Part shown: positions 1 to 64,000 of the stretch, piece by piece
How the letters are laid out: every line of letters starts with the position of its first letter
How positions within the stretch are numbered: the first letter of the stretch is position 1
Assembly: GCF_000383675.1 (NCBI RefSeq)
Contig: NZ_KB911823.1
Coordinates: 373,095 to 437,094, forward strand
DNA from: Terracoccus sp. 273MFTsu3.1
Lineage (GTDB): Bacteria > Actinomycetota > Actinomycetes > Actinomycetales > Dermatophilaceae
Direction of reading: 5' to 3'
Length of the DNA: 64,000 nt
The notes under the pieces: model-generated
What the model saw: the letters and a program-made list of their open reading frames with translations, nothing else
The model's database searches: none
What the model was told of the DNA's origin: nothing
Translations under genes and position numbers: made by a program

Positions 1-76
1 TGGAGTCCGTGAGGAGCACTCGATGCTCGATGGCGCAGGTGCGTGCTCGCCGATCCGCTCTGGCACACTCGGCCCC

Positions 77-1501
77 ATGCCCGGCGGACACTCGCACAGC
101 CATGCCCACGGATCCTCTGCAGCGTCCGGCACCGTCGAGGTCAGCACGCTGGCGCGGTTCGGCCTCACCCTCCTGATCGCGCTCGCCGCCGCGGCCACGA
201 TCTTCGGTCTCGTGCGCTACTGGCCGGCGGAGTCGCAGGCGGCCGACCGGGTGGGCACGTCCGACTTCGCGGCTCCCGGGGTGACCTTCCCCGTCGCCGA
301 GGTCCAGCGGGTCCTCCCGGCCTGCGAGGGTGCCGAGGCCGGCACCGGGGCCGCCCCTGCCGCCGGGCAGGGGGGTGACGTCGTCGACGGGAGCCCGACC
401 TGCGGCGCGATCACGGTGCAGCTCGAACAACCCACCGCGACCTCGGGCGACGTGCGTCCGGTCGTGTCCGTCTCGGTGCCCCCCGCGGTCTCCACGTCGG
501 GCCTGCGCGACGGCGACACCGTCATGCTGCTGCGGACCCCGCCCCAGGACACCCAGCCCGAGACCTACTCCTTCCTCCAGGTGCAGCGCGGCGCTCCCCT
601 GTCGCTCATGCTCGCGCTCTTCCTCCTCGTCGTGGCGGTCGTCGCGCGTTGGCGCGGGATCCTGGCCCTCGTCGGTCTCGTCTTCGGCGGCTTCGTCGTC
701 GTCAAGTTCATGCTGCCGGCCCTGCTCGAGGGCCAGTCCGGGCTGCTCGTGGCCCTCATCGGCTCCTCGGCGATCATGTTCGTCGTCCTCTACCTCGCCC
801 ACGGGCTCTCGGTGCGGACGAGCACGGCCCTCGCCGGCACGCTCTTCGGCGTCGCGATCATTGCGGGTCTGGGTCTGCTCGCCGTCGACCTGGCACGCCT
901 GAGCGGGGTCGCCAACGACGAGGGTGCCACCCTGGCCTCCTTCGTCACGACGATGAACCCGCGCGAGCTGCTGACGTGCGCGATCATCGTGGCCGGTCTG
1001 GGCGTCCTCAACGACGTGACGATCACCCAGTCCTCGGCCGTGTGGGAGCTGCGTGCGGCTGCCCCCTCGATGGGGCGACGGGCGCTCTTCCAGTCGGGCA
1101 TGCGCATCGGGCGCGACCACATCGCCTCGACCATCTACACGATCGTCTTCGCGTATGCCGGTGCCGCCCTCCCGGTGCTGCTCCTCCTCTTCCTCTACGA
1201 GCGCCCGGTGCTCGAGATGCTCCAGACGGAGTCGCTGTCGGAGGAGATCGTCCGCACGCTCGCCAGCGCCATCGGTCTCGTGCTCGCCGTCCCCGTCACG
1301 ACGGCGGTCGCCGCGCTCACCGTCGGTGCAGCGCGTCCGCCGGCGCCGGCGGACGGCGACGGACGCAGCCCCGGTCAGCCGCGAGCCCTCGACGAGCCGG
1401 AGCAGCATGGCCCCACGGCAGCTGACCTCGTCCGAGCTGCCAGCGGGCCGCCGGCTCCGTTGACGCGGGCCGAGGCACGCTCGAGGATGTCCTCCTCCTG
1501 A
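77..1501 (+). CDS. YibE/F family multi-pass membrane protein
   Basis: Predicted 474-residue integral membrane protein of the YibE/F family, whose role is unproven. The N-terminus has a short His-rich stretch (GGHSHSHAHG), a first membrane helix near residues 29-50 and an extracytoplasmic domain of about 130 residues with several Cys. At least seven further helices follow, in the family pattern. I chose ATG 77 because the His-rich N-terminus fits the family and codons before it are unlike the rest of the gene. An in-frame ATG at 23 has a GAGGAG upstream and remains an alternative. The C-terminal tail of about 60 residues is Pro/Ala/Arg-rich and probably cytoplasmic. The His cluster could bind metal; that is inference. 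Confidence 0.8.
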   Translation: MPGGHSHSHAHGSSAASGTVEVSTLARFGLTLLIALAAAATIFGLVRYWPAESQAADRVGTSDFAAPGVTFPVAEVQRVLPACEGAEAGTGAAPAAGQGGDVVDGSPTCGAITVQLEQPTATSGDVRPVVSVSVPPAVSTSGLRDGDTVMLLRTPPQDTQPETYSFLQVQRGAPLSLMLALFLLVVAVVARWRGILALVGLVFGGFVVVKFMLPALLEGQSGLLVALIGSSAIMFVVLYLAHGLSVRTSTALAGTLFGVAIIAGLGLLAVDLARLSGVANDEGATLASFVTTMNPRELLTCAIIVAGLGVLNDVTITQSSAVWELRAAAPSMGRRALFQSGMRIGRDHIASTIYTIVFAYAGAALPVLLLLFLYERPVLEMLQTESLSEEIVRTLASAIGLVLAVPVTTAVAALTVGAARPPAPADGDGRSPGQPRALDEPEQHGPTAADLVRAASGPPAPLTRAEARSRMSSS

Positions 1502-1595
1502 CCGTTTCGTGCCGCCGGCGAGGGCCTGGCACCCTCCACGACGGGCATCAGCGCAGGTCAGCTCGGGCATCGCATCAGCCGACACTCGTGGGGCT

Positions 1596-1624
1596 TTCAA
1601 CCACTTCTCAGCAACCACTAGGCT
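1596..1624 (+). promoter_or_regulatory. Candidate promoter for the hexapeptide acyltransferase
   Basis: A TTCAAC hexamer (1596-1601) and a TAGGCT hexamer (1619-1624) are separated by 17 bases. The -10-like element ends 7 bases before the ATG at 1632, and there is no Shine-Dalgarno, so the mRNA is probably leaderless. Confidence 0.5.
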
Positions 1625-1631
1625 GCCCGCC

Positions 1632-2435
1632 ATGAACCGTGTGACGACCCTCGAGGCGTACGACGACGACCGGGGGAACCGCATCGAGTTCAGCGGGAGC
1701 GTCGAGAAGAACATCCGTGTGAAGTTCAAGGGACGCAACAACGTCCTGCGTGTCGCGGCCCAGCACAACATCGCCCAGCTCTTCGTCGACTTCGACTGCG
1801 ACGACGGCCTCGTGGAGATCGGCAGCAGCCGTGGCGTGCCGGGCCTGCGCGCGGCCATCCGCGTCGGGGACGGCTGCCAGGTGCGCATCGGCAAGAACGT
1901 GTCGTCGACGACGACGGTGGCCATGTCGACGGCGGAGGGCACGTCGATCACGATCGGCGACGACGTCATGATCGCGTCCGACATCCAGATCCGCGCCGAC
2001 GACGGACACCCCATCTTCGACGTCCGCACCGGCAAGCGCGTCAACGCGGCCCGGTCGATCGTCATCGGCAACCACGTGTGGCTCGGCCTCGGCGCCTGCG
2101 TCCTCGGGGGCGTGACCATCGGCGACGGCACCGTCGTCGGGATGCGCTCGGTCGTGACGCGTTCCTTGCCCAACAACGTCGTCGGAGCGGGCTCACCGGC
2201 GAAGGTCGTCAAGCGGAACGTGGCCTGGGAGCGCCCGCACCTCACCCTCGACCCGCCCTACCGGAAGCCGACCGTGGCCTCGGTCAAGAAGTCGACCGAC
2301 TACTGGACCCTGACCGTGGACCCCGGCAGCAGGCCGTCACGAAGCCGGGAGATCTACGCTGGCGCCCGTCGGCGCACGCGCCGGAGCCTCAAGGCCGTCC
2401 GGGCCAGGGCCGACGCGCTGACTCGACGCACCTGA
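1632..2435 (+). CDS. Left-handed beta-helix (hexapeptide repeat) O-acyltransferase, WbbJ-like
   Basis: 267 residues. The middle (about 60-205) carries degenerate hexapeptide repeats such as IGDDVMIASDIQIRADD, IVIGNHVWLGLGACVLGGV and IGDGTVVGMRSVVT, which build the left-handed beta-helix of trimeric acetyltransferases. The segment DGHPIF supplies the His expected at the active site of the maltose/galactoside acetyltransferase type, and the end (GAGSPAKVVKRN) is the usual finish of these enzymes. The likely reaction is O-acetylation of a sugar in a surface polysaccharide or glycolipid; the substrate cannot be read from sequence. About 55 basic C-terminal residues lie beyond the fold. ATG 1632 is preferred over an upstream ATG because a promoter lies directly before it. 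Confidence 0.8.
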   Translation: MNRVTTLEAYDDDRGNRIEFSGSVEKNIRVKFKGRNNVLRVAAQHNIAQLFVDFDCDDGLVEIGSSRGVPGLRAAIRVGDGCQVRIGKNVSSTTTVAMSTAEGTSITIGDDVMIASDIQIRADDGHPIFDVRTGKRVNAARSIVIGNHVWLGLGACVLGGVTIGDGTVVGMRSVVTRSLPNNVVGAGSPAKVVKRNVAWERPHLTLDPPYRKPTVASVKKSTDYWTLTVDPGSRPSRSREIYAGARRRTRRSLKAVRARADALTRRT

Positions 2436-2451
2436 GCCCTCTGGGGACACC

Positions 2452-2469
2452 GACGGTCACGAGACCGTC
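2452..2469. terminator. Small hairpin between convergent genes
   Basis: A 7-bp stem (GACGGTC/GACCGTC) with a 4-base loop overlaps the stop of the Ig-repeat gene and follows the acyltransferase gene by 16 bases. It is short and has no T tract, so its role as a terminator is weakly supported. Confidence 0.3.
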
Positions 2470-4199
2470 AGCACCGCGGTCCACGTCGACCCGCCCGACT
2501 CGGTGAACGTCACGGTGACGGACGCCGCGTTGACGCCGTTCTTCGTGGCCGTCACCGTCGCGGTCGAGGTCGTGGCGTTCGGGGCCACGGTCACGGTCCC
2601 GGAGCCCGCGCTCTTGCCCGTCGACGTCCAGCCGATGCTCTCGGTCGCGCCGCTGTAGGACACCGGCGTCTGCGTGCTGCTCCCGAAGGCGACGTTCGCC
2701 GCGACGACCGCGTTGTTGCCACCGGCGACCGTGCAGGTGTACGACGAGCCGACCGTGCCGGTGCAGCTCGGCGTCACCGCCGTCCCGTTGACCGTGACGC
2801 CCGAGAAGACGAGCCCGACCGCCCCGCCGTTGACGACGCCCTGGCTGAGCGGAGCGGACGTCGACGCCGAGTGGTTCGCGGTGCCGACGTACGCAGCCGT
2901 GACCGAACGGGAGCCGGCGGTCGCGAAGGTCGTCGTGCAGGTGGCGACACCCGCCGCGCTGAGGGTCTGGCTGCCCGACGCGCAGGTGATCACGGTGGAG
3001 CCGTCCTTGAAGGTGACGCCGCCCGTCGGCACTCCCCCGCCGGGAGCCGTGGCGGCCACGGTCGCGGTGTAGGTGACGCTCTGGCCGGTCCGGACCGTCT
3101 GCGCCGAGGTCGTCAGGGTGGTCGTCGTGACGGCGGCTCCCACGACCTGGCTGACGGTCGGCGAGGTGGACGTGAGGTGGTCGGCGGAGCCGGAGTAGAC
3201 GGCGGTGATGCTCCGGGTCCCTGCGGAGACGAGGCTCACGACACAGGTCGTCGACCCGGAGGTGAGCGTCGGAGTGCCGCCGGTGCAGGTCAGGGTCGTC
3301 GCGCCGTCCTTGAAGGTGACCGTCCCACCGGGAGTGCCGCCACCGGGAGCCGACGCCGACACCGTGGCGGTGAAGGTGACGGACTGCCCCACCACCGACG
3401 GGTTCGTCGACGACGTGACCGACGTCGTCGTGGCGGCGGCGTTCACGACCTGCGACACCGCGGCCGAGGACGATCCCGCGTACGGCGCCGAGCCGGCATA
3501 CGCCGCCGTGATCGACCTCGTGCCTGCGGACGCCGGGGCGACGGTGCACGTCGCGGTGCCCGCGCTGAGCGTCTGGGAGCCGCCCGCGCACGTCAGGGCG
3601 GACCCGCCGTCACGGAAGGTGACCGACCCGGTCGGCGTGCCGGAGACCGCGCTGACCGTCGCGGTGTACGTCACGGGCTGTCCGACCACCGACGGGTTGG
3701 CGGACGAGCGCACCGACGTGCTCGTGGCGACCGACGCCTGGACGGTGACGGAAGCGCTCGAGGGGCTCGTCGCGGTCCACCCCGATCGCACCGCGACGAC
3801 GGTGTAGCGGAAGGTCCCGTCCGGGACCGACGGGTCGTTGCAGGACGTGGTGGTCAGCAGAGTTGACGGCGAGGTGCCACAGGCGGCGACGGTGGCGGAG
3901 GTCGTGACGTCGGTGCGGTCGACGCGGTACCCGGTGGGGGCCACGCCCGCCGACGGCGGGGTCCACGCGACGGAGACGGTCGTGGCGCCGGCGGCGGCCG
4001 TCGCCGTCACGGACGAGGGGGCCGAGAGGGTGGCGGTCGGTGCGGTGCCGGTGCCGCGCCCGCTGACGGTCCAGGACGCCCACGCGGTGCCGGACACCGT
4101 CATCAGCACCGCCATGAGGACGGTGACGCGGAGGGCGCGCACGCCGCGGCTCGGGGCTGCACGGCGTGCGCGCGTCTTCGGGGGCGTCGGGGCGGGCAT
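2457..4199 (-). CDS. Secreted Ig-like repeat protein with fibronectin type III and SipW-type leader
   Basis: 580 residues. A basic N-terminus, a hydrophobic segment (about 25-40) and the motif ASWTVSGRGTGTA form a leader like the SipW-dependent type, shared with the small subunit at 5291. A fibronectin type III-like domain (about 55-140) is followed by three Ig-like repeats of roughly 95 residues, each starting with (T)SV or TL, then NPSVVGQxVTxTATV and G-x-VTFxDG. A Gly/Thr/Ser-rich C-terminal region of about 130 residues follows. No LPXTG sorting signal, C-terminal membrane helix or enzyme motif is visible, so a surface or fibre-associated adhesin-like role is inferred. The start (ATG at 4199) overlaps the stop of the upstream gene as TGATG, implying translational coupling. 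An open frame continues upstream, but it is antiparallel-type shadow of the neighbouring gene and lacks a leader. Confidence 0.7.
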   Translation of the reverse strand: MPAPTPPKTRARRAAPSRGVRALRVTVLMAVLMTVSGTAWASWTVSGRGTGTAPTATLSAPSSVTATAAAGATTVSVAWTPPSAGVAPTGYRVDRTDVTTSATVAACGTSPSTLLTTTSCNDPSVPDGTFRYTVVAVRSGWTATSPSSASVTVQASVATSTSVRSSANPSVVGQPVTYTATVSAVSGTPTGSVTFRDGGSALTCAGGSQTLSAGTATCTVAPASAGTRSITAAYAGSAPYAGSSSAAVSQVVNAAATTTSVTSSTNPSVVGQSVTFTATVSASAPGGGTPGGTVTFKDGATTLTCTGGTPTLTSGSTTCVVSLVSAGTRSITAVYSGSADHLTSTSPTVSQVVGAAVTTTTLTTSAQTVRTGQSVTYTATVAATAPGGGVPTGGVTFKDGSTVITCASGSQTLSAAGVATCTTTFATAGSRSVTAAYVGTANHSASTSAPLSQGVVNGGAVGLVFSGVTVNGTAVTPSCTGTVGSSYTCTVAGGNNAVVAANVAFGSSTQTPVSYSGATESIGWTSTGKSAGSGTVTVAPNATTSTATVTATKNGVNAASVTVTFTESGGSTWTAVLTVS

Positions 4200-5182
4200 C
4201 AGTTGCTCGCCGTCCCCGACCACGTGAGCGCGAAGCTCTTGCCCTTGCAGACGTCCTGGTTGACGGTCGGCAGGTTGCGCAGGCGGATCTCCGCGGTCGC
4301 CAGTCCCTGCGCAGGGAGGGTGACCGAGCCGCGGGCCGGCACGAGGAGCACGGAGCTCGTCGTGACCGAGGGCTGACGCAGCTCGAGGTTCGCCGACGAG
4401 GTGCAGCCGGGCGGGGTGCTGTCGGCTGTCACGGCGACGGTGAGCGCCGACACCCTGATGGTGACGGGGTTGGGGTTCGAGACCGTCACCGTGAGGGGCC
4501 GCCACACACCCGGGACGAGGTCGCCGACGCTGCCGGCGACGGTGAAGGGCAGTCCGGTCTCGGGCAGGCCCTTCTCGTACTTGAAGGCGTAGGCGGTGGT
4601 GGCGGAGACGTTGCCCGCTGCGTCCACGGCCTGCACCGCGAGCTGGTGCTGCCCGTTGTTCGACGTGTTGACGACCCACGTCAACGGCGTGGTGCAGACC
4701 GTCCACGGGCCGTTCTCGAGCGAGCACCGGAAGGTCACGCCCGCCTCGGCGGAGGTCCAGGTCGCGGTGTTCGTCGCCGTCGACGTGGGGTTGACCGGGG
4801 TCGACGTCAGCACGGGCGCCGGTGGCGCGATCGTGTCGACGACCCATGCGTAGGCGGTCGGGATGCTCTCCGTGCCCGCGACGACCGCCGTGACGCTGAC
4901 GGTGTGACGGCCCTGTGACAGGCCGGAGTAGGTGACCGGGCTCGTGCACGTCGTGGAGGTGGACCCGTCGCGGGCGCACCGGAAGCCGGCACCGGACGGG
5001 GCCGCGAAGGCGAAGGTCGCCGTCGTGCTGGCTGACGGATCGGCCGGTCGCGTGGTGAGGACGGGGGCGGCGACCGACGGCCCCGAGGCCGCACGGGGCA
5101 TCCCGTGGACCGTGACGAGGAGCGCGACGAAGACGCCGAGCAGCGCCAGGGCCGTGTGCCTGGCGTTCGTCGGCGTCTTCAT
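4199..5182 (-). CDS. Secreted two-Ig protein with C-terminal domain shared with the small subunit
   Basis: 327 residues, second gene of the secreted cassette. It has a signal peptide at about residues 9-28 (ALALLGVFVALLVTVHG then a small-residue site). Two Ig-like repeats follow (about 40-125 and 126-210) with the pattern FRC...TC..PVTY...L..G.HTVSV.A.VAG and a C/TC pair probably forming a disulfide in each. The last 110 residues align by eye with the mature small subunit at 5291: VPG, a central Cys, LPAQG/LAPAA and finally VNQDVCKG against TNQDACKG. This suggests a subunit-type domain carried on an Ig stalk, perhaps a tip or anchor. ATG 5182 has GGGGAG close upstream. The gene overlaps the next by one base. 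Function is otherwise unknown. Confidence 0.7.
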   Translation of the reverse strand: MKTPTNARHTALALLGVFVALLVTVHGMPRAASGPSVAAPVLTTRPADPSASTTATFAFAAPSGAGFRCARDGSTSTTCTSPVTYSGLSQGRHTVSVTAVVAGTESIPTAYAWVVDTIAPPAPVLTSTPVNPTSTATNTATWTSAEAGVTFRCSLENGPWTVCTTPLTWVVNTSNNGQHQLAVQAVDAAGNVSATTAYAFKYEKGLPETGLPFTVAGSVGDLVPGVWRPLTVTVSNPNPVTIRVSALTVAVTADSTPPGCTSSANLELRQPSVTTSSVLLVPARGSVTLPAQGLATAEIRLRNLPTVNQDVCKGKSFALTWSGTASN

Positions 5183-5240
5183 GGGACTCCCCGGTCGTGG
5201 TCGATGCGGTCGAGCGGTCGTGCGGTCAGAGCGACGGACG

Positions 5241-5286
5241 CGGAAGGGGTGGGACGCCGGGGTCGAGCGGCGTCCCACCCCTTCCG
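5241..5286 (-). terminator. 19-bp perfect hairpin after the small-subunit gene
   Basis: The arms 5241-5259 and 5268-5286 are perfectly complementary with an 8-base loop, 4 bases past the stop of the small-subunit gene. It probably terminates part of the transcripts, giving more of the small subunit than of the two downstream proteins. Confidence 0.65.
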
Positions 5287-5290
5287 GGTC

Positions 5291-5806
5291 TCAGCTGGCG
5301 ACGTAGTTGATCGTCACCGTGGCGCCCTTGCAGGCGTCCTGGTTCGTCGTCTTGTTGTTGAACTGCAGGGTGTAGTCGACGGTCGTCGTCGCGGCCGGCG
5401 CGAGGTCGACCGGCGTGACGCCGAGTGAGGCTGCCGTCGCCTCGGAGACCGGGGCCACCGCGCCGTTCAGCTTGTAGTCGGTGCCGTCGCAGTCCGCCTT
5501 GTTCGTCGTGACGTAGGCCTTGACCGCCTGGATCTTGTAGTTCTCGGTGCCGGTGTTCTTGACCGTGGCCGTGATCGTCTGGGCCGAGTCGCCGGGGTAC
5601 ATCGCGGTCGCGCTGCCACCGGTGACGAGGAACACGTTGCTCGCCCCGGCCCGCGTGGTCGCCGTGCCGGTGCCGCCACCGAGGCTCGTCCAGTACGCGT
5701 AGGCACCGCCGGCGGTCGCGAGGCCGATGACGCCGGCTGCGACGAAGGCTGCGGACTTCTTCTTCCTGGAGCTGGACTTCTTCTGAGTGCGCATGGTGTC
5801 CCCCAT
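5291..5806 (-). CDS. Small secreted protein with SipW-dependent-type signal (TasA/camelysin-like subunit)
   Basis: 171 residues (167 if translation begins at the ATG at 5794; both starts have purine-rich sequence upstream). A Lys/Ser-rich N-terminus (KKSSSRKKKS) precedes the hydrophobic segment AAGVIGLATAGGAYAYWTS and then LGGGTGTATT. This is the arrangement seen in proteins processed by SipW-type signal peptidases. The mature part is a Thr/Ala-rich beta domain of about 130 residues with two Cys (ADCDG and QDACKG), probably a disulfide. First gene of a three-gene secreted cassette; a strong hairpin follows it, so it may be the most abundant product. A fibre or surface-layer subunit is inferred. 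No signal peptidase gene is present in this window. Confidence 0.7.
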   Translation of the reverse strand: MGDTMRTQKKSSSRKKKSAAFVAAGVIGLATAGGAYAYWTSLGGGTGTATTRAGASNVFLVTGGSATAMYPGDSAQTITATVKNTGTENYKIQAVKAYVTTNKADCDGTDYKLNGAVAPVSEATAASLGVTPVDLAPAATTTVDYTLQFNNKTTNQDACKGATVTINYVAS

Positions 5807-5881
5807 GACCTTTCCCTCGAGTGGCTTCAACGTTTGTGGTGTGCTGCTGAGGGAACAGTGACACGCGTTTCGGCCGATTCG

Positions 5882-5972
5882 GGGACACCTCGGGCAACGT
5901 TGCGCATACCTTGCGGGTTGCTTGTGACCGCGACGAAGTCCTTGCAGATGTGGCCGGGACACCTTGCACAAC
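5882..5972. repeat. Pair of imperfect direct repeats upstream of the secreted cassette
   Basis: Segments 5882-5898 (GGGACACCTCGGGCAAC) and 5956-5972 (GGGACACCTTGCACAAC) match at 14 of 17 positions and lie 74 bases apart, in the region before the small-subunit gene. They could be regulator sites for the cassette; nothing in the window names a regulator. Confidence 0.35.
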
Positions 5973-6022
5973 AAGCGGATTCAGACGCTCGTCGTCGCGG
6001 ACGATCTGCGCCCGGCGGCGGC

Positions 6023-6068
6023 ACGACGAAGGGCCGCACTCTCCGTGGAGAGTGCGGCCCTTCGTCGT
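6023..6068. terminator. 22-bp perfect inverted repeat downstream of tRNA-Pro
   Basis: The arms 6023-6044 and 6047-6068 are perfectly complementary with a 2-base loop, 4 bases beyond the tRNA-Pro 3' end. It is the likely tRNA terminator; there is no clear T tract. Confidence 0.7.
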
Positions 6069-6072
6069 TCGG

Positions 6073-6146
<74 letters not shown>

Positions 6147-6255
6147 AATGCCCCTCGGGGCGAAAGGAACATTAGCGCACCGGGTGCCGCTGGTCCCAAT
6201 CGGCCCCCGTGAGCGGCCGTGTGCCCCGTCGAGACCGCGTCAGGTCAGCGTCAGG

Positions 6256-7755
6256 TCAGCGTCGGCGCTTCTCGCGGACGCGGACCGAGACCTCGATCGG
6301 CGTGCCCTCGAAGCCGAACTGCTCACGGAGGCGACGCTCGATGAACCGGCGGTAGCCGGCCTCGATGAAGCCCGACGCGAAGATGACGAAGCGCGGCGGA
6401 CGCGTCGAGGCCTGCGTCGCGAAGAGGATGCGGGGCTGCTTGCCACCACGCAGCGGGTGCGGGTGGGCGGCCACGATCTCGCCGAGGAAGGCGTTGAGCC
6501 GGCCCGTGGGGACGCGGGTGTCCCAGGACTCCAGGGCCGTCTCGATGGCGGGCACCAGGCGGTCCATGTGGCGTCCGGTGCGCGCGGAGATGTTGGCCCG
6601 TGGCGCCCACGGGACCTGGACGAGCTCCTTCTCGATCTCGCGCTCGAGGTAGTAGCGGCGCTCCTCGTCGAGGGTGTCCCACTTGTTGTAGGCGATGACG
6701 AGGGCGCGTCCCGAGTCGATGACCTGCTGCACGACACGGATGTCCTGCTCGGCGATCGGCTCCTCGGCGTCGATGAGCACGACGGCCACCTCGGCCTTCT
6801 CGAGGGCCGTCTGGGTGCGCAGGGACGCGTAGAAGTCCGCGCCACGGCTCTGGTGGACGCGGCGACGGATGCCAGCCGTGTCGACGAAGCGCCAGGTGGT
6901 GCCGCCGAGCTCGATGAGCTCGTCGACCGGGTCACGGGTTGTGCCCGCCACGTTGTCGACGACGACACGCTCGGAGCCCGCGAGACGGTTGAGCAGGCTC
7001 GACTTGCCGACGTTGGGACGACCGACGAGCGCGACGCGTCGAGGTCCACCCTGGGCGTACGCGCCGTGGGCCGACACGTCGGGCAGCACCTCGAGCACGG
7101 CGTCGAGGGCGTCGCCGCTCCCGCGGCCGTGGACGGCCGAGACCGGGTAGGGCTGGCCGAGTCCGAGGCTCCACAGCATGGCCGCGTCGGCCTCGCCGCG
7201 CTGGTCGTCGACCTTGTTGGCCACGAGCACGACCGGCTTGCCCGAGCGGCGCAGCAGCTTGACGACCGCCTCGTCGTCGTCCGTGGCGCCGACGGTGGCG
7301 TCGACGACGAACATGACGACGTCCGCGAGGTCGATGGCGATCTCGGCCTGCTCGGCGACCCGCAGGTGGATGCCCGTGGCGTCCGCCTCCCAGCCGCCGG
7401 TGTCGACGATCGTGAAGCGGCGCCCGCCCCACTCGGCCTCGTAGGAGACGCGGTCGCGCGTCACACCCGGCACGTCCTCGACGACGGCCTCACGGCGCCG
7501 CAGGATGCGGTTGACCAGGCTCGACTTGCCGACGTTGGGTCGGCCGACCACGGCCACGACGGGCAGCGGCCCCTGTGCCGCGCCTCCGTCGGAGACCGGC
7601 CCCTGGGCGTCGAGCAGAGCCTGGTCCTCAGGGCTGAGCTCGAAGTCGTCGAGCCCGGCGCGCAGGGCGCGCTCCACGGCGGCGTCGTCGACGGAGGGGT
7701 CGGGGGTCGAGATCGGAACGCCCTCGTCGATGGGGCGGGCGGTCTCGTCAGTCAC
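6256..7755 (-). CDS. der: Ribosome-associated GTPase Der (EngA)
   Basis: 499 residues with two GTPase domains in tandem, the hallmark of Der/EngA, an essential GTPase for 50S subunit assembly. The first domain has GRPNVGKS at 71-78 and DTGGW; the second has another GRPNVGKS near 240, DTAG and NKWD. A C-terminal KH-like domain (about 410-495) ends in VSVREKRRR-type basic residues. The first 60 residues are an acidic extension common in actinobacterial Der. The start is GTG 7755 with GAGGAC upstream. It is the last gene of the cmk-plsC-der group, 12 bases after plsC. An 11-base tandem duplication (CAGGTCAGCGT) at 6241-6262 covers the stop codon. Confidence 0.96.
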
Positions 7756-7767
7756 GGTGTCCTCGAA

Positions 7768-8433
7768 TCAGTGAACGTCTGTTGAGGAACCATTCTCCAC
7801 CCGCGAGCGGCGTACATGTGACGCGAGGGCGTCTCGCAGCTGGTCACTGGACAGTCGGAGGCGGTCGCGGCCGGGCGCAGACGGGTCGACGGTGAGTCGG
7901 AACGGCTCCCCGAAGTCGACGAGCAGGCGGGAGCGGAAGGACGGCCAGTCGTCCTTCGTCGCACCCGGGACCCGCGTGCCGCTGACGGCCACGGGCACGA
8001 TCTGCGCGTCGGTGCGTAGCGCGATCCAGGCGGCTCCGTGGTTGACCTGGTGGACCTCGCCGTCGCCGCGGTTGCCCTCGGGGAAGATGCCGACCGCTCC
8101 CCCGCCCTCGAGGACGGCACTCGCAGATGCCAGCGCCGCGCGGTCGCCGACCGAGCGGTCGATGGGGATCTGGCCGACGTTGCGGATCGTCCAGCCCCAG
8201 AAGCCCGAGAAGGCCTCCTGCTTGACGAGGAAGCTCACGGGACGGGGCGCCAGACCGAAGACGAGGGGTCCGTCGAGGAACGCGGCGTGGTTGGCGACGA
8301 GGATGACGGGCCCCGTGCGCGGCACCCGCTCGGGGTGCAGGGCGACGCCGCGGTAGAGGGTGCTGAAGATGACCTTGCCGATCGGGCGGCCGATCCGGGC
8401 CCGGTTCGGGTGGGGAGCGACCGCCTGGCTCAT
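7768..8433 (-). CDS. plsC: 1-acyl-sn-glycerol-3-phosphate acyltransferase (PlsC family)
   Basis: 221 residues. The family blocks are visible in order: NHAAFLD (the HX4D catalytic motif, near residue 52), IPIDR, and FPEGNRGD (substrate-phosphate binding). The likely reaction is acylation of lysophosphatidic acid to phosphatidic acid at the inner face of the membrane. Its ATG overlaps the cmk stop by 4 bases (ATGA), and der follows 12 bases later, an arrangement common in actinobacteria. Specificity for lysophosphatidate over other lysolipids is inferred from the family. Confidence 0.9.
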   Translation of the reverse strand: MSQAVAPHPNRARIGRPIGKVIFSTLYRGVALHPERVPRTGPVILVANHAAFLDGPLVFGLAPRPVSFLVKQEAFSGFWGWTIRNVGQIPIDRSVGDRAALASASAVLEGGGAVGIFPEGNRGDGEVHQVNHGAAWIALRTDAQIVPVAVSGTRVPGATKDDWPSFRSRLLVDFGEPFRLTVDPSAPGRDRLRLSSDQLRDALASHVRRSRVENGSSTDVH

Positions 8434-9137
8434 GCCCGGGCCGCCTCGACCACCTGGAGCACCGCCTCGACCGAGCCCTCGAAGTCGAGGTGCGAGGTGT
8501 CGATCGTCGTGACGCCGTCGGCGGCGACGGTGAACTCCGACACGGCGGAGTCCGCCTTGTCGCGGTCGACGATCTGCGAGCGGGTCGCGGCGACGGCGAC
8601 GGCGTCCGCCGCTCCGTGCAGCTCCGTCGAGCGGCGCGCCAGCCGGGCCTCCTCGGAGGCGGTGAGCAGGATGCGCACGGGCGCGTCGGGCGCGACGACG
8701 GTCGTGATGTCCCGTCCCTCGGCCACGACACCGCCGGTGGTCGCGGCCGCCTCGGAGATCAGGCGGCGCTGGAGGACCCGCAGGATCTCGCGGACGGGAA
8801 TGACGGTGGCGACCGCGGACACGTTGGTCGAGATGCCGGTCTCACGGATGGCCGCGGCGACGTCGGTGCCGCCGACCTCCACCGTGGGAGCATCGGGATC
8901 GATGCCGATGGCGAGCGGAAAGCGTTGGGCCGCAGCGGTGATCGCGTCGGCGTCGGTCAGGTCGACACCCTCGTGGAGGCACCACCACGTCAGGGCGCGG
9001 TACATCGCTCCGGTGTCGAGGTAGCCGTAGCCGAGGGACCGCGCCACCTGCTTGCTGACGCTCGACTTGCCGGACCCGGAGGGACCGTCCACGGCGATGA
9101 CGAAACCGGACAGGGGGTCCTCGGGGGTCTGCGGCAT
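8430..9137 (-). CDS. cmk: Cytidylate kinase
   Basis: 235 residues. It phosphorylates CMP/dCMP with ATP. The P-loop GPSGSGKSS lies at about residues 15-23, followed by LGYGYLDTGAMYRALTWW, the CMP-binding region of the family. EGRDITTVVAPDAP and the LID segment with RRSTELHG follow later. ATG 9137 is preferred over longer frames: there is no Shine-Dalgarno, and a TATCCT hexamer lies 7 bases upstream, consistent with a leaderless transcript. plsC overlaps its end. Confidence 0.95.
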   Translation of the reverse strand: MPQTPEDPLSGFVIAVDGPSGSGKSSVSKQVARSLGYGYLDTGAMYRALTWWCLHEGVDLTDADAITAAAQRFPLAIGIDPDAPTVEVGGTDVAAAIRETGISTNVSAVATVIPVREILRVLQRRLISEAAATTGGVVAEGRDITTVVAPDAPVRILLTASEEARLARRSTELHGAADAVAVAATRSQIVDRDKADSAVSEFTVAADGVTTIDTSHLDFEGSVEAVLQVVEAARA

Positions 9138-9144
9138 GCGGACG

Positions 9145-9150
9145 AGGATA
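9145..9150 (-). promoter_or_regulatory. -10-like element for cmk
   Basis: TATCCT on the minus strand ends 7 bases before the cmk ATG, so transcription would begin at the start codon. Confidence 0.45.
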
Positions 9151-9195
9151 GTGCCTCGCCGGAGGCGCCTCGGGACGTGCCCGAGTGCCGGAGCC

Positions 9196-10278
9196 TCAGT
9201 CGTGCACGCGCCAGCCGAGCCGGGCCAGCTCGGCCCGCAGCGGCTCGACGGACGCAGGCACCACGGAGATCTCGGCCACACCTACGGCCTGCCCGAGCCC
9301 GTGTTCGAGGTGGAGGTCCTCGAGGTTGATGCCGGCGTGGCCGACGTCCGTGAGCAGCCGGGCCAGTGACCCCGGCTCGTCCGGGACCACGACGGAGACG
9401 ACCTCGTACGCCGCCGGGGCCGCGCCGTGCTTGCCGGGGATCCGTGCGTGGCCGAGGTTGCCGGCCTCGAGGACCCGGCTCAGCGTGCCGAGCGAGCCGG
9501 CGCCGTCCGCGTCGACGAGGGCGTCGAGGGCCACCACGACGTCGTCGACCTGGTCGCGGACGTGGCGCAGGACGTCACGGACGGCGGGCGCGTTGCCGGC
9601 GAGGATCTGCGTCCAGAGCCGCGGGTCGCTCGCTGCGATCCGGGTGACGTCGCGCAGCCCCTGACCGGCGAGGCCGACCGCGGACTCGGGCAGCTCGCGC
9701 AGGCACGCGGCCACGATGCTCGCGGCGAGCTGGGGCACGTGCGAGACCGCCGCCACGGCCTCGTCGTGCTCGTGCGCCGGCATGACCCGGACGGCGGAGC
9801 CGACGGCGAGGGCGAGGTCCTTCACGCGTCGCACGGCCGCGTCGGTCGAGGCCTCGTGCGGCACGACGACCCACGCCCGGCCGTCGAAGAGGTCGCCCCG
9901 GGCGGCTGCGGCGCCCGAGCGCTCACGACCGGCCATCGGATGCGACCCGACGTAGCGGCTCGCGTCGGCCCCCGAGTCGAGGACGACGCGGAGCACCGAC
10001 TCCTTGACGGAGGCGACGTCGGTGACCACCGCGTCGGGCCACCGGCCCAGGGCGTCGACGACGACGCTGGCGGCGACGTCGGGCGGCGCCGCGACGACGA
10101 CGACATCTGGAGCGTCCGTCACGTCCTCGGCGGTCTGGCCCGCCCGGAGGTCGCGCGCCAGCCTCACGGCCGTGGGTGACGGGTCGTCCAGCGACACCCG
10201 GAATCCGTTGTTGGACAAGGCGATCCCGAGACTGGTCCCGATCAGCCCTGCGCCGACGATGCGGACGTGCGTGCTCAC
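9196..10278 (-). CDS. tyrA: Prephenate dehydrogenase with C-terminal ACT domain
   Basis: 360 residues. It oxidises prephenate to 4-hydroxyphenylpyruvate in tyrosine synthesis. The Rossmann motif GAGLIGTSLG is near the N-terminus, followed by an Asp (SLDD) that suggests NAD use. VGSHPMAGRERSG contains the conserved His of the active site. An ACT domain (about 285-360, VVPDEPGSLARLLTDVGHAGINLEDL) suggests feedback by tyrosine or another amino acid. I chose GTG 10278: a TACGCT hexamer lies 6 bases before it and no Shine-Dalgarno is present. rluB lies upstream, separated by a hairpin. Confidence 0.93.
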   Translation of the reverse strand: MSTHVRIVGAGLIGTSLGIALSNNGFRVSLDDPSPTAVRLARDLRAGQTAEDVTDAPDVVVVAAPPDVAASVVVDALGRWPDAVVTDVASVKESVLRVVLDSGADASRYVGSHPMAGRERSGAAAARGDLFDGRAWVVVPHEASTDAAVRRVKDLALAVGSAVRVMPAHEHDEAVAAVSHVPQLAASIVAACLRELPESAVGLAGQGLRDVTRIAASDPRLWTQILAGNAPAVRDVLRHVRDQVDDVVVALDALVDADGAGSLGTLSRVLEAGNLGHARIPGKHGAAPAAYEVVSVVVPDEPGSLARLLTDVGHAGINLEDLHLEHGLGQAVGVAEISVVPASVEPLRAELARLGWRVHD

Positions 10279-10284
10279 CCCGTC

Positions 10285-10290
10285 AGCGTA
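10285..10290 (-). promoter_or_regulatory. -10-like element for tyrA
   Basis: TACGCT on the minus strand lies 6 bases upstream of the tyrA GTG; fits a leaderless transcript. Confidence 0.45.
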
Positions 10291-10300
10291 GCGAGCCGGT

Positions 10301-10318
10301 CGTCCCGGGTCCGGGACG
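10301..10318 (-). terminator. Hairpin after rluB
   Basis: 8-bp stem (CGTCCCGG/CCGGGACG) with a 2-base loop, 6 bases past the rluB stop. It may attenuate read-through into tyrA. Confidence 0.4.
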
Positions 10319-10324
10319 TCCGGA

Positions 10325-11287
10325 TCACAGACCGGCGGCCTTGTAGAGAGCCCCGATCTCGGCCTTGTTGAGCCGACGGGTGCGCCCGGACTTGAGGTCG
10401 GCGAGACGGATCGGGCCGACCTCGGTGCGGACGAGCTCGAGGACGGGGTGCCCGACGGCCTCGAGCATGCGGCGCACGACGTGCTTGCGGCCCTCGTGGA
10501 GCACCACCTCGACCATGGCCTTGCCCGGCTGGTGGTCGACGATCCGGAAGGAGTCGACGCTGACGGGACCGTCATCGAGCTCGACGCCCTCGCGCAGGCG
10601 CTTGCCGACGTCGCGCTGCACCGGGCCACGGATCGTCGCGACGTACGTCTTGAGGACGCCGTATGCCGGGTGCTGCAGCCGGTGGGCGAGGTCACCGTCG
10701 TTCGTGAGCAGGAGCAGGCCCTCGGTGTCGGCGTCGAGGCGCCCGACGTGGAAGAGGCGCTGCTCGCGGTTGCCGACGTAGTCCTCGAGCGAGATGCGGC
10801 CGAGCTCGTCGTGCATCGTCGTCACGACGCCTTTGGGCTTGTTGAAGGCGAGGTAGACGCGGTCCTCGTCGAGGTTGACGCGGACGCCGTCGACGTGGAC
10901 GACCTGCGTCTGCGGGTTGATCCGGACGCCGAGCTCGGTGACGATCTGGCCGTCGACCTCGACGCGCCCCTGCTCGATGAGGTTCTCGCAGACACGCCTC
11001 GAGCCGACGCCGCCGGCGGCCATGAGCTTCTGCAGGCGCACGCCGTCGGGGTCGTGGACGTCGATCTCGGGTGCGGGCTTGCGGTCGGGCAGCCGGGTGG
11101 GCTGGCTGGCCTTCGTCGAGCCCGCGAAGCGCGGCCCGGAGCCCTTGCCACCGGTCTTGCCGCCGCTGCTCTTGCCGCCCGCCACGGGTCGGCCGCCACG
11201 GCGGGCACCGCCGACGCTCCCGGGGCCTCCGGTGGGCCCGGAACCCTTCTTGCGCGGCTGGCGGGGGGATCTGGAGTACTCGCTCAT
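10325..11287 (-). CDS. rluB: 23S rRNA pseudouridine synthase (RluB/RsuA family)
   Basis: 320 residues. The first 75 are Gly/Lys/Arg/Pro-rich and disordered. An S4 RNA-binding domain (about 85-145, VRLQKLMAAGGVGSRRVCENLI) follows. Next is the RluB/RsuA catalytic core with FHVGRLDADTEGLLLLTNDG, holding the catalytic Asp in GRLD. It converts uridine to pseudouridine in rRNA; the exact site is by family. ATG 11287 overlaps the scpB stop (ATGA), placing it in the parA-scpA-scpB-rluB operon, a common bacterial grouping. Confidence 0.92.
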   Translation of the reverse strand: MSEYSRSPRQPRKKGSGPTGGPGSVGGARRGGRPVAGGKSSGGKTGGKGSGPRFAGSTKASQPTRLPDRKPAPEIDVHDPDGVRLQKLMAAGGVGSRRVCENLIEQGRVEVDGQIVTELGVRINPQTQVVHVDGVRVNLDEDRVYLAFNKPKGVVTTMHDELGRISLEDYVGNREQRLFHVGRLDADTEGLLLLTNDGDLAHRLQHPAYGVLKTYVATIRGPVQRDVGKRLREGVELDDGPVSVDSFRIVDHQPGKAMVEVVLHEGRKHVVRRMLEAVGHPVLELVRTEVGPIRLADLKSGRTRRLNKAEIGALYKAAGL

Positions 11288-11940
11288 GCGTGTCCTTCCT
11301 CGATGAGCTCGTCGATGACGTCGGCGTCCGGGAGGTAGGGCGCCAACGCCGGGAGGTCGTCGAGCGACGACAGTCCCATCCGCTGGAGGAAGTAGGGGGT
11401 CGTGCGGAAGAGCATGGCACCGCTCTCGCCCACGTCCTCGACCTCCTCGATGAGGCCGCGCGACGTCAGCGTGCGGACGACGCCGTCGACGTTGACCCCG
11501 CGCACGGCACTGACCCGGGCGCGGGACACCGGCTGGCGGTAGGCGATGACGGCGAGCGTCTCGAGCGAGGCCTGGGTCAGCTTGGCCTGCTGGCCGTCTA
11601 GGACGAACTTCTCGACCACGGGGGCGAAGTCGGACCGGCTGTAGACGCGCCATCCGCCCGCGACGCTGCGCAGGGTGAACCCGCGCTGCGCGGCGGCATA
11701 CTCCTCCTCGAGGGCGTGCAGGTGGCCCCGCACGTCGTCGACGGGCAGCTCGAGCGCCGACGCGAGGGCGACCTCGGTCACCGGCTCGTCGACGACCATG
11801 AGCACGGCCTCGAGCGCCGAGCGGGCGCCGCCCGGGAAGTCGTTGATGTCGAAGGCGATCTGCTCGTCGGCACCCTCGCGGTCGCCTAGCCCCTCGGGCT
11901 CGACGGTCGCGTCGGGCCCCTGCGCCGACTGGTCACTCAT
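11284..11940 (-). CDS. scpB: Segregation and condensation protein B
   Basis: 218 residues. It is the winged-helix kleisin partner of the SMC condensin. Motifs include ALEAVLMVVDEPV near residue 40, LRSVAGGWRVYSR, and LTQASLETLAVIAYRQPVSRA-type sequence in the second winged helix. ScpB binds ScpA and SMC to compact and segregate chromosomes. Its start overlaps scpA by 8 bases and its end overlaps rluB by 4, so the three are translationally coupled. The first 40 residues are acidic and variable. Confidence 0.94.
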   Translation of the reverse strand: MSDQSAQGPDATVEPEGLGDREGADEQIAFDINDFPGGARSALEAVLMVVDEPVTEVALASALELPVDDVRGHLHALEEEYAAAQRGFTLRSVAGGWRVYSRSDFAPVVEKFVLDGQQAKLTQASLETLAVIAYRQPVSRARVSAVRGVNVDGVVRTLTSRGLIEEVEDVGESGAMLFRTTPYFLQRMGLSSLDDLPALAPYLPDADVIDELIEEGHA

Positions 11941-12970
11941 CGTCTGCTCCTCTTCGTGAGGTGGCGTCGCCACCCGTCTCCTCGGTGTCCGGGATCGGCG
12001 CGTCGCTCGGGTCGCCCTCGGCGCCCGCGTCGTCGTCCTCATCCTCGTCGCCCGCGTCGTCCTCGTCGAACTCGTCGTCGATGGCGATGTCGCCGTCGTC
12101 GGTGCCCGTCCAGCGGATGTCGAGCTCGCCGAGCGCCTCGGCCTGCTCGAAGGCGATCGCCGCCTCCTTGAACAGCTCGAGCAGGGCGAGGAAGCGCGCC
12201 ACGATGACGAGGGTGCTGTCGGCGTCGGCCACGAGGCTGCGGAACGAGACCTGTCCGCGGTGGCGCAGGCGCTCGACGATGATCGCCGCCTGCTCCCGGA
12301 CGCTGACCTGGGGTGCGTGGAGGTGCTCGAGCCCGACGGTCGGCACCACCTTCGGCGTCATCGCCCGGGCGGCGATCATCGCGAACTGCTCGGGCGTGAT
12401 GGCGATGACGAGCTCGGGCAGCAGCGCCGCGAACTCCGGCTCGAGGCCCGCCTGGCGCGGGGTGATGCGCCCGGCCGTGGCCATCCGCTCACGGAAGGTG
12501 GCCGCGATGTCCTTGTAGGCGCGGTACTGCAGGAGCCGGGCGAAGAGCAGGTCACGCGCCTCGATGAGCGCGAGGTCCTCGTCGTCCTGCGGCCCCGACT
12601 GCGGGAGCAGGCGCGAGGCCTTGAGGTCGAGCAGGGTCGCCGCGATGAGGAGGAACTCCGAGGCCTGGCCGAGGTCCCAGTCGCTGTTGGCGGCCTGGGC
12701 GGTCTTGATGTGCGCCACGAACTCGTCGGTGACCTTGGCGAGGGCGACCTCGGTGATGTCGAGCTTGTGCTTGCTGATGAGGCCGAGCAGCAGGTCGAAG
12801 GGACCGGAGAAGACGTCGAGGTGCACCTCGAAGGGAGCGGCCGAGCGCCGGGTGATGACACCGCCAGGTGTCAGCTCCTGCGCGGGTGCGACCTCGACGA
12901 TCGCGTCCGGGGGCACGCCAGCGTCGTCGGTGTCGACCGCGGGGCGGTCGACGGTGTCCTGCTCGGTCAT
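11933..12970 (-). CDS. scpA: Segregation and condensation protein A
   Basis: 345 residues. It is the kleisin bridging SMC heads. The typical N-terminal block FEVHLDVFSGPFDLLLGLISKH (about 48-69) leads into DITEVALAKVTDEFV and LLIAATLLDLKASRLLP. The C-terminal winged helix (about 215-285) is followed by a 60-residue, very acidic tail (DDEFDEDDAGDEDEDDD and similar) that is longer than usual. It lies directly downstream of a ParA gene by 14 bases and upstream of scpB. Confidence 0.94.
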   Translation of the reverse strand: MTEQDTVDRPAVDTDDAGVPPDAIVEVAPAQELTPGGVITRRSAAPFEVHLDVFSGPFDLLLGLISKHKLDITEVALAKVTDEFVAHIKTAQAANSDWDLGQASEFLLIAATLLDLKASRLLPQSGPQDDEDLALIEARDLLFARLLQYRAYKDIAATFRERMATAGRITPRQAGLEPEFAALLPELVIAITPEQFAMIAARAMTPKVVPTVGLEHLHAPQVSVREQAAIIVERLRHRGQVSFRSLVADADSTLVIVARFLALLELFKEAAIAFEQAEALGELDIRWTGTDDGDIAIDDEFDEDDAGDEDEDDDAGAEGDPSDAPIPDTEETGGDATSRRGADDE

Positions 12971-12984
12971 CAGATCACTGCGGA

Positions 12985-13965
12985 TCAGGCCGCGCCGCCG
13001 CGCGCGATGAGCTCACGGGCGAGCTGGCGGTAGGCGTTGGCACCGGAGTGCTCGGACGAGTAGGACGTGATCGGCTCGGCGGCCAGGGTCGCGTCGGGGA
13101 ACTTCACGGTGCGGCTGATCACGGTGTGGAAGACCTGCTCGCCGAAGTGGTCGACGACCGAGCGCACGACCTCACGGCTGTGCAGGGTGCGGCTGTCGTA
13201 CATCGTGGCGAGGATGCCGTCGACCTGCAGGCGCGGGTTGAGACGGTCGGTGATCTTGTCGATGGTGTCGATGAGCAGCGCGACACCTCGCATCGCGAAG
13301 AACTCGCACTCGAGGGGGATGATGACGCCGTGCGCGGCCGTCAGCGCGTTGACCGTGAGCAGGCCCAGCGAGGGCTGACAGTCGATGAGGACGAGGTCGT
13401 ACTCGTCGACGACGGGGCGCAGGACGCGGGCGAGGATCTGCTCGCGGGCGACCTCGCCGACGAGCTGGACCTCGGCCGCGGACAGGTCGATGTTGGCCGG
13501 CACGAGGTCGAGGTTGGGCGTGCGCGTGTGCTGGATGACGTCGTGGATCTCGTGGCCGCGCTCGACGAGGAGGTTGTAGATCGTCGTGTCGAGCTCCTGC
13601 GCGTTGACGCCGAGGCCGACGGACAGCGCACCCTGCGGGTCGAAGTCGATGACGAGGACCTTGCGGCCGAGCTCGGCCAGCGCGGCACCGAGGTTGATCG
13701 TCGTCGTCGTCTTGCCGACGCCGCCCTTCTGGTTGCACATGGCGATGATGCGCGCCGGCCCGTGGCTCGAGAGCGGCACGGGGTTCGGGAAGTCCGGCAG
13801 CGGACGGCCGGTCGGGCCCATGGCCCCGGAGCCGGCGGACTCGGTGCCTGGTAGGTGCGCGACCCGGGGGGCGGCACTGACCGGACTCTGTCGGGGCTGG
13901 TCGAGGTCCTCGGACGGCACGGACTGCATGGTGTCGTGTGACTCCTCGTTCACCGGGTGTTCCAC
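12985..13965 (-). CDS. parA: ParA/Soj-type chromosome-partition ATPase
   Basis: 326 residues. The deviant Walker A motif KGGVGKTT (about 80-87) has the signature Lys, and VLVIDFDPQG follows. It resembles Soj/ParA proteins that position chromosomes or plasmids. The first 70 residues are a Pro-rich unstructured extension. No parB or parS is recognisable nearby, so this is probably the accessory ParA that sits beside xerD and scpAB in actinobacteria, not the oriC parAB pair. The start is uncertain: GTG 13965, GTG 13953 (GGAG at a long spacing) or ATG 13929 (GAGGAG at a long spacing). Confidence 0.9.
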   Translation of the reverse strand: MEHPVNEESHDTMQSVPSEDLDQPRQSPVSAAPRVAHLPGTESAGSGAMGPTGRPLPDFPNPVPLSSHGPARIIAMCNQKGGVGKTTTTINLGAALAELGRKVLVIDFDPQGALSVGLGVNAQELDTTIYNLLVERGHEIHDVIQHTRTPNLDLVPANIDLSAAEVQLVGEVAREQILARVLRPVVDEYDLVLIDCQPSLGLLTVNALTAAHGVIIPLECEFFAMRGVALLIDTIDKITDRLNPRLQVDGILATMYDSRTLHSREVVRSVVDHFGEQVFHTVISRTVKFPDATLAAEPITSYSSEHSGANAYRQLARELIARGGAA

Positions 13966-14019
13966 TCCGCTCGGCCTTGCCCTGGGATGCTGCGGTCAGC
14001 CTCGCGCTGATCACGTGTG

Positions 14020-14025
14020 ACCTTA
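14020..14025 (-). promoter_or_regulatory. -10-like element for the parA-scpAB operon
   Basis: A TAAGGT hexamer on the minus strand lies within an imperfect palindrome (CGCTGAT 14005-14011, ATCAGCG 14025-14031). It would give a leader of about 45 bases. No clear -35 is present. Confidence 0.3.
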
Positions 14026-15012
14026 TCAGCGGGCACGGGGGTGGGCGCCCGCATAGACCTCGCGGAGTCGGTGCACCGAGACCATCGTGTAGATCTGGGT
14101 CGTCGTGACGGAGGCGTGCCCGAGCAGCTCCTGGACGACGCGGACGTCCGCCCCGCCGTCGAGCAGGTGGGTGGCGAAGGAGTGGCGCAGGGTGTGGGGC
14201 GACACGTGTTCGGTGAGGTCGGCCCGCTCGGCGGCGCGGCGGATGATCGCCCAGGCCGACTGCCGCGACAGGCGTGCCCCGCGCTGGTTGAGGAAGAGCG
14301 CCGGGCCCCCCTGTCCGTGCGTGGCGAGGGCCGGACGGCCCCGGACGAGGTATGCCGTCACGGCCTCGACCGCGTAGCGGCCGACGGGGACGACGCGCTC
14401 CTTGCCACCCTTGCCGTGCAGCCGGACGGACGCCACTCCCCCGCCCTGCGGGGGAGTTCCGGAGCCGGCTGCGGGCCCGACGGTCTCGATGTCGTCGACG
14501 TCGAGGTCGACGGCCTCACTGATGCGGGCGCCCACGCCGTAGAGGACCTCGAGGAGTGCTCGGTCGCGCAGCGACTCGGGCGTGTCGCCGACCGAAGCCG
14601 CCGCGAGCAGCCGCTCCACGGCCTCGATCGGGATCGCCTTGGGCAGTCGGGCGGGTGGCTTGGGCGGGGCGACGTTGGCGGCCGGGTCGCCGGCCACCTC
14701 GCCCTCGAGGGCGAGGAAACGGTGGAAGCCCCGCACGGCGACGAGGGTGCGGGCCGCGGACGAGGCCGCGAGCCCGCGCTCGCGCAGGGACGCGAGGAAG
14801 TCGGTGACGTCTGCCTCGGTGACCCGGCTCGCGTCGTCGATCCCCTTGGCCGCCAGGAACGCCGCGTAGGAGCGCAGGTCGCGCGCGTAGGACTTGAGGG
14901 TGTTGTCGGAGGCGCCCCTCTCGACGCGGACGTGGTCGAGCCACCCGCGGACGTCGCGCTCGAGGCGCGAGGGCCGTGCCGCGGGTGGCTCGGTGACGAC
15001 CTGCTCGGTCAG
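14026..15012 (-). CDS. xerD: Tyrosine recombinase XerD, apparent CTG start
   Basis: 328 residues. It resolves chromosome dimers at dif together with XerC and FtsK. The N-terminal SAM-like domain (about 10-100, [19 protein letters not shown]) is complete. The catalytic domain shows [10 protein letters not shown] (Arg), [12 protein letters not shown] (Lys), [12 protein letters not shown] (His and Arg), [14 protein letters not shown] (His and the nucleophile Tyr). No ATG, GTG or TTG occurs in frame between the ald stop and the conserved N-terminus. The CTG at 15012 overlaps the ald stop as CTGA, just as ATGA and GTGA overlaps occur at other junctions here, so I take CTG as the start. A loop of about 12 residues near 187 ([12 protein letters not shown]) looks like an insertion. 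Confidence 0.88.
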
Positions 15013-16124
15013 GACAGGGCCTCGTCGAGACCGACCGACGTCATGCCGTGGGCCTCGGCGACGCCGGCGTACGTGACGTGCCCGTCGTGCGTGTTGAGAC
15101 CGAGGCCGAGCGCGTGGTCGGCGCGCAGCGCGTCGCGCCACCCCTGGTTGGCGAGCTTCACGGCATACGGCAGCGTCGAGTTCGTCAGGGCGTAGGTGGA
15201 CGTGTTGGGCACGGCCCCGGGCATGTTCGCGACGCAGTAGAAGACCGAGTTGTGCACCGTGTAGGTGGGGTCGGCATGCGTCGTCGCGTGGCTGTCCTCG
15301 AAGCACCCGCCCTGGTCGATGGCGATGTCGACGAGCACGGAGCCCGGCTTCATCTGGGAGACGAGCTCGTTGGAGACGAGCTTGGGAGCCGCCGCACCGG
15401 GGATGAGGACGGCGCCGATGACCATGTCGGCCTCCTGCACCTGCTGCTGCACCGTGAGGCGGTTGGAGGCCAGGCCGTGGACCTGGTTCTCGTAGCGCCA
15501 GAAGGACATCCGCAGCTTGTCGAGGTCGGTGTCGAGCAGCGTGACGTCGGCACCCATGCCGAGCGCGATGTTGGCGGCGTTCTGGCCCGACACGCCGGCG
15601 CCGAGGATGACGACCTTGGCGTTGGCCACCCCACCGACGCCGCCCATGAGCACGCCGCGGCCGCCCTGGGCGCGCATCAGCGCGTGGGCACCGACCTGCG
15701 GGGCGAGGCAGCCGGCCACCTCGGACATCGGGTAGAGCAGCGGCAGGGCCCCGGAGGGCAGCTGCACGGTCTCGTAGGCGATGCCGGTGACCTTGCGCTT
15801 GACGAGCTCCTCCGTGAGCGGCTTGTCGGCCGCGAGGTGGAGGTAGGTGAAGAGGGTCAGGCCCTCGCGCATCCGGTGGTACTCCTCGGCCACGGGCTCC
15901 TTGACCTTGAGCACCATGTCGGCCTCGCCCCAGACGTCGTCGGCCGAGCCGAGGATGCGGGCGCCTGCCGCGACGTAGTCGTCGTCGCTGATCTGCGAGC
16001 CGACACCGGCGTCCTTCTCGACGATGACGTCGTGTCCGTTCTCGGTGAGCTCGTGGACGCCTGAGGGCGTGATGGCCACGCGGTACTCGTGGTTCTTGAC
16101 CTCGCGGGGGATGCCGACCTTCAT
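15009..16124 (-). CDS. ald: Alanine dehydrogenase
   Basis: 371 residues, full family length. NAD-dependent interconversion of L-alanine and pyruvate plus ammonia. The N-terminus [20 protein letters not shown] is the family signature. The second signature with [20 protein letters not shown] forms the NAD-binding fold (about 170-190). Lys and His residues of the active site are in family positions (R-V-A near residue 15, K in MVLKVKEP, H in YLHLA). ATG 16124 has GGAAGGAAG upstream. xerD is coupled to its end by a CTGA overlap, an unusual pairing. Confidence 0.96.
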
Positions 16125-16325
16125 GCTGCTGCACTTCCTTCCGGACTGACTCGACCATGGCGCCGTTGCCCTGGTGAGAAGGGGCCCGCAGGGGCCGCGA
16201 GGCCACTGTATCCGTGGGCGTCACGGCCCGGTCACGACCTCGTGCAACTGCCGCTGACCGCCTCGCGCCGTGCCAGAGTGTGCTCACCCGCACCCGCGGC
16301 CGACGAGCTCGGAGAAGGAGGGGCC

Positions 16326-16697
16326 GTGACCGATCCGCCGAGGCACGACGGATACACCTGGCCGGTGGCACCAGCGGGCTCACGGCTGCCTCGGGAACGG
16401 AGGCCCTCGCGGCGGCCGGAAGAGCCCGGCGCGCGGCTGACACGGCGCCCGGGCGTCGTCGCCGGCGTCCTCTTCGCCGTGCCGGCCGTCTGGGCGCCGG
16501 TCTTCCAGGGCGTGGAGCCTCCCGGGGCGTTCGTGCTGCTCGTGATCGGCATCGCGGTCGCCGTCGCGGCCACGGCCTTTCCGGCACTTCGCTCGTTCGC
16601 GGGGGGCTTCGTCGTCGCCTCCCTGGTCGGAGGGTTCGCGGCTTTCATCGCCCTCGTCGTGTTCTTCGTCGTCGTCTTCGCCACCATGGGCCCGTGA
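16326..16697 (+). CDS. Small membrane protein, function unknown
   Basis: 123 residues. The first 50 are basic and Pro/Arg-rich (cytoplasmic). Three hydrophobic segments follow at about 52-68, 74-92 and 96-120. No family motif is recognised. GTG 16326 has an excellent GGAGAAGGAGGG upstream. It overlaps the next gene by GTGA, so the two membrane proteins are coupled. It is divergent from ald. Confidence 0.6.
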
Positions 16698-17305
16698 AGC
16701 TCTACGCAGACACCCCCGCCCGACGCACCCGACAGCTGCTCTCCGACGTGCTCATGCTCCTGTGGATCGGCCTCTGGGTGTATGCCGGTCGCCAGGTCCA
16801 CGACACGGTCGAACAGCTGCGTGCCCCCGCGGACTCGATCACCTCGGCCGGGCAGTCGGTCAACGGGGCCCTCACCGGCGCGGGCGACCAGGCGGGGCAG
16901 CTGCCGCTCGTGGGTGACCAGCTGAAGACGTGGCTGACCCAGGCCGCCGGGTCCGGGACGACGCTGCAGCAGGCCGGGACGTCGATGGCCGACACGGTCG
17001 ACACGCTCGCCCTCGGGGTCGGTACAGCCACGGCGCTCGTGCCGATCCTGCTCGTCCTCGTGGTCTGGCTCTACGTCCGAGTTCGTTTCGTGCGCAACGC
17101 GACCCAGTCGCAGCGCTTCATCGATGCCGGCGAGGACCTCGACCTCTTCGCGCTCCGGGCGATGGCGACACAACCGATGCGCGCGCTGGCCCGGGTGACC
17201 GACGACCCTGCCGGTGCTTGGCGGCGCCAGGACCGGGCCGTCATCCGGGAGCTGGCCCTGCTCGAGCTGCGCGACCAGGGACTGCGCCCGCCGCCCGGCA
17301 CCTGA
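16694..17305 (+). CDS. Membrane protein with two helices flanking an extracytoplasmic domain, function unknown
   Basis: 203 residues. One hydrophobic helix near 16-34 (LLSDVLMLLWIGLWVYAG) and one near 110-132 (ALVPILLVLVVWLYVRVRF) bracket a Gln/Thr/Ala-rich, probably extracytoplasmic domain of about 75 residues. The C-terminal 70 residues are charged and cytoplasmic. I recognise no family. GTG 16694 overlaps the previous stop. It is convergent with hisS, 30 bases away. Confidence 0.65.
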   Translation: MKLYADTPARRTRQLLSDVLMLLWIGLWVYAGRQVHDTVEQLRAPADSITSAGQSVNGALTGAGDQAGQLPLVGDQLKTWLTQAAGSGTTLQQAGTSMADTVDTLALGVGTATALVPILLVLVVWLYVRVRFVRNATQSQRFIDAGEDLDLFALRAMATQPMRALARVTDDPAGAWRRQDRAVIRELALLELRDQGLRPPPGT

Positions 17306-17335
17306 CCACCCCGCAACGGTGCCGTGAGCGGCCGG

Positions 17336-18691
17336 TCAGTCGGCGCGGGTGACCTGGGGGACGAGGTCGTCGTCCGGTGGGGTCCAGGCGTCGGCGGTGG
17401 CCGGGACCTGTTCGCCGCTCCGGATGTCCTTGACCTCGTCGCCGGACTCCCCCGCCCCCGGGAACCACACGTAGGGGATGCCGCGTCGCTCGGCGTAGCG
17501 GATCTGCTTGCCGAAGCGGGCTGCCGACGGCGCGACCTCGCAGGCGATCCCGCGGCGCCGCAGGGCCGTGGCCACGGCGACGGCGCCCTCGCGCGACTCG
17601 TCGTCGGTCAGTGCGACGAGCACGGCGGCAGGCGTCGAGCGTGACGCGGTGACGAGCCCGCGGCCGATGAGGAGGCCGAGGATGCGGGTCACGCCGATGG
17701 AGATGCCGACGCCCGGATAGGTGTTCCTGCCGTCGCTGGCGAGGGCGTCGTAGCGGCCACCGGAGCAGAACGAGCCCCAGGACTCGTGCCCGATGAACTG
17801 GGTCTCGTAGACCGTGCCGGTGTAGTAGTCGAGGCCGCGCGCGATGCGCAGGTCGGCGACGACCTTGCCGGGCGCGTGGGCCATTCCGGTGCTGATGACG
17901 CGCGAGAGCGACTCGAGTCCCTCGTCGAGCAGCGGGTGCTCGACGCCGAGCGCGCGCACCTGCTCGACGAAACCGAGGTCGGCGGAGCGGATCGCGGCGA
18001 GCGCGAGGCACTGGTCGGCCTGCGCGTCGGTCGTGCCCGACTCGACGAGGAGGGCCTGGACCTTCTCCGGACCGATCTTGTCGAGCTTGTCGACGATGCG
18101 CAGGGTGCCGATGACGTCGGTGATGCCGATGCCCTGGTAGAAGCCGTTGGGGATCTTGCGGTCGTTGACCTGGATGACGAAGTCGCCCACCGGGAACCTG
18201 CTGAAGACGTCGGCGATGACGAGCGGCATCTCGGCCTCGAAGTGCGGCGAGAGCTCGCCGACGTCGACGATGTCGATGTCGGCCTGCGTGAACTCGCGGT
18301 AGCGCCCCTCCTGGGGCCGCTCCCCGCGCCACGCCTTCTGGATCTGGTAGCGCCGGAACGGAAAGGCGAGCTTGCCGGCGTTCTCGAGGACGTAGCGCGC
18401 GAACGGCACCGTCAGGTCGAAGTGCAGGCCCCAGCGGGCGTCGTCGTCGCTGCCGCCGGCCAGGCGCGACACGGCGTAGATCTCCTTGTCGGCGTCCTCA
18501 CCCTGGGCACTGAGGCGCTCGACGGGCTCGATGGACCGGGTCTCGACGGACGAGAAACCGTGCAGCTCGAAGGTCTCCCGGATGACGTCGAGGAAGCGCT
18601 GCTCGACGATGCGCTCGGACGGGAGGTACTCGGGGAAGCCGCTGATCGGGGTGACCTTGCCGGCGGACTTCGAGGCGGGACGCGTGCTCAC
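17336..18691 (-). CDS. hisS: Histidyl-tRNA synthetase
   Basis: 451 residues, class II aminoacyl-tRNA synthetase charging tRNA-His. Motif 1 region (SGFPEYLPSERIVEQRFLDVIRETFELHGF), motif 2 (RYQIQKAWRGERPQEGRYREFTQADID) and the histidine-binding signature GLDYYTGTVYE are present, with the motif 3 region GGRYDAL and GVGISIGVTRI. The C-terminal anticodon-binding domain is at about 345-430. GTG 18691 overlaps the end of the upstream MBL gene (GTGA). The length is slightly above the bacterial norm through a charged C-terminal tail. Confidence 0.95.
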   Translation of the reverse strand: MSTRPASKSAGKVTPISGFPEYLPSERIVEQRFLDVIRETFELHGFSSVETRSIEPVERLSAQGEDADKEIYAVSRLAGGSDDDARWGLHFDLTVPFARYVLENAGKLAFPFRRYQIQKAWRGERPQEGRYREFTQADIDIVDVGELSPHFEAEMPLVIADVFSRFPVGDFVIQVNDRKIPNGFYQGIGITDVIGTLRIVDKLDKIGPEKVQALLVESGTTDAQADQCLALAAIRSADLGFVEQVRALGVEHPLLDEGLESLSRVISTGMAHAPGKVVADLRIARGLDYYTGTVYETQFIGHESWGSFCSGGRYDALASDGRNTYPGVGISIGVTRILGLLIGRGLVTASRSTPAAVLVALTDDESREGAVAVATALRRRGIACEVAPSAARFGKQIRYAERRGIPYVWFPGAGESGDEVKDIRSGEQVPATADAWTPPDDDLVPQVTRAD

Positions 18692-19389
18692 GCGGGCAAG
18701 TCTCTCAGGTAGGGGTTGGTGGCGCGCTCGTGGGCCATGGTCGTCGCCTGGTAGTGGCCGGGGAGCACGAGCGTCGTGTCGGGCAGCGGCAGCACGACAT
18801 CGCGCAGGCTGCGCTGCATCGCGGCGGGGTCGCCGCCCGGCAGGTCCGTGCGGCCCACCGAACCGGCGAAGAGCACGTCCCCGGTCACCATCGTGCGGTC
18901 CACGTCGACCTGGCCGCGGATGCCGTCGGGCACACGGTCGATGCCGAACATGACCGAGCCCTCGGTGTGCCCGGGCGCGTGGAGCACGTCGAACTCCATG
19001 CCCGCGAGCGTCAGCCGGGTGCCGTCGGTGATCTCGACGACGTTGGTCGGCTCGGTCCACGTCGCCGCGGCACCGAACTGCTGCTCGAGCATCGCGACGA
19101 GTCCCGGGTTGCTGCGTCCGAGCAGGTCGTGCAGGCGATAGCGGTCGTCCGCGTGGATGTAGGCAGCCGTGTCGGCACCACAGACGGGGGTGACGGAGTA
19201 GACGTGGTCGACGTGCCCGTGCGTGAGCAGCACCGCGGCCGGCCGCAGCCGGTGCTCCGACAGCACCTCGCGCAGCGTCTCCTCCACGCCGATCCCGGGA
19301 TCGACGATGACGCACTCCTCCCCCGCACCCGGGGCGAGCACGTAGCAGTTGGTGTCGAACGCCTGGGCGGGGAAGGCAACGGTCAGCAC
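18688..19389 (-). CDS. MBL-fold hydrolase (glyoxalase II-like)
   Basis: 233 residues. Metallo-beta-lactamase fold: THGHVDHVYSV gives the HxHxDH metal site, APGHTEGSV the third His, and GDVLFAGSVGRTDLPGGD the bridging Asp. VLPGHY supplies the last His. It resembles the glyoxalase II/YcbL group that lies next to hisS in actinobacteria; the natural substrate is unknown. GTG 19389 has no Shine-Dalgarno; TAGGCT lies 6 bases upstream, suggesting a leaderless message. It is coupled to hisS. Confidence 0.85.
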   Translation of the reverse strand: MLTVAFPAQAFDTNCYVLAPGAGEECVIVDPGIGVEETLREVLSEHRLRPAAVLLTHGHVDHVYSVTPVCGADTAAYIHADDRYRLHDLLGRSNPGLVAMLEQQFGAAATWTEPTNVVEITDGTRLTLAGMEFDVLHAPGHTEGSVMFGIDRVPDGIRGQVDVDRTMVTGDVLFAGSVGRTDLPGGDPAAMQRSLRDVVLPLPDTTLVLPGHYQATTMAHERATNPYLRDLPA

Positions 19390-19395
19390 GCTGGG

Positions 19396-19401
19396 AGCCT
19401 A
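19396..19401 (-). promoter_or_regulatory. -10-like element for the MBL-hisS operon
   Basis: TAGGCT on the minus strand, 6 bases before the GTG at 19389; leaderless arrangement. Confidence 0.45.
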
Positions 19402-19420
19402 GCGACGACGCGTTCCGGGG

Positions 19421-19473
19421 CGGACGGCATACGCCCTCGGGAGTGGGTGCCGACACACTGGGTATGCCGTCCG
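19421..19473. repeat. Intergenic inverted pair of the CGGCATAC motif
   Basis: 12-base arms (19421-19432 and 19462-19473, CGGACGGCATAC and its complement) flank a 29-base spacer. It lies between two divergent genes, so it is unlikely to be a terminator. Both arms contain the 8-mer that recurs through the window. Confidence 0.7.
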
Positions 19474-19562
19474 TGAGGCTTCCGGGCGCAAATCCGCGCG
19501 TCGGAGGGGAGATGTCACGGACTCGTGACCCGTCCCGCTGCGTGCGCGCCGCAGTCGTTCCA

Positions 19563-19568
19563 TAAAAT
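19563..19568 (+). promoter_or_regulatory. -10-like element for the cyclophilin-DUF349 operon
   Basis: TAAAAT in a locally AT-rich stretch would give a leader of about 45 bases before the GTG at 19617. No convincing -35. Confidence 0.4.
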
Positions 19569-19616
19569 GACCGAACGCCCGGGGACCGCCCATGTGGCCC
19601 GTACGAGGAGAGGTTC

Positions 19617-20459
19617 GTGACCAAAGAGCAGGAACGCGCACGTGCGCGCCGCCGCCACGAGGAGCAGCAGAAGACCGCCAAGCCGCCGGTGAGCGACTCG
19701 ACGCGCGACAAGCAGGTCTTCGGTGTGATCCTCGCGGTCATCCTCGTCATCGCCGCGGTCATCGTCGTGCCCAAGCTCGTCGGCAGCTCGGCCACCGCCA
19801 CCCCCGCGGCAGGGTCGACGACGCCCGCGAGCACCCCGACGAGCACGGGCGGGCTCGCTGCCGGCCAGAAGCTCGCGGCCGGCTGCACCGCTCCCCCGGC
19901 GAACCAGACCACCCCGAAGCAGCAGAAGCAGGTCCCGGCCAAGGCCACGGCTGCCGGCAAGACCTTCGTCGCGACCGTCAAGACCACGTGCGGCGACCTC
20001 ACGTTCGAGCTCGACGGGACGAAGGCGCCGCAGACCGTCGCCTCGTTCATCAACCTGGCCAAGAGCGGCTTCTGGGCCCCGAGCCCGTGCCACCGCGTCA
20101 CGACCGAGGGCATCTACGTCCTCCAGTGCGGTGACCCCACCGGCACGGGTCAGGGCGGACCGGGCTACACCTTCGGCATCGAGAACGCGCCCAAGGACGG
20201 GAAGTACCCCACCGGTGTGCTCGCCATGGCGCGCACCTCCGACCCGAACAGCAACGGTGGCCAGTTCTTCATCACCTACAAGGAAACCCAGTTGCCCACC
20301 GACGGCGGTGGCTACACGATCTTCGGGAAGGTGACCAAGGGCCTCGACATCGTCGACAAGATCGCCGCGAACAAGGCCCTCCCCCCCAGCCCGACGGACG
20401 GAACCCCCGTCTCCCCGATCAGCATCCTCAGCGTCAGCGTGACGGAGAAGAAGGCATGA
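19617..20459 (+). CDS. Membrane-anchored cyclophilin-type peptidyl-prolyl isomerase
   Basis: 280 residues. A charged N-terminal tail (KEQERARARRRHEEQQK) is cytoplasmic, a membrane anchor spans about 36-56, and a Thr/Ala/Pro linker leads to the cyclophilin domain (about 115-278). Core motifs are ASFINLAKSGFW, CHRVTTEGIYVLQCGDPTGTG, MARTSDPNSNGGQFFITY and YTIFGKV. It should catalyse proline isomerisation on proteins outside the membrane. GTG 19617 has GAGGAGAGG upstream. It overlaps the DUF349 gene by ATGA. Confidence 0.9.
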   Translation: MTKEQERARARRRHEEQQKTAKPPVSDSTRDKQVFGVILAVILVIAAVIVVPKLVGSSATATPAAGSTTPASTPTSTGGLAAGQKLAAGCTAPPANQTTPKQQKQVPAKATAAGKTFVATVKTTCGDLTFELDGTKAPQTVASFINLAKSGFWAPSPCHRVTTEGIYVLQCGDPTGTGQGGPGYTFGIENAPKDGKYPTGVLAMARTSDPNSNGGQFFITYKETQLPTDGGGYTIFGKVTKGLDIVDKIAANKALPPSPTDGTPVSPISILSVSVTEKKA

Positions 20460-22492
20460 CCGACATCAAGCAGCCCGAGCCGGACGACACCACCGCCACC
20501 GTGACGGAGGAGCAGCACGGCGAGGCCGCGGTCGAACCGGCGGCCGAGAACGCCGACACCGTCGAGACGGTCGACGACGACGCTCCGGCCGACACGGCCG
20601 ACGCCCCCACCACGACCGAGCCTCCGGTGACGTCCGAGCCCGCGGCGACGACCGAGCCCGCAGCGACGACCGAGACGACCGAGGCCGTCGCCTCGGTGGA
20701 GGCCACCGAGTCCGGCGACACGAGCGAGAGCGCCGAGGCCGCTGCCGCGGACGTCGCGCCCGTCGTCGAGCCCGAGCCCGTCGTCGAGCCCGAGCCCGTC
20801 GTCGAGCCCGAGCCTGCCGTCGAGGCCGAGCCGGTCGTCGAGGCCGAGCCGGTCGCGGTGGCGCCCGAGAGCGTCGAGCCGGCCGGCACGGCCCCCGAGG
20901 CGGAGGCCGAGGTGCCCGTCGCCACACCCGAGGCCAGCGAGCCGGCCGTCGCCGAGCCCGCCGCGGTCACGGGAGACGAGCCGGCTGCCGCCGCTGTCGA
21001 GACGGCAGACGCCGTGGCGTCGGTCAGCAGCACGGAGTCCGGTGACGCTGCCGAGGCTGCGGCCCCCGCGGAGGCCACGGAGCCCACGGAGCCTGCTGGG
21101 CCCGCTGTGCCCGCTGTGCCGTCCCCGGGGAGCATCCCCAAGCCCTCGTCGATCCCGACGCCGGCTGCCCTCGCCAAGGCGGTCCCGCACCCGTCGGTCG
21201 CGCCCGCCGCGCCGGCGCCGATCACGACCGACCACTCGGCCTCGGCGGCCTTCGGACGCGTCGACGAGAACGGCACCGTCTACGTCCGCACCAAGGACGG
21301 CGAGGAGCAGGAGGTCGGCTCCTACCCCGGCGCCAGCGACCAGGAGGCACTGACCTACTTCGCCCGCAAGTACGACGAGCTCTTCGCGTCGGCCGTGCTG
21401 CTCGAGCAGCGCCTGTCGCAGCCAGAGGTCCCGTCCAAGGACGTCGGTGAGGGCCTCAAGACCCTCGCGGCACAGGTCAAGGACGCGACCGTCGTCGGCG
21501 ACCTCGACGCGCTCGCCACCAAGCTCGACGAGATCCAGTCCGGCCTCGCGGCCAAGCGCAACGTCGAGCAGCAGCACCGCGCCGAGGCGCGCATGGCGGC
21601 CACGGCCGAGCGCGAGAAGATCGTGGCCGAGGCCGAGTCGATCGCCGGCCAGCCGGAGAACCGGATCCAGTGGAAGACGAGCGGCGCCCGGATGCGTGAG
21701 CTGCTCGACGAGTGGAAGGCGCACCAGCGCTCCGCCACCCGCCTCGACCGCGAGACGGAGTCGAACCTGTGGCAGCGCTTCAGCAGCGCCCGCAACGGCT
21801 TCGACAAGGCACGACGCAGCCACTTCGCCGGTCTCGACGCGCAGCACGCCGACGCCAAGGGTGCCAAGGAGCGGCTCGTCGCCGAGGCCGAGAAGCTCGC
21901 GACGAGCACCGACTGGGCTGCCACCGCGGGGGCGTTCAAGCGCCTCATGGACGAGTGGCGCCGTGCCGGTCGCGCCAGCAGGTCCGACGACGACAAGCTG
22001 TGGGCGCGCTTCAAGGCGGCGCAGGACACCTTCTTCACGGCCAAGGACGAGGTCGTCGCGGCCGAGGAGGAGCAGTACCGCGGCAACCTCGCCGTCAAGG
22101 AGGCCCTACTCGTCGAGGCCGAGGCGATCCTGCCCGTGACCGACCTCGAGAAGGCCAAGGGCCAGCTGCGCGTCATCCAGGACAAGTGGGATGCCGCGGG
22201 CAAGGTGCCGCGGTCTGACATGGAGCGGGTCGAGAAGGCCATGCGCCGGGTCGAGCAGACGGTGCGGGACGCCGAGGACCGCAAGTGGAAGTCGAGCAAC
22301 CCCGAGGTCGCGGCCCGGGCCCGGGCCATGGTCGACCAGCTGGAACGTGCCGTCGCCGACCTGCAGGACGACCTCGCCAAGGCCGAGGCGTCCGGCAGCG
22401 CGAGCAAGATCAAGAAGGCCCGCGAGGCGCTCGATGCACGTCAGGTCTGGCTCGACCAGGCCCGCGCCGGCGTCGCCGAGTTCGGCGGCTGA
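20456..22492 (+). CDS. DUF349-domain protein with long acidic N-terminal region
   Basis: 678 residues. The first 240 are an acidic, Ala/Pro/Val/Glu/Thr-rich disordered region with VVEPEP repeats. From about 265 to 660 several DUF349 helical repeats are seen, each near the pattern W..(A)G..F.RLMDEWR.AGR....DD.LW.RFKAAQD.FF. DUF349 proteins have no firm biochemical role. Coiled-coil character is likely. ATG 20456 overlaps the cyclophilin stop. A strong bidirectional hairpin follows. Confidence 0.85.
   Translation: MTDIKQPEPDDTTATVTEEQHGEAAVEPAAENADTVETVDDDAPADTADAPTTTEPPVTSEPAATTEPAATTETTEAVASVEATESGDTSESAEAAAADVAPVVEPEPVVEPEPVVEPEPAVEAEPVVEAEPVAVAPESVEPAGTAPEAEAEVPVATPEASEPAVAEPAAVTGDEPAAAAVETADAVASVSSTESGDAAEAAAPAEATEPTEPAGPAVPAVPSPGSIPKPSSIPTPAALAKAVPHPSVAPAAPAPITTDHSASAAFGRVDENGTVYVRTKDGEEQEVGSYPGASDQEALTYFARKYDELFASAVLLEQRLSQPEVPSKDVGEGLKTLAAQVKDATVVGDLDALATKLDEIQSGLAAKRNVEQQHRAEARMAATAEREKIVAEAESIAGQPENRIQWKTSGARMRELLDEWKAHQRSATRLDRETESNLWQRFSSARNGFDKARRSHFAGLDAQHADAKGAKERLVAEAEKLATSTDWAATAGAFKRLMDEWRRAGRASRSDDDKLWARFKAAQDTFFTAKDEVVAAEEEQYRGNLAVKEALLVEAEAILPVTDLEKAKGQLRVIQDKWDAAGKVPRSDMERVEKAMRRVEQTVRDAEDRKWKSSNPEVAARARAMVDQLERAVADLQDDLAKAEASGSASKIKKAREALDARQVWLDQARAGVAEFGG
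20759..20812 (+). repeat. Three perfect 18-bp tandem repeats
   Basis: The unit CCCGTCGTCGAGCCCGAG occurs three times without change and then degenerates; it encodes VVEPEP inside the DUF349 protein. Confidence 0.9.
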
Positions 22493-22508
22493 CCACCAGC
22501 CCCACCCA

Positions 22509-22554
22509 CGAAAGGGCCCACCCGACAAGTGATCTCGTCAGGTGGGCCCTTTCG
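22509..22554. terminator. Bidirectional terminator between DUF349 gene and relA
   Basis: 14-bp arms (22509-22522 and 22541-22554) with a CGAAAGGGCCC...GGGCCCTTTCG pattern lie between convergent genes. The inner GAC/GTC can extend the stem. A/T-rich flanks inside the stem suit both directions. Confidence 0.8.
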
Positions 22555-22588
22555 CGTGCAGCATGGCGCGGCGTCCAGAGGCCGACGG

Positions 22589-24874
22589 CTACATCGTCGA
22601 CTTGCCGCCGTTGACGCGATAGACGTCGAAGACGCCGTCGATCTTGCGAACCGCCTGCATGACGTGGTCGAGGTGGGCCGGGTCACCCATCTCGAAGGTG
22701 AAGCGGGAGATGGCCACCCGGTCGCGTGAGGTCTGCACGGACGCCGACAGGATGTTGACGTGCTGGTCCGACAGGACGCGGGTCACGTCGCTGAGGAGAC
22801 GGTTGCGGTCGAGCGCCTCGACCTGCAGCTGGACGAGGAAGACGCTGGCGGAGCTCGGCGCCCACTCGACGTCGATGAGCCGCTCCGGATTGGCCGTCAG
22901 CTGGTCGGCGTTGGTGCAGTCGACGCGGTGCACCGAGACACCGTTGCCGCGCGTCACGAAGCCGATGATGGGGTCGCCCGGCACCGGGGTGCAGCACTTG
23001 GCGAGCTTGACCCACACGTCTGCCGTGCCGACGACGACGACGCCCGGGTCGCCGGGCTTGCGCCTGCTCGCGGCCCGCGTCGGGACCGTGGCTTCGGCGA
23101 GGTCCTCCGTGGCACCGTCGACGCCACCCATCGACGCGACGACCTTGCCGACGACGTGCTGCGCGGAGACGTGCCCCTCGCCCACGGCGGCGTACAGCGC
23201 CTCGATGTCCTGGTAGCGCAGGTCGGTCGCGACCGCGGTCATCGACTCGTGGCTCATGAGCCGCTGGAGCGGGAGGTTCTGCTTGCGCAGCGCCTTGGCG
23301 ATGGAGTCCTTGCCGGCCTCGATGGCCTCCTCGCGGCGCTCCTTGGAGAACCACTGCTTGATCTTGTTGCGGGCCCGCGGACTCTTGACGAACTGGAGCC
23401 AGTCACGCGACGGACCGGCGCCGTCGGCCTTGGACGTCAGCACCTCGACGACGTCGCCGTTCTCGAGGGTCGACTCGAGGGGCACGAGGCGCCCGTTGAC
23501 GCGGGCCCCGATGCAGTGGTGCCCGACCTCGGTGTGGACGGCATACGCGAAGTCGACGGGCGTGCCGCCCATCGGGAGCGCGACGACCGAGCCCTTCGGG
23601 GTGAAGACGTAGACCTCGCTGCTGCCCATCTCGAAGCGCAGCGAGTCGAGGAACTCGCCCGGGTCCTCGGTCTCTCGCTGCCAGTCGAGCAGCTGCCGCA
23701 GCCAGGCCATGTCGTTCTGCGGCGTGATCTCGCCCGGACGCGCGGGTCCGCCGCCGTTGCTCTGGTCCTTGTACTTCCAGTGCGCGGCGACGCCGTACTC
23801 GGCGCGACGGTGCATCGTATGGGTCCGGATCTGGATCTCGACCGGCTTGCCCTGCGGGCCGATGACCGTCGTGTGCAGCGACTGGTACATGTTGAACTTC
23901 GGCATCGCGATGTAGTCCTTGAACCGGCCCGGGACCGGGTTCCACCGCGAGTGGAGGGCGCCGAGCGCCGCGTAGCAGTCGCGCACCGTGTCGACGAGGA
24001 CCCGGACGGCGACGAGGTCGTAGATCTCCTCGAAGTCGCGGCCCCGCACGATCATCTTCTGGTACACGGAGTAGTAGTGCTTGGGCCGGCCCGTGACGAC
24101 GGCCTTGATCTTGGCGGCCGTGAGGTCCTCGGTGACCTGGGTGCGCACCCCGGCGAGGTACTCCTCGCGGGCCGGAGCGCGCTCGGCGACGAGGCGCACG
24201 ATCTCGTCGTAGACCTTCGGGTAGAGCGTCGCGAACGAGAGGTCCTCGAGCTCCCACTTGATGGTGTTCATGCCGAGGCGGTGCGCGAGCGGTGCGTAGA
24301 TCTCGAGCGTCTCGTTGGCCTTGCGCTTGGCCGACTCGGGGCTGACGTAACGCCACGTGCGGGCGTTGTGCAGGCGGTCGGCGAGCTTGATGACGAGGAC
24401 GCGGATGTCACGCGCCATCGCGATGACCATCTTGCGGACGGTCTCGGCCTGGGCCGCCTCGCCGTAGGTGACCTTGTCGAGCTTGGTGACGCCGTCGACG
24501 AGCATCGCGATCTCGTCGCCGAAGTCGTGGCGCAGCTCGTCGAGGCCGTATGCCGTGTCCTCGACCGTGTCGTGCAGCAGCGCCGCCGCGAGGGTCGGGG
24601 GCGTCATCCCGAGCTCGGCGAGGATCGTCGTCACGGCGAGCGGGTGCGTGATGTAGGCGTCGCCGCTCTTGCGCATCTGCCCTTCGTGGGCGCTCTCGGC
24701 CACGGCATACGCCCGCTCGATGACCGAGAGGTCGGCCTTCGGGTGGTTCTGGCGCACCGCCGTCATGAGCGGCTCGAGCACGGGGTTGCCCGCCGGCCGG
24801 GTGGCCCCGAACCGGGCGAAACGGGCGCGCACCCGCGACGGGGTGGACAGCTCGTTGCGGACGTCCTCGCTCAT
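22589..24874 (-). CDS. relA: Bifunctional (p)ppGpp synthetase/hydrolase, RelA/SpoT family
   Basis: 761 residues. It makes and degrades the alarmone (p)ppGpp. The HD hydrolase domain (about 60-215) has [12 protein letters not shown] and LLHDTVEDT, both intact, so hydrolysis is expected. The synthetase domain (about 265-390) has [10 protein letters not shown] and [20 protein letters not shown] domain (about 425-485), a helical region and a C-terminal ACT domain (about 680-755) follow. ATG 24874 has no Shine-Dalgarno, and a TAGACT hexamer stands 6 bases upstream. It lies 28 bases after apt; the apt-rel order is typical for actinobacteria. Confidence 0.96.
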
Positions 24875-24880
24875 GAAGAG

Positions 24881-24886
24881 AGTCTA
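24881..24886 (-). promoter_or_regulatory. -10-like element for relA
   Basis: TAGACT on the minus strand, 6 bases before the relA ATG, without a good -35; a leaderless relA mRNA is possible besides read-through from apt. Confidence 0.4.
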
Positions 24887-24902
24887 GGCGGTCCCTCTGT
24901 GA

Positions 24903-25427
24903 TCACACGGTGAGGATGGCGTTGACCGGCCGGTCCGCGAGACGCTTGCGTCCCTCGAGGAAGGCCAGCTCGAGGACGACCTCGATCGCGGTGACCGTGG
25001 CGCCGGCCCGCTCGACGAGCAGGGCGCACGCCTCGGCGGTGCCCCCGGTGGCGAGCACGTCGTCGAGGACGAGCACGCGCTGTCCGGGCTCGAAGGCGTC
25101 GGTGTGCACCTCGATCTCGGCCGTGCCGTACTCGAGCGCGTAGGACTCCTTGAGGGTCTCCCCCGGCAGCTTGCCGGCCTTGCGCACGGGCACCATGCCG
25201 AGGCCGAGCTCGTAGGCCACGGCCGCGCCGAGGATGAAGCCGCGGGCCTCGATGCCGACGACGACGTCGACCTGACCGGCATACCGCTGGGCGATGTCGC
25301 GGACGAGCTCCCCGAGGGCGGCACCGTCGGCGATGAGCGGAGTGAAGTCCTTGAAGAGGACCCCGGGCTTGGGGAAGTCCGGGATGTCGCGCAGCTTGCT
25401 CGCGACGCGGTCACTGATCTGGCTCAC
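24903..25427 (-). CDS. apt: Adenine phosphoribosyltransferase
   Basis: 174 residues, full length. It salvages adenine to AMP with PRPP. The PRPP-binding motif VLVLDDVLATGGTAEA is at about 118-133; FPKPGVLFKDFTPLI near the N-terminus and IEARGFILGAAVAYELG are the other family blocks. GTG 25427 has AGGAG upstream. It sits between secF (hairpin between them) and relA. Confidence 0.95.
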   Translation of the reverse strand: MSQISDRVASKLRDIPDFPKPGVLFKDFTPLIADGAALGELVRDIAQRYAGQVDVVVGIEARGFILGAAVAYELGLGMVPVRKAGKLPGETLKESYALEYGTAEIEVHTDAFEPGQRVLVLDDVLATGGTAEACALLVERAGATVTAIEVVLELAFLEGRKRLADRPVNAILTV

Positions 25428-25473
25428 GCCGTCTCCTGGGGTGGTCGAACGTGCGGCGCGAACCGCGGGCGGG

Positions 25474-25499
25474 CGCGGGGCCGCCGAGGCGGCCCCGCG
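25474..25499 (-). terminator. Hairpin after secF
   Basis: 12-bp perfect stem (25474-25485 with 25488-25499) and a 2-base loop, adjacent to the secF stop. Likely terminator of the yajC-secD-secF operon. Confidence 0.65.
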
Positions 25500-26654
25500 T
25501 CAGCGCCGCGACTTCGGCGCACGCTTGGGCTGGTTGCGCGGTCGGGCCTGGGCGTACTTGTGCACGGGGCGCGGTGCGCCGTCGACCGAGGCGTCGGCAG
25601 CCCCGTCAGCGGCGGCACCGGTGGAGTCCGCGCCGACGTAGGCCGGCTCGGCCCCAGCGGCTGCTGCCGAGGCACCCTGCTTGGCCCCGTGGCGCGCGAC
25701 GTACTTGTCGAGCTCACGGACGGCGGGCTCGTTGCGACGCAGGTCGACGAGCAGGGGCGTCGCGATGAAGATCGACGAGTAGGCACCGACCGCGATGCCG
25801 ATGAAGAGGGCGAGCGACAGGTCGAGCAGCGTGCCCGGGCCGAGCAGCGTGAAACCGACGAAGAGCACGGCCGCGATCGGCAGGAGCGCGACGACGGTCG
25901 TGTTGATCGAGCGGACCAGCGTCTGGTTGACCGCGAGGTTGGCCGCCGCGGAGTACGTCATGCGCTTCGTCCGGAACGCGTCCGCGGTGTTCTCGCGCAC
26001 CTTGTCGAAGACGACGACCGTGTCGTAGAGCGAGTACCCGAGGATCGTGAGGAACCCGATCATCGACGACGGCGTGATCTCGAAGCCGAAGAGCGCGTAG
26101 ATGCCGACGGTGATGACGAGGTCGTGCAGCAGGGCCACGAGACCCGACACGGCCATCTTCCACGTGCGGAAGTAGAGCGCCATGACCAGGGTCACGATGA
26201 CGAGGAAGACGATGAGACCACGGATCGCCTGCTGGCTGACCGACTGCCCCCAGCTCGGGCCGATGAGCGATGCGCTGACCGCACCCTTGTCGACGCCGAA
26301 CTGCTGGGCGAGGGCCGTGCTGGCCTCGTCGGTGCGGTCGGCCGCGGCCTCGGACTGCACGCGGACGGTGTCCTGGCCGACGATCGTCGTGACGACGTTG
26401 CCCTCGATGCCGGCGCTGGAGATGGCCGCCTGGGCCTTCTCCTCGTAGCCCTGGCTGTTGGAGACGCCCTGGACGCGGAACTCCGAGCCACCGCTGAACT
26501 CGATGCCGAAGTTGAGACCCTTGACGAAGATGCCGACGAGCGCGAGGGCGATGAGCACCCCGGAGATGGCGTACCACGTCTTCTGGCGCTTGATGAAGTC
26601 GATCGAGCGCTTGCCGGTGTAGAGGTCGTTGCCGACCTGGGCGAAGTTGATCAT
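25500..26654 (-). CDS. secF: Protein translocase subunit SecF
   Basis: 384 residues. It partners SecD in the proton-driven late step of Sec export. Six membrane helices are expected: TM1 near 25-45, then five in the conserved C-terminal half. FGIEFSGGSEFRVQG follows TM1; the region with SLYDTVVVFDKVRENT holds the conserved VV.DR-type segment. The C-terminal 75 residues are Ala-rich then very basic (RPRNQPKRAPKSRR), probably cytoplasmic. The ATG overlaps the secD stop by 4 bases. Confidence 0.95.
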   Translation of the reverse strand: MINFAQVGNDLYTGKRSIDFIKRQKTWYAISGVLIALALVGIFVKGLNFGIEFSGGSEFRVQGVSNSQGYEEKAQAAISSAGIEGNVVTTIVGQDTVRVQSEAAADRTDEASTALAQQFGVDKGAVSASLIGPSWGQSVSQQAIRGLIVFLVIVTLVMALYFRTWKMAVSGLVALLHDLVITVGIYALFGFEITPSSMIGFLTILGYSLYDTVVVFDKVRENTADAFRTKRMTYSAAANLAVNQTLVRSINTTVVALLPIAAVLFVGFTLLGPGTLLDLSLALFIGIAVGAYSSIFIATPLLVDLRRNEPAVRELDKYVARHGAKQGASAAAAGAEPAYVGADSTGAAADGAADASVDGAPRPVHKYAQARPRNQPKRAPKSRR

Positions 26655-28564
26655 GCCTGGGCCTTCCCATCGGCGACGCGGGCCGAGCCCACGGTGGCGG
26701 GCGGGCGCTGGGCGCCGGGTGCCCCGAACTGACCGCGGCCGCGGTAGCGGACCGACTCCTTGGCGCCGAGGCGCTCCGGGTCGAGACCCGACCACTTGTG
26801 ACCGTTGCCGAAGAACTTCGTGCGGGCCAGCAGCTGCACCGTGGGGTGCGTGAAGAGGATGACCACGAGCAGGTCGATGAGGGTCGTGAGGCCGAGCGTG
26901 AAGGCGAAGCCGCGGACGTTGCTCGAGGCGAGGAAATAGAGCACTCCGGCCGCGATGAAGTTGACGGCGTCGGCCGCGATGATCGTGCGTCGGGCCCGCT
27001 TCCAGCCGGTCTCGACGGCGGCGACGAGCGGACGCCCGTCACGCACCTCGTCGCGGATGCGCTCGAAGTAGACGATGAAGCTGTCGGCCGTGACACCGAT
27101 GGCCACGATGAGACCCGTCACCCCGGCCATCGTCAGGCGGAAGCCGTGCGTCGTACCGAGGACCGTCACCGCCAGGTAGGTGATGACGGACGCGACAACG
27201 AGCGATGCGACCGTGACGAGCCCGAGCGCGCGGTACTGGATGAGCGAGTAGACGACGACGAGCAACAGGCCGATGAAACCGGCGAGCAGGCCGATGCGCA
27301 GCTGCTCCTCGCCGAGCTGGGGCGTGATGTTGTCCTGCGTCTGCAGCGCGAACGAGATCGGCAGGGCACCGAACTTCAGCTGCTCGGCGAGCTGCTTGGC
27401 GGAGTCGATGGTGAACGAGCCGGTGATCGAGGCCCGGCCGTCGGTGATGACGGCTCGCGCCTGCGGCGCGGTGATGACCGCCTTGTCGAGCACGACGGCG
27501 AACTGGTCGAGCGGCGGCTGCGACTGGAGCCCGTAGAGGCGCTTCGTGACGGCGGCGAACTTGGCCTTGCCGGCGTCCTTGAAGGACAGTGCGACCTCGA
27601 CGATGGAGGTGGGCTGGCCGTTCGGGCCGGGCTGGTAGCCGCTCGTGGCGTCGGCGATCTCGCTGCCGTCGATCTCGCTCGGGCCGAGGACGTACTTGGT
27701 GACGCGGTCCTCGCCGCAGGTGGCGAGAGGCAGGGCGGGGTCGTCCTGGATCTTGTCGACGGCTCCCGGGGACGAGCAGTTGAGCGCGGTGTACTGCTTG
27801 GCGACCTTGGTGGCGGCCGCGTCGGCCTTGGCCTTGTCCCAGCCGAGTCCGACGAGGCCGGTGCTGGCCTGCGTCTTGATCGCGGCCTCGGTCTGGGCCG
27901 CCGTGGGCGCGGGGGCCTCGGTGGCCGCAGGCGCGGGCGTCGTCGCCGTGCCCGAGGGCGTGGTGGCCGACGGCGTGGGCGTCACCGGGGTCGTGGCGGC
28001 GCGCAGCGCGTCGGGGACGACACCGTTCTGGGCGGTCGCGGACGTCGAGGGCGTCGCGGTGCTCGTGGCCTTCGGCGTGCCCGTGCCGGTCGCGGTGCCG
28101 GAAGGAGTCGCCGTGCCCGTGGACGTGCCGGTCGGCGTGCCGCTCGGGTTGGCCTGGCTGGCGTTGGCGTCGAGGGCCTGCACGTAGACGGCGCGGAAGC
28201 GCAGCTGCGACGGCTTCTTCAGCGCGTCGAGCTGCTCGGCCGTCGGCTGGCCGGGGATCGACACGACGATGCTGCGACCACCCTGGGTGGTGATCTCGGC
28301 CTCGGAGACGCCGTTGGCGTCGATGCGCTGGCGGATGATGTCGACCGCGCGGTTGACCTGGCCCTCGCTGATGGTCTCGGTGCCGTTGAGCTGCGGCTGG
28401 AGCACGAGCTCCGTGCCGCCCTCGAGGTCGAGGCCGAGCCGGGGGGTCATCGACCCCTCGGCCCACTTCGTCAGGCCGGCGGCGAGACCGCCGAGGGCGA
28501 GGATGACGACGACCAGGGCCAGGAGGCTCCGTCTCGCCGACTTCTTGGTGGAGCTGCGTGCCAC
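26651..28564 (-). CDS. secD: Protein translocase subunit SecD
   Basis: 637 residues. TM1 (about 13-33) is followed by LGLDLEGGTELVLQP, the family N-terminal motif. The large extracytoplasmic P1 domain is interrupted at about 138-228 by a Thr/Pro/Ser/Ala low-complexity insert. Five C-terminal helices (about 440-610) include GVTADSFIVYFERIRDEVR. I chose GTG 28564 because GAGG lies at proper spacing; a longer reading exists but would overlap yajC. yajC ends 7 bases upstream, and secF is coupled downstream. Confidence 0.94.
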   Translation of the reverse strand: MARSSTKKSARRSLLALVVVILALGGLAAGLTKWAEGSMTPRLGLDLEGGTELVLQPQLNGTETISEGQVNRAVDIIRQRIDANGVSEAEITTQGGRSIVVSIPGQPTAEQLDALKKPSQLRFRAVYVQALDANASQANPSGTPTGTSTGTATPSGTATGTGTPKATSTATPSTSATAQNGVVPDALRAATTPVTPTPSATTPSGTATTPAPAATEAPAPTAAQTEAAIKTQASTGLVGLGWDKAKADAAATKVAKQYTALNCSSPGAVDKIQDDPALPLATCGEDRVTKYVLGPSEIDGSEIADATSGYQPGPNGQPTSIVEVALSFKDAGKAKFAAVTKRLYGLQSQPPLDQFAVVLDKAVITAPQARAVITDGRASITGSFTIDSAKQLAEQLKFGALPISFALQTQDNITPQLGEEQLRIGLLAGFIGLLLVVVYSLIQYRALGLVTVASLVVASVITYLAVTVLGTTHGFRLTMAGVTGLIVAIGVTADSFIVYFERIRDEVRDGRPLVAAVETGWKRARRTIIAADAVNFIAAGVLYFLASSNVRGFAFTLGLTTLIDLLVVILFTHPTVQLLARTKFFGNGHKWSGLDPERLGAKESVRYRGRGQFGAPGAQRPPATVGSARVADGKAQA

Positions 28565-28571
28565 GAAAGCC

Positions 28572-28919
28572 TCACTGACCGTTCTGCTGGGAGCCGGGCG
28601 TCGCACCCGGTGCGTCGTCGACGGGGGCGTCGGCCGCAGGCGTGTCGCTCGCGGCAGTGTCGGTCTGCTTCATCGCGATGGCGCGCCGGTCGAACCGGAC
28701 GGTCGTGCCCTCGGAGATCTCGAGCCAGGCGCTGCTGTCGTCGAGGTGCTTGATCGTGCCGAAGATGCCCGAGGAGGTGACGACCGCGTCACCGACGTCG
28801 AGCGAGGAGCTGAAGTCACGCATCTGCTTCATCCGCTTGTTCTGGGAAAAGAACAGCCAGCCCAGCAGCAGCAGGGGCAGGGCGAAAATCAGCAACGAGA
28901 GGGCCCCGTTGTTGTTCAT
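28572..28919 (-). CDS. yajC: Preprotein translocase accessory subunit YajC
   Basis: 115 residues. One membrane helix (about 6-22), then the YajC domain with FFSQNKRMKQMRDF, LDVGDAVVTSSGIFGTI and WLEISEGTTVRFDRRAI. The C-terminal 35 residues are acidic and Pro-rich. First gene of yajC-secD-secF, downstream of ruvB in the actinobacterial order. The 243 bases upstream to ruvB contain no other gene. Confidence 0.93.
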   Translation of the reverse strand: MNNNGALSLLIFALPLLLLGWLFFSQNKRMKQMRDFSSSLDVGDAVVTSSGIFGTIKHLDDSSAWLEISEGTTVRFDRRAIAMKQTDTAASDTPAADAPVDDAPGATPGSQQNGQ

Positions 28920-29162
28920 GTCAGCTCAGTCCTTCGTGTCTTCGTCCGGTAGCGCGGGCGCGCGCCACGACCCGTCGATCGGGTCGGATGTCGCGTCAAC
29001 GACCGGGGGCACCGGATGGTGCCGCGGCAGCGGCGATGGTGCCCGCAGGAGTCTACGTGCGCGGGTGCAGTTTGTCAGACCAGACGGACGGGTGACGCCG
29101 CGTGTGCCGGTCACGTTTTGGTCGCGCTCGGTGCTGGCGGCAGGACCATGCCGAGCCCGGCC

Positions 29163-30299
29163 TCAGGCGTCGAATCGCGCGCCGCCGGCCTCGTCGATGG
29201 GGAGGGTGGCGGTCCAGAGGGCCTGCGAGTCGTGCGGCGGGGTCAGGCCGAGGTGCTCCCAGGCGAGGCTCGAGGCGGCGCGCCCGCGTGGGGTGCGGAT
29301 CATGAAGCCCTCGCGCACGAGGTAGGGCTCGGCGACCGTCTCGACCGTGTCGGGCTCCTCGCCCACGGCGACGGCGAGGGTCGACAGGCCCACGGGACCA
29401 CCGTTGAACCGGCGGCACAGCGCCTCCAGCACGGCTCGGTCGAGCCGGTCCAGGCCGCGCTCGTCGACGTCGAACAGCTCGAGCGCCTGACGGGACGCGG
29501 ACTGGGTGACGCGGTCCTCGCCGTGCACCTGTGCCCAGTCGCGGACCCGGCGCAGCAGACGGTTGGCGATGCGAGGCGTGCCACGCGACCGCAGGGCGAT
29601 CTCGCGGATGCCGTCCTCGTCGGCGTCGAGTCCGAGCAGGCGCGCCGACCGGTGGAGGATCGTCACGAGGTCGGCCGCCGCGTAGTAGTCGAGGTGGCCC
29701 GTGAAACCGAAGCGGTCGCGCAGCGGCGCAGGCAGCAGCCCGGCACGTGTCGTCGCGCCGACGACGGTGAAGGGCGGCAGCTCGAGCGGGATGGCGGTCG
29801 CGCCCGGACCCTTGCCGATGATGACGTCGACCCGGAAGTCCTCCATCGCGAGGTAGAGCATCTCCTCGGCCGAGCGCGACATCCGGTGGATCTCGTCGAG
29901 GAAGAGCACCTCCCCCTCGGCGAGCGACGAGAGCACCGACGCGAGGTCGCCGGCGTGCTGGATCGCGGGGCCGGAGGTGATGCGGATGGGCTGCTCGAGC
30001 TCTCCGGCGACGATCATCGCCAGGGTGGTCTTGCCCAGCCCCGGCGGCCCGGAGAGCAGCACGTGGTCGGGCGGGGTGCCACGACGCTTGGCGGCCTTGA
30101 GGACGAGCCCCAGCTGGTCGCGGACGCGGGTCTGTCCTGGGAAGTCGTCGAGTCGCTTGGGACGCAGTGCGGCCTCGACCTGCCGCTCGTCGGTGTCGCC
30201 GACCGCGTCGACGATGCGCGCCGTCGCGTCGAAGGAACCGTCGTCCCAGACGTCCGGCTCGGCCCCGGTGTCGAGCTCCCAGGAGCGGTCGAGGCTCAT
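29163..30299 (-). CDS. ruvB: Holliday junction branch-migration ATPase RuvB
   Basis: 378 residues. AAA+ motor that with RuvA moves Holliday junctions. Walker A is GPPGLGKTT (about 85-93), Walker [26 protein letters not shown] supplies sensor 1 and the arginine finger, and the C-terminal winged helix ends the protein. The N-terminus has about 25 extra acidic residues. The ATG overlaps the ruvA stop (ATGA). Confidence 0.96.
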
Positions 30300-30898
30300 C
30301 GGCCGAGCTCCTGCAGGGCGGCCCGCAACAGCGCCGACACCCCGGCGCCGTCGGCCGCGAGCGGCGCGATCCTGTCGAGCGCGTCGTCGGCCTGGCGCAC
30401 GGTCCAGCCGAGTCCGACGAGCGCCTCGCGGACCTGCTCGCGCCACGCCTCGCCGCTGTCGAGGTGGACCGGGTCGCTCTGGCCGGCCGAGCCGGGCAGG
30501 GCGCCGAGCTTGTCCTTGAGCTCGAGGACCATCCGCTCCGCCCCCTTCTTGCCGATGCCCGGGACCTTCGTCAGCGCGACGAGGTCACCCGTGCCCAACG
30601 CGACCCGGACGGCGTCGGGCGAGTGGACGGCGAGCACGGCCAGAGCGAGGCGGGGTCCGACCCCGGAGACGGTCTGGACGGTCTCGAAGACGTGCTTCTC
30701 GTCGTCGGTGGCGAAGCCGTAGAGCGTCAGCGAGTCCTCGCGCACGACGAGGCTGGTGGCGAGCTCCGTGGGCTGCCCCAGCCGCACGGACGTCGCCGTG
30801 GCCGGGGTGGTGTGGACGAGCATGCCGACACCACCGACGCCGACCACGACCGAGTCGAGGCCGACCTTGAGGACGGTGCCGGAGAGCGAGGCGATCAT
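30296..30898 (-). CDS. ruvA: Holliday junction DNA-binding protein RuvA
   Basis: 200 residues. Domain I ([25 protein letters not shown]), the helix-hairpin-helix domain II with [13 protein letters not shown] and [13 protein letters not shown], and the RuvB-binding domain III (about 150-198) are all present. The ATG overlaps the ruvC stop and its stop overlaps ruvB, so all three are coupled. Confidence 0.96.
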
Positions 30899-31551
30899 CG
30901 GGGCTGGGCTCCAGGGTGGGGTCGGGCGGTCTGGCCGGTGCGGGTGGGCTGGGTGGTCGCGGCGCGCAGGCGCTGCACCGGTGGGGCGGCTCCCGGTGGG
31001 ACCCGACGGGGTATGCCGCTCCCCCGGTTGCCGGTGCGAGCGAGCACCTCGAGCCGTGCCTCCTCGAGCCGGCTCTGCGTGCCGCCGCGCCAGACGTGGC
31101 AGATGGCCAGGGCGAGCGCGTCGGCCGCGTCGGCGGGCTTCGGTGGCGTGTCGAGACCGAGCAGGCGGGTCACCATCGTCGTGACCTGCGCCTTGTCGGC
31201 ACGCCCGTTGCCGCTGACCGCGGCCTTGACCTCGGTCGGCGTGTGGAGCGTGACGGGCAGGCCGAGCCGCTCGGCCATGATCATGACGATCCCGGTCACC
31301 TGCGCGGTGCCCATCACGGTGGAGACGTTGGTGTCGGCGAAGACGCGCTCGATGGCCACGGCCTCGGGACGGTGCCGTGCGAACCACTGACGCATCTCGT
31401 CCTCGACGGCGACGAGACGCTTGGGGGTCGGGTCGCCGGACGGCGTGCGGATGACCCCGACCTCGACGAGCGAGAGCTTGCGCCCCGGGACCCCGTCGAC
31501 GACGCCCACGCCGCAGCGGGTGAGCCCGGGGTCGACCGCGAGGACGCGCAC
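30895..31551 (-). CDS. ruvC: Holliday junction resolvase RuvC
   Basis: 218 residues. RNase H-fold nuclease. The first catalytic Asp is in [12 protein letters not shown], the Glu in AVAIERVF, and the C-terminal Asp pair in [12 protein letters not shown]. The C-terminal 60 residues form a basic, Pro-rich tail that is longer than in Escherichia coli. GTG 31551 has GGGAGG upstream. A copy of the CGGCATAC motif fills the space between the ribosome site and the start codon. Confidence 0.95.
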
Positions 31552-31634
31552 GGCATACCTCCCTGGGGCGTGGGGCTCTGGACGATCCGAACAGGTGTTC
31601 GGGACAACGCTAACGGGCCTCCCCCGAAAGGACG

Positions 31635-31662
31635 GGAGGCACGCCGGTCCCGGCGTGCCTCC
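31635..31662 (-). terminator. Terminator after yebC
   Basis: 13-bp perfect stem with a 2-base loop (31635-31647, 31650-31662), 35 bases past the yebC stop, followed on the minus strand by GTCCTTTC. Confidence 0.65.
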
Positions 31663-31697
31663 TCGTCGCCCCTCGGGCGCAGAAGCCCTCGGCGCGG

Positions 31698-32459
31698 TCA
31701 GTCCTCGTCGTCGTCGAGCTGGGCGAGGACGTCGTCGGGGATGTCGCCGTTGGCGAAGACGTTCTGCACGTCGTCGCTGTCCTCGAGGGCCTCGATGACG
31801 CGGATCATCTTCTTGGCCCCGTCGAGGTCGAGCGGGACCTGCAGGTTGGGGACGAACGACGCCTCGGCCGACTCGTAGTCGATGCCGGCGTCCTGGATCG
31901 CCTTGCGGACCGCGACGAAGTCGGAGGCCTCGGAGATGATCTCCCAGGTGTCACCGTTGTCGTTGACCTCCTCGGCACCCGCCTCGAGCACGACCTCGAG
32001 GATGTCGTCCTCGGAGCCGGCGTCCTTGAGGACCGTCACGACGCCCTTGCGGTTGAAGACGTAGGACACCGAGCCGGGGTCGGCGAGCTGGCCGCCGTTG
32101 CGGGTCAGCGCCGTGCGCACCTCCGCGGCAGCCCGGTTGCGGTTGTCGGTGAGGCACTCGATGAGCACCGCGACGCCGTTGGGGGCGTAGCCCTCGTACA
32201 TGATCGTCTGCCAGTCGGCGGCGCCCGCCTCGGCACCCGAGGCGCGCTTGACGGCGCGGTCGATGTTGTCGTTGGGCACCGACGTCTTCTTGGCCTTCTG
32301 GATGGCGTCGTAGAGCGTCGGGTTGCCGGCGGGGTCGGCGCCGCCCTGGCGGGCCGCGACCTCGATGTTCTTGATGAGCTTGGCGAAGAGCTTGCCGCGC
32401 TTGGCGTCCTTGGCCGCCTTCTGGTGCTTCGTGGTGGCCCATTTGGAGTGGCCGCTCAT
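31698..32459 (-). CDS. yebC: YebC/PmpR family protein
   Basis: 253 residues. Starts [21 protein letters not shown], the family signature. The other blocks [38 protein letters not shown] and [11 protein letters not shown] are present. Members are DNA-binding regulators, and some help ribosomes through polyproline stretches; which role holds here is unknown. The ATG overlaps the pdxT stop (ATGA), matching the conserved pdxT-yebC-ruvC order. Confidence 0.94.
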
Positions 32460-33232
32460 GCAGTGTCCTCGCGTTCCGGTGACTGGCGTGCACCCGACTG
32501 CTGGAGTCGGTGCTCTCTGACGATCGAGACGAACTCGGCGTGGATCCGGCGGTCGGCCCCCACCTCGGGGTGGAAGGACGTGGCCATGAGGTTGCCCTGC
32601 CGGACCGCGACGATCCTACCGGCGGCCGGGCCCTTGCTCACGCGGGCGAGCACCTCGACCCCCGGTCCCGCCTGCTCCACCCACGGCGCGCGGATGAAGA
32701 CGGCGTGCACCGTGCCCGCCGTCGACGGGTCGCTCCAGGCGTAGTCGAGGTCCTGCTCGAAGGAGTCGACCTGGCGGCCGAAGGCGTTGCGGCGCACCGT
32801 GATGTCGAGGCCGCCGAGCGTCTGCTGGTCGGGACGCGCGTCGGCGATGCGGTCGGCGAGCATGATCATCCCGGCGCACGAGCCGTACGCGGGCATGCCC
32901 CCGGCGATGCGCCGCCGCAGGGGCTCTTGCAGGTCGAAGGCGCGGACGAGCTTGTCCATGACCGTCGACTCGCCGCCCGGGATGACGAGCCCGTCGATGG
33001 CCTCGGCCTCGGCCGGACGCCGGACCGTGACCCCCTCGGCGCCGAGTGCGGTGAGGGCGGCGAGGTGCTCGCGGACGTCGCCCTGGACCGCGAGGACACC
33101 GATGCGCGGCACGCCGACGGCGTCGGCGCGACGGTCGGCGCCCGGCTCGGCGCCCGGCTCGGCGCCCGGGTGTGCGCCCGCGTGTGCGCCTGGGTCGGCG
33201 GTCGTGCCGGTGATGGTGCTGATGGTGCTCAC
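32456..33232 (-). CDS. pdxT: Glutaminase subunit of pyridoxal 5'-phosphate synthase
   Basis: 258 residues. It hydrolyses glutamine and passes ammonia to PdxS. The motif [12 protein letters not shown] starts the domain near residue 45; [10 protein letters not shown] binds glutamine. The catalytic Cys is in GSCAGMIML, and His and Glu are in [16 protein letters not shown]. The first 40 residues are a repeat of Gly-Ala-His/Glu-Pro units encoded by tandem GGCTCGGCGCCC-like DNA. GTG 33232 is chosen because TACGCT stands 6 bases before it; a GTG at 33112 would remove the repeat. The partner pdxS is 2.6 kb away. Confidence 0.92.
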
Positions 33233-33238
33233 CGGGTC

Positions 33239-33244
33239 AGCGTA
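33239..33244 (-). promoter_or_regulatory. -10-like element for pdxT
   Basis: TACGCT on the minus strand, 6 bases before GTG 33232; leaderless arrangement identical to that at tyrA. Confidence 0.45.
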
Positions 33245-33322
33245 GAGCGCTCGCCATGACCGTCGCGCCACGGGTCGGGGCCGGAGAACCGTCTCGGATG
33301 CCAGACGTCCGCGGAGGCGCCC

Positions 33323-33353
33323 CTGACATCGGCACGACGCCACCGGATACGTT
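33323..33353 (+). promoter_or_regulatory. Candidate promoter for kynU
   Basis: CTGACA (33323-33328) and TACGTT (33348-33353) are 19 bases apart, and the ATG follows 6 bases after the -10. No Shine-Dalgarno, so a leaderless message is likely. Confidence 0.45.
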
Positions 33354-33359
33354 GCGGCC

Positions 33360-34613
33360 ATGACGACGGTGCATACCCACGACGACCTGACCGCCCGTGC
33401 CGAGCAGGCCGATGCTGCCTCCCCGCTCCGGAGCACCCGCGGCCTCTTCACGCTCCCCGACGACGTCATCTACCTCGACGGCAACTCGCTCGGGGCCCTG
33501 CCGAGCGCCGTGCCGGCCGTCGTCGACGACGTCATGCACCGCCAGTGGGGTGAGCGGCTGATCCGCTCGTGGAACGAGGCCGACTGGTGGGGCGCACAGA
33601 CCCGCGTCGGCGACGCCGTCGGGCGTCTCGTCGGGGCCGCTCCCGGGCAGGTGGTCGTGACCGACTCGACGTCGGTCAACCTCTTCAAGGCGGTCATCGG
33701 CGCCGGCCGCCTGCGGCCCGGCCGCACGGTCGTGCTCACCGACCCCGACTCCTTCCCGACCGACCTCTACATGACCGAGTCCGCAGCGGAGCTCGCCGGC
33801 CTCGAGGTGCGCCGGATCCACCCGCGTGACGCCGTCGCCGCCATCGCCGAGGTCGGTGACGCCCTCGCGCTCGCCTCCTACTCGAGCGTCGACTACCGCA
33901 CGGGCGAGCTCTGGGACCTGCGCGCGATCACCGAGGCCGCCCACGCCGTGGGCGCTCTTGCGTGCTGGGACCTCTGCCACTCCGCCGGGGTCATCGAGGT
34001 CGACCTCGACGACGGCGGTGCGGACCTCGCCGTCGGGTGCGGCTACAAGTACCTCAACGGCGGCCCGGGTGCCCCCGCCTTCCTCTACGTGGCGGCCCGC
34101 CACCAGGACGACTTCGAGCAGCCCCTGACCGGCTGGCAGGGGCACGCCCACCCCTTCGAGATGCGTCCGGACTACGAGCCCGCGCCCGGCATCACCCGGG
34201 CCAGGGTCGGGACCCCGCCCCTGCTCTCGGTGCTCGCCCTCGAGGCCGCGCTCACGGCATACGACGGCCTCTCCCCCGCCGACGTCCGGGCGGCGTCGCT
34301 CTCGGTGACCGGCACGTTCATCGACGCCCTCGACGCGCTGGGGGTCGACCTCCCGCTGGCGACGCCGCGCGACCCCGAGCGCCGTGGCTCGCAGGTCTCG
34401 CTGCGTCACCCGCAGGCCTTCGCCGTCGTGCAGGCGCTCATCGCGCGCGGCGTCATCGGTGACTTCCGCGAGCCCGACATCATCCGCCTCGGCTTCGCAC
34501 CGCTCTACGTCACCCACGTGGACGCGGTGCGGGCCGCGGTCCACGTCAAGGAGGTCCTCGACGGGCGGGAGTTCGAGCGCCCCGAGTTCGCGGAGCGCGG
34601 CGCCGTCACCTGA
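33360..34613 (+). CDS. kynU: Kynureninase
   Basis: 417 residues, family length. PLP enzyme cleaving kynurenine to anthranilate and alanine. Family blocks: [11 protein letters not shown] near residue 37, [20 protein letters not shown] (phosphate site), [14 protein letters not shown] (the Asp pairing with the PLP nitrogen) and [15 protein letters not shown] with the PLP Lys. No other kynurenine-pathway gene is in the window. It is transcribed against its neighbours and sits between pdxT and pdxS. It overlaps the convergent DUF4037 gene by 8 bases. Confidence 0.92.
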
Positions 34614-35622
34614 GGCGCCGCAGCGAGGCGTCCACGAGCACGTCGACGTTGTCGCTCCACTGCTCGGCGGAGCCGACCCCGCGCGCCAGCGCCCGCACGA
34701 CCGGGTCGGTGACGCTCGCCTCGAGAGCGTCGACGACGGCCGCGCGCACGCCGCGGTAGGGCCGGTCCCAGAACGGTTCGACCGGCTCGGCGGTGGTCGG
34801 CAGTCCGGCGTCGCCCTGGACCGCGGCGAGCAGGCGCAGCGCCTCGACGAGGCCGGCCTCCCGCTGCCGCCAGTCGGGTGCCGCCAGCGCGCGGTCGAGC
34901 GGCGCGAGCGCGGCTGCGGCCCGGGGCAGCCGGGCGAAGCTCGTGCCGAGCCACTTGGCGTACGGCGGCCACCGGCGCTCCACCAGGTGGCCGAGGTGCA
35001 TCGCGATCCCGGCCAGCCGCGCCGCGACCACGCGCGAGCCGAGCTCGTCGCCGCGCTCCGCCGTCCGGCCGACGAAGGGGAGCTCCTGCCCGAGCCGGGC
35101 CCAGTCGGTCGCGACGACGTGCCGCCAGACGTCGTCGGGATACCACTCAAGCCGCTGCCGTATGCCGTCCAGCTCGCCCACGTCGTCGACGAACACCTCT
35201 CCCCCGGTGACCTCGAGGACGGCCTGCCCCGTGAGGGAGAGCCACTCGTCCACCGTCAGGTCGCGGGTGGGGTCGACGCCGAGGCGGGAGACGGCGAGGT
35301 CGCGCGCCGTCTCGACCTGCACCCGGTGGCGCACGGCCGGGTCCCACGTGGTCGCGAACCGGGTGGGGTGGCCGGCGAACGACTCGGGCAGCTGCTCGGC
35401 GAGGTGGTCGTCGACGGCGATGACGACATCGTCGGGGACGAGGAGGTTGAGGCGCAGCCCCCAGTCGTGGTCGCGCGACATCGCGTCGTCGAGACCGAGG
35501 ACGTCGGACCCGCTGCCGAGACGCGCTGCGGCACAAGGCATCCCGGGCCAGCGCCCCCGCACGAGCGGTTCGACGATCTCGTCGAGGTAGGCCCGCGACA
35601 GCTCGGTTCCGGAAGGACTCAC
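34606..35622 (-). CDS. DUF4037-domain protein (nucleotidyltransferase-like)
   Basis: 338 residues. The N-terminal part has LGSGSDVLGLDDAMSRDHDWGLRLNLLV, a GS...D..D-type segment resembling a nucleotidyltransferase fold, as in DUF4037 proteins. ARLAGIAMHLGHLVERRWPPYAKWLGT in the middle is typical of the family. The molecular role is not known. GTG 35622 has GGGGGC close upstream. A long inverted-repeat element stands 28 bases before the start. Confidence 0.75.
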   Translation of the reverse strand: MSPSGTELSRAYLDEIVEPLVRGRWPGMPCAAARLGSGSDVLGLDDAMSRDHDWGLRLNLLVPDDVVIAVDDHLAEQLPESFAGHPTRFATTWDPAVRHRVQVETARDLAVSRLGVDPTRDLTVDEWLSLTGQAVLEVTGGEVFVDDVGELDGIRQRLEWYPDDVWRHVVATDWARLGQELPFVGRTAERGDELGSRVVAARLAGIAMHLGHLVERRWPPYAKWLGTSFARLPRAAAALAPLDRALAAPDWRQREAGLVEALRLLAAVQGDAGLPTTAEPVEPFWDRPYRGVRAAVVDALEASVTDPVVRALARGVGSAEQWSDNVDVLVDASLRRLR

Positions 35623-35650
35623 GCCCCCGATCGTGCCAGCCCCCGTCTCC

Positions 35651-35721
35651 GCAACACACCGTGCAGGTCCCGACTCACCGGGATCGGGCGCGGGTGTGTT
35701 GCGACCTGCACGGTGTGTCGC
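35651..35721. repeat. Compound inverted-repeat element
   Basis: Arms 35651-35669 (GCAACACACCGTGCAGGTC) and 35703-35721 are complementary with one mismatch across 19 bases; 16 of these are continuous. A further GGTGTGTTGC (35693-35702) is complementary to the left arm's first 10 bases, so alternative foldings exist. It lies between pdxS and the DUF4037 start and resembles a mobile or REP-like palindrome. Confidence 0.7.
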
Positions 35722-35746
35722 GAGGTGGGTGGGTCGCGCGGCATGA

Positions 35747-35790
35747 CGGCGTGTGCCGCCGTGCCCGGTGGGGCACGGCGGCACACGCCG
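35747..35790 (-). terminator. Terminator after pdxS
   Basis: 20-bp perfect stem (35747-35766 with 35771-35790) and a GGTG loop, 23 bases past the pdxS stop. Confidence 0.75.
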
Positions 35791-35813
35791 GTGTCAGGCT
35801 GGGAGTGCGGAGG

Positions 35814-36752
35814 TCACCAACCGCGCTCGGAGAGACGGTGCGGCTGGGCGAGCTCGTCGACGTTGATGCCGACCATGGCCTCGCCGAGGCCACGCGAGAC
35901 CTTGGCGATGACGTCGGGGTCGTCGTGGAAGGTCGTCGCCTTGACGATGGCCTCCGCGCGCTGGGCCGGGTTGCCGGACTTGAAGATGCCCGAGCCGACG
36001 AAGACACCCTCGGCGCCGAGCTGCATCATCATCGCGGCGTCGGCAGGGGTCGCGATGCCTCCGGCCGTGAAGAGCACGACGGGGAGCTTGCCGGCCTCGG
36101 CGACCTCCTTGACGAGCTCGTAGGGAGCCTGGAGCTCCTTCGCCGCGACGTAGAGCTCGTCGGGGCTCATCGAGTGCAGGCGGTTGAGCTCGGCGCGCAG
36201 GGTGCGCATGTGGGTCGTGGCGTTCGAGACGTCACCGGTGCCGGCCTCACCCTTGGAGCGGATCATCGCCGCGCCCTCGGTGATGCGGCGCAGGGCCTCG
36301 CCGAGGTTGGTCGCGCCACAGACGAAGGGCACGGTGAACTGCCACTTGTCGATGTGGTTGGCGTAGTCGGCCGGGGTCAGCACCTCGGACTCGTCGATGT
36401 AGTCGACGCCGAGGCTCTGGAGCACCTGCGCCTCGACGAAGTGGCCGATGCGGGCCTTGGCCATGACCGGGATCGAGACGGCCTCGATGATGCCGTCGAT
36501 CATGTCGGGGTCGCTCATCCGCGACACGCCGCCCTGGGCGCGGATGTCGGCGGGGACGCGCTCGAGAGCCATGACGGCGACGGCGCCGGCGTCCTCGGCG
36601 ATCTTGGCCTGCTCGGCCGTGACGACGTCCATGATGACGCCGCCCTTGAGCATCTCGGCCATGCCGCGCTTCACGCGCGTCGTGCCGGTGTGGCTCGTGC
36701 CGCTCTGCTGGTCAGCCGCGGGCGTGCTGCCCGAGGTCGGGGTGGTGCTCAC
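35814..36752 (-). CDS. pdxS: Pyridoxal 5'-phosphate synthase lyase subunit
   Basis: 312 residues. It condenses ribose 5-phosphate, glyceraldehyde 3-phosphate and ammonia to [26 protein letters not shown], the family opening, starts near residue 26. [38 protein letters not shown] and [26 protein letters not shown] follow, with the catalytic lysines in place. GTG 36752 has GCAGGA upstream. Normally beside pdxT; here kynU and a DUF4037 gene lie between them. Confidence 0.96.
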
Positions 36753-36853
36753 GATGTCCTGCTTTCCCGTGATCTGGGTTCGGTGTGCCTCAAAGCGTAG
36801 GCCCCCGCGCGAGGTGGGGACGACGCGGTCCGGGGTCGAGCGCGTGGGGCCGG

Positions 36854-37405
36854 TCACACGAGGGCGAGGTGCTCCGGCGAGTCGTCGTTGAACTCGATGG
36901 TGTGCGGCATCGGGGTGTAGCCCGCGAGGTGGAACATGCGGATGGTCCACTTGCGCCGCACCCGGCGGACGTCGGTGACGGCGTCGTTGTGGAAGCGTCG
37001 CGCCAGCTGCACGCGCGTGCAGGCCGAGGCGAGTCGGGCGAGCACGTCCTGCCCCAGCGCCGTCGAGCGCAGCGTGCTGACCGCCTGCGGTGTGAGGGCG
37101 AGCTCGAGGGCCTCGGTGAGGTCGTTCTCGGCGAGCTCGCGGGCGTCGCCGTGCTCCGACGGCGCCTCAAGGGACTCCGCCGCCGCGTTGGCCAGGATGA
37201 GCGCCGTGGCACCGTCGAGGAGCCCGCTGTTGGCCAGCTCGACGGCCGCCTCGGCCCGGCGCACCAGCCGCGCGTCGAGGGCGGCGAGGGTGCCGCTGAG
37301 GCGGACGTGGAGCCGGTCGAGACGGGCCGCCGTGTAGGAGAGGTACCAGGCGATGACGACGAGGACGAAGAGGATCGCGAAGACCCACGAGAGGACCTCG
37401 CTCAC
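36854..37405 (-). CDS. LemA-like membrane-anchored helical protein
   Basis: 183 residues. An N-terminal membrane helix (about 6-26) is followed by [35 protein letters not shown], long helices, and FHNDAV...[16 protein letters not shown]. The pattern (helix, YN..-like segment, paired helices, F-x-N-D, then a hydrophobic C-terminal peptide) is like LemA proteins, but similarity is distant and the function unknown. The ATG overlaps the pimA stop (ATGA), so it is last in the PIM operon. Confidence 0.6.
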
Positions 37406-38574
37406 CGGGCACCCCCGCGCAGGAAGCGGTTCCAGCGTCCCTGCGGCTCGAGGTGCGCGGCCGCGACACCCTCGATGACGGTCTCGTAGACGGCGAGGAT
37501 CTCGTCGGCGACGACCGACCAGTCGAAGAGGCTGGCCCGGTGCTGTCCGGCGGCGGCGAGCTCGGCGCGGCGCTCGGGTCGCCGGAGCAGGTCGACGAGC
37601 GTGCGCGCGAGGTCGTCGGGCTGCTCGTTGGCGAACATCGCGCCCGCCGTGCCGCCGTCGAGCACTCGTGAGAAGGCCGCGAGGTCACTGGCGAGGACGC
37701 AGGCGCCGGCGCTCATCGCCTCGATGAGGATGATGCCGAAGCTCTCTCCCCCGGTGTTGGGCGCGACGTAGACGTCGACGGACGCCAGCAGCGACGCCTT
37801 GTCGTCGTCAGAGACGGAGCCGAGGAACTCGCACGCGGCGACGACCTCGGGCGGCCAGCCCTCGGTGACCTCCTCGGGGTCGCCGGGCCCGGCGACGAGG
37901 ACACGCAGTCCCGGGATCGAGCGGAGGATCTCGGGCAGGGCCGCCGCGAGCACCGGGAGTCCCTTGCGCGGCTCCCCCATCCGGCCGAGGAAGGCGATCG
38001 TCGGCGACGCGGGCGTGCCCATCCACGCGGAGCGCCGCGGGGCCCCCGCGAACCGGTCGACGTAGACGCCGTTGGGGATGACGACCGCGTCGCCGCCGAC
38101 GTGGGTCGTGACCGTCCGACGGGCGTCCTCGCTCACGGCGATGCGGCCGGCGATCTTCTCCAGGCTGGGTCGGATGATCGGGTAGGCGGTCTGCATCGTC
38201 CGCGACCGCAGCATCGAGGTGTGGAAGGTCGCGACGATGGGCCCCTCGGCCGCCATGAGCGCGAGCACGCTGACGCTGGGCGTGACCGGCTCGTGGAGGT
38301 GGAGCACGTCGAACTGGCCGGCGTCGAGCCACTTGCCGACCTTGGACGCCGTGACGGGACCGAAGTTGAGACGCGCGACGGAGCCGTTGTAGCGCACGGC
38401 GGTGGCCCTGCCCGCCGACGTGACGTAGTCGGGCAGCGCGGTCTCGCTGTCTGCCGGCGCGAGCACGGACACGTCGTGGCCCTGGCCGATGAGGTGCTCG
38501 GCGAGGTCGCGCACGTGGAACTGCACCCCGCCCGGGACGTCGAACGAGTACGGGCAGACGATCCCGATCCTCAC
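37402..38574 (-). CDS. pimA: Phosphatidylinositol alpha-mannosyltransferase
   Basis: 390 residues. GT4-family GDP-mannose enzyme adding the first mannose to phosphatidylinositol at the inner membrane face. The N-terminal CPYSFDVPGGVQFHVRDLAEHL contains the Gly-rich acceptor loop; LHLHEPVTPS, FLGRMGEPRKGLPVLAAAL and GGESFGIILIEAMSAG (the EX7E donor site) follow. GTG 38574 overlaps the acyltransferase stop. Operon context with pgsA and the acyltransferase supports PimA over other GT4 enzymes. Confidence 0.92.
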   Translation of the reverse strand: MRIGIVCPYSFDVPGGVQFHVRDLAEHLIGQGHDVSVLAPADSETALPDYVTSAGRATAVRYNGSVARLNFGPVTASKVGKWLDAGQFDVLHLHEPVTPSVSVLALMAAEGPIVATFHTSMLRSRTMQTAYPIIRPSLEKIAGRIAVSEDARRTVTTHVGGDAVVIPNGVYVDRFAGAPRRSAWMGTPASPTIAFLGRMGEPRKGLPVLAAALPEILRSIPGLRVLVAGPGDPEEVTEGWPPEVVAACEFLGSVSDDDKASLLASVDVYVAPNTGGESFGIILIEAMSAGACVLASDLAAFSRVLDGGTAGAMFANEQPDDLARTLVDLLRRPERRAELAAAGQHRASLFDWSVVADEILAVYETVIEGVAAAHLEPQGRWNRFLRGGAR

Positions 38575-39623
38575 GTCGTGCGTCCCGTCGACTGCGCCGA
38601 CTCCGCCGACTGTGCCGACTGTGCCGACTGCGCCGACTCCGCCGACTGAGCGGCGGGCTGGGCAGCGGCGTCGGCCGAGGCAGGCGCGGGAGCGTCGAGG
38701 TCGTCGACGAAGACCCGCTGGAGCATGTGCCAGCTCGACGTGTGCTCGCGGATCGCGACGGCGAGGTGGTCGGCGCACTGCTGGATGAGGTCGGCCGCCT
38801 TGACCGCCGTCGTGCCCTCGACACGGGGCACGAGGCGGTTGCTGAACTCGATGACCGTGCGGTGTCCTCCGAGCCCGGTGCCCGCGGGAGCGGGTTCGTA
38901 CCAGATCCGGGCCGCGAAGAGCGGCGCACCGGTCATGAGGGACAGGACGGCCGGCCCCTTGGCCATGCGTGCGCGGTGGCCGAGGAGGTCGACCTCGACG
39001 CCGCCGTTCGTGAGGTCACGGTCGGCGGCCAGCGCGATGAGCCTCCCGCCGCTCCGCGCCGCGTCGAGCAGCCCGTGGAACGGGTCGTCCCCGCCGGTGA
39101 GCGGGATGATGTCCATGTCGATGCTGCGCCGGAACGCCACGAACTCCTGGAACACCTCTTCGGGCTTGAGCCGCTCGGCGACGGTCGTCACCGGCATGAG
39201 GTTGCCGGCGGACCAGGCTGCGGCGAGGTCGAAGTTGCCGAGGTGGCCCACGAAGACGACCCCCGCGTCACCGCGCGCGCACAGCTCACGGACCTCGGCG
39301 TCGCCACGTACGACCACCGCCCCGTCGATCTGGGCCCGGGTGAGCGAGGGGAGCCGGAACGCCTCGCAGTAGTAGCGCATGTAGGAGCGCATGCCGTGGC
39401 GCACCAGCGAGTCGAGGTCGGCGTCGGACAGCTCGGGCCGCACCCGACGGTAGTTCGATCGGAGCCGGTCGATGCCCTTCCCACCGCGCCGGAAGGCGAT
39501 GGCCGCCACCCGGTCGAAGAGGGCGTATGCCGCCCGCTCCGGGAGGGCGCGCACGACGGACCACCCGAGCTTGAAGCCGAGCACGCTGACGGTGTCGGTC
39601 GCGCGCCGTGCGAGGTCGGTCAC
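38571..39623 (-). CDS. Phosphatidylinositol mannoside acyltransferase (LpxL/HtrB-type)
   Basis: 350 residues. Member of the lysophospholipid/lauroyl acyltransferase family, expected to acylate the mannose of PIM1/PIM2. FVGHLGNFDLAAAW has the HX4D catalytic motif. PVTTVAERLKPEEVFQEFVAFR and the block with LTGGDDPFHGLLDAAR and LAADRDLTNGGVEVDLLG are typical. The C-terminal 35 residues are Ala/Ser/Gln repeats coded by a 9-bp tandem repeat and are not part of the enzyme fold. Coupled on both sides by ATGA/GTGA overlaps. Confidence 0.9.
   Translation of the reverse strand: MTDLARRATDTVSVLGFKLGWSVVRALPERAAYALFDRVAAIAFRRGGKGIDRLRSNYRRVRPELSDADLDSLVRHGMRSYMRYYCEAFRLPSLTRAQIDGAVVVRGDAEVRELCARGDAGVVFVGHLGNFDLAAAWSAGNLMPVTTVAERLKPEEVFQEFVAFRRSIDMDIIPLTGGDDPFHGLLDAARSGGRLIALAADRDLTNGGVEVDLLGHRARMAKGPAVLSLMTGAPLFAARIWYEPAPAGTGLGGHRTVIEFSNRLVPRVEGTTAVKAADLIQQCADHLAVAIREHTSSWHMLQRVFVDDLDAPAPASADAAAQPAAQSAESAQSAQSAQSAESAQSTGRTT
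38588..38650 (-). repeat. 9-bp tandem repeat before pimA
   Basis: About seven units of CGACTSYGC (variants CGACTGCGC, CGACTCCGC, CGACTGTGC) encode the Ser-Ala-Gln/Glu tail of the acyltransferase and end 14 bases before the pimA start. Confidence 0.85.
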
Positions 39624-40243
39624 GCGCCCACCTCGCCGGAGGCGAGAGCCTGGCGACGCACCGTCAGCATCCGCTGGAGGACGGTGACGAGGCTCGCCAC
39701 CGCGAGCAGGCCCAGGACGACGCCGAGCAGGATCGTCGAGTTGAAGAGGTCGGCGAAGAAGGCGGCGACGAGTACGGCGACGAGCCGGTCGGCGCGTTCG
39801 GCGATCCCGACGTTGGCCGTGTAGCCGAGGCCCTCTGCCCGAGCCTTGGCGTAGGACACGACACTGCCGAGGATGAGGCAGCTGAGCGCGAGCCCGGCCA
39901 TGAGCTGGTTGTTGCCCTTGCCGGCGTAGAAGAGCACGAGGCCGCCGAAGATCGCGGCGTCACCGATGCGGTCGAGCGTGGAGTCGAGGTAGGCCCCCCA
40001 CTTGCTCGAGCGGCCGGACTCGCGGGCCATGATGCCGTCGACGTTGTCGGAGAAGACGAACGCGGTGATGACGAGCACACCGACCCAGATCTCACCGCGG
40101 GGGAAGAACGCCAGAGCCCCGGCGCACACCCCGAGGGTGCCGACGACCGTCACGACGTCGGGACTGATCCCGAGCCGGAGGAACAGGTGGGCGATCGGAC
40201 CGAGGATCTTGGTCAGCGACGCGCGCAGGAGTCTGTTGAGCAT
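39620..40243 (-). CDS. pgsA: CDP-alcohol phosphatidyltransferase, phosphatidylinositol phosphate synthase
   Basis: 207 residues. It joins CDP-diacylglycerol and inositol phosphate to start phosphatidylinositol synthesis. The diagnostic motif DGIMARESGRSSKWGAYLDS continues with TLDRIGD, matching D-G-x2-A-R-x8-G-x3-D-x3-D. About six helices are expected. Neighbouring pimA and the PIM acyltransferase support an inositol rather than glycerol acceptor. A TACGCT lies 9 bases before ATG 40243, perhaps an internal promoter. The stop overlaps the next gene. Confidence 0.9.
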   Translation of the reverse strand: MLNRLLRASLTKILGPIAHLFLRLGISPDVVTVVGTLGVCAGALAFFPRGEIWVGVLVITAFVFSDNVDGIMARESGRSSKWGAYLDSTLDRIGDAAIFGGLVLFYAGKGNNQLMAGLALSCLILGSVVSYAKARAEGLGYTANVGIAERADRLVAVLVAAFFADLFNSTILLGVVLGLLAVASLVTVLQRMLTVRRQALASGEVGA

Positions 40244-40336
40244 GGTGGTGACAGCGTACTGACCGGTCGGGTGTGCTCGGGCCCGGCGCACGCTCCGTGG
40301 CGCGTCCGTGACCTGCGGGCGCGCACCGGGTGGTCC

Positions 40337-40966
40337 TCAGCCGGTGGTCGGGTCGGTCGGCCGGTCGGTCGGCCACGCGTCGACGAGGCGCGCGCGGGTG
40401 TCCTCGAGCAGGACGGGTAGCGCCTTGGTCTGGGCGACGATGGGCAGGAAGTTCGAGTCGCCGCTCCAGCGGGGCACGACGTGCTGGTGCAGGTGGGCTG
40501 CGACCCCGGCGCCGGCCACGGCTCCCTGGTTCATGCCGAGGTTGTAGCCGTGCGGCTCCGAGGCCGACTGGAGGGCGTGCACGGCCTGCTTCGTCAACGC
40601 CGTGAACTCGGCCGTCTCGTCGTCGGTGAGGTCGACGTAGAGGGAGACGTGACGGTAGGGGCAGACGAGGACGTGGCCCGGGTTGTACGGGAAGAGGTTC
40701 ATCACGACGTAGCAGTGCTCGCCGCGGTGGACGATGAGGCCATCCGCGTCCGTCTTGCCCGGAGCGGCGCAGAACGGGCAGCCGTGCCCGGCCTCGTCGG
40801 TGGGCTTGTCACCGAGGATGTAGGCCATCCGGTGCGGGGTCCAGAGCCGTTCGAAGCCGTCCTCGACGCGGGCGAAGTCGGCCGCCGGCTCGACGGTGGG
40901 ATCCGGGGTGGGCTGGGGGTCGGGGCTTCCACCCGTGGGCGTCGGGCCACTCCCCTGCGTCGTCAT
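40337..40966 (-). CDS. HIT-domain protein (histidine triad nucleotide hydrolase/phosphorylase)
   Basis: 209 residues. CPFCAAPGKTDADGLIVHRGEHCYVVMNLFPYNPGHVLVCPYRH spans the HIT N-terminal part with a CxxC zinc site; HLHQHVVPRW is the histidine triad. The family includes diadenosine tetraphosphate phosphorylases; the mycobacterial orthologue is beside pgsA too. The N-terminal 35 residues are Pro-rich. ATG 40966 has a TAGGAT hexamer 8 bases upstream and no Shine-Dalgarno. It heads the HIT-pgsA-acyltransferase-pimA group. Confidence 0.9.
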   Translation of the reverse strand: MTTQGSGPTPTGGSPDPQPTPDPTVEPAADFARVEDGFERLWTPHRMAYILGDKPTDEAGHGCPFCAAPGKTDADGLIVHRGEHCYVVMNLFPYNPGHVLVCPYRHVSLYVDLTDDETAEFTALTKQAVHALQSASEPHGYNLGMNQGAVAGAGVAAHLHQHVVPRWSGDSNFLPIVAQTKALPVLLEDTRARLVDAWPTDRPTDPTTG

Positions 40967-41060
40967 GGTGACTGATCCTAGGACGAGGCCCGCGACGGGC
41001 GACGACCCGTCGGCCGCGTGTCGATTTCCCCATCGGCCCGACCTTCGGTTCAATGGAGTC

Positions 41061-41089
41061 GGCCCTGCGGTGTGTGAGACCGCAGGGCC
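41061..41089. repeat. Hairpin H1 with GTGTGAG loop
   Basis: 11-bp perfect stem (GGCCCTGCGGT and complement), loop GTGTGAG on the plus strand, followed by TTCGTCG. Confidence 0.75.
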
Positions 41090-41130
41090 TTCGTCGTCCC
41101 CGGACCCCGACAGGACCCGGACAGGGAACA

Positions 41131-41157
41131 GCCCTGCGGGTGTGAGAGCCGCAGGGC
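41131..41157. repeat. Hairpin H2 with GTGTGAG loop
   Basis: 9-bp perfect stem (GCCCTGCGG and complement) nearly identical to H1; the loop contains GTGTGAGAG. Confidence 0.7.
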
Positions 41158-41219
41158 CGGGATCCTCTGACGCACAGGCCTGGACGGACTCGTCGGTCGA
41201 CCCGGTGCGAAGGAAGGTG

Positions 41220-41250
41220 AAGGCCCGGGAAGTATGAGTTCCCGGGCCTT
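41220..41250. repeat. Hairpin H3 with GTATGAG loop
   Basis: 12-bp perfect stem (AAGGCCCGGGAA and complement), unrelated in stem sequence to H1 and H2 but with the matching loop GTATGAG. Confidence 0.75.
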
Positions 41251-41261
41251 CTGTTCGTCCT

Positions 41262-41302
41262 CGCCGAAGCGATTCGGAAACCGATCCGCCGAAGCGGTTC
41301 GG
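41262..41302. promoter_or_regulatory. Two palindromic operator-like sites
   Basis: CGCCGAAGCGATTCGG (41262-41277) and CGCCGAAGCGGTTCGG (41287-41302) match at 15 of 16 bases and are 25 bases apart. Each contains GAAGCGRTTC, the GAAnCGnTTC form used by many LacI-family repressors. No LacI gene is in the window. Confidence 0.5.
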
Positions 41303-41372
41303 TTCATCATTTGTAACCCCGCGGACGCCGGCGCGCAAGCCCTTGTCGGCACTTTCTTCGGTGCGACCGAGA

Positions 41373-41405
41373 GGGGGCGGCGTGTCGCCCGGACACGCCG
41401 CCCCC
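41373..41405 (-). terminator. GH92 gene terminator
   Basis: 14-bp perfect GC-rich stem (41373-41386 with 41392-41405), 5-base loop, 28 bases past the mannosidase stop. Confidence 0.65.
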
Positions 41406-41433
41406 GGCCCGCGCGAGGGCCGTTCGAGGCCGG

Positions 41434-44400
41434 TCAGCGGAGCGTCAGGGCGTACACCTCGAAGCGGTCGTCGGCGGGCAGGGTGACGGCCTGGAGCTGC
41501 CGGGCCGGGTCCACGGCCACGGTCGTGCCGAAGATCTGGACCGGAGGTCCGTCGACGCCCGAACCGCCCTTGATCCGATGGTCCATGGCAATCGCGACGG
41601 TGTTGCCGTTGTGCCCGCTGCCCGCCGCCCAGTCGGTCAGTGCGACCGGGACGGACTGGACGCTGCCGTCCGTGTAGGTCAGGCGCAGGGCCGTCCCCAC
41701 GTCGCCGTTGTGCGTCGACCCGACGAGATGGATCGTCGAGCGGCTGCCGGCCTGGACGAGCAGCGTCTGGCCGCGCCCCTCGACGAAGTTCGGCGTCGTG
41801 CCGGAGGTGACCGGGGCGGCATACGTGGTCCCGTCGTGCACCCACGGGCCCGGAGCGGGCAGCAGGGCTGCGTCGTAGCTCCAGCCGCTGCCGTCGAAGT
41901 TGCCCTCGCTCGGTGCGGCGACGGTCGCCGTGCCGTCGTGGTTGCGGGCCGGCGCCAGGTCCACGGCGCACCCCGGTGCGCCGTCCACGCAGTCGAGGGC
42001 CTCGCGGACCTGGACGGGCACCGTGCGCGTCACGGCATCGACGCCGGGGGCGGTGGCGGTCACGACCACCTCGTGGTCACCCACGCCCAGGCCGGCGGGG
42101 AGGCGAAGGGTCACCGGAACGGTCGCGCTCGCGGGCACGCCGTTGCTGTGCAGCACGGCAGCACCCTCGCCGCCCGAGCCCACCGCGGCCGTCCAGCCTG
42201 CGGGGGCCGTCACGGACACGTCGACCGGCAGACTCTTCGGGGCCTGGCCCACGAGGTCGACGGCGAGGCGGGCCTCACGCGCCCCGGTCGGCACGACGAC
42301 GGGGTTCGGACGAGCGGCCATCGAGAGCGACAGGCGCGGGTCGCGTCCGGCCTGCACGGCCGACGGCGGCACGTCGGCCGGCGTCGTGCCCCAACGGCTC
42401 GGGGTCGTCCCCACGGTGTGCGCGACGGACCCTCCCTGCCGGATGGCGTCCCAGCCGACCCAGCTCTTCGTGCTCCGGGCACCGTCGACGGTCAGGGTCT
42501 GGACGTAGCGCCGGTCGTCGGACACCCCGGGCGCGGTGATCGTCAGGTGACCGCCCTGTCCGGTGCGCACCGACGTCGGAGCGGCCACGGCGACGTCGAC
42601 GCGCTCGAACTGGGGCGAGCTGACGACGAAGACGTTCGACCCGCTCATCGTCGGGTAGAGGCCCCAGGACGAGAAGACGTACCACGCCGACATCGTGCCG
42701 AGGTCGTCGTTGCCGGTCATGCCGTCGGGGCCGTCGGTGAAGAGGGTGAAGGCCGCCCGTGCCACCGTGGCGATCTTGGCGGGCTGCTGGACCCAGGCGT
42801 AGACGTAGGGCGCGAGCAGGTCGGGCTCGTTGTTCGGGTTGTAGGTGGGCTTGCTGTAGTAGGCGTAGGTCGCCTCGATCCAGTCGGTGCGTGCGGTGCC
42901 GGCCGGGTCGGTGAGCAGCTCCGGGTAGGCGAAGAAGTCGTCGAGGCGCTTCTCGGTCGCCGCCCGACCACCCATGAGGCGGGTGAGGCCGGCCGGGTCC
43001 TGCGGGACGAGCCACTGGTACTGGTACGAGCCGCCCTCGTGGAAGGCGTGCGACGCCTCGACGGGGTCGTAGGGGTCGAGCCACGTCCCGTCGGCCAGAC
43101 GCGGGCGGAAGGTCTGCGTCCCGGCGTCCCAGAGGTTGCGGTACCAGCCGCTGCGCTCGGTGAGCATCGCCGCGTCGGCGGTGTGGCCCAGCCCCTTGGC
43201 CATCAGGGCGAGGGACGCGTCGGCGGCGGAGTACTCCAGCGTCGCCGAGGCGGGGTGGGCGCAGTCGTTGTCCCCGCCGTGCGACACGCAGTCGGTGCCC
43301 ACGTCCAGACCGAAGGGGATGTAGCCGAGCTTCTCGTACCAGTGCTGCCCGGCGCGGCCGTTGTACTGGCTGTCGGCGGGCGGGCGCTCGGTCGCGTTCT
43401 GCTTGAGCAGCGCGTACGCCTCCGCCTCGTGGCCGGTGAGGAAGCCCTTGCTCCAGCCCTCGACGAGGAACGGGGTGACCGGGTCGCCGGTCATGATGTT
43501 GGTCTCGCTGTTGACGAGCGCCCAACGGGGCAGCCATCCGCCCTCGCGACCGATGGCGAGCACGGACAGGTAGGAGTCGCGGGCCACGTCGGGTGCGAGG
43601 ACCTCGAGGAGCTGGTTCTGCGGGCGGTAGGTGTCCCACAGCGAGAAGTTCTGGCGCGGCGTGTAGCCCTGCGCCACGTGGTTCTTCCCGTCCCAGCCGT
43701 GGTACCGACCGTCGACGTCGGACGCGAGGTTCGGGTGCATGAGCGAGTGGTAGAGCGCGGTGTAGTAGGCGGTGCGACGCTCGGTCGTGCCGCCCGTGAC
43801 GCGGGCCTTGCCGAGCTCGGACTCCCACCGCTGGGCGAGCGCGGCCCGGGTGGCGTCGAAGTCGAACGAGTCACCGGTCTCCTTGGCCAGGTTGGTGCGC
43901 GCGCCGTCGGGGCCGGTGTAGCTGAGGGCGACCTTCATCGTCACGGACGTCGTGCCCGTCGGGAAGGTGACCGCGGCCCCGTTGCCGGCGTTCGTCGTGG
44001 ACGCGTCACGGGCCCCTGACGTCAGCGTCGACCCGCTCCAGGTGCCGAACGAGCTGAAGGGCCGGTCGAACTCGGCCCGGAACCACACCGTGTGCTCGTC
44101 CTTGCCCGCGCAGAAGTTGCCGTCGTGGATGCGGCCCTCGACGACCCGGTCGCCGACGACGTGGACCTCGGAGTCGAAGACCCGCATGTTGGCCTTGCCG
44201 GTGTTGAGCAGGACGTTCGGCTGCTTGTCGGCCGGGAACGTGTAGCGCTGCCAGCCGGTGCGGTCGGTGGCGGTCAGCTCGGCCTGGACGCCGTGGCTCG
44301 CCAGGCCGACGCGGTAGTAGCCGGGTTCGGCCTCCTCGTCGGTGTGGCTGTAGGTGGACCGGTAGCGGTCCGGGTCCACGGTCGTCACGGAGCCGGTCGT

Positions 44401-44718
44401 CGGCATGACCGGCAGCTCGCCGACCACCGGGCATCCGACGCCCGACAGGTGGGTCTGGCTGAAGCCGTAGATCGAGCCCTGCGAGTGGTCGTAGCCGCCT
44501 TCTCCCCCGGTGTCGGGACTCACCTGCACCATGCCGAACGGAGCGCTGGCCCCCGGGAAGGTGTTGCCGTTGTCCTGGGTGCCGATGAACGGGTTGACCG
44601 CGTCGACGAGCCGCTCGGTGGGAGCGGCTGCCGCGGGTGGCGCCCCGGAGGGCAGGACGGGGCCGAGGACGGCGGCGGCGAGGACGGCGGTGCCGAGCGA
44701 GCGGAGCACGGTGCGCAT
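41434..44718 (-). CDS. Secreted GH92 family alpha-mannosidase
   Basis: 1,094 residues. Signal peptide about 1-32 ending in PPAAAAP. The family opening VNPFIGTQDNGNTFPGASAPFGMVQVSPDT follows directly. The catalytic (alpha/alpha)6 part (about 270-700) includes SLWDTYRPQNQLLEVL, HEGGSYQYQWLVPQD with the acid Glu, and PDGMTGNDDLGTMSAWYVFSSWGLYP with the Asp residues expected for calcium and base. GH92 enzymes are calcium-dependent exo-alpha-mannosidases. An NEW3-like beta domain (about 790-890) and a C-terminal domain with an EGRGQTLLVQAGSRSTIHLVGSTHNGDV stretch are extras. ATG 44718 has AAGGA upstream. It separates thrS from the PIM genes. Confidence 0.9.
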   Translation of the reverse strand: MRTVLRSLGTAVLAAAVLGPVLPSGAPPAAAAPTERLVDAVNPFIGTQDNGNTFPGASAPFGMVQVSPDTGGEGGYDHSQGSIYGFSQTHLSGVGCPVVGELPVMPTTGSVTTVDPDRYRSTYSHTDEEAEPGYYRVGLASHGVQAELTATDRTGWQRYTFPADKQPNVLLNTGKANMRVFDSEVHVVGDRVVEGRIHDGNFCAGKDEHTVWFRAEFDRPFSSFGTWSGSTLTSGARDASTTNAGNGAAVTFPTGTTSVTMKVALSYTGPDGARTNLAKETGDSFDFDATRAALAQRWESELGKARVTGGTTERRTAYYTALYHSLMHPNLASDVDGRYHGWDGKNHVAQGYTPRQNFSLWDTYRPQNQLLEVLAPDVARDSYLSVLAIGREGGWLPRWALVNSETNIMTGDPVTPFLVEGWSKGFLTGHEAEAYALLKQNATERPPADSQYNGRAGQHWYEKLGYIPFGLDVGTDCVSHGGDNDCAHPASATLEYSAADASLALMAKGLGHTADAAMLTERSGWYRNLWDAGTQTFRPRLADGTWLDPYDPVEASHAFHEGGSYQYQWLVPQDPAGLTRLMGGRAATEKRLDDFFAYPELLTDPAGTARTDWIEATYAYYSKPTYNPNNEPDLLAPYVYAWVQQPAKIATVARAAFTLFTDGPDGMTGNDDLGTMSAWYVFSSWGLYPTMSGSNVFVVSSPQFERVDVAVAAPTSVRTGQGGHLTITAPGVSDDRRYVQTLTVDGARSTKSWVGWDAIRQGGSVAHTVGTTPSRWGTTPADVPPSAVQAGRDPRLSLSMAARPNPVVVPTGAREARLAVDLVGQAPKSLPVDVSVTAPAGWTAAVGSGGEGAAVLHSNGVPASATVPVTLRLPAGLGVGDHEVVVTATAPGVDAVTRTVPVQVREALDCVDGAPGCAVDLAPARNHDGTATVAAPSEGNFDGSGWSYDAALLPAPGPWVHDGTTYAAPVTSGTTPNFVEGRGQTLLVQAGSRSTIHLVGSTHNGDVGTALRLTYTDGSVQSVPVALTDWAAGSGHNGNTVAIAMDHRIKGGSGVDGPPVQIFGTTVAVDPARQLQAVTLPADDRFEVYALTLR

Positions 44719-44833
44719 GGAGGTTCCTTCACGGGCGACGACGATGTCCTGCCCGAGACTCGTGACGACCGGCGCGACGGTCAACCGGTGGCCGGTGTCC
44801 TGTCCGATGGACGTGCGACATCGGACAGAAGCG

Positions 44834-44890
44834 GACGTATGCCGCCGGGCCCGGTCCCGATGAGGGGCACCCGACCCGACGGCATACGTC
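44834..44890. repeat. Second intergenic inverted pair of the CGGCATAC motif
   Basis: 11-base arms GACGTATGCCG (44834-44844) and its complement (44880-44890) with a 35-base spacer, between thrS and the GH92 start. It could end thrS transcription, but the long spacer argues for a protein-binding pair. Confidence 0.7.
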
Positions 44891-44914
44891 GGTGGCTCCG
44901 GTCGAGGACGGCGC

Positions 44915-46900
44915 TCAGACCTGCGCGCGGCTCTCGATCGCGGCGAGGATCTCCGTGATGGCGTCGTCGACGGGCACGCCGTTCTTCTGCGAGCCGTCGC
45001 GGTAGCGGAACGAGACGGCGCCGGCGGCGCGGTCCTCCTCGCCGGCGATGAGCGTGAAGGGCACCTTCGACTTGCTCGCGTTGCGGATCTTCTTCGGGAA
45101 GCGGTCGTCGCTGGCGTCGAGCTCGACGCGGACTCCCTTGCGCTTCAGGCGGTCCAGCACCTCACCGAGGTAGTCCGCGTAGTCCTCGGCGACCGGAACG
45201 CCGAGCGCCTGGACCGGGGCGAGCCACACCGGGAAGGCACCGGCGTAGTGCTCGACGAGGACACCGAGGAAACGCTCGATCGAGCCGAACTTCGCGGAGT
45301 GGATCATGACCGGCTGCTGGCGGGTGCCGTCAGCAGCCTGGTACTCGAGGCCGAAGCGCTCGGGCTGGCTGAAGTCGTACTGGATCGTCGACATCTGCCA
45401 GGTGCGGCCGATGGCGTCCCGCGCCTGGACCGAGATCTTGGGCCCGTAGAACGCAGCGCCACCCGGGTCGGGCACGAGGTCGAGACCCGACTCGGTGGCC
45501 ACCTGCTCGAGGACGGCGGTGGCCTCCTCCCACTGGGCATTCGTGCCGATGAACTTGTCCGCCTTCTCGCCCTCGGTCTCACGGGTCGACAGCTCGAGGT
45601 AGAAGTCGTCGAGGCCGAAGTCGCGGAAGAGCCCGAGGCAGAAGTCGAGCAGGTGCTTGATCTCGCCCGGCGCCTGCTCCTTGGTGACGTAGCTATGCGA
45701 GTCGTCCTGGGTCAGGCCGCGCACGCGGGTCAGGCCGTGCACGACGCCGGACTTCTCGTAGCGGTAGACCCCGCCGAACTCGAAGAGGCGCAGGGGCAGC
45801 TCGCGGTAGGAGCGACCACGCGACTGGTAGATGAGGTTGTGCATGGGGCAGCTCATCGCCTTGAGCTGGTACTTCACGCCCTCGAGCTCCATCGGCGGGA
45901 ACATCGTGTCGGCGTAGTACGGCAGGTGGCCTGAGGTGTGGAAGAGGCCCTCCTTGCTGATGTGCGGCGTGCCGACGTACGAGAAGCCCTCCTCGATGTG
46001 CCGGCGGCGGACGTAGTCCTCCATCTCGCGCTTGATGACGCCGCCCTTGGGATGGAAGACCACGAGGCCGGAGCCGAGCTCGTCGGGGAAGCTGAAGAGG
46101 TCCATCTCGGCGCCGATGCGGCGGTGGTCGCGGCGCTCGGCCTCGGCGAGGCGGTCGAGGTAGGCCTTGAGGTCGTCCTTGGTCGGCCACGCGGTGCCGT
46201 AGACGCGCTGGAGCTGCGGGTTCTTCTCGGACCCGCGCCAGTAGGCGGCGGCCGAGCGCATCAGCTTGAACGCGTTGCCGATGAGCTTGGTGCTCGGGAT
46301 GTGCGGGCCGCGGCACAGGTCGCCCCACGCGCGCGTGCCGTCACGGCGGATGTTGTCGTAGATCGTCAGCTCACCGGCCCCGACCTCGACACCGGCGCCC
46401 TCGGCGGCCTCGTCGGCGTTGCCGCCCTTGAGACCGACGAGCTCGCACTTGTACGGCTCGTCCTTGAGCTCCTCGAGCGCGTCGGCGTCGGTGACGACCC
46501 GCCGCGCGAAGGTCTGCCCCTCGTTGATGATCTTCTGCATGGCCTTCTCGAGGGCCTTGAGGTCATCGGGGTGGAACGGGGTCTCGACGTCGAAGTCGTA
46601 GTAGAAGCCGTCACGGATGGGCGGCCCGATGCCGAGCTTGGCGTCGGCGTGGAGCGACTGGACGGCCTGGGCGAGCACGTGGGCGGTCGAGTGGCGCAGG
46701 ACGGCGAGCCCGTCCTCGCTGTCGACCGTGACGGGCTCGACGACGTCGCCGTCGGCGAGGACGTGGAAGAGGTCGCGCAGCTGACCGTTGACGCGCGCGA
46801 CGACGACGGCGCGGTCACCCTCGAAGAGCTCACCCGCCGTCGTCTGCTCCGCGACCGATCGCTCGCTTCCGGCGACGGTGACGGTGATCTGTGCAGACAC
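44915..46900 (-). CDS. thrS: Threonyl-tRNA synthetase
   Basis: 661 residues. Class II synthetase for tRNA-Thr. TGS domain (about 1-65), editing domain with [12 protein letters not shown] and the zinc His/Cys, catalytic domain with [20 protein letters not shown] (motif 2) and the zinc Cys in [10 protein letters not shown], and the C-terminal anticodon domain (about 555-655) are present. GTG 46900 has GAGGAG upstream. A hairpin lies in the leader. Confidence 0.96.
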
Positions 46901-46924
46901 GGTTGGTGCTCCTCGTTCGAACGG

Positions 46925-46947
46925 GACCCGCCGTCGGGCGGCGGGTC
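46925..46947 (-). promoter_or_regulatory. Hairpin in the thrS leader
   Basis: 9-bp stem (GACCCGCCG and complement) with a 5-base loop, about 24 bases before the thrS GTG and just upstream of its ribosome site. No T-box features. Confidence 0.35.
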
Positions 46948-47129
46948 GTGGGGGCGCCGCTGCAGGCGGCTCGTGCAAGCGTATCGAGGCGCCGCGGGAC
47001 CGAGCGACACGGTTTGGTCGGGGGACCCACCTCGGCCGGCCCGAAGTGGCCCGCAGGACGGCTCCCGAGCGGATACTGGTGAGCCGGGCCGCCGTCTTCC
47101 GAGCGCGCCCCGGCACAGGAGGGACGCCC

Positions 47130-48065
47130 GTGGAGCAGCCGACCGACAGTCCGTCACCGCCGGCCGTGCCGGCAGCGCCGCCCGTGCCGCCCGTGCCGCC
47201 TGTGCCCGGGTGGGAGTCGCTCGGGCTCGACCGCTCGACGGCGCTCGCGCTGGCCGAGACGGCCGAGGCGGCGTTCATGCTCGCCCTGCACGACGGCGCA
47301 CCCGCCACGGCGAAGGCCGCGCTGGGCATGCAATCCGAACGCGTGGCCGGTGGCGTGGCCGTCGTCATGGCCGGTGACCCCACGGGCGGCTACTGGAACA
47401 AGGCCCTCGGCTTCGGCGTCACCGAGCCGGTCACGGACGCCCTCGTGTCGCACCTCGTGGACCTCTACGCGTCCGCCGGCGCGCCGGCCCTCTGCCTCCA
47501 GGTCGCGCCGGCCGCCCTCCCGGCTGACTGGGACGACATCTGCGCGCGCCACGGCATCGTGGGTGGGTCCGTCTGGGCCAAGCTGCTCCGCCCGGCGGCC
47601 ACGTCGACGACCACGTCGACGACCGACCTCCGGGTGGGCACGATCGGTCCCGAGGACGCCGAGGCGTACGCCCGCGTCTTCGCCGGCGGCTTCGGGATGC
47701 CGCCCGAGCCGCACCTGCTCTCGATGTTCGCGGCGGCCGGATCCGGCGGACCGGGGTTCACCGCCTACGGCGCCTGGGACGGGGACGAGCTCGTCGCCGC
47801 CGCCAACCTGCACGTCGCGGGGCCGGCGGCTGCCTTCTGCGGGGCGGCGACCCTCCCCGAGGCGCGCGGCCGTGGTGCCCAGTCGGCCTTCATGCGGCTG
47901 AGGGTCGAGGCGGCGCGGGCGGCCGGCTGCACGTGGATGAGTGCGGAGACCTGGCAGGAGCTCGAGGGAGCCCACAACCCGTCGCTCCACAACATGCTGC
48001 GCTCGGGCTTCGTCGAGGTCTACGACCGCCGCAACTGGGTCTGGCGACCGGGGGGCCTGGGGTGA
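47130..48065 (+). CDS. GNAT family N-acetyltransferase
   Basis: 311 residues. After a Pro/Val-rich N-terminus ([10 protein letters not shown]), a first half of degenerate GNAT fold (about 40-160) is followed by a standard GNAT domain (about 175-305) with [49 protein letters not shown] (acetyl-CoA loop) and [20 protein letters not shown]. Substrate unknown. GTG 47130 has AGGAGGG upstream. The GTGA overlap couples it to the next GNAT gene. Confidence 0.8.
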
Positions 48066-48985
48066 CGACGTCGATCACCGTGGCGCTGGCGTCACCCGCT
48101 GCCCACGCCGAGGTCATCGAGCTCGCCAGTGCTCGGCTCCAGCACCTGACGAGGGCCGAGGTGGCCTGGCCGTTCGAGTCGCCCGAGGTGTTCACCCATC
48201 TCGTCGTGGCCGTCGCGAGGGACGACGACGAGCACCTCCTCGGCATCGGCCTGTCGCTCCGGCCCACGTTCGCGCCGCCGGACCGGTCGATGCTCCGGGT
48301 CGTGGTCGCCCGTGACCACGAGGGGCGCGGCGTGGGGAGCGCCCTGCGCCGGTTCCTGCTCCCCCACGTCCCCGACACGACTCGACGACTCGGCGGAGGC
48401 GTCTACGACGACGAGCCGAGGTCTCTCGAGATCGTGCGCCACTGGGGTTTCGGCGTCGAGGAGCACGCGATCGACTCGGCTCTCGACCTCGTCGAGCACC
48501 CGCCCGAGGCCCCCGTCGTGCCGGCCGGGGTGGTCCTCGAGGAGGTCCCGGACCTCGACTTCGACGACGAGGGCGCGGTCGAGACCATGCTCCGGGCGAG
48601 CCAGACCAACCCCGAGGCGGCGGTCGGCTTCGTCATGACGCTCGAGAAGTTCCGCGCGATGACCACGAGCGGCGAGACCCCGATCTGTGTGGTGGCCCGG
48701 GTCGACGGCACGCCCGCCGGGATCTCCTACGGGACGGTGAGCTCGGGCGAGCTCTTCATCGCCTACAGCGGCATCGACCCGGCGTTCCGAGGCCGCAGCC
48801 TCATGCGCCTCGTCAAGCAGCAGGCGCACGTCGCCGCGGCCTCGGCAGGCGCGACGAAGGCCCGGACGAACAACGAGGAGCACAACGCCGGCATCCGCCG
48901 GATCAACGCCGAGCTCGGCTACGTCGTGCAGAGCGGGGTGTACCGGCTCGTCCAGGACCTCTCCGCCGCCGAACCCTCGGCGTGA
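48062..48985 (+). CDS. GNAT family N-acetyltransferase, two-domain
   Basis: 307 residues with two GNAT-like halves. The first has LRVVVARDHEGRGVGSALRRFLLPHV, the acetyl-CoA loop R-G-x-G-x-G/A. The second has YSGIDPAFRGRSLMRLVKQQAHVAAASAGATKARTNNEEHNAGIRRINAELGY. Such tandem proteins resemble the mycothiol synthase or Eis types in layout, but the motifs do not allow a substrate to be named. Coupled to the preceding gene. Confidence 0.8.
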   Translation: MTTSITVALASPAAHAEVIELASARLQHLTRAEVAWPFESPEVFTHLVVAVARDDDEHLLGIGLSLRPTFAPPDRSMLRVVVARDHEGRGVGSALRRFLLPHVPDTTRRLGGGVYDDEPRSLEIVRHWGFGVEEHAIDSALDLVEHPPEAPVVPAGVVLEEVPDLDFDDEGAVETMLRASQTNPEAAVGFVMTLEKFRAMTTSGETPICVVARVDGTPAGISYGTVSSGELFIAYSGIDPAFRGRSLMRLVKQQAHVAAASAGATKARTNNEEHNAGIRRINAELGYVVQSGVYRLVQDLSAAEPSA

Positions 48986-49001
48986 GCAGCGCCGTCGCCC
49001 G

Positions 49002-49859
49002 TCACCAGGTGTTCTCGACGACGGCGTGCTCGATCTCGCCCTTCGCGTGCTCGAGGACCGAGAGCGTGCGCGACGCCTCGAACGCCGTGCGCAGCCGCAC
49101 CGACGACGGCAGCCGCACCGGCTTGCGGAACCACACGCGGCTCGTGAGCCCGGCCTCCGGCAGCCGCGGCCCGAGGGCGGCGAGCACCCTGGCGTAGGAG
49201 TACATCCCGTGGGCGATCGCGCTCGGGAAACCGAGCGGCCTGGCGGTCAGCGCGTGCACGTGGATGGGGTTCCAGTCACCCGACACGGCGGCATACGCCC
49301 GACCGGTGCCCTCGCCGAGTCGCCACAGCGGCCCCGTCGTGACGGCGGCGAGCGGGGCGGTCGACGGTGGCTCGGACGGGTCGGCGTCAGGGTGCTCGGC
49401 CCCGCGTGAGAGGTAGGTGCTCACCCCGCGCCACACGACCTCGCCCCGCACCCCGACCTCTGACACGAGGTCGACCTGCCGGCCGCGGCGGTGAGGTCGG
49501 AGGTCCTGCGCCCAGACCGAGACGTCGAGCGGCTCGTCGACCCCGACGGGTCGCAGCGCCTCGATGCGGTTCTCGACGTGGACGGCACCGAGCAGCGGGA
49601 GGGGGAAGCGGTCGCCGCTCATGACCGCCATCTGGAGCGGGAAGGCCACGAGGTGCGGGTAGGTGGGCGGCAACGTGCCGGAGACGGGGAAGCGGCACAC
49701 GTGGGCGTAGTCGACGAGCTCGTCGACGTCGACGCGTATGCCGGCCCGTGACCAGCGGACGTCGGGCAGCGTGTCGCTCGAGCTGCCCCTGCGGAGCGCG
49801 GCCGTGGCGTAGATCCGGCGCAGGTCGGGCGCCGCGTCGAGGGTGATCTCCTTGGTCAT
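49002..49859 (-). CDS. MaoC-like (R)-hydratase, HtdX-like
   Basis: 285 residues. Double hotdog arrangement. The C-terminal hotdog carries GDWNPIHVHALTARPLGFPSAIAHGMYSYARV, the MaoC hydratase motif with Asp and His. It should hydrate trans-2-enoyl thioesters to (R)-3-hydroxyacyl thioesters. Gene order FadA2-FabG4-HtdX as in mycobacteria suggests the HtdX name. ATG 49859 lies 7 bases after the fabG4-like stop. Confidence 0.85.
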   Translation of the reverse strand: MTKEITLDAAPDLRRIYATAALRRGSSSDTLPDVRWSRAGIRVDVDELVDYAHVCRFPVSGTLPPTYPHLVAFPLQMAVMSGDRFPLPLLGAVHVENRIEALRPVGVDEPLDVSVWAQDLRPHRRGRQVDLVSEVGVRGEVVWRGVSTYLSRGAEHPDADPSEPPSTAPLAAVTTGPLWRLGEGTGRAYAAVSGDWNPIHVHALTARPLGFPSAIAHGMYSYARVLAALGPRLPEAGLTSRVWFRKPVRLPSSVRLRTAFEASRTLSVLEHAKGEIEHAVVENTW

Positions 49860-49866
49860 GGGACGC

Positions 49867-51186
49867 TCACGCCCCGAGCAGGCTCTGGCCGCAGACGCGG
49901 ACCACATGCCCCGTGACGGCCGCAGCCCCGGGCTGGGCGAACCAGGCGATGGTCTCGGCGACGTCCTTCGGGTGGCCGCCCTGCTGGAGAGAGTTCATCC
50001 GGCGCCCGATCTCCCTCGTGGCGAAGGGGATCCGCGCCGTCATCTCCGTCTCGATGAAGCCTGGAGCGACGGCGTTCACCGTGATCCCGCGGTCCGCGAC
50101 CTGGCGCGACAGCGCGGTGACGAGGCCGATGACGCCGGCCTTGCTCGCGCCGTAGTTCGTCTGGCCACGGTTGCCGGCGATGCCCGCGATCGAGGCGACG
50201 CAGACGATGCGGCCGCCGTCGGCGAGTCCGCCCTCGCCGAGGATCGCGTCGTTCATCCGCAGGACCGAACGGAGGTTGACCTCCATGACGCTGTGCCATC
50301 GGTCGTCGTCCATGTTGACGAAGAGCTTGTCGCGGGTGATGCCGGCGTTGTGCACGACGACGTCGAGGCCGCCGTGCCGCGTCGTGGCGTGCTCCACGAT
50401 GCGGGAGCCGGCGTCGTCCGACGTGACGTCGAGCTGGAGCGCAGTGCCCCTGACCTCGTTGGCCACCGTGGCCAGCGCATCACCGGCCGCCGGGACGTCG
50501 ACCGCGACGACCGTCGCGCCGTCACGGGCCAGCACGCGGGCGATCTCGGCACCGATGCCTCGCGCCGCGCCGGTCACGACGGCCACCTTGCCGTCGAGAG
50601 GGCGCAGCGCGTCGACGTCCCCGCTCGTGGACTCGTCGACCCGGACCACCTGTCCGTCGACGTAGGCCGAACGCCCGGAGAGGAAGAACTCGACGGCGGA
50701 CCTGACGCCGTCGTGCGCCTGCCCCTGTGCGAGAACGAGGTTCGCCGTCGCTCCCCCTCTCAGCTCCTTGCCGAGGGAGCGCACGGCGCCCTCGAGGGCA
50801 CGCTGGGTCGTCACCTCGGCGACGTCCGTCAGCGTGGCCGGGTCCGTGCCGATGACCACGACGCGACCGTTGCGTCTGAGCGCCTTGACGGCGGGGGCGC
50901 CGAGCAGACGAAGCTGGTCGAGATCGGCCGGGTCGGTGGCGGCGCTGAGGTCGAGGACCACCGCCCCGACCTTGTCGCCCTCGTCGGGCAGCGTGGACAC
51001 CGCGGCGACCCCCTCGCCCCCGAGCCAGGCGGCGACGCCGTCGGCGAAGCGGCCGCCGCCCGCGACGAGCACCGGCCCCTCGCACAACGGCATACCGGGT
51101 TCGTAGCGGCGCAGCCGGGTCGGCTGTGGCACGCCGACCTTTCGGGCCACGGGCGAGCTGACGATGGTCGTGAAGAGGTCGGTCAT
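49867..51186 (-). CDS. High-molecular-weight 3-oxoacyl-ACP/CoA reductase, FabG4-like
   Basis: 439 residues. The C-terminal short-chain dehydrogenase (about 205-438) has VTGAARGIGAEIARVL, the NAG segment VVHNAGITRDK, and the catalytic Ser...YxxxK in SIAGIAGNRGQTNYGASKAG. The N-terminal 200 residues form a flavodoxin-like domain without a cofactor motif, as in FabG4-type long reductases. It reduces 3-oxoacyl thioesters, probably with NADH as in its mycobacterial relative. ATG 51186 has GGAGG at good spacing. Confidence 0.88.
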   Translation of the reverse strand: MTDLFTTIVSSPVARKVGVPQPTRLRRYEPGMPLCEGPVLVAGGGRFADGVAAWLGGEGVAAVSTLPDEGDKVGAVVLDLSAATDPADLDQLRLLGAPAVKALRRNGRVVVIGTDPATLTDVAEVTTQRALEGAVRSLGKELRGGATANLVLAQGQAHDGVRSAVEFFLSGRSAYVDGQVVRVDESTSGDVDALRPLDGKVAVVTGAARGIGAEIARVLARDGATVVAVDVPAAGDALATVANEVRGTALQLDVTSDDAGSRIVEHATTRHGGLDVVVHNAGITRDKLFVNMDDDRWHSVMEVNLRSVLRMNDAILGEGGLADGGRIVCVASIAGIAGNRGQTNYGASKAGVIGLVTALSRQVADRGITVNAVAPGFIETEMTARIPFATREIGRRMNSLQQGGHPKDVAETIAWFAQPGAAAVTGHVVRVCGQSLLGA

Positions 51187-51188
51187 GC

Positions 51189-52484
51189 TCACGCCTCCAG
51201 GATCGCGACGACGCCCTGCCCACCGGCAGCGCAGATGGAGATGAGACCTCGGCCTCCGCCGGCCTCCTTGAGCTGCTTCGCGAGCGAGGCCACGATGCGT
51301 CCGCCCGTCGCGGCGAAGGGGTGGCCCGCGGCGAGCGAGGAACCGTTGACGTTGAGCCTGCTGCGGTCGATCGAGCCCAGCGGCGCGTCGAGGCCGAGGC
51401 GCTCGCGGCAGAAGTCGGGGTCCTCCCAGGCCTTGAGCGTCGTGAGCACCGTCGCGGCGAACGCCTCGTGGATCTCGTAGAAGTCGAAGTCCTGCAGGGA
51501 CAGGCCGTTGCGGGCGAGCAGGCGCGGGACGGCGTACGCCGGGGCCATGAGCAGGCCCTCGTCTCCGTGGACGTAGTCGACCGCCGCGGTCTCGGCGTCG
51601 ACGAACCATGCGAGCGGCGTGAGCCGGTGCTCGGTCGCCCACTCCTCGCTCGCGAGCAGCACCGCCGAGGCGCCGTCGGTCAGGGGCGTCGAGTTGCCGG
51701 CGGTCATGGTTGCGCCCTCACCCTTGCCGAAGACGGGCTTGAGCGTCGACAGCTTCTCGACCGTGGAGTCGGCGCGGAGGTTCGTGTCGCGCGAGACGCC
51801 GAGGTAGGGCGTGACGAGGTCGTCGAAGAAGCCCCGCTCGTAGGCGGCGGCGAGGTGCTGGTGGCTGGCGGCGGCGAGCTCGTCCTGGGCTTCACGGGTG
51901 ATGCCCCACTGCGCGGCGGTCAGGGCCATGTGCTCACCCATCGAGAGCCCCGTCCGAGGCTCGACGTTCTCGGGGACGGCCGGCACGAGGTGACCCGGGC
52001 GCAGGCCCGTGAGCGCCTTCGCGCGCTCTCCGGCGGACCGCGCCCGGTTGACGGCGAGGAGCGTCTGGCGCAGGCCCTCGCTCACGGCGATCGGTGCGTC
52101 GCTCGCGCTGTCGACACCCCCGGCGATGCCGGCGTCGACCTGGCCGAGTGCGATCTTGTTGGCGACGAGGACGGCCGCCTCGAGCCCGGTGCCGCAGGCC
52201 TGCTGGACGTCGTAGGCCGGGGTCGCGGGGTCGAGGCGGGTGCCGAGCACGGTCTCACGGGTGAGGTTGAAGTCGCGGCTGTGCTTGAGGACCGCCCCGG
52301 CCACGACCTCGCCGAGCCGCTCCCCCGCGAGGCCGAAGCGGGCCACGAGTCCGTCGACGGTCGCGGTCAGCATGTCCTGGTTGGACGCCTTGGCGTAGGG
52401 GCCGTTGGACCGGGCGAAGGGGATGCGGTTGCCCCCGAGGACCGCGACTCGACGCAGCGCGCGTGGGGTGGACTGGGAAGCCAT
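51189..52484 (-). CDS. Acetyl-CoA C-acyltransferase (thiolase), FadA2-like
   Basis: 431 residues. Thiolase fold. The nucleophile Cys is in YDVQQACGTGLEAAVL; GNSTPLTDGASAVLLAS, NVNGSSLAAGHPFAATGGRI (catalytic His) and SICAAGGQGVVAIL (second Cys) complete the active site. It cleaves or forms 3-ketoacyl-CoA. First gene of a minus-strand operon with the FabG4- and HtdX-like genes, divergent from a TetR gene. ATG 52484 has AGGAGA upstream. Confidence 0.92.
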   Translation of the reverse strand: MASQSTPRALRRVAVLGGNRIPFARSNGPYAKASNQDMLTATVDGLVARFGLAGERLGEVVAGAVLKHSRDFNLTRETVLGTRLDPATPAYDVQQACGTGLEAAVLVANKIALGQVDAGIAGGVDSASDAPIAVSEGLRQTLLAVNRARSAGERAKALTGLRPGHLVPAVPENVEPRTGLSMGEHMALTAAQWGITREAQDELAAASHQHLAAAYERGFFDDLVTPYLGVSRDTNLRADSTVEKLSTLKPVFGKGEGATMTAGNSTPLTDGASAVLLASEEWATEHRLTPLAWFVDAETAAVDYVHGDEGLLMAPAYAVPRLLARNGLSLQDFDFYEIHEAFAATVLTTLKAWEDPDFCRERLGLDAPLGSIDRSRLNVNGSSLAAGHPFAATGGRIVASLAKQLKEAGGGRGLISICAAGGQGVVAILEA

Positions 52485-52527
52485 GGGTCTCTCCTGCTGT
52501 CGGATGTCTGACCTGCCGTTCTCGACC

Positions 52528-52576
52528 AAGATAACCGAAACCGGCAGTAGTCGATACAGCCAGTACCTGTTACTTT
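52528..52576. promoter_or_regulatory. Divergent promoters of the thiolase operon and TetR gene
   Basis: On the minus strand TATCTT (52528-52533) would give the thiolase a leader of about 37 bases. On the plus strand TACTTT (52571-52576) is 6 bases before the TetR ATG, leaderless. AGTACCTGTTACT (52562-52574) is a short pseudo-palindrome covering the plus -10, a possible TetR site. Confidence 0.4.
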
Positions 52577-52582
52577 CGTGAG

Positions 52583-53302
52583 ATGGACAACGACGTGGAT
52601 CGTCCGGGACAGGCTCCCGCCGCCCCTCGGGACGGGCGGGACTCGCGCTGGGAGCGCCATCGGGAGGAGCGCCGCGCCGCGCTCGTCGACGCGACGATCC
52701 GCGCGATCCGCACCCACGGGGCCGGCGTCGGGATGGACGACATCGCGGCCGAGGCCGGCACGTCCAAGACCGTCATCTACCGCCACTTCGACGACAAGGC
52801 CGGGCTCTACCGTGCCGTGGCCGCCCGCATCGACGGACGCGTCGTCGGCAACGTCGGGGCCGCCCTCGGCCGGTCGAGCACGTCGGCGGCGGACACCCGC
52901 GAGCTCGTCGCGTCCACCGTCGAGGCCTACCTCGCCCTCGTCGAGTCCGACACCGAGGTCTACCGCTTCGTCGTCAACCGGCCGCTCGTCGACCTCCCGC
53001 TCGCCGACGACCCTGTCGGAGGCACGGTCGACCAGGTGACCGACCAGCTGACGGGCCTGCTCCTCGAGGCACTGCGGTCGCCGGCGACCGACCCGTCACG
53101 GGCCCGCACGTGGGCCATCGCGCTCGTCGGCTCCGTGCGTGCGGTCGCCGACGACTGGCTCGCCACCCCCGAGGCCGACCGCGCCCCGCGCGCCGCCGTC
53201 GTCGACTCACTGACCGACCTCGCCTGGCACGGGCTCGCGCCCGTCCTCACGGCCCACTCCCCCACGCACACGACCACCTCCCCGACCCCCGCGACCTCCT
53301 GA
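52583..53302 (+). CDS. TetR family transcriptional regulator
   Basis: 239 residues. The helix-turn-helix is in the N-terminal part (about 28-75): DATIRAIRTHGAGVGMDDIAAEAGTSKTVIYRHFDDKAGLYRAV, the TetR signature. The C-terminal ligand domain fits no specific type. Divergent from the thiolase operon and directly before the acyl-CoA oxidase gene, so it probably controls both sides. Ligand is likely an acyl-CoA; inference. Confidence 0.88.
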   Translation: MDNDVDRPGQAPAAPRDGRDSRWERHREERRAALVDATIRAIRTHGAGVGMDDIAAEAGTSKTVIYRHFDDKAGLYRAVAARIDGRVVGNVGAALGRSSTSAADTRELVASTVEAYLALVESDTEVYRFVVNRPLVDLPLADDPVGGTVDQVTDQLTGLLLEALRSPATDPSRARTWAIALVGSVRAVADDWLATPEADRAPRAAVVDSLTDLAWHGLAPVLTAHSPTHTTTSPTPATS

Positions 53303-53325
53303 GGTCCAGACCGGAAGGCACCGAG

Positions 53326-55374
53326 ATGTCCACGGCCACAGACTCCCCCACAGACTCCCCCACGGACTCCCCCACCGGCTCGCGCGGCAGCTCGGTCGGC
53401 TCGCCTGCAGCCAGCCGCTCCCCGGCACCCGAGCACCTCGACCCGGGCCCCGGGCCCGAGACCCCGTCCCGACCCGCGCTGACCGCGGCCCTCCGCGACC
53501 ACCTCGACGGCCCGTTCGGCGAGGTCCGTGACCACTGCCGAGCGCTCGACGCCGCGACGTTCGGACCACCGTCGGCGCCGCTGCCGATGGAGGAGCACCG
53601 CTCCCGGGTCACCGCCCAGCTCGCTGCCCTGGCCGCGGAGCCGTACGCCGCTCGCGGGTTCCCCGAGCACCAGGGCGGCACCGCCCGCTACGGCGAGGCC
53701 GTCGCCGCCTTCGAGATGCTCGGTCACACCGACCTCTCGCTCTTCGTCAAGGCCGGCGTCCAGTGGGGCCTCTTCGGCGGCGCGGTCTCGCTCCTCGGCA
53801 CGAGTCGCCACGACCACCTCCTGCCGCGCATCACGTCCGGCGAGCTGCAGGGCTGCTTCGCGATGACCGAGACGGGCCACGGCAGCGACGTGCAGAGCCT
53901 GCTGACCACGGCGACCTTCGACCCGGGGACCGACGAGATCGTCATCCACTCCCCCGAGCCCGCGGCACGCAAGGACTACATCGGCAACGCGGCCCGCGAC
54001 GGGCGCATCGCGGCGGTCTTCGCACAGCTCGTCGTGGGCGGCGAGTCCCGTGGCGTGCACTGCGTGCTCGTCCCGATCCGCGACGAGTCCGGCACTCCCG
54101 CAAGGGGTGTGACCATCGAGGACTGCGGTCCCAAGCTCGGTCTCGCCGGCGTCGACAACGGACGGCTGCTCTTCGACCACGTCCGGGTGCCGCGCACCAA
54201 CCTGCTCGGCCGCTACGGCGACATCGGTGACGACGGCACCTACACCAGCCCCATCGACAACCCCGGCCGCCGCTTCTTCACGATGCTCGGCACGCTCGTC
54301 CGCGGTCGCATCTCGGTGGCCGGTGGAGCGGGCGCCGCGGCCCGTTCGGCCCTGGCCGTGACCACGACGTATGCCGCCGGGCGCCGCCAGTTCGCCGCCC
54401 CCGGCACCGAGGTGGAGACGACCGTCCTCGACTACCGCACCTACCAGCGGCGCCTGCTGCCGAGGATCGCGACGGCATACGCCCTCCAGCTCGCGCAGCA
54501 CGAGCTCGTCTCCGCGATGGACGACGTGCTCGCCGGGCGCACGACGTCCGAGGAGGACCAGCGCCGGCTCGAGACCCGGGCGGCTGGCATCAAGGTGCTG
54601 ACGACCCGGCACGCGACCGACACCATCCAGGAGTGCCGCGAGCTGTGCGGCGGGGCCGGCTACCTCTGGGCCAACCGTCTCGCCGCGCTCAAGGCCGACA
54701 CCGACATCTTCACGACCTTCGAGGGCGACAACACCGTGCTGCTCCAGCTCGTCGCCAAGTCGCTCCTCGCCGAGTACCAGGCGACCTTCGGCGACCTCGA
54801 CACCGCCGGGATCGTGCGCTTCGGCGCGCGGCTGGTCGGCGGCACCGTCATCGAGCGGTCGTCCGCGCGGGGCATCATCCAGCGACTCGTCGACGCCGCG
54901 CCGGGCCGCGAGGAGGACGTCACCTTCGGCATCCGCGGCACCCAGCTGCGTCTGTTGCGCGAGCGAGAGGAGCACCTCATCGAGGGCCTGGCCCGACGGC
55001 TCCGGCGGGCCACCGCCCCGGGCGCCGACGCGTTCGCGATCTTCAACGCGACGCAGGACCACCTCGTCGACGCGGCGACGGCACACGTCGAGCGCACGGT
55101 CGCCGAGACGTTCGCTGCCTCGGTCGAGTCCTGCACCGACGACGAGGCGCGCGCCGTGCTCGCCCGGGTCTGCGACCTCTACGCCCTGTCGACGATCGAG
55201 CGCCACAAGGCGTGGTACCTCGAGCACGACCGGCTGAGTCCTGCGCGCGCCAAGGCGCTCACCGCCCTCGTCAACGAGGTCTGCGCGGAGCTGCGCCCGC
55301 ACGCCACGACGCTCGTCGACGCCTTCGGCATCCCCGAGGGCCTGCTGACGACGGAGATGTCGGGGACAACCTGA
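53326..55374 (+). CDS. Acyl-CoA oxidase/dehydrogenase family protein
   Basis: 682 residues. The first 40 are a DSPT-repeat-containing disordered leader. The acyl-CoA dehydrogenase core (about 60-470) has GCFAMTETGHGSDVQSL (FAD and substrate loop) and ECRELCGGAGYLWANRL with FTTFEGDNTVLLQLVAKSLL, the acyl-CoA oxidase-type block. A helical C-terminal domain of about 180 residues is like acyl-CoA oxidases. It introduces the trans-2 double bond in beta-oxidation. GGAAGG lies before ATG 53326, 23 bases after the TetR gene. Confidence 0.88.
   Translation: MSTATDSPTDSPTDSPTGSRGSSVGSPAASRSPAPEHLDPGPGPETPSRPALTAALRDHLDGPFGEVRDHCRALDAATFGPPSAPLPMEEHRSRVTAQLAALAAEPYAARGFPEHQGGTARYGEAVAAFEMLGHTDLSLFVKAGVQWGLFGGAVSLLGTSRHDHLLPRITSGELQGCFAMTETGHGSDVQSLLTTATFDPGTDEIVIHSPEPAARKDYIGNAARDGRIAAVFAQLVVGGESRGVHCVLVPIRDESGTPARGVTIEDCGPKLGLAGVDNGRLLFDHVRVPRTNLLGRYGDIGDDGTYTSPIDNPGRRFFTMLGTLVRGRISVAGGAGAAARSALAVTTTYAAGRRQFAAPGTEVETTVLDYRTYQRRLLPRIATAYALQLAQHELVSAMDDVLAGRTTSEEDQRRLETRAAGIKVLTTRHATDTIQECRELCGGAGYLWANRLAALKADTDIFTTFEGDNTVLLQLVAKSLLAEYQATFGDLDTAGIVRFGARLVGGTVIERSSARGIIQRLVDAAPGREEDVTFGIRGTQLRLLREREEHLIEGLARRLRRATAPGADAFAIFNATQDHLVDAATAHVERTVAETFAASVESCTDDEARAVLARVCDLYALSTIERHKAWYLEHDRLSPARAKALTALVNEVCAELRPHATTLVDAFGIPEGLLTTEMSGTT
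53341..53376 (+). repeat. Three 12-bp tandem repeats (GACTCCCCCACN)
   Basis: Copies at 53341, 53353 and 53365 encode DSPT units in the disordered N-terminus of the acyl-CoA oxidase. Confidence 0.85.
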
Positions 55375-55479
55375 TCCGGCGTGCGGTCGCGCGGCTCGTG
55401 TCGCGCGAGCTCACACGGGGGCGCGCGGGACGCCGCACGGCCACCGAGGTCGCATGCCGTCCCGCGCCTGAGTCGTGCG

Positions 55480-56001
55480 TCAGTCCTTCGCGCGCTGGTA
55501 GCGGCCGCGACGGTGGACGAGCGGGACGTCCTCGACCCCGACCTCGGCGTGCTCGATCGTCGCCTCGACGAGCACCGACCACCCGACGTCGCGGCGACTC
55601 GCCGGGTCGAGGCGCACGCCCATCCACGTCGTGGCATGGCGTGGCCGTGGACCCCAGTCGGTCTGCTCCCACTCGATGAGCCGGAAGGCCCCGCCGGGCG
55701 CGGGCATGACGCCGGCGAAGACGTCCGCCAGGCGCTCGTCACGCGCGCCGAGCAGCGTGACGACGGCGGTGCCGGTCTCCTCGAGCGCGTCGAGCACGTC
55801 GGAGTCGGGATGCAGGAGCCCGATGACCCTGCCGGGCTCCCCGGTGGCCACGAGGTAGGACGAGACCGTCAGGCCGACCCGCTCGATGCCTTCGCCGGCC
55901 GTCCAGAGCGACACCGTCCCACCGATGCGTCCGCGCAGTCGCCGGACCGGGTCGCGGTCCTCGTCGGGAGTGTCGAACGGGTGCTCCGTGTGGATCGTCA
56001 T
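55480..56001 (-). CDS. Flavin reductase-like domain protein
   Basis: 173 residues. RLRGRIGGTVSLWTAGEG...GLTVSSYLVATGEPGRVIGLL resembles the FMN-binding split barrel of flavin reductases, with VTLLGARDERLADVFAG in the middle. Electron partner and substrate unknown. ATG 56001; the gene is convergent with the acyl-CoA oxidase. Confidence 0.7.
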   Translation of the reverse strand: MTIHTEHPFDTPDEDRDPVRRLRGRIGGTVSLWTAGEGIERVGLTVSSYLVATGEPGRVIGLLHPDSDVLDALEETGTAVVTLLGARDERLADVFAGVMPAPGGAFRLIEWEQTDWGPRPRHATTWMGVRLDPASRRDVGWSVLVEATIEHAEVGVEDVPLVHRRGRYQRAKD

Positions 56002-56050
56002 GCCGTGTCCCCACCCGGAGGCGGTCCGGACCGGCCACCGGGGCGGACGC

Positions 56051-56407
56051 TCATTCGGCCTCGGCCTCGGCGACGAGCAGCGCGTCGTCGACCGACACCT
56101 CGCCCGGCTCGACGACGCGGGCGTAGACGCCGGCGCACTGCGAGGGCGTCTGGGTCACCTCGAGCGTGCACTCACCGACCCGGACGATGCGGCCCACGAG
56201 CTTCTCGAGCACGGACGACTCCATGTCGAGGACGATGTTGGCCTTGGGGTGGGTCGCGACGTAGTCGTCGGCGGAGACGAGGTGCACGGCGTGCTTCTTC
56301 GAGCGGTTGCCCTCGGGACCGGTCTCGGTCACCTGGACGGAGGCGAGCTCCTGTCCGGGAGCGTCGGAGTCGGGATAGATGAACAGGCTCGAGACCGTGG
56401 CGATCAT
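56051..56407 (-). CDS. Small MOSC-like protein
   Basis: 118 residues (121 from an alternative GTG at 56416). The start ATVSSLFIYPDSD is like the N-terminal strand of MOSC proteins. GRIVRVGECTLEVTQTPSQCAGVYARV resembles the later MOSC region including a Cys. It is much shorter than full MOSC sulfurtransferases, so a compact variant is likely. It begins right after the SulP stop codon, suggesting coupling. Confidence 0.6.
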   Translation of the reverse strand: MIATVSSLFIYPDSDAPGQELASVQVTETGPEGNRSKKHAVHLVSADDYVATHPKANIVLDMESSVLEKLVGRIVRVGECTLEVTQTPSQCAGVYARVVEPGEVSVDDALLVAEAEAE

Positions 56408-56417
56408 GGTCGCCACG

Positions 56418-58145
56418 CTAGTGCGTACAGGCCTGCACCGCCGCCGTCACCGTGCCGTGGAAGTGGTCGTCACCGATGGCCTCGACCAGCCCGACCGAGT
56501 CGAGGCGGTGCCGCAGCTCCTGCGCGGCTCGTGCCACGTGGAGCTCGATGTTGCGCTCGCGGAGCCCGTCGAGCACCTCGCGCAGCGCCACCTCGGCGCT
56601 GGCGTCGATGTCGCTGATGAACGAGCCGTCGAGCACCACGTGTCGCACGGGCTTGGGCGCACCGTCCACGGCAGCCCACAGGCGGCGCTTGAAGTAGTGG
56701 GCGTTGGCGAAGAACAGGCGGTCCTGGATCCGGTAGACGACGACACCCTCGGTGACCCCCGCGTCGGGCTGGTCCGCGACGTCCACGTACCGGTCGTCGC
56801 CGGCGGACCACCCGAGCACGGCGTCCGCAGGTCGTGCGGCCCGTCGGATGATGTCGGCGACGGACAGCAGGACCGCCACGATGATCGCCTGGAGGACCCC
56901 GATCGTCACGACGCACACGACGGTGACGGCGGCGATGACGACCTCGACGCGGCTGCTCCGGGCCAGCTCACGCCACTGCGCCGGGTCAATGAGCTTGGCC
57001 GCCGCGTACACGATGACCGCACCGAGGACCGCCGAGGGGAGGTACTCGATCGGCGCGGTGAGGAAGAGCAGGATGACGGCGATCGTCCCCGCGGCTGCCA
57101 GCCCGCTGACCTGGCTCGTGGCTCCCATGTCGTCGTTGACCGCGGTGCGGGACCCGCTGGTCCCGACGGGGATGCTCTGCGTGACGCCGGCCGAGATCTG
57201 GGCCACCCCGAAGGCCAGGAGCTCCTGGTTGGCGTCGACGACCTCGTGGTGGCGAGCAGCGAAGGAGCGCGCCGTGAGGATGGAGTCCGAGAAGGCCACG
57301 AGGAACACCGCGAGGGCCGCGACCACGAGCGTGCCGAGGTCGGCACGCGACACGTCCGGCAGCTCGAGCGACGGCAGTCCCCGCGGCACGGGGCCGGTGA
57401 CCGACACTCCGTGGGCCGCGAGGTCGAGCGCCCAGGACGCGGCGATGCCCAGGACCACGACCGCGAGGGCCCCCGGCAGCCGCCTGCTGATCCGGCCGGC
57501 GACGACGAGCAGCGCCAACGAGAGGAGGCCGACGAGGACCGTGGCGCCGTTGGCGCTGCCGAGGTGACCGACGATGTCGACCGTCTCGGGAACGGTCCCC
57601 TCCGCGTCGCTCGAGATGCCGAGGAGCTTGCCGAGCTGGCCGAGGATCAGCACCGCGGCGACGCCGGTGATGTAGCCGACGAGGACCGCCTGCGAGAAGT
57701 AGTCGGCGATCCAGCCGAGCCGGGCCAGCCTGGCCGCCAGGAAGACGACCCCCACCATGACCGCGAGCAGCGCCGCCAGCGCGGCGTACTGTGCGCTGCC
57801 GCTGGCGGCCAGCGGGCCGACCACGGTCGCGATCAGCAGCGACACCGTGCCCTCCGGGCCGACCACGACCCTGGGCGCCGACCCGAGCACCGCGTAGGCG
57901 AGCACCGGGACGAGCAGGGCGTAGAGGCCGGCGCTGACCGGGACGCCGGCCAGCTCGGCGTACGCCATCGCCGACGGCAGTGCCAACGCCGCGACCGTGA
58001 CACCGGCCACGACGTCGGTCCGCAGGCGAGGCCGTGAGTACGTCGCGAGCGACCGCGCGAACGGCACGTACCGCGTCGAGATCGGCGGTCGCGTCGACGA
58101 CGCGAACGCCCCACGACCCCGGTAGGCCCGGTCGAACGGCTTCAC
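56418..58145 (-). CDS. SulP family anion transporter with STAS domain
   Basis: 575 residues (579 if a TTG at 58157 is used). About 10-12 membrane helices span residues 25-430, beginning RLRTDVVAGVTVAALALPSAMAYAELAGV, the SulP signature. PEGTVSLLIATVVGPLA and VPVGTSGSRTAVNDDMGATSQVSGL follow. The C-terminal STAS domain (about 455-570) has HVVLDGSFISDIDASAEVALREVL. Substrate is sulfate, bicarbonate or another anion; not decidable. Downstream MOSC-like gene is coupled. Confidence 0.88.
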   Translation of the reverse strand: MKPFDRAYRGRGAFASSTRPPISTRYVPFARSLATYSRPRLRTDVVAGVTVAALALPSAMAYAELAGVPVSAGLYALLVPVLAYAVLGSAPRVVVGPEGTVSLLIATVVGPLAASGSAQYAALAALLAVMVGVVFLAARLARLGWIADYFSQAVLVGYITGVAAVLILGQLGKLLGISSDAEGTVPETVDIVGHLGSANGATVLVGLLSLALLVVAGRISRRLPGALAVVVLGIAASWALDLAAHGVSVTGPVPRGLPSLELPDVSRADLGTLVVAALAVFLVAFSDSILTARSFAARHHEVVDANQELLAFGVAQISAGVTQSIPVGTSGSRTAVNDDMGATSQVSGLAAAGTIAVILLFLTAPIEYLPSAVLGAVIVYAAAKLIDPAQWRELARSSRVEVVIAAVTVVCVVTIGVLQAIIVAVLLSVADIIRRAARPADAVLGWSAGDDRYVDVADQPDAGVTEGVVVYRIQDRLFFANAHYFKRRLWAAVDGAPKPVRHVVLDGSFISDIDASAEVALREVLDGLRERNIELHVARAAQELRHRLDSVGLVEAIGDDHFHGTVTAAVQACTH

Positions 58146-58236
58146 CCGACCAGCCAAGCGACCTGCACGACGACGCGCATCGCCCGATGGGGATCATTGC
58201 TCGTCCCCGGCTCTACTGCCGGTCGTCATTCATCGG

Positions 58237-58310
58237 TGGACGTGAAGGGACTCGAACCCCTGACCTCTCGCGTGTGAAGCGAGCGCTCTAACCAGCTGAG
58301 CTACACGTCC
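58237..58310 (-). tRNA. tRNA-Val (anticodon CAC)
   Basis: 74 bases. Acceptor GGACGTG pairs with CACGTCC, discriminator A. Anticodon arm CTCGC-TTCACAC-GCGAG gives CAC, reading GTG. T arm has GGTTCGAGTCC. Confidence 0.95.
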
Positions 58311-58415
58311 GGGCACCCCTGTGCCGACGTGAGGTCCGGCGGGCGTCGGGGTGACGGAGCCAAACAATAGCCGGTGGTGGCGCGGTCGCGGTAATCGCCC
58401 CTCGCGGGGCGCGTC

Positions 58416-58895
58416 TCAGTCGACGCCGGGCACCTGCGTCAGCAGCTGCTCGGCCCACTGGGGCACGAACGGCGGGATGCCCGCCCACGCGAGGTAGCCC
58501 CAGATGACGCCCCACACGATGAGCAGGGTGCCGAGGGCGACGAGGCCGCGCACCCAGATCGCCTGGTCCATGATCCAGTCGTTCCAGCGGCTGACGTGGC
58601 GCCTGGCGAAGTCGAGCCAGCGCTGGGCGAACTCGAACTCGCTCGCGAGGATGAGCAGGCCGAAGAAGACGACGAGCCACCCGGGGCCGGGTGCCGGGAC
58701 CATGATGAGGCCACCGACGGTCACGATGCCGCCGACGAGGCCGACGGCCGTGCGCCAGACGAGGTGGGTGACGCGGTTGCGGCGCAGTCGCGCCCGCCAG
58801 GCCCAGCGGTCCTCCCCCGCGTCGAGCGTGACGTTGGGGTCGGAGTAGTCGACGGGAGGTCGGGTCTCGTCGCGGGTGCGGTCCTCGCCGGTCAT
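58416..58895 (-). CDS. PGPGW-type small transmembrane protein
   Basis: 159 residues. A charged N-terminus is followed by a helix pair around GGLIMVPAPGPGWLVVFFGLLILASEFEFAQRWL, the PGPGW motif of a family of unknown function, and a second helix region about 115-140. The ATG overlaps the pabC stop (ATGA), so it is cotranscribed. Confidence 0.8.
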   Translation of the reverse strand: MTGEDRTRDETRPPVDYSDPNVTLDAGEDRWAWRARLRRNRVTHLVWRTAVGLVGGIVTVGGLIMVPAPGPGWLVVFFGLLILASEFEFAQRWLDFARRHVSRWNDWIMDQAIWVRGLVALGTLLIVWGVIWGYLAWAGIPPFVPQWAEQLLTQVPGVD

Positions 58896-59737
58896 GGGTC
58901 GCTGTCCCGCTCGGCGTTGGTCCGAAAGACCCGCTGCAGCTCGGTCGTGACGGGGCCGTCGGCGGGCAGCTCCCGGTCGTCGACGGCATGGACGGGCAGG
59001 ACGTCCTTGGTCGAGCTCGTGATGAAGACCTCGTCGGCGGTGCGGAGCACGTCGAGAGGCAGCGTCTCCTCGCGGATGTCGAGGCCGGCGGCACGGCCCC
59101 ACTCGATGGTGAGCTCGCGCGTGATGCCGAGCAGCAGCCCGGACTCGGCCGGCGGAGTCAGCACGACGCCGTCGACGACGACGAAGACGTTGCTCCCGGT
59201 GCACTCGCACAGCTCGCCGCGGGTGTTGCCGAAGACGGCCTCGACGGCGCCCGCCTGCTTGGCGCGCGCGAGGGCGACGACGTTCTCGGCGTACGACGTC
59301 GTCTTGAGCCCGACGACGGCCGATCGTTCGTTGCGGGTCCACGGGACGACGGTGAGCTTCCCGCTCGGCGGAGGGGGTGTCTGTGGCGCCGCGACGACGA
59401 TGTAGGTCAGCGCCGCGTCGTCGCGGTCGGACCCGAGAGGTCCGACGCCCCCGGTGACGCTGTAGCGCAGCCGCCCGAAGTCGATCGCGGTCCCGTCGAG
59501 GACCGCGGCCACGCCCGCGTCGACGACGCCGAGGTCGACCGGAGGCAGACCGAGCCCGGCCGCCGAGCGCTCGAGACGACGGTGGTGGCGGGTCAGGGCG
59601 AACGGCGTGCCCGCGACGATCTTGGCGGTCTCGAAGACGCCGTCACCGACCGTGACCGAGTGGTCGAGGGCGGAGACGGAGGGGCCGTTCGGGTCGACGA
59701 GGTGGCCGTTGACCCAGACGCGCGTGGTCGTGCTCAT
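58892..59737 (-). CDS. pabC: Aminodeoxychorismate lyase (class IV aminotransferase)
   Basis: 281 residues. PLP class IV fold. Motifs: DHSVTVGDGVFETAKI, YAENVVALARAKQAGAVEAVFGN and GITRELTIEWG. The catalytic Lys should be in KTTSYAENV. In this pairing with pabB the expected role is release of 4-aminobenzoate from aminodeoxychorismate; a branched-chain or D-amino acid transaminase cannot be fully excluded. GGAAGGGA precedes ATG 59737. Confidence 0.85.
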   Translation of the reverse strand: MSTTTRVWVNGHLVDPNGPSVSALDHSVTVGDGVFETAKIVAGTPFALTRHHRRLERSAAGLGLPPVDLGVVDAGVAAVLDGTAIDFGRLRYSVTGGVGPLGSDRDDAALTYIVVAAPQTPPPPSGKLTVVPWTRNERSAVVGLKTTSYAENVVALARAKQAGAVEAVFGNTRGELCECTGSNVFVVVDGVVLTPPAESGLLLGITRELTIEWGRAAGLDIREETLPLDVLRTADEVFITSSTKDVLPVHAVDDRELPADGPVTTELQRVFRTNAERDSDP

Positions 59738-59789
59738 GGTCCCTTCCTGATGGCTCGGCGACCGCCCGGAAGGCGCCCGACGGGAGCCC

Positions 59790-60848
59790 TCATGGTGTCA
59801 CAGTGCCGGCGGCGAGCCCGATGAGGCGGGCCGCCTTGAGCTGGGTCTCGGCCCACTCCCCCTCCGGGTCCGAGTGCCACGTGATGCCGGCGCCGGTGCC
59901 GAAGCGCAGCCACCGCCGACCCTCCTCGTCGCGCTCGGCCCAGAAGGTGCGGATGCCGACGGCGAGGTCGGCCTCCCGGGCGTCGGCATCGACCCAGCCG
60001 ACCGCGCCGCAGTACGGCCCGCGGGGCACCCTCTCGAGGTCGCGGATCGCCGCGAGCGCGCTCGACTTCGGGGCCCCGGAGACCGAGCCCGGCGGGTAGG
60101 CGGACGCGAAGACGTCGCTCCAGCCGACGCCCTCACGCAGGTGCCCGCTGACCGTGGAGACGAGGTGGACGAGGCCGGGGTGCGCCTCGGTCGCGCAGAG
60201 CTCGTCGACGGAGACCGACCCTGGCTCGCAGACACCCGACACGTCGTTGCGCATGAGGTCGACGATCATGACGTTCTCGGCGTAGTCCTTGGGCAGCATC
60301 TGCTCGGCGGTCGCGGCGGTGCCCTTGATCGGGCGGGTCACGAGGCGCGCGCCCCGACGCCCGAGGAAGAGCTCCGGCGAGGCGCCGACGACGTCGAGGC
60401 CTGCGTCATCGCACCGGATCCGTGCGGCGTGCGGCGCCGGGTTGCCTTCTCGCAGTAGCGCATCGAGCCCGTCGAGGTCGGCGTCATCGGGCAGCGCGTG
60501 GCTGAGCACGCGACAGACGTTGACCTGGTAGACGGTCCCGGACGCGATGCGCTCACGCACCTCGCGCACGGCGCCGACGTATGCCGTCCGGTCCAGTGAG
60601 GTGTGCCAGTGGCGGTCGAGCGGCTGCCAACCCACGGCGCCCGCGGCGGCCGCGGTGGCCGCGGTGGCCGGCCCGGCGGCATACGTCCTCGGAGTGACCT
60701 CGGCGAAACGCACGGCGGTGACGGCACCCTCGAACGTGGCCACGACGGCCCAGAAGCCCTCGCGCGTCATCGCGTCGAGGGCTTCCCGGCCGTGGCGGAC
60801 GTCGACGACTCCGTGCGCGTCCCGGTCGGCGAAGCGGGCGTGGTCCAC
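59790..60848 (-). CDS. pabB: Aminodeoxychorismate synthase component I (chorismate-binding)
   Basis: 352 residues. The chorismate-binding core has VYQVNVCRVLSHAL, SPELFL, PIKGTA, KDYAENVMIVDLMRNDVSGVCEPGSV and PPGSVSGAPKSSALAAIRDLE, all diagnostic. The N-terminus is shorter than in full PabB/TrpE. It is next to pabC, indicating folate synthesis. GTG 60848 has TACGAT 6 bases upstream and no Shine-Dalgarno. Confidence 0.9.
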   Translation of the reverse strand: MDHARFADRDAHGVVDVRHGREALDAMTREGFWAVVATFEGAVTAVRFAEVTPRTYAAGPATAATAAAAGAVGWQPLDRHWHTSLDRTAYVGAVREVRERIASGTVYQVNVCRVLSHALPDDADLDGLDALLREGNPAPHAARIRCDDAGLDVVGASPELFLGRRGARLVTRPIKGTAATAEQMLPKDYAENVMIVDLMRNDVSGVCEPGSVSVDELCATEAHPGLVHLVSTVSGHLREGVGWSDVFASAYPPGSVSGAPKSSALAAIRDLERVPRGPYCGAVGWVDADAREADLAVGIRTFWAERDEEGRRWLRFGTGAGITWHSDPEGEWAETQLKAARLIGLAAGTVTP

Positions 60849-60854
60849 CCGCAG

Positions 60855-60860
60855 ATCGTA
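60855..60860 (-). promoter_or_regulatory. -10-like element for pabB
   Basis: TACGAT on the minus strand lies 6 bases before GTG 60848; leaderless arrangement. Confidence 0.4.
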
Positions 60861-60864
60861 GGGC

Positions 60865-61347
60865 CTAGGCGGAGAGGGCCTTCTCGATGTCGGCGGCGAG
60901 GTCGGCGGGCTCGGTCGTCGGCGAGTAGCGGCCGATGACGGTGCCGTCGCGGGCGACGAGGAACTTCGTGAAGTTCCACTTGATCTTCTTGCCGAGCAGG
61001 CCGCCCTTCTCGGACTTGAGCCACGTGTAGAGGGGGTGCTCGTCCGCGCCGTTGACGTCGACCTTCGAGAACATCGGGAAGGTGACGCCGAAGTTCTTCT
61101 GGCAGAAGGCGCCGATCTCCTCGTCGCTGCCCGGGTCCTGACCGCCGAACTGGTTGCACGGGAAGCCGAGGACGGTCATTCCCTGGGCGCGGTAGGTCTC
61201 GTAGAGCTGCTCCAAGCCGCCGAGCTGCGGGGTGTAGCCGCACTCGCTGGCCGTGTTGACGACGAGGACGACGTCACCGGCGTACTCGGCCAGCGACACC
61301 TCCTCGCCGTCGATGGAGGTGGCCTTGAAGTCGTGCAGGACGGTCAC
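60865..61347 (-). CDS. Glutathione peroxidase family protein (probably thioredoxin-dependent)
   Basis: 160 residues. NTASECGYTPQLGGLEQLY carries the peroxidatic Cys, FPCNQFGGQDPG the resolving region, and KWNFTKFLVARDG the conserved WNF. Many bacterial members use thioredoxin rather than glutathione, and actinobacteria lack glutathione; so thioredoxin is inferred. GTG 61347 has GAGGAG at good spacing. Confidence 0.9.
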   Translation of the reverse strand: MTVLHDFKATSIDGEEVSLAEYAGDVVLVVNTASECGYTPQLGGLEQLYETYRAQGMTVLGFPCNQFGGQDPGSDEEIGAFCQKNFGVTFPMFSKVDVNGADEHPLYTWLKSEKGGLLGKKIKWNFTKFLVARDGTVIGRYSPTTEPADLAADIEKALSA

Positions 61348-61517
61348 GGTGTCTCCTCTGTGGTCTGGCGTCCCCCCGATCCTCACCCCTGGAGACCCCC
61401 ATCCGCGAATCGGCGGGCGGGTGCTGTTGTGCGGGAGTCCGGGAGTGCGGCGGCAGGGTGCAGCGTCGACGCGATGCGACGTGGCGGTGGTTCGGCGCCG
61501 TGGACCCGGCGGATGGG

Positions 61518-62495
61518 TCAGGTCCCCGCGTCGTCGGGCTCGGGGGGCACGTCCTTGCCGTCGCGCTCGTCGCGGTCGGCCCACTCGAGCAGCCGGCTGA
61601 AGTCGAAGACGGCGTCGTCGATGCCGGCGTGGAGGTCACCGAGGCGGGCGAAGCGGTCGGGCATGGTGGCGATGGTGAAGTCCTGCGGCTCGGCGTCGGC
61701 GATCTCGTCCCACGCCAGCGGGGCCGAGACGGTGCCGCGGGGGTTGCCCCGGACGCTGTAGGCCGCCGCGATGGTGTGGTCACGCGCGTTCTGGTTGTAG
61801 TCGACGAAGAGGTCCTTCGGCGACCGGTCCTTGCGCCACCACGTCGTCGTCACGTCGTCGGGCAGCCGCCGCTCGACCTCGCGGGCGAACGCCAGCGCCC
61901 CGCGGCGCACGTCCTTGAAACCCCAGTCGGGAGCGATCCGGACGTAGACGTGCAGGCCGGAGCCGCCCGAGGTCTTGGGCCAGCCGACCGCACCGAGCTC
62001 GTCGAGGATCTCGTGGGTCGTGGCCGCGGCCCGCCGCACCTTCTCGAAACCGCACTCGGGCATCGGGTCGAGGTCGATGCGCCACTCGTCGGGGCTCTCG
62101 GTGTCCGCGCGGCGGCTGTTCCACGGGTGGAACTCGACCGTCGACATCTGCACCGCCCAGATGACGTCGGCGAGACGGGTCACGCAGAGCTCGTCGGCGT
62201 GGAGGCCGTAGCGCGGGAAGTGCAGGCGGACGGTCTCGACCCACGGCGGGGCCCCGGCGGGCAGCCGCTTCTGGTGGACCTTGGGCCCGTCGACACCCTT
62301 GGGGAAGCGGTGGAGCATGCACGGCCGCTCGCGCAGGGCGTTGACGATCCCGGGACCGACGGACAGGTAGTAGTCGACGAGGTCGCGCTTGGTCTCGCCG
62401 CGCTCGGAGAAGTAGACGCGGTCCGGGCTCGAGAGGCGCACCGTGTGGTCGCCGACCTCGATCTCGACCGCCGGTGCCTTGCTCGCCGCAGCCAT
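61518..62495 (-). CDS. Stand-alone LigD-type DNA polymerase (AEP primase fold)
   Basis: 325 residues. Polymerase domain of non-homologous end-joining: RMDxDP-like catalytic pair in WRIDLDPMPE, GWPKTSGGSGLHVYVRI, and DLFVDYNQNARDHTIAAAYSVR. No ligase or nuclease domain and no Ku gene are nearby. ATG 62495 has TAGGCT 7 bases upstream and no Shine-Dalgarno. Confidence 0.9.
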   Translation of the reverse strand: MAAASKAPAVEIEVGDHTVRLSSPDRVYFSERGETKRDLVDYYLSVGPGIVNALRERPCMLHRFPKGVDGPKVHQKRLPAGAPPWVETVRLHFPRYGLHADELCVTRLADVIWAVQMSTVEFHPWNSRRADTESPDEWRIDLDPMPECGFEKVRRAAATTHEILDELGAVGWPKTSGGSGLHVYVRIAPDWGFKDVRRGALAFAREVERRLPDDVTTTWWRKDRSPKDLFVDYNQNARDHTIAAAYSVRGNPRGTVSAPLAWDEIADAEPQDFTIATMPDRFARLGDLHAGIDDAVFDFSRLLEWADRDERDGKDVPPEPDDAGT

Positions 62496-62502
62496 GGCCG
62501 AC

Positions 62503-62508
62503 AGCCTA
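62503..62508 (-). promoter_or_regulatory. -10-like element for the LigD polymerase gene
   Basis: TAGGCT on the minus strand, 7 bases before ATG 62495; leaderless arrangement. Confidence 0.45.
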
Positions 62509-62566
62509 CGGACCGGACGGGCGCCGGCGCGTGAACCGGCCCGTCGGGACACGCCCACGGACATGC

Positions 62567-62602
62567 GGAAGGGCCCGCCGACGTGAGTCGACGGGCCCTT
62601 CC
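62567..62602 (-). terminator. Terminator after tRNA-Gly
   Basis: 11-bp stem (GGAAGGGCCCG with CGGGCCCTTCC) and a 14-base loop, 5 bases past the tRNA 3' end. Confidence 0.65.
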
Positions 62603-62607
62603 AGCGG

Positions 62608-62680
62608 AGCGGACGACCGGGCTCGAACCGGCGACCTCAACCTTGGCAAGGTTGCGCTCTACCAACTGAGCTACGTCCGC
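62608..62680 (-). tRNA. tRNA-Gly (anticodon GCC)
   Basis: 73 bases. Acceptor GCGGACG pairs with CGTCCGC, discriminator T. Anticodon arm CAACC-TTGCCAA-GGTTG gives GCC, reading GGC. T arm has GGTTCGAGCC. Confidence 0.95.
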
Positions 62681-62787
62681 CTGCCAGGCCCTCGGAACCG
62701 GGGCTCCGTGGGTGCGAGGTAGACCATAGCGGACCGTCGCCCGGTTGGCGAAATGCGCCGAAACCCGCTCTCGGAGTGGCCGTTCGG

Positions 62788-63114
62788 CTACTTGTCGACG
62801 GCCATCTCGCCGAGCTCGGACCACTGCGTCCCCTCGACCGTGGTGTTGACGATCTTCGGGGTCGCCGAGAGGTAGGCCGGCAGGTCGGAGGTGGCCCGGC
62901 GGAAGTGGTCGCTCTGCACGTGGGCGCCTCCGGCGGCGTCGTCACGGAAGGCCTCGACGAGGACGTACTCCGTCGGGTCGTCGAGGCTGCGCGACCAGTC
63001 GAACCACAGGCACCCGTCCTCGGCGCGGGTGGCCTCGGTGAAGGCCCGGGAGATCTCGGGCCAGTCGTCGGCGTGCTCGGGCTTCACGGGGAACTTCGCG
63101 GTGATGAAGATCAA
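62788..63114 (-). CDS. Antibiotic biosynthesis monooxygenase (ABM) domain protein
   Basis: 108 residues. Dimeric alpha/beta-barrel of the ABM/YgiN type: IFITAKFPVKPEHADDWPEISRAFTEATRAEDGCLWFDWSRSLDDPTEYVLVEAFRDDAA. YgiN-like members oxidise quinols; the substrate here is unknown. The start is TTG 63114 with AGGAG upstream. Confidence 0.8.
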   Translation of the reverse strand: MIFITAKFPVKPEHADDWPEISRAFTEATRAEDGCLWFDWSRSLDDPTEYVLVEAFRDDAAGGAHVQSDHFRRATSDLPAYLSATPKIVNTTVEGTQWSELGEMAVDK

Positions 63115-63273
63115 GGCGGGTCACTCCTGGCTCTGAAGGGTTGGCGTGGCGTCCTGCATCGTCGCACTGCACCGGGGATGTGCCCACCGCGGTGACCGCA
63201 CATCGACCAGCGCGTGCGACCGTCACTCCCGCGGAGTGATGTCTGCCGGAGGAAGCAGGCGTTCGATGGAGGC

Positions 63274-64000
63274 ATGTGCCGCTGGATGGTGTACTCGGGT
63301 GACCCGATCCTCGCCGAGGACCTCCTCTTCAAACCGGAGCACTCGCTCATCGAGCAGAGTCTCCACTCCCGGATGGGCGCCACGACGACGAACGGCGACG
63401 GGTTCGGGATCGGCTGGTACGGCGACGACCCGAAACCTGCGGTCTTCAAGAGCGTCGACCCCGCGTGGAACGACGAGAACCTCCGTGAGCTCACCTCGCA
63501 GGTGCGGACGCGCCTGATGTTCGCGCACGTGCGGGCCTCGACGGGCACTCCCGTGCAACGGAGCAACTGCCACCCGTTCCGTCACGGCACGTGGCTGTGG
63601 ATGCACAACGGCGCCGTCTTCGGCTTCCACGAGCTCAAGCGCGACCTGATGTTCGCGATCGACCCCTCGCTCTACCCCGACGTCGAGGGCTCGACCGACT
63701 CCGAGGCGCTCTTCTTCCTCGCCCTGACCTTCGGGCTGGAGGACGACCCGATCGGCGCGGTGGCCCGAGCCGTCGGTTTTGTCGAGGACCTCGCCGAGCG
63801 CCGAGGCATGAGCAACCCCGTCCAGGCCACGATGGCCACGAGCGACGGCGAGCGCGTGTGGGCCTTCCGCTACTCCTCGCAGCACCAGAGCCGGACCCTC
63901 TTCCACTCCACGAACGTGGCCCAGCTGCGCGAGCTCTACCCGGAGCTGGAGGGGCTCCGGTCGTTCGGGGACGAGACGCGGTTCGTCGTGTCCGAGCCGC
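63274..64000 (+). CDS. Class II glutamine amidotransferase, 3' end beyond the window
   Basis: At least 242 residues, open at the window edge. MCRWMVYSG gives the N-terminal nucleophile Cys2. GDGFGIGWYG, FAHVRASTGTPVQRSNCHPF and WLWMHNGAVFGF are class II amidotransferase motifs, and STDSEALFFLAL follows. It resembles the YafJ/EgtC group; without the rest and its neighbours the acceptor is unknown. ATG 63274 has GGAGG-like sequence upstream. Divergent from the ABM gene. Confidence 0.85.
   Translation, partial: MCRWMVYSGDPILAEDLLFKPEHSLIEQSLHSRMGATTTNGDGFGIGWYGDDPKPAVFKSVDPAWNDENLRELTSQVRTRLMFAHVRASTGTPVQRSNCHPFRHGTWLWMHNGAVFGFHELKRDLMFAIDPSLYPDVEGSTDSEALFFLALTFGLEDDPIGAVARAVGFVEDLAERRGMSNPVQATMATSDGERVWAFRYSSQHQSRTLFHSTNVAQLRELYPELEGLRSFGDETRFVVSEP

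What the first reader, a model, noticed from the sequence alone, without database searches (positions are those of the whole stretch)
1153..60686. CGGCATAC(G): a strongly over-represented 8-mer throughout the window
By eye I find about 28 copies of CGGCATAC (either strand), and 28 of about 30 GCATAC hexamers have the preceding CG. About 72% GC would predict roughly two copies by base composition (a hand estimate). Orientation is near even (about 13 and 15), so it is not skewed like an FtsK polarity signal. Copies fall in different reading frames: TAT-GCC or GCA-TAC in many genes, and in ruvC (near 31014), the DUF4037 gene (near 35160) and the htdX-like gene (near 49738) they force the rare Ile codon ATA. 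Copies include 1153, 3494, 10661, 11694, 14350, 15172, 23528, 24550, 34255, 39526, 41818, 54370, 54474, 60576 and 60679. The behaviour resembles DNA uptake sequences or the cyanobacterial HIP1 repeat: a genomic DNA signal not tied to one protein frame.
Basis: partly seen in the sequence, partly recalled or inferred. Interest (0 to 1): 0.85.

Follow-up and report, generated by a model that had tools for sequence, protein, structure and literature searches.

The report
Family-wide self-DNA signal in actinobacteria
A fixed eight-letter DNA word recurs about every two thousand letters through the genome of a Terrabacter-like soil bacterium and is dense in many of its relatives, is kept at the same places by evolution and is spaced on each strand separately; it most resembles the tags some bacteria use to recognise and take up their own kind's DNA.

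Summary
CGGCATAC occurs 28 times in the window (0.8 expected) and 2,244 times in the 4.94 Mb genome (word read backwards 257). It is dense (at least 100 per Mb) in 108 of 186 genomes of the family (by name Terrabacter, Knoellia, Serinicoccus and others) and in none of 386 other genomes of the class sample. Sites use all six frame/strand settings, are conserved far beyond other 8-mers between species, show no replication-strand bias in 760 kb, and some pair as long hairpins. Same-strand sites repel each other below 1 kb (0.35 of expectation); opposite-strand sites do not. 269 control words (mean 1.16) and E. coli Chi do not repel. In 9 genomes a related word, CGNCGTAC, is strongly enriched and CGGCATAC is not dense, though CGNCGTAC is also enriched in other families. 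This fits DNA uptake sequences and their dialects better than Chi, codon bias or repair bias. ComEA, ComEC and a Tad/Flp cluster are present, but also in word-free genomes. No receptor was identified; uptake was not tested.

The parts
1153..1160 (-). CGGCATAC; inside a called gene, AYAG on the opposite strand
   Evidence: intact in 2 of 2 species aligned, own included
3494..3501 (+). CGGCATAC; PAY
   Evidence: 3 of 3 species, own included
10661..10668 (-). CGGCATAC; RHT
   Evidence: 6 of 7 species, own included (same for the rows below)
11694..11701 (+). CGGCATAC; EYAA opposite
   Evidence: 6 of 7 species
14350..14357 (-). CGGCATAC; RYAV opposite
   Evidence: 7 of 7 species
15161..15168 (+). 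CGGCATAC; PYAV opposite
   Evidence: 7 of 7 species
16780..16787 (-). CGGCATAC; TGIH with ATA
   Evidence: 6 of 7 species
19425..19432 (+). CGGCATAC, outside called genes; convergent pair with 19462
   Evidence: 7 of 7 species
19462..19469 (-). CGGCATAC, outside called genes; pair with 19425
   Evidence: 4 of 7 species
23539..23546 (+). CGGCATAC; AYAV opposite
   Evidence: 6 of 7 species
24548..24555 (-). CGGCATAC; TAY
   Evidence: 7 of 7 species
24703..24710 (+). CGGCATAC; AYAV opposite
   Evidence: 6 of 7 species
25277..25284 (+). CGGCATAC; RYAG opposite
   Evidence: 5 of 7 species
31011..31018 (-).
   Evidence: 7 of 7 species
31551..31558 (+). CGGCATAC at a gene boundary
   Evidence: 7 of 7 species
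34255..34262 (+). CGGCATAC; TAY
   Evidence: 5 of 7 species
35160..35167 (-). CGGCATAC; DGIR with ATA
   Evidence: 5 of 7 species
39525..39532 (-). CGGCATAC; AAY
   Evidence: 6 of 7 species
41817..41824 (+). CGGCATAC; TYAA opposite
   Evidence: 6 of 6 aligned species
44837..44844 (-). CGGCATAC, between called genes; divergent inverted pair with 44880
   Evidence: 6 of 7 species
44880..44887 (+). CGGCATAC, between called genes; pair with 44837
   Evidence: 6 of 6 aligned species
49289..49296 (+). CGGCATAC; AYAA opposite
   Evidence: 4 of 7 species
49736..49743 (-). CGGCATAC; AGIR with ATA
   Evidence: 5 of 7 species
51088..51095 (+). CGGCATAC; NGIP with ATA
   Evidence: 4 of 7 species
54369..54376 (-). 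CGGCATAC; TYAA opposite
   Evidence: 6 of 7 species
54473..54480 (+). CGGCATAC; TAY
   Evidence: 7 of 7 species
60579..60586 (-). CGGCATAC; TAY
   Evidence: 4 of 4 aligned species
60677..60684 (+). CGGCATAC; TYAA opposite
   Evidence: 3 of 3 aligned species

Best explanation
CGGCATAC (best form ACGGCATACG) is a self-DNA signal of the uptake-sequence type. A receptor of the DNA-import machinery, probably part of the Tad/Flp pilus or ComEA that feeds ComEC, prefers fragments carrying the word. Conspecific DNA with the word is imported and recombined more often, so sites accumulate and are held by biased gene conversion (molecular drive), with or without selection for safe recombination. Lineages whose receptor changed specificity would carry another dialect (CGNCGTAC); lineages that lost the specificity lose the word. 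SHOWN: over-representation, distribution, conservation, lack of replication-strand bias in the stretch examined, hairpin pairs, strand-specific even spacing, near mutual exclusion of the two words in the family, presence of ComEA, ComEC and Tad genes. INFERRED: that the word is read during DNA import, that drive maintains it, that the second word is read by the same machinery, and which protein is the receptor.
For: Genome-wide excess: 2,244 against a backwards control of 257. All 9 genomes of the genus and 108 of 186 of the family are dense. In-place conservation: 18 of 25 aligned sites intact in G001 (86% identity), against 37% for all 8-mers, 44% for same-composition words and 23% for one-mismatch neighbours. 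No replication-strand bias: 58/65 and 138/137 on either side of the parS cluster, as reported for uptake sequences of Haemophilus and Neisseria (PMC1939737 passages). Raised outside called genes in G000, with 13 opposite-strand pairs within 60 bp, 5 of them with perfect stems of 15 bp or more, as in neisserial and Haemophilus terminators (PMC2397512 and PMC5217627 passages). Even spacing. Dialect pattern: 9 of 186 genomes have CGNCGTAC at 5 times control or more and 0 of these 9 are dense in CGGCATAC; Spearman -0.53. G126 carries CGNCGTAC while G127 and G033 of its genus carry CGGCATAC. Neisseriaceae DUS have dialects (PMC3630211 passages). ComEA, ComEC and a tadA-B-C-flp-tadE-tadE-tadG cluster are present; in M. 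luteus comEC and tad genes are required for transformation, tadB deletion giving a more than 100-fold drop (PMC4322843 passages).
Against: Nothing here shows that DNA with the word is taken up better, or that these species are competent. ComEC is in 180 of 186 genomes, including word-free ones, and flp and three minor-pilin genes are found in word-free G097 and G009, so machinery presence does not predict the word. Spacing repulsion is strand-specific, whereas in Haemophilus uptake does not depend on site orientation (PMC1939737 passages); plain double-strand uptake drive does not predict this. The same paper also says uptake sequences are less even than packing sites would be. Sites are not raised outside called genes in G140 (22% against 24%). 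One-mismatch neighbours are only mildly enriched (332 against 234). No gain, only 6 losses, was seen on four polarised branches. CGNCGTAC is also strongly enriched in other families, so it may be a separate signal, and small samples of G059, G128 and G031 show no clear same-strand repulsion of it. G126 has the highest CGNCGTAC-to-control ratio of the 186 (11.9) and yet its Tad cluster is broken after tadC.
Confidence: 0.55

Rival explanations
1. A Chi-like recombination hotspot: a helicase-nuclease (an AdnAB-type enzyme, since no RecC match was found in the window's genome) reads the word in one orientation while degrading from a double-strand end and switches to recombination.
For: Asymmetric 8-mer with little tolerance for mismatch; strand-specific spacing suits a reader that travels in one direction; PDDEXK_1 proteins (the nuclease domain of AdnAB and others) in 186 of 186 genomes.
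Against: No leading-strand bias in 760 kb, a property used to define Chi (PMC8022716 passages). E. coli Chi, 100 sites in 350 kb, clusters on the same strand (24 against 15.7 expected below 1 kb) and is 66:34 skewed. RecC is in 89 of 186 genomes and does not follow the word.
Confidence: 0.17
2. A HIP1-like or methylation-linked word: an orphan methyltransferase or a methylation-guided uptake or defence system favours the word.
For: HIP1 of cyanobacteria is another genome-wide 8-mer and is linked to orphan methyltransferases (PMC4390886, start of abstract in listing). Methylated DNA is recognised for uptake in Campylobacter (PMC8468864, start of abstract in listing).
Against: HIP1 is a palindrome; this word is not, and its two strands behave independently. 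No methylation data were at hand and no methyltransferase was searched for.
Confidence: 0.12
3. A binding site for a chromosome-organising or other intracellular DNA-binding protein, kept by direct selection.
For: Even spacing and conservation; every 40 kb stretch of the 760 kb examined holds 15 to 28 sites; related words may mark a changed protein.
Against: Thousands of copies, most of them inside called genes (331 of 440); no strand skew; fewer than 40 per Mb in 65 of 186 genomes, including single genomes of three otherwise dense genera.
Confidence: 0.12
4. A mutation or repair bias (Vsr-like very short patch repair) that creates the word from one neighbour.
For: Differences between species are often at position 5 (A against G or C). 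One neighbour of sizeable expectation is depleted: CGGCAGAC, 20 against 45.6.
Against: Differences between species occur at all eight positions; the commonest exchange partner CGGCGTAC is in excess, not depleted (55 against 25.0); a local repair bias cannot give spacing over 1 to 2 kb. Vsr genes were not searched for.
Confidence: 0.03
5. Codon-pair bias (Ala-Tyr, Tyr-Ala) or an adapter artefact (the Illumina P7 adapter contains ACGGCATACG).
For: Two settings, Tyr-Ala and Ala-Tyr, hold most in-gene sites (264 of 331); adapter sequences in papers hold the word (listing).
Against: All six frame and strand settings are used and a quarter of sites lie outside called genes; flanks differ among the 28 window sites; sites are orthologous in separately assembled genomes; other codon words cluster rather than repel.
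Confidence: 0.01

Closest known systems
DNA uptake sequence (DUS) of Neisseriaceae, read by minor pilin ComP
   Same: Genome-wide density (here one copy per 2.2 kb, densest genome of the family one per 0.7 kb), both strands, no replication bias, inverted pairs in hairpins, related words in relatives, high conservation.
   Different: No CTG core, which all DUS dialects share (PMC3630211 passages); the host is an actinobacterium, and PilM of type IV pili matches in only 7 of 186 family genomes; spacing is strand-specific; uptake untested. The recalled neisserial form ATGCCGTCTGAA shares ATGCCGTC with the extended reverse complement here, probably by chance.
Uptake signal sequence (USS) of Pasteurellaceae
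   Same: Density, lack of orientation bias, excess outside genes, fairly even spacing (PMC1939737 and PMC7811141 passages).
   Different: Unrelated sequence; USS uptake does not depend on orientation, while here the two orientations are spaced apart from each other. Separate even spacing of the two USS strands is recalled from Karlin 1996, which was not held.
HIP1 (GCGATCGC) of cyanobacteria
   Same: Genome-wide 8-mer not tied to a frame.
   Different: HIP1 is a palindrome and linked to methyltransferases in print (listing); no such link was tested here.
Chi
   Same: Asymmetric 8-mer, over-represented, lineage-specific.
   Different: No leading-strand bias and opposite spacing behaviour.
Flp/Tad transformation system of Micrococcus luteus
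   Same: tadA-B-C-flp-tadE-tadE-tadG plus comEA-comEC.
   Different: M. luteus needs two tad clusters; the term 'uptake sequence' does not occur in the main text of that paper.

Membership tests
DUS/USS-type uptake sequence | Strong genome-wide over-representation of one short word | tested here: met
DUS/USS-type uptake sequence | No replication-strand bias | tested here: met
   (760 kb around the parS cluster, which is taken to mark the origin)
DUS/USS-type uptake sequence | Excess outside genes and inverted pairs forming hairpins | tested here: inconclusive
   G000: 25% of sites against 16% of DNA (heuristic gene calls) and hairpin pairs; G140: no excess (22% against 24%)
DUS/USS-type uptake sequence | Related dialects in related species, mutually exclusive | tested here: inconclusive
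   0 of 9 CGNCGTAC-rich genomes dense in CGGCATAC, but CGNCGTAC is also enriched in other families
DUS/USS-type uptake sequence | Competence machinery present | tested here: met
   ComEA, ComEC, Tad/Flp; also present in word-free genomes
DUS/USS-type uptake sequence | DNA with the word is taken up better | not testable with these tools
   needs an experiment
DUS/USS-type uptake sequence | Specific receptor | tested here: inconclusive
   PilM without a match in 179 of 186; flp and three minor-pilin genes found in 20 of 22 genomes read, dense and word-free alike
Neisserial DUS | CTG core | tested here: not met
   the word and its complement GTATGCCG lack CTG; core
Chi | Leading-strand polarity | tested here: not met
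Chi | Recognised by RecBCD | tested here: not met
   no RecC match in G000 and in 7 of the 8 other genomes of the genus; recognition by AdnAB is not testable here
HIP1 | Palindrome GCGATCGC | tested here: not met
   the sequence itself
HIP1 | Methyltransferase link | not tested
   no methyltransferase search was made

The most novel reading that the evidence does not exclude
The word would be the first uptake-type signal in Gram-positive bacteria, read by a Tad/Flp-ComEA-ComEC machine, with dialects that reach across much of the Actinomycetes (CGGCATAC in this family, CGNCGTAC in others).
Probability: 0.3. Interest if true: 0.92.

Novelty: new variant of a known kind. Interest (0 to 1): 0.8.

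Why it matters
Uptake sequences are recalled as established for Neisseriaceae and Pasteurellaceae; the paper searches listed no report for actinobacteria (top rows of a library that lacks most subscription journals). The word itself could not be searched usefully, because 2,606 papers hold it and only 20 were listed, the adapter being one source. A family with dense, sparse and switched genomes, including differences inside one genus, is a natural experiment for finding a receptor and for the old question whether such words arise by drive or selection. Strand-specific spacing is a fresh clue to mechanism. It also suggests which soil actinobacteria to try for natural transformation.

Tried and rejected
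Type IV pilus as the discriminating gene: PF11104 (PilM) matches in 7 of 186 genomes, not following the word. RecC: 89 of 186, not following the word. ComEC: 180 of 186; of the 6 without a match 5 are dense in the word and G205 has 90 per Mb, and 4 of the 6 are 81% complete or less. PDDEXK_1: 186 of 186. Tad minor pilins: flp, tadE1, tadE2 and tadG are all found in 20 of 22 genomes read (dense, CGNCGTAC-rich, mixed and word-free); G128's contig ends after tadE1; G126 has none of the four in the 8.5 kb scanned, and none was recognised by eye in the next 8 kb, which was only listed as ORFs with a GC3 filter. A third word in G065 (CGNTCTAC, 71 against 34 expected in 120 kb) is too weak to claim. 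Samples of 20 to 40 kb of several word-free genomes were too short for new words. Hit positions were listed only in part by the tool, so spacing was studied on fetched DNA: 864 kb of 4.94 Mb of G000 and 400 kb of G140. The first control set (115 words, not 300) contained the motif itself and was repeated without it (269 words). In one search two proteins (Flp, TadE1) were translated from wrong starts; those rows were dropped and re-read. classes loci by 8 to 21 kb only; 58 of 80 loci were read, the other 22 not. Paper texts: passages only for PMC7811141, PMC5217627, PMC2397512, PMC8022716, PMC1939737, PMC3630211, PMC4322843, PMC6370729; other papers named were seen only in search listings.


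Full report
OBSERVATION. CGGCATAC occurs 28 times in the 64 kb window (15 +, 13 -) against 0.81 expected, maximum 5 in 100 shuffles, or 1.36 by an order-3 Markov model. In the window's own genome it occurs 1,111 and 1,133 times, while the word read backwards occurs 257 times. In 464 kb of that genome it has the highest z-score of all 8-mers (236 against 12.1, z 64); with the motif masked when training, expectation is 2.7 to 6.1. The preferred form is ACGGCATACG (82 against 0.9). The 24 one-mismatch neighbours together show 332 against 234, so recognition looks sharp.

WHOSE GENOME. The TadA protein of the genome is 99% and 98% identical to two Terrabacter species, so the window is most likely Terrabacter (family Intrasporangiaceae/Dermatophilaceae; the family name is by recall and by the record titles).

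NOT CODONS, NOT ARTEFACT. In 864 kb, 440 sites use all six frame and strand settings (177, 87, 35, 18, 9, 5 in called genes) and 109 (25%) lie outside called genes, which leave 16% of the DNA uncalled (gene calls are a GC3 heuristic). In a second dense genome, G140, the share outside called genes is not raised (22% against 24%). In the window five sites use the rare codon ATA. Illumina adapter sequences contain the word (listing), but flanks differ among the window's sites and sites are orthologous across species.

CONSERVATION. Between the window and orthologous DNA of six species of the genus, motif sites of the window stay intact in 22/24, 24/25, 22/26, 18/23, 21/27 and 18/25 cases (G008, G007, G006, G005, G003, G001). 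All 8-mers give 0.68, 0.66, 0.50, 0.45, 0.42, 0.37; same-composition words 0.74, 0.71, 0.59, 0.53, 0.50, 0.44; one-mismatch neighbours 0.57, 0.69, 0.45, 0.32, 0.30, 0.23. Numbers are small. Of 63 positions with the word in some species, 14 lie upstream of the window in DNA for which no relative was fetched. Differences fall at all eight positions, most often A against G or C at position 5. Polarised on four branches there were 6 losses and 0 gains.

DISTRIBUTION. Of 186 family genomes (53 genera), 108 hold at least 100 copies per Mb (31 genera), 13 hold 40 to 100, and 65 fewer than 40; the densest per Mb is G201 (4,205 copies in 3.1 Mb). Strand totals in the 108 are 101,512 and 101,176. Three genera hold both dense genomes and one with fewer than 40 per Mb: G065, G126, G150. 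Of the 386 genomes outside the family in the class sample none reaches 100 per Mb; by eye the highest is G236 (386 in 7.5 Mb, 2.2 times its control), and the highest ratio among those with over 100 copies is G497 (170 against 27). By name, loci dense in the word include Terrabacter, Humibacillus xanthopallidus, Intrasporangium, Knoellia, Pedococcus, Tetrasphaera, Serinicoccus, Ornithinimicrobium and two of three Arsenicicoccus; 5 of 6 Janibacter loci lack it, the sixth (HTCC2649) is dense (58 of 80 loci read).

SPACING AND STRAND. In 864 kb, 217 + and 223 - sites alternate in 290 of 438 neighbouring pairs (p 1e-11). Same-strand pairs below 1 kb number 39 against 112 expected (0.35), opposite-strand pairs 127 against 112; 0 of 2,000 strand shuffles reach so few same-strand pairs. 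269 other 8-mers with 300 to 600 hits give 1.16 (sd 0.15, lowest 0.73). The dense genome G140 shows the same below 500 bp (33 same, 80 opposite; 0 of 2,000), but not beyond (1.09 at 500 to 1,000 bp). E. coli Chi does the opposite: 100 sites in 350 kb, 66:34 strand skew, same-strand pairs below 1 kb 24 against 15.7. Around the parS cluster near 211 to 214 kb of contig 1 the word shows no strand bias (58/65 and 138/137). So each strand carries its own spaced ladder, largely blind to the other strand.

HAIRPINS. 13 neighbouring opposite-strand pairs lie within 60 bp; 9 are in the order GTATGCCG...CGGCATAC and 4 in the other, and 5 of 13 have perfect stems of 15 to 19 bp. Neisserial and Haemophilus uptake sequences form such terminators (passages of PMC2397512; PMC5217627). 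At window 35747-35790 a perfect 20 bp hairpin carries CGGCACAC in both arms, and in G008 and G003 both arms carry CGGCATAC.

A SECOND WORD. In G126, which has 0 copies in 400 kb, the leading over-represented 8- and 9-mers are CGCCGTAC and ACGCCGTAC. Counting CGNCGTAC in the family, 9 of 186 genomes reach at least 5 times the backwards control (4,637 to 8,819 copies), and none of the 9 is dense in CGGCATAC; over the family the two measures correlate at -0.53 (genomes are not independent). In dense genomes the median CGNCGTAC-to-control ratio is 0.96 (for example G148, 177 against 912). In G126 CGNCGTAC lies outside called genes in proportion to DNA (22% against 21%), with weak same-strand repulsion (0.53 to 0.86 between 20 and 1,000 bp), whereas ordinary codon words in G000 cluster; in the small samples of G059, G128 and G031 no clear repulsion is seen. 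Part of the opposite-strand excess below 20 bp comes from overlapping palindromic forms. Against a simple dialect story, CGNCGTAC is also strongly enriched in other families (G357 12,732 against 788; G300 8,353 against 643), so it may be older or independent. I treat the dialect link as likely, not shown.

MACHINERY. The window's genome has ComEA (SLBB and helix-hairpin-helix), a full ComEC with its lactamase-fold part, and a Tad/Flp cluster with tadA, B, C, flp and three minor-pilin-like genes. In Micrococcus luteus, comEC and tad genes are needed for transformation (passages of PMC4322843). None of the gene families searched follows the word: PilM 7 of 186, RecC 89, ComEC 180, PDDEXK_1 186. 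Flp and the three minor-pilin genes are found in 20 of 22 genomes read, word-free ones included; in G128 the contig ends early, and in G126 unrelated DNA follows tadC. The receptor is therefore open.

MECHANISM. The best fit is a sequence-biased uptake and recombination signal, as in DUS and USS: density, symmetry, conservation, hairpins, patchy family distribution and a related word all agree. What does not fit plain double-strand uptake is the strand-specific repulsion; I suggest that import or processing of one strand starts at the site and runs one way, so a second site of the same orientation nearby adds nothing. This part is inference. Chi is the main rival because it too is directional, but polarity and spacing both argue against it.

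KNOWN OR NEW. The paper searches listed no report of uptake sequences in actinobacteria; the library lacks most subscription journals, and the word itself could not be searched usefully (2,606 papers, 20 listed). It works like DUS/USS; it is not shown to be one, because uptake was not tested and the neisserial CTG core is absent. I file it as a new variant of a known kind.

Noticed in passing
window 35632-35740: An inverted repeat of about 80 to 110 bp has dozens of relatives on both strands in at least 8 of the 9 genomes of the genus, in the part of the list shown: a dispersed palindromic element family.
   Followed up: partly
window 35747-35790: Perfect 20 bp hairpin whose two arms carry CGGCACAC here and CGGCATAC in G008 and G003: paired gain or loss of the word in a terminator-like hairpin.
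   Followed up: partly
class-wide; e.g. G357, G300, G239: CGNCGTAC is enriched up to 16-fold over its backwards control in other actinobacterial families, with large differences between species; unexplained.
   Followed up: no
L160 (G126) and L162: The Tad/Flp cluster ends after tadC and runs into unrelated DNA, while two genomes of the same genus (G033, G127) keep flp and the minor pilins.
   Followed up: partly
family f1: RecC is patchy: in 89 of 186 genomes and in only 1 of 9 of the window's genus.
   Followed up: no
L043, L044, L138-L141 (G065): Possible third word CGNTCTAC (71 against 34 expected in 120 kb) in a genome with few CGGCATAC.
   Followed up: partly
G000 contig 1, about 211200-214100: Five parS-like sites (GTTTCACGTGAAAC) within 3 kb, taken to mark the origin region (name recalled).
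   Followed up: no
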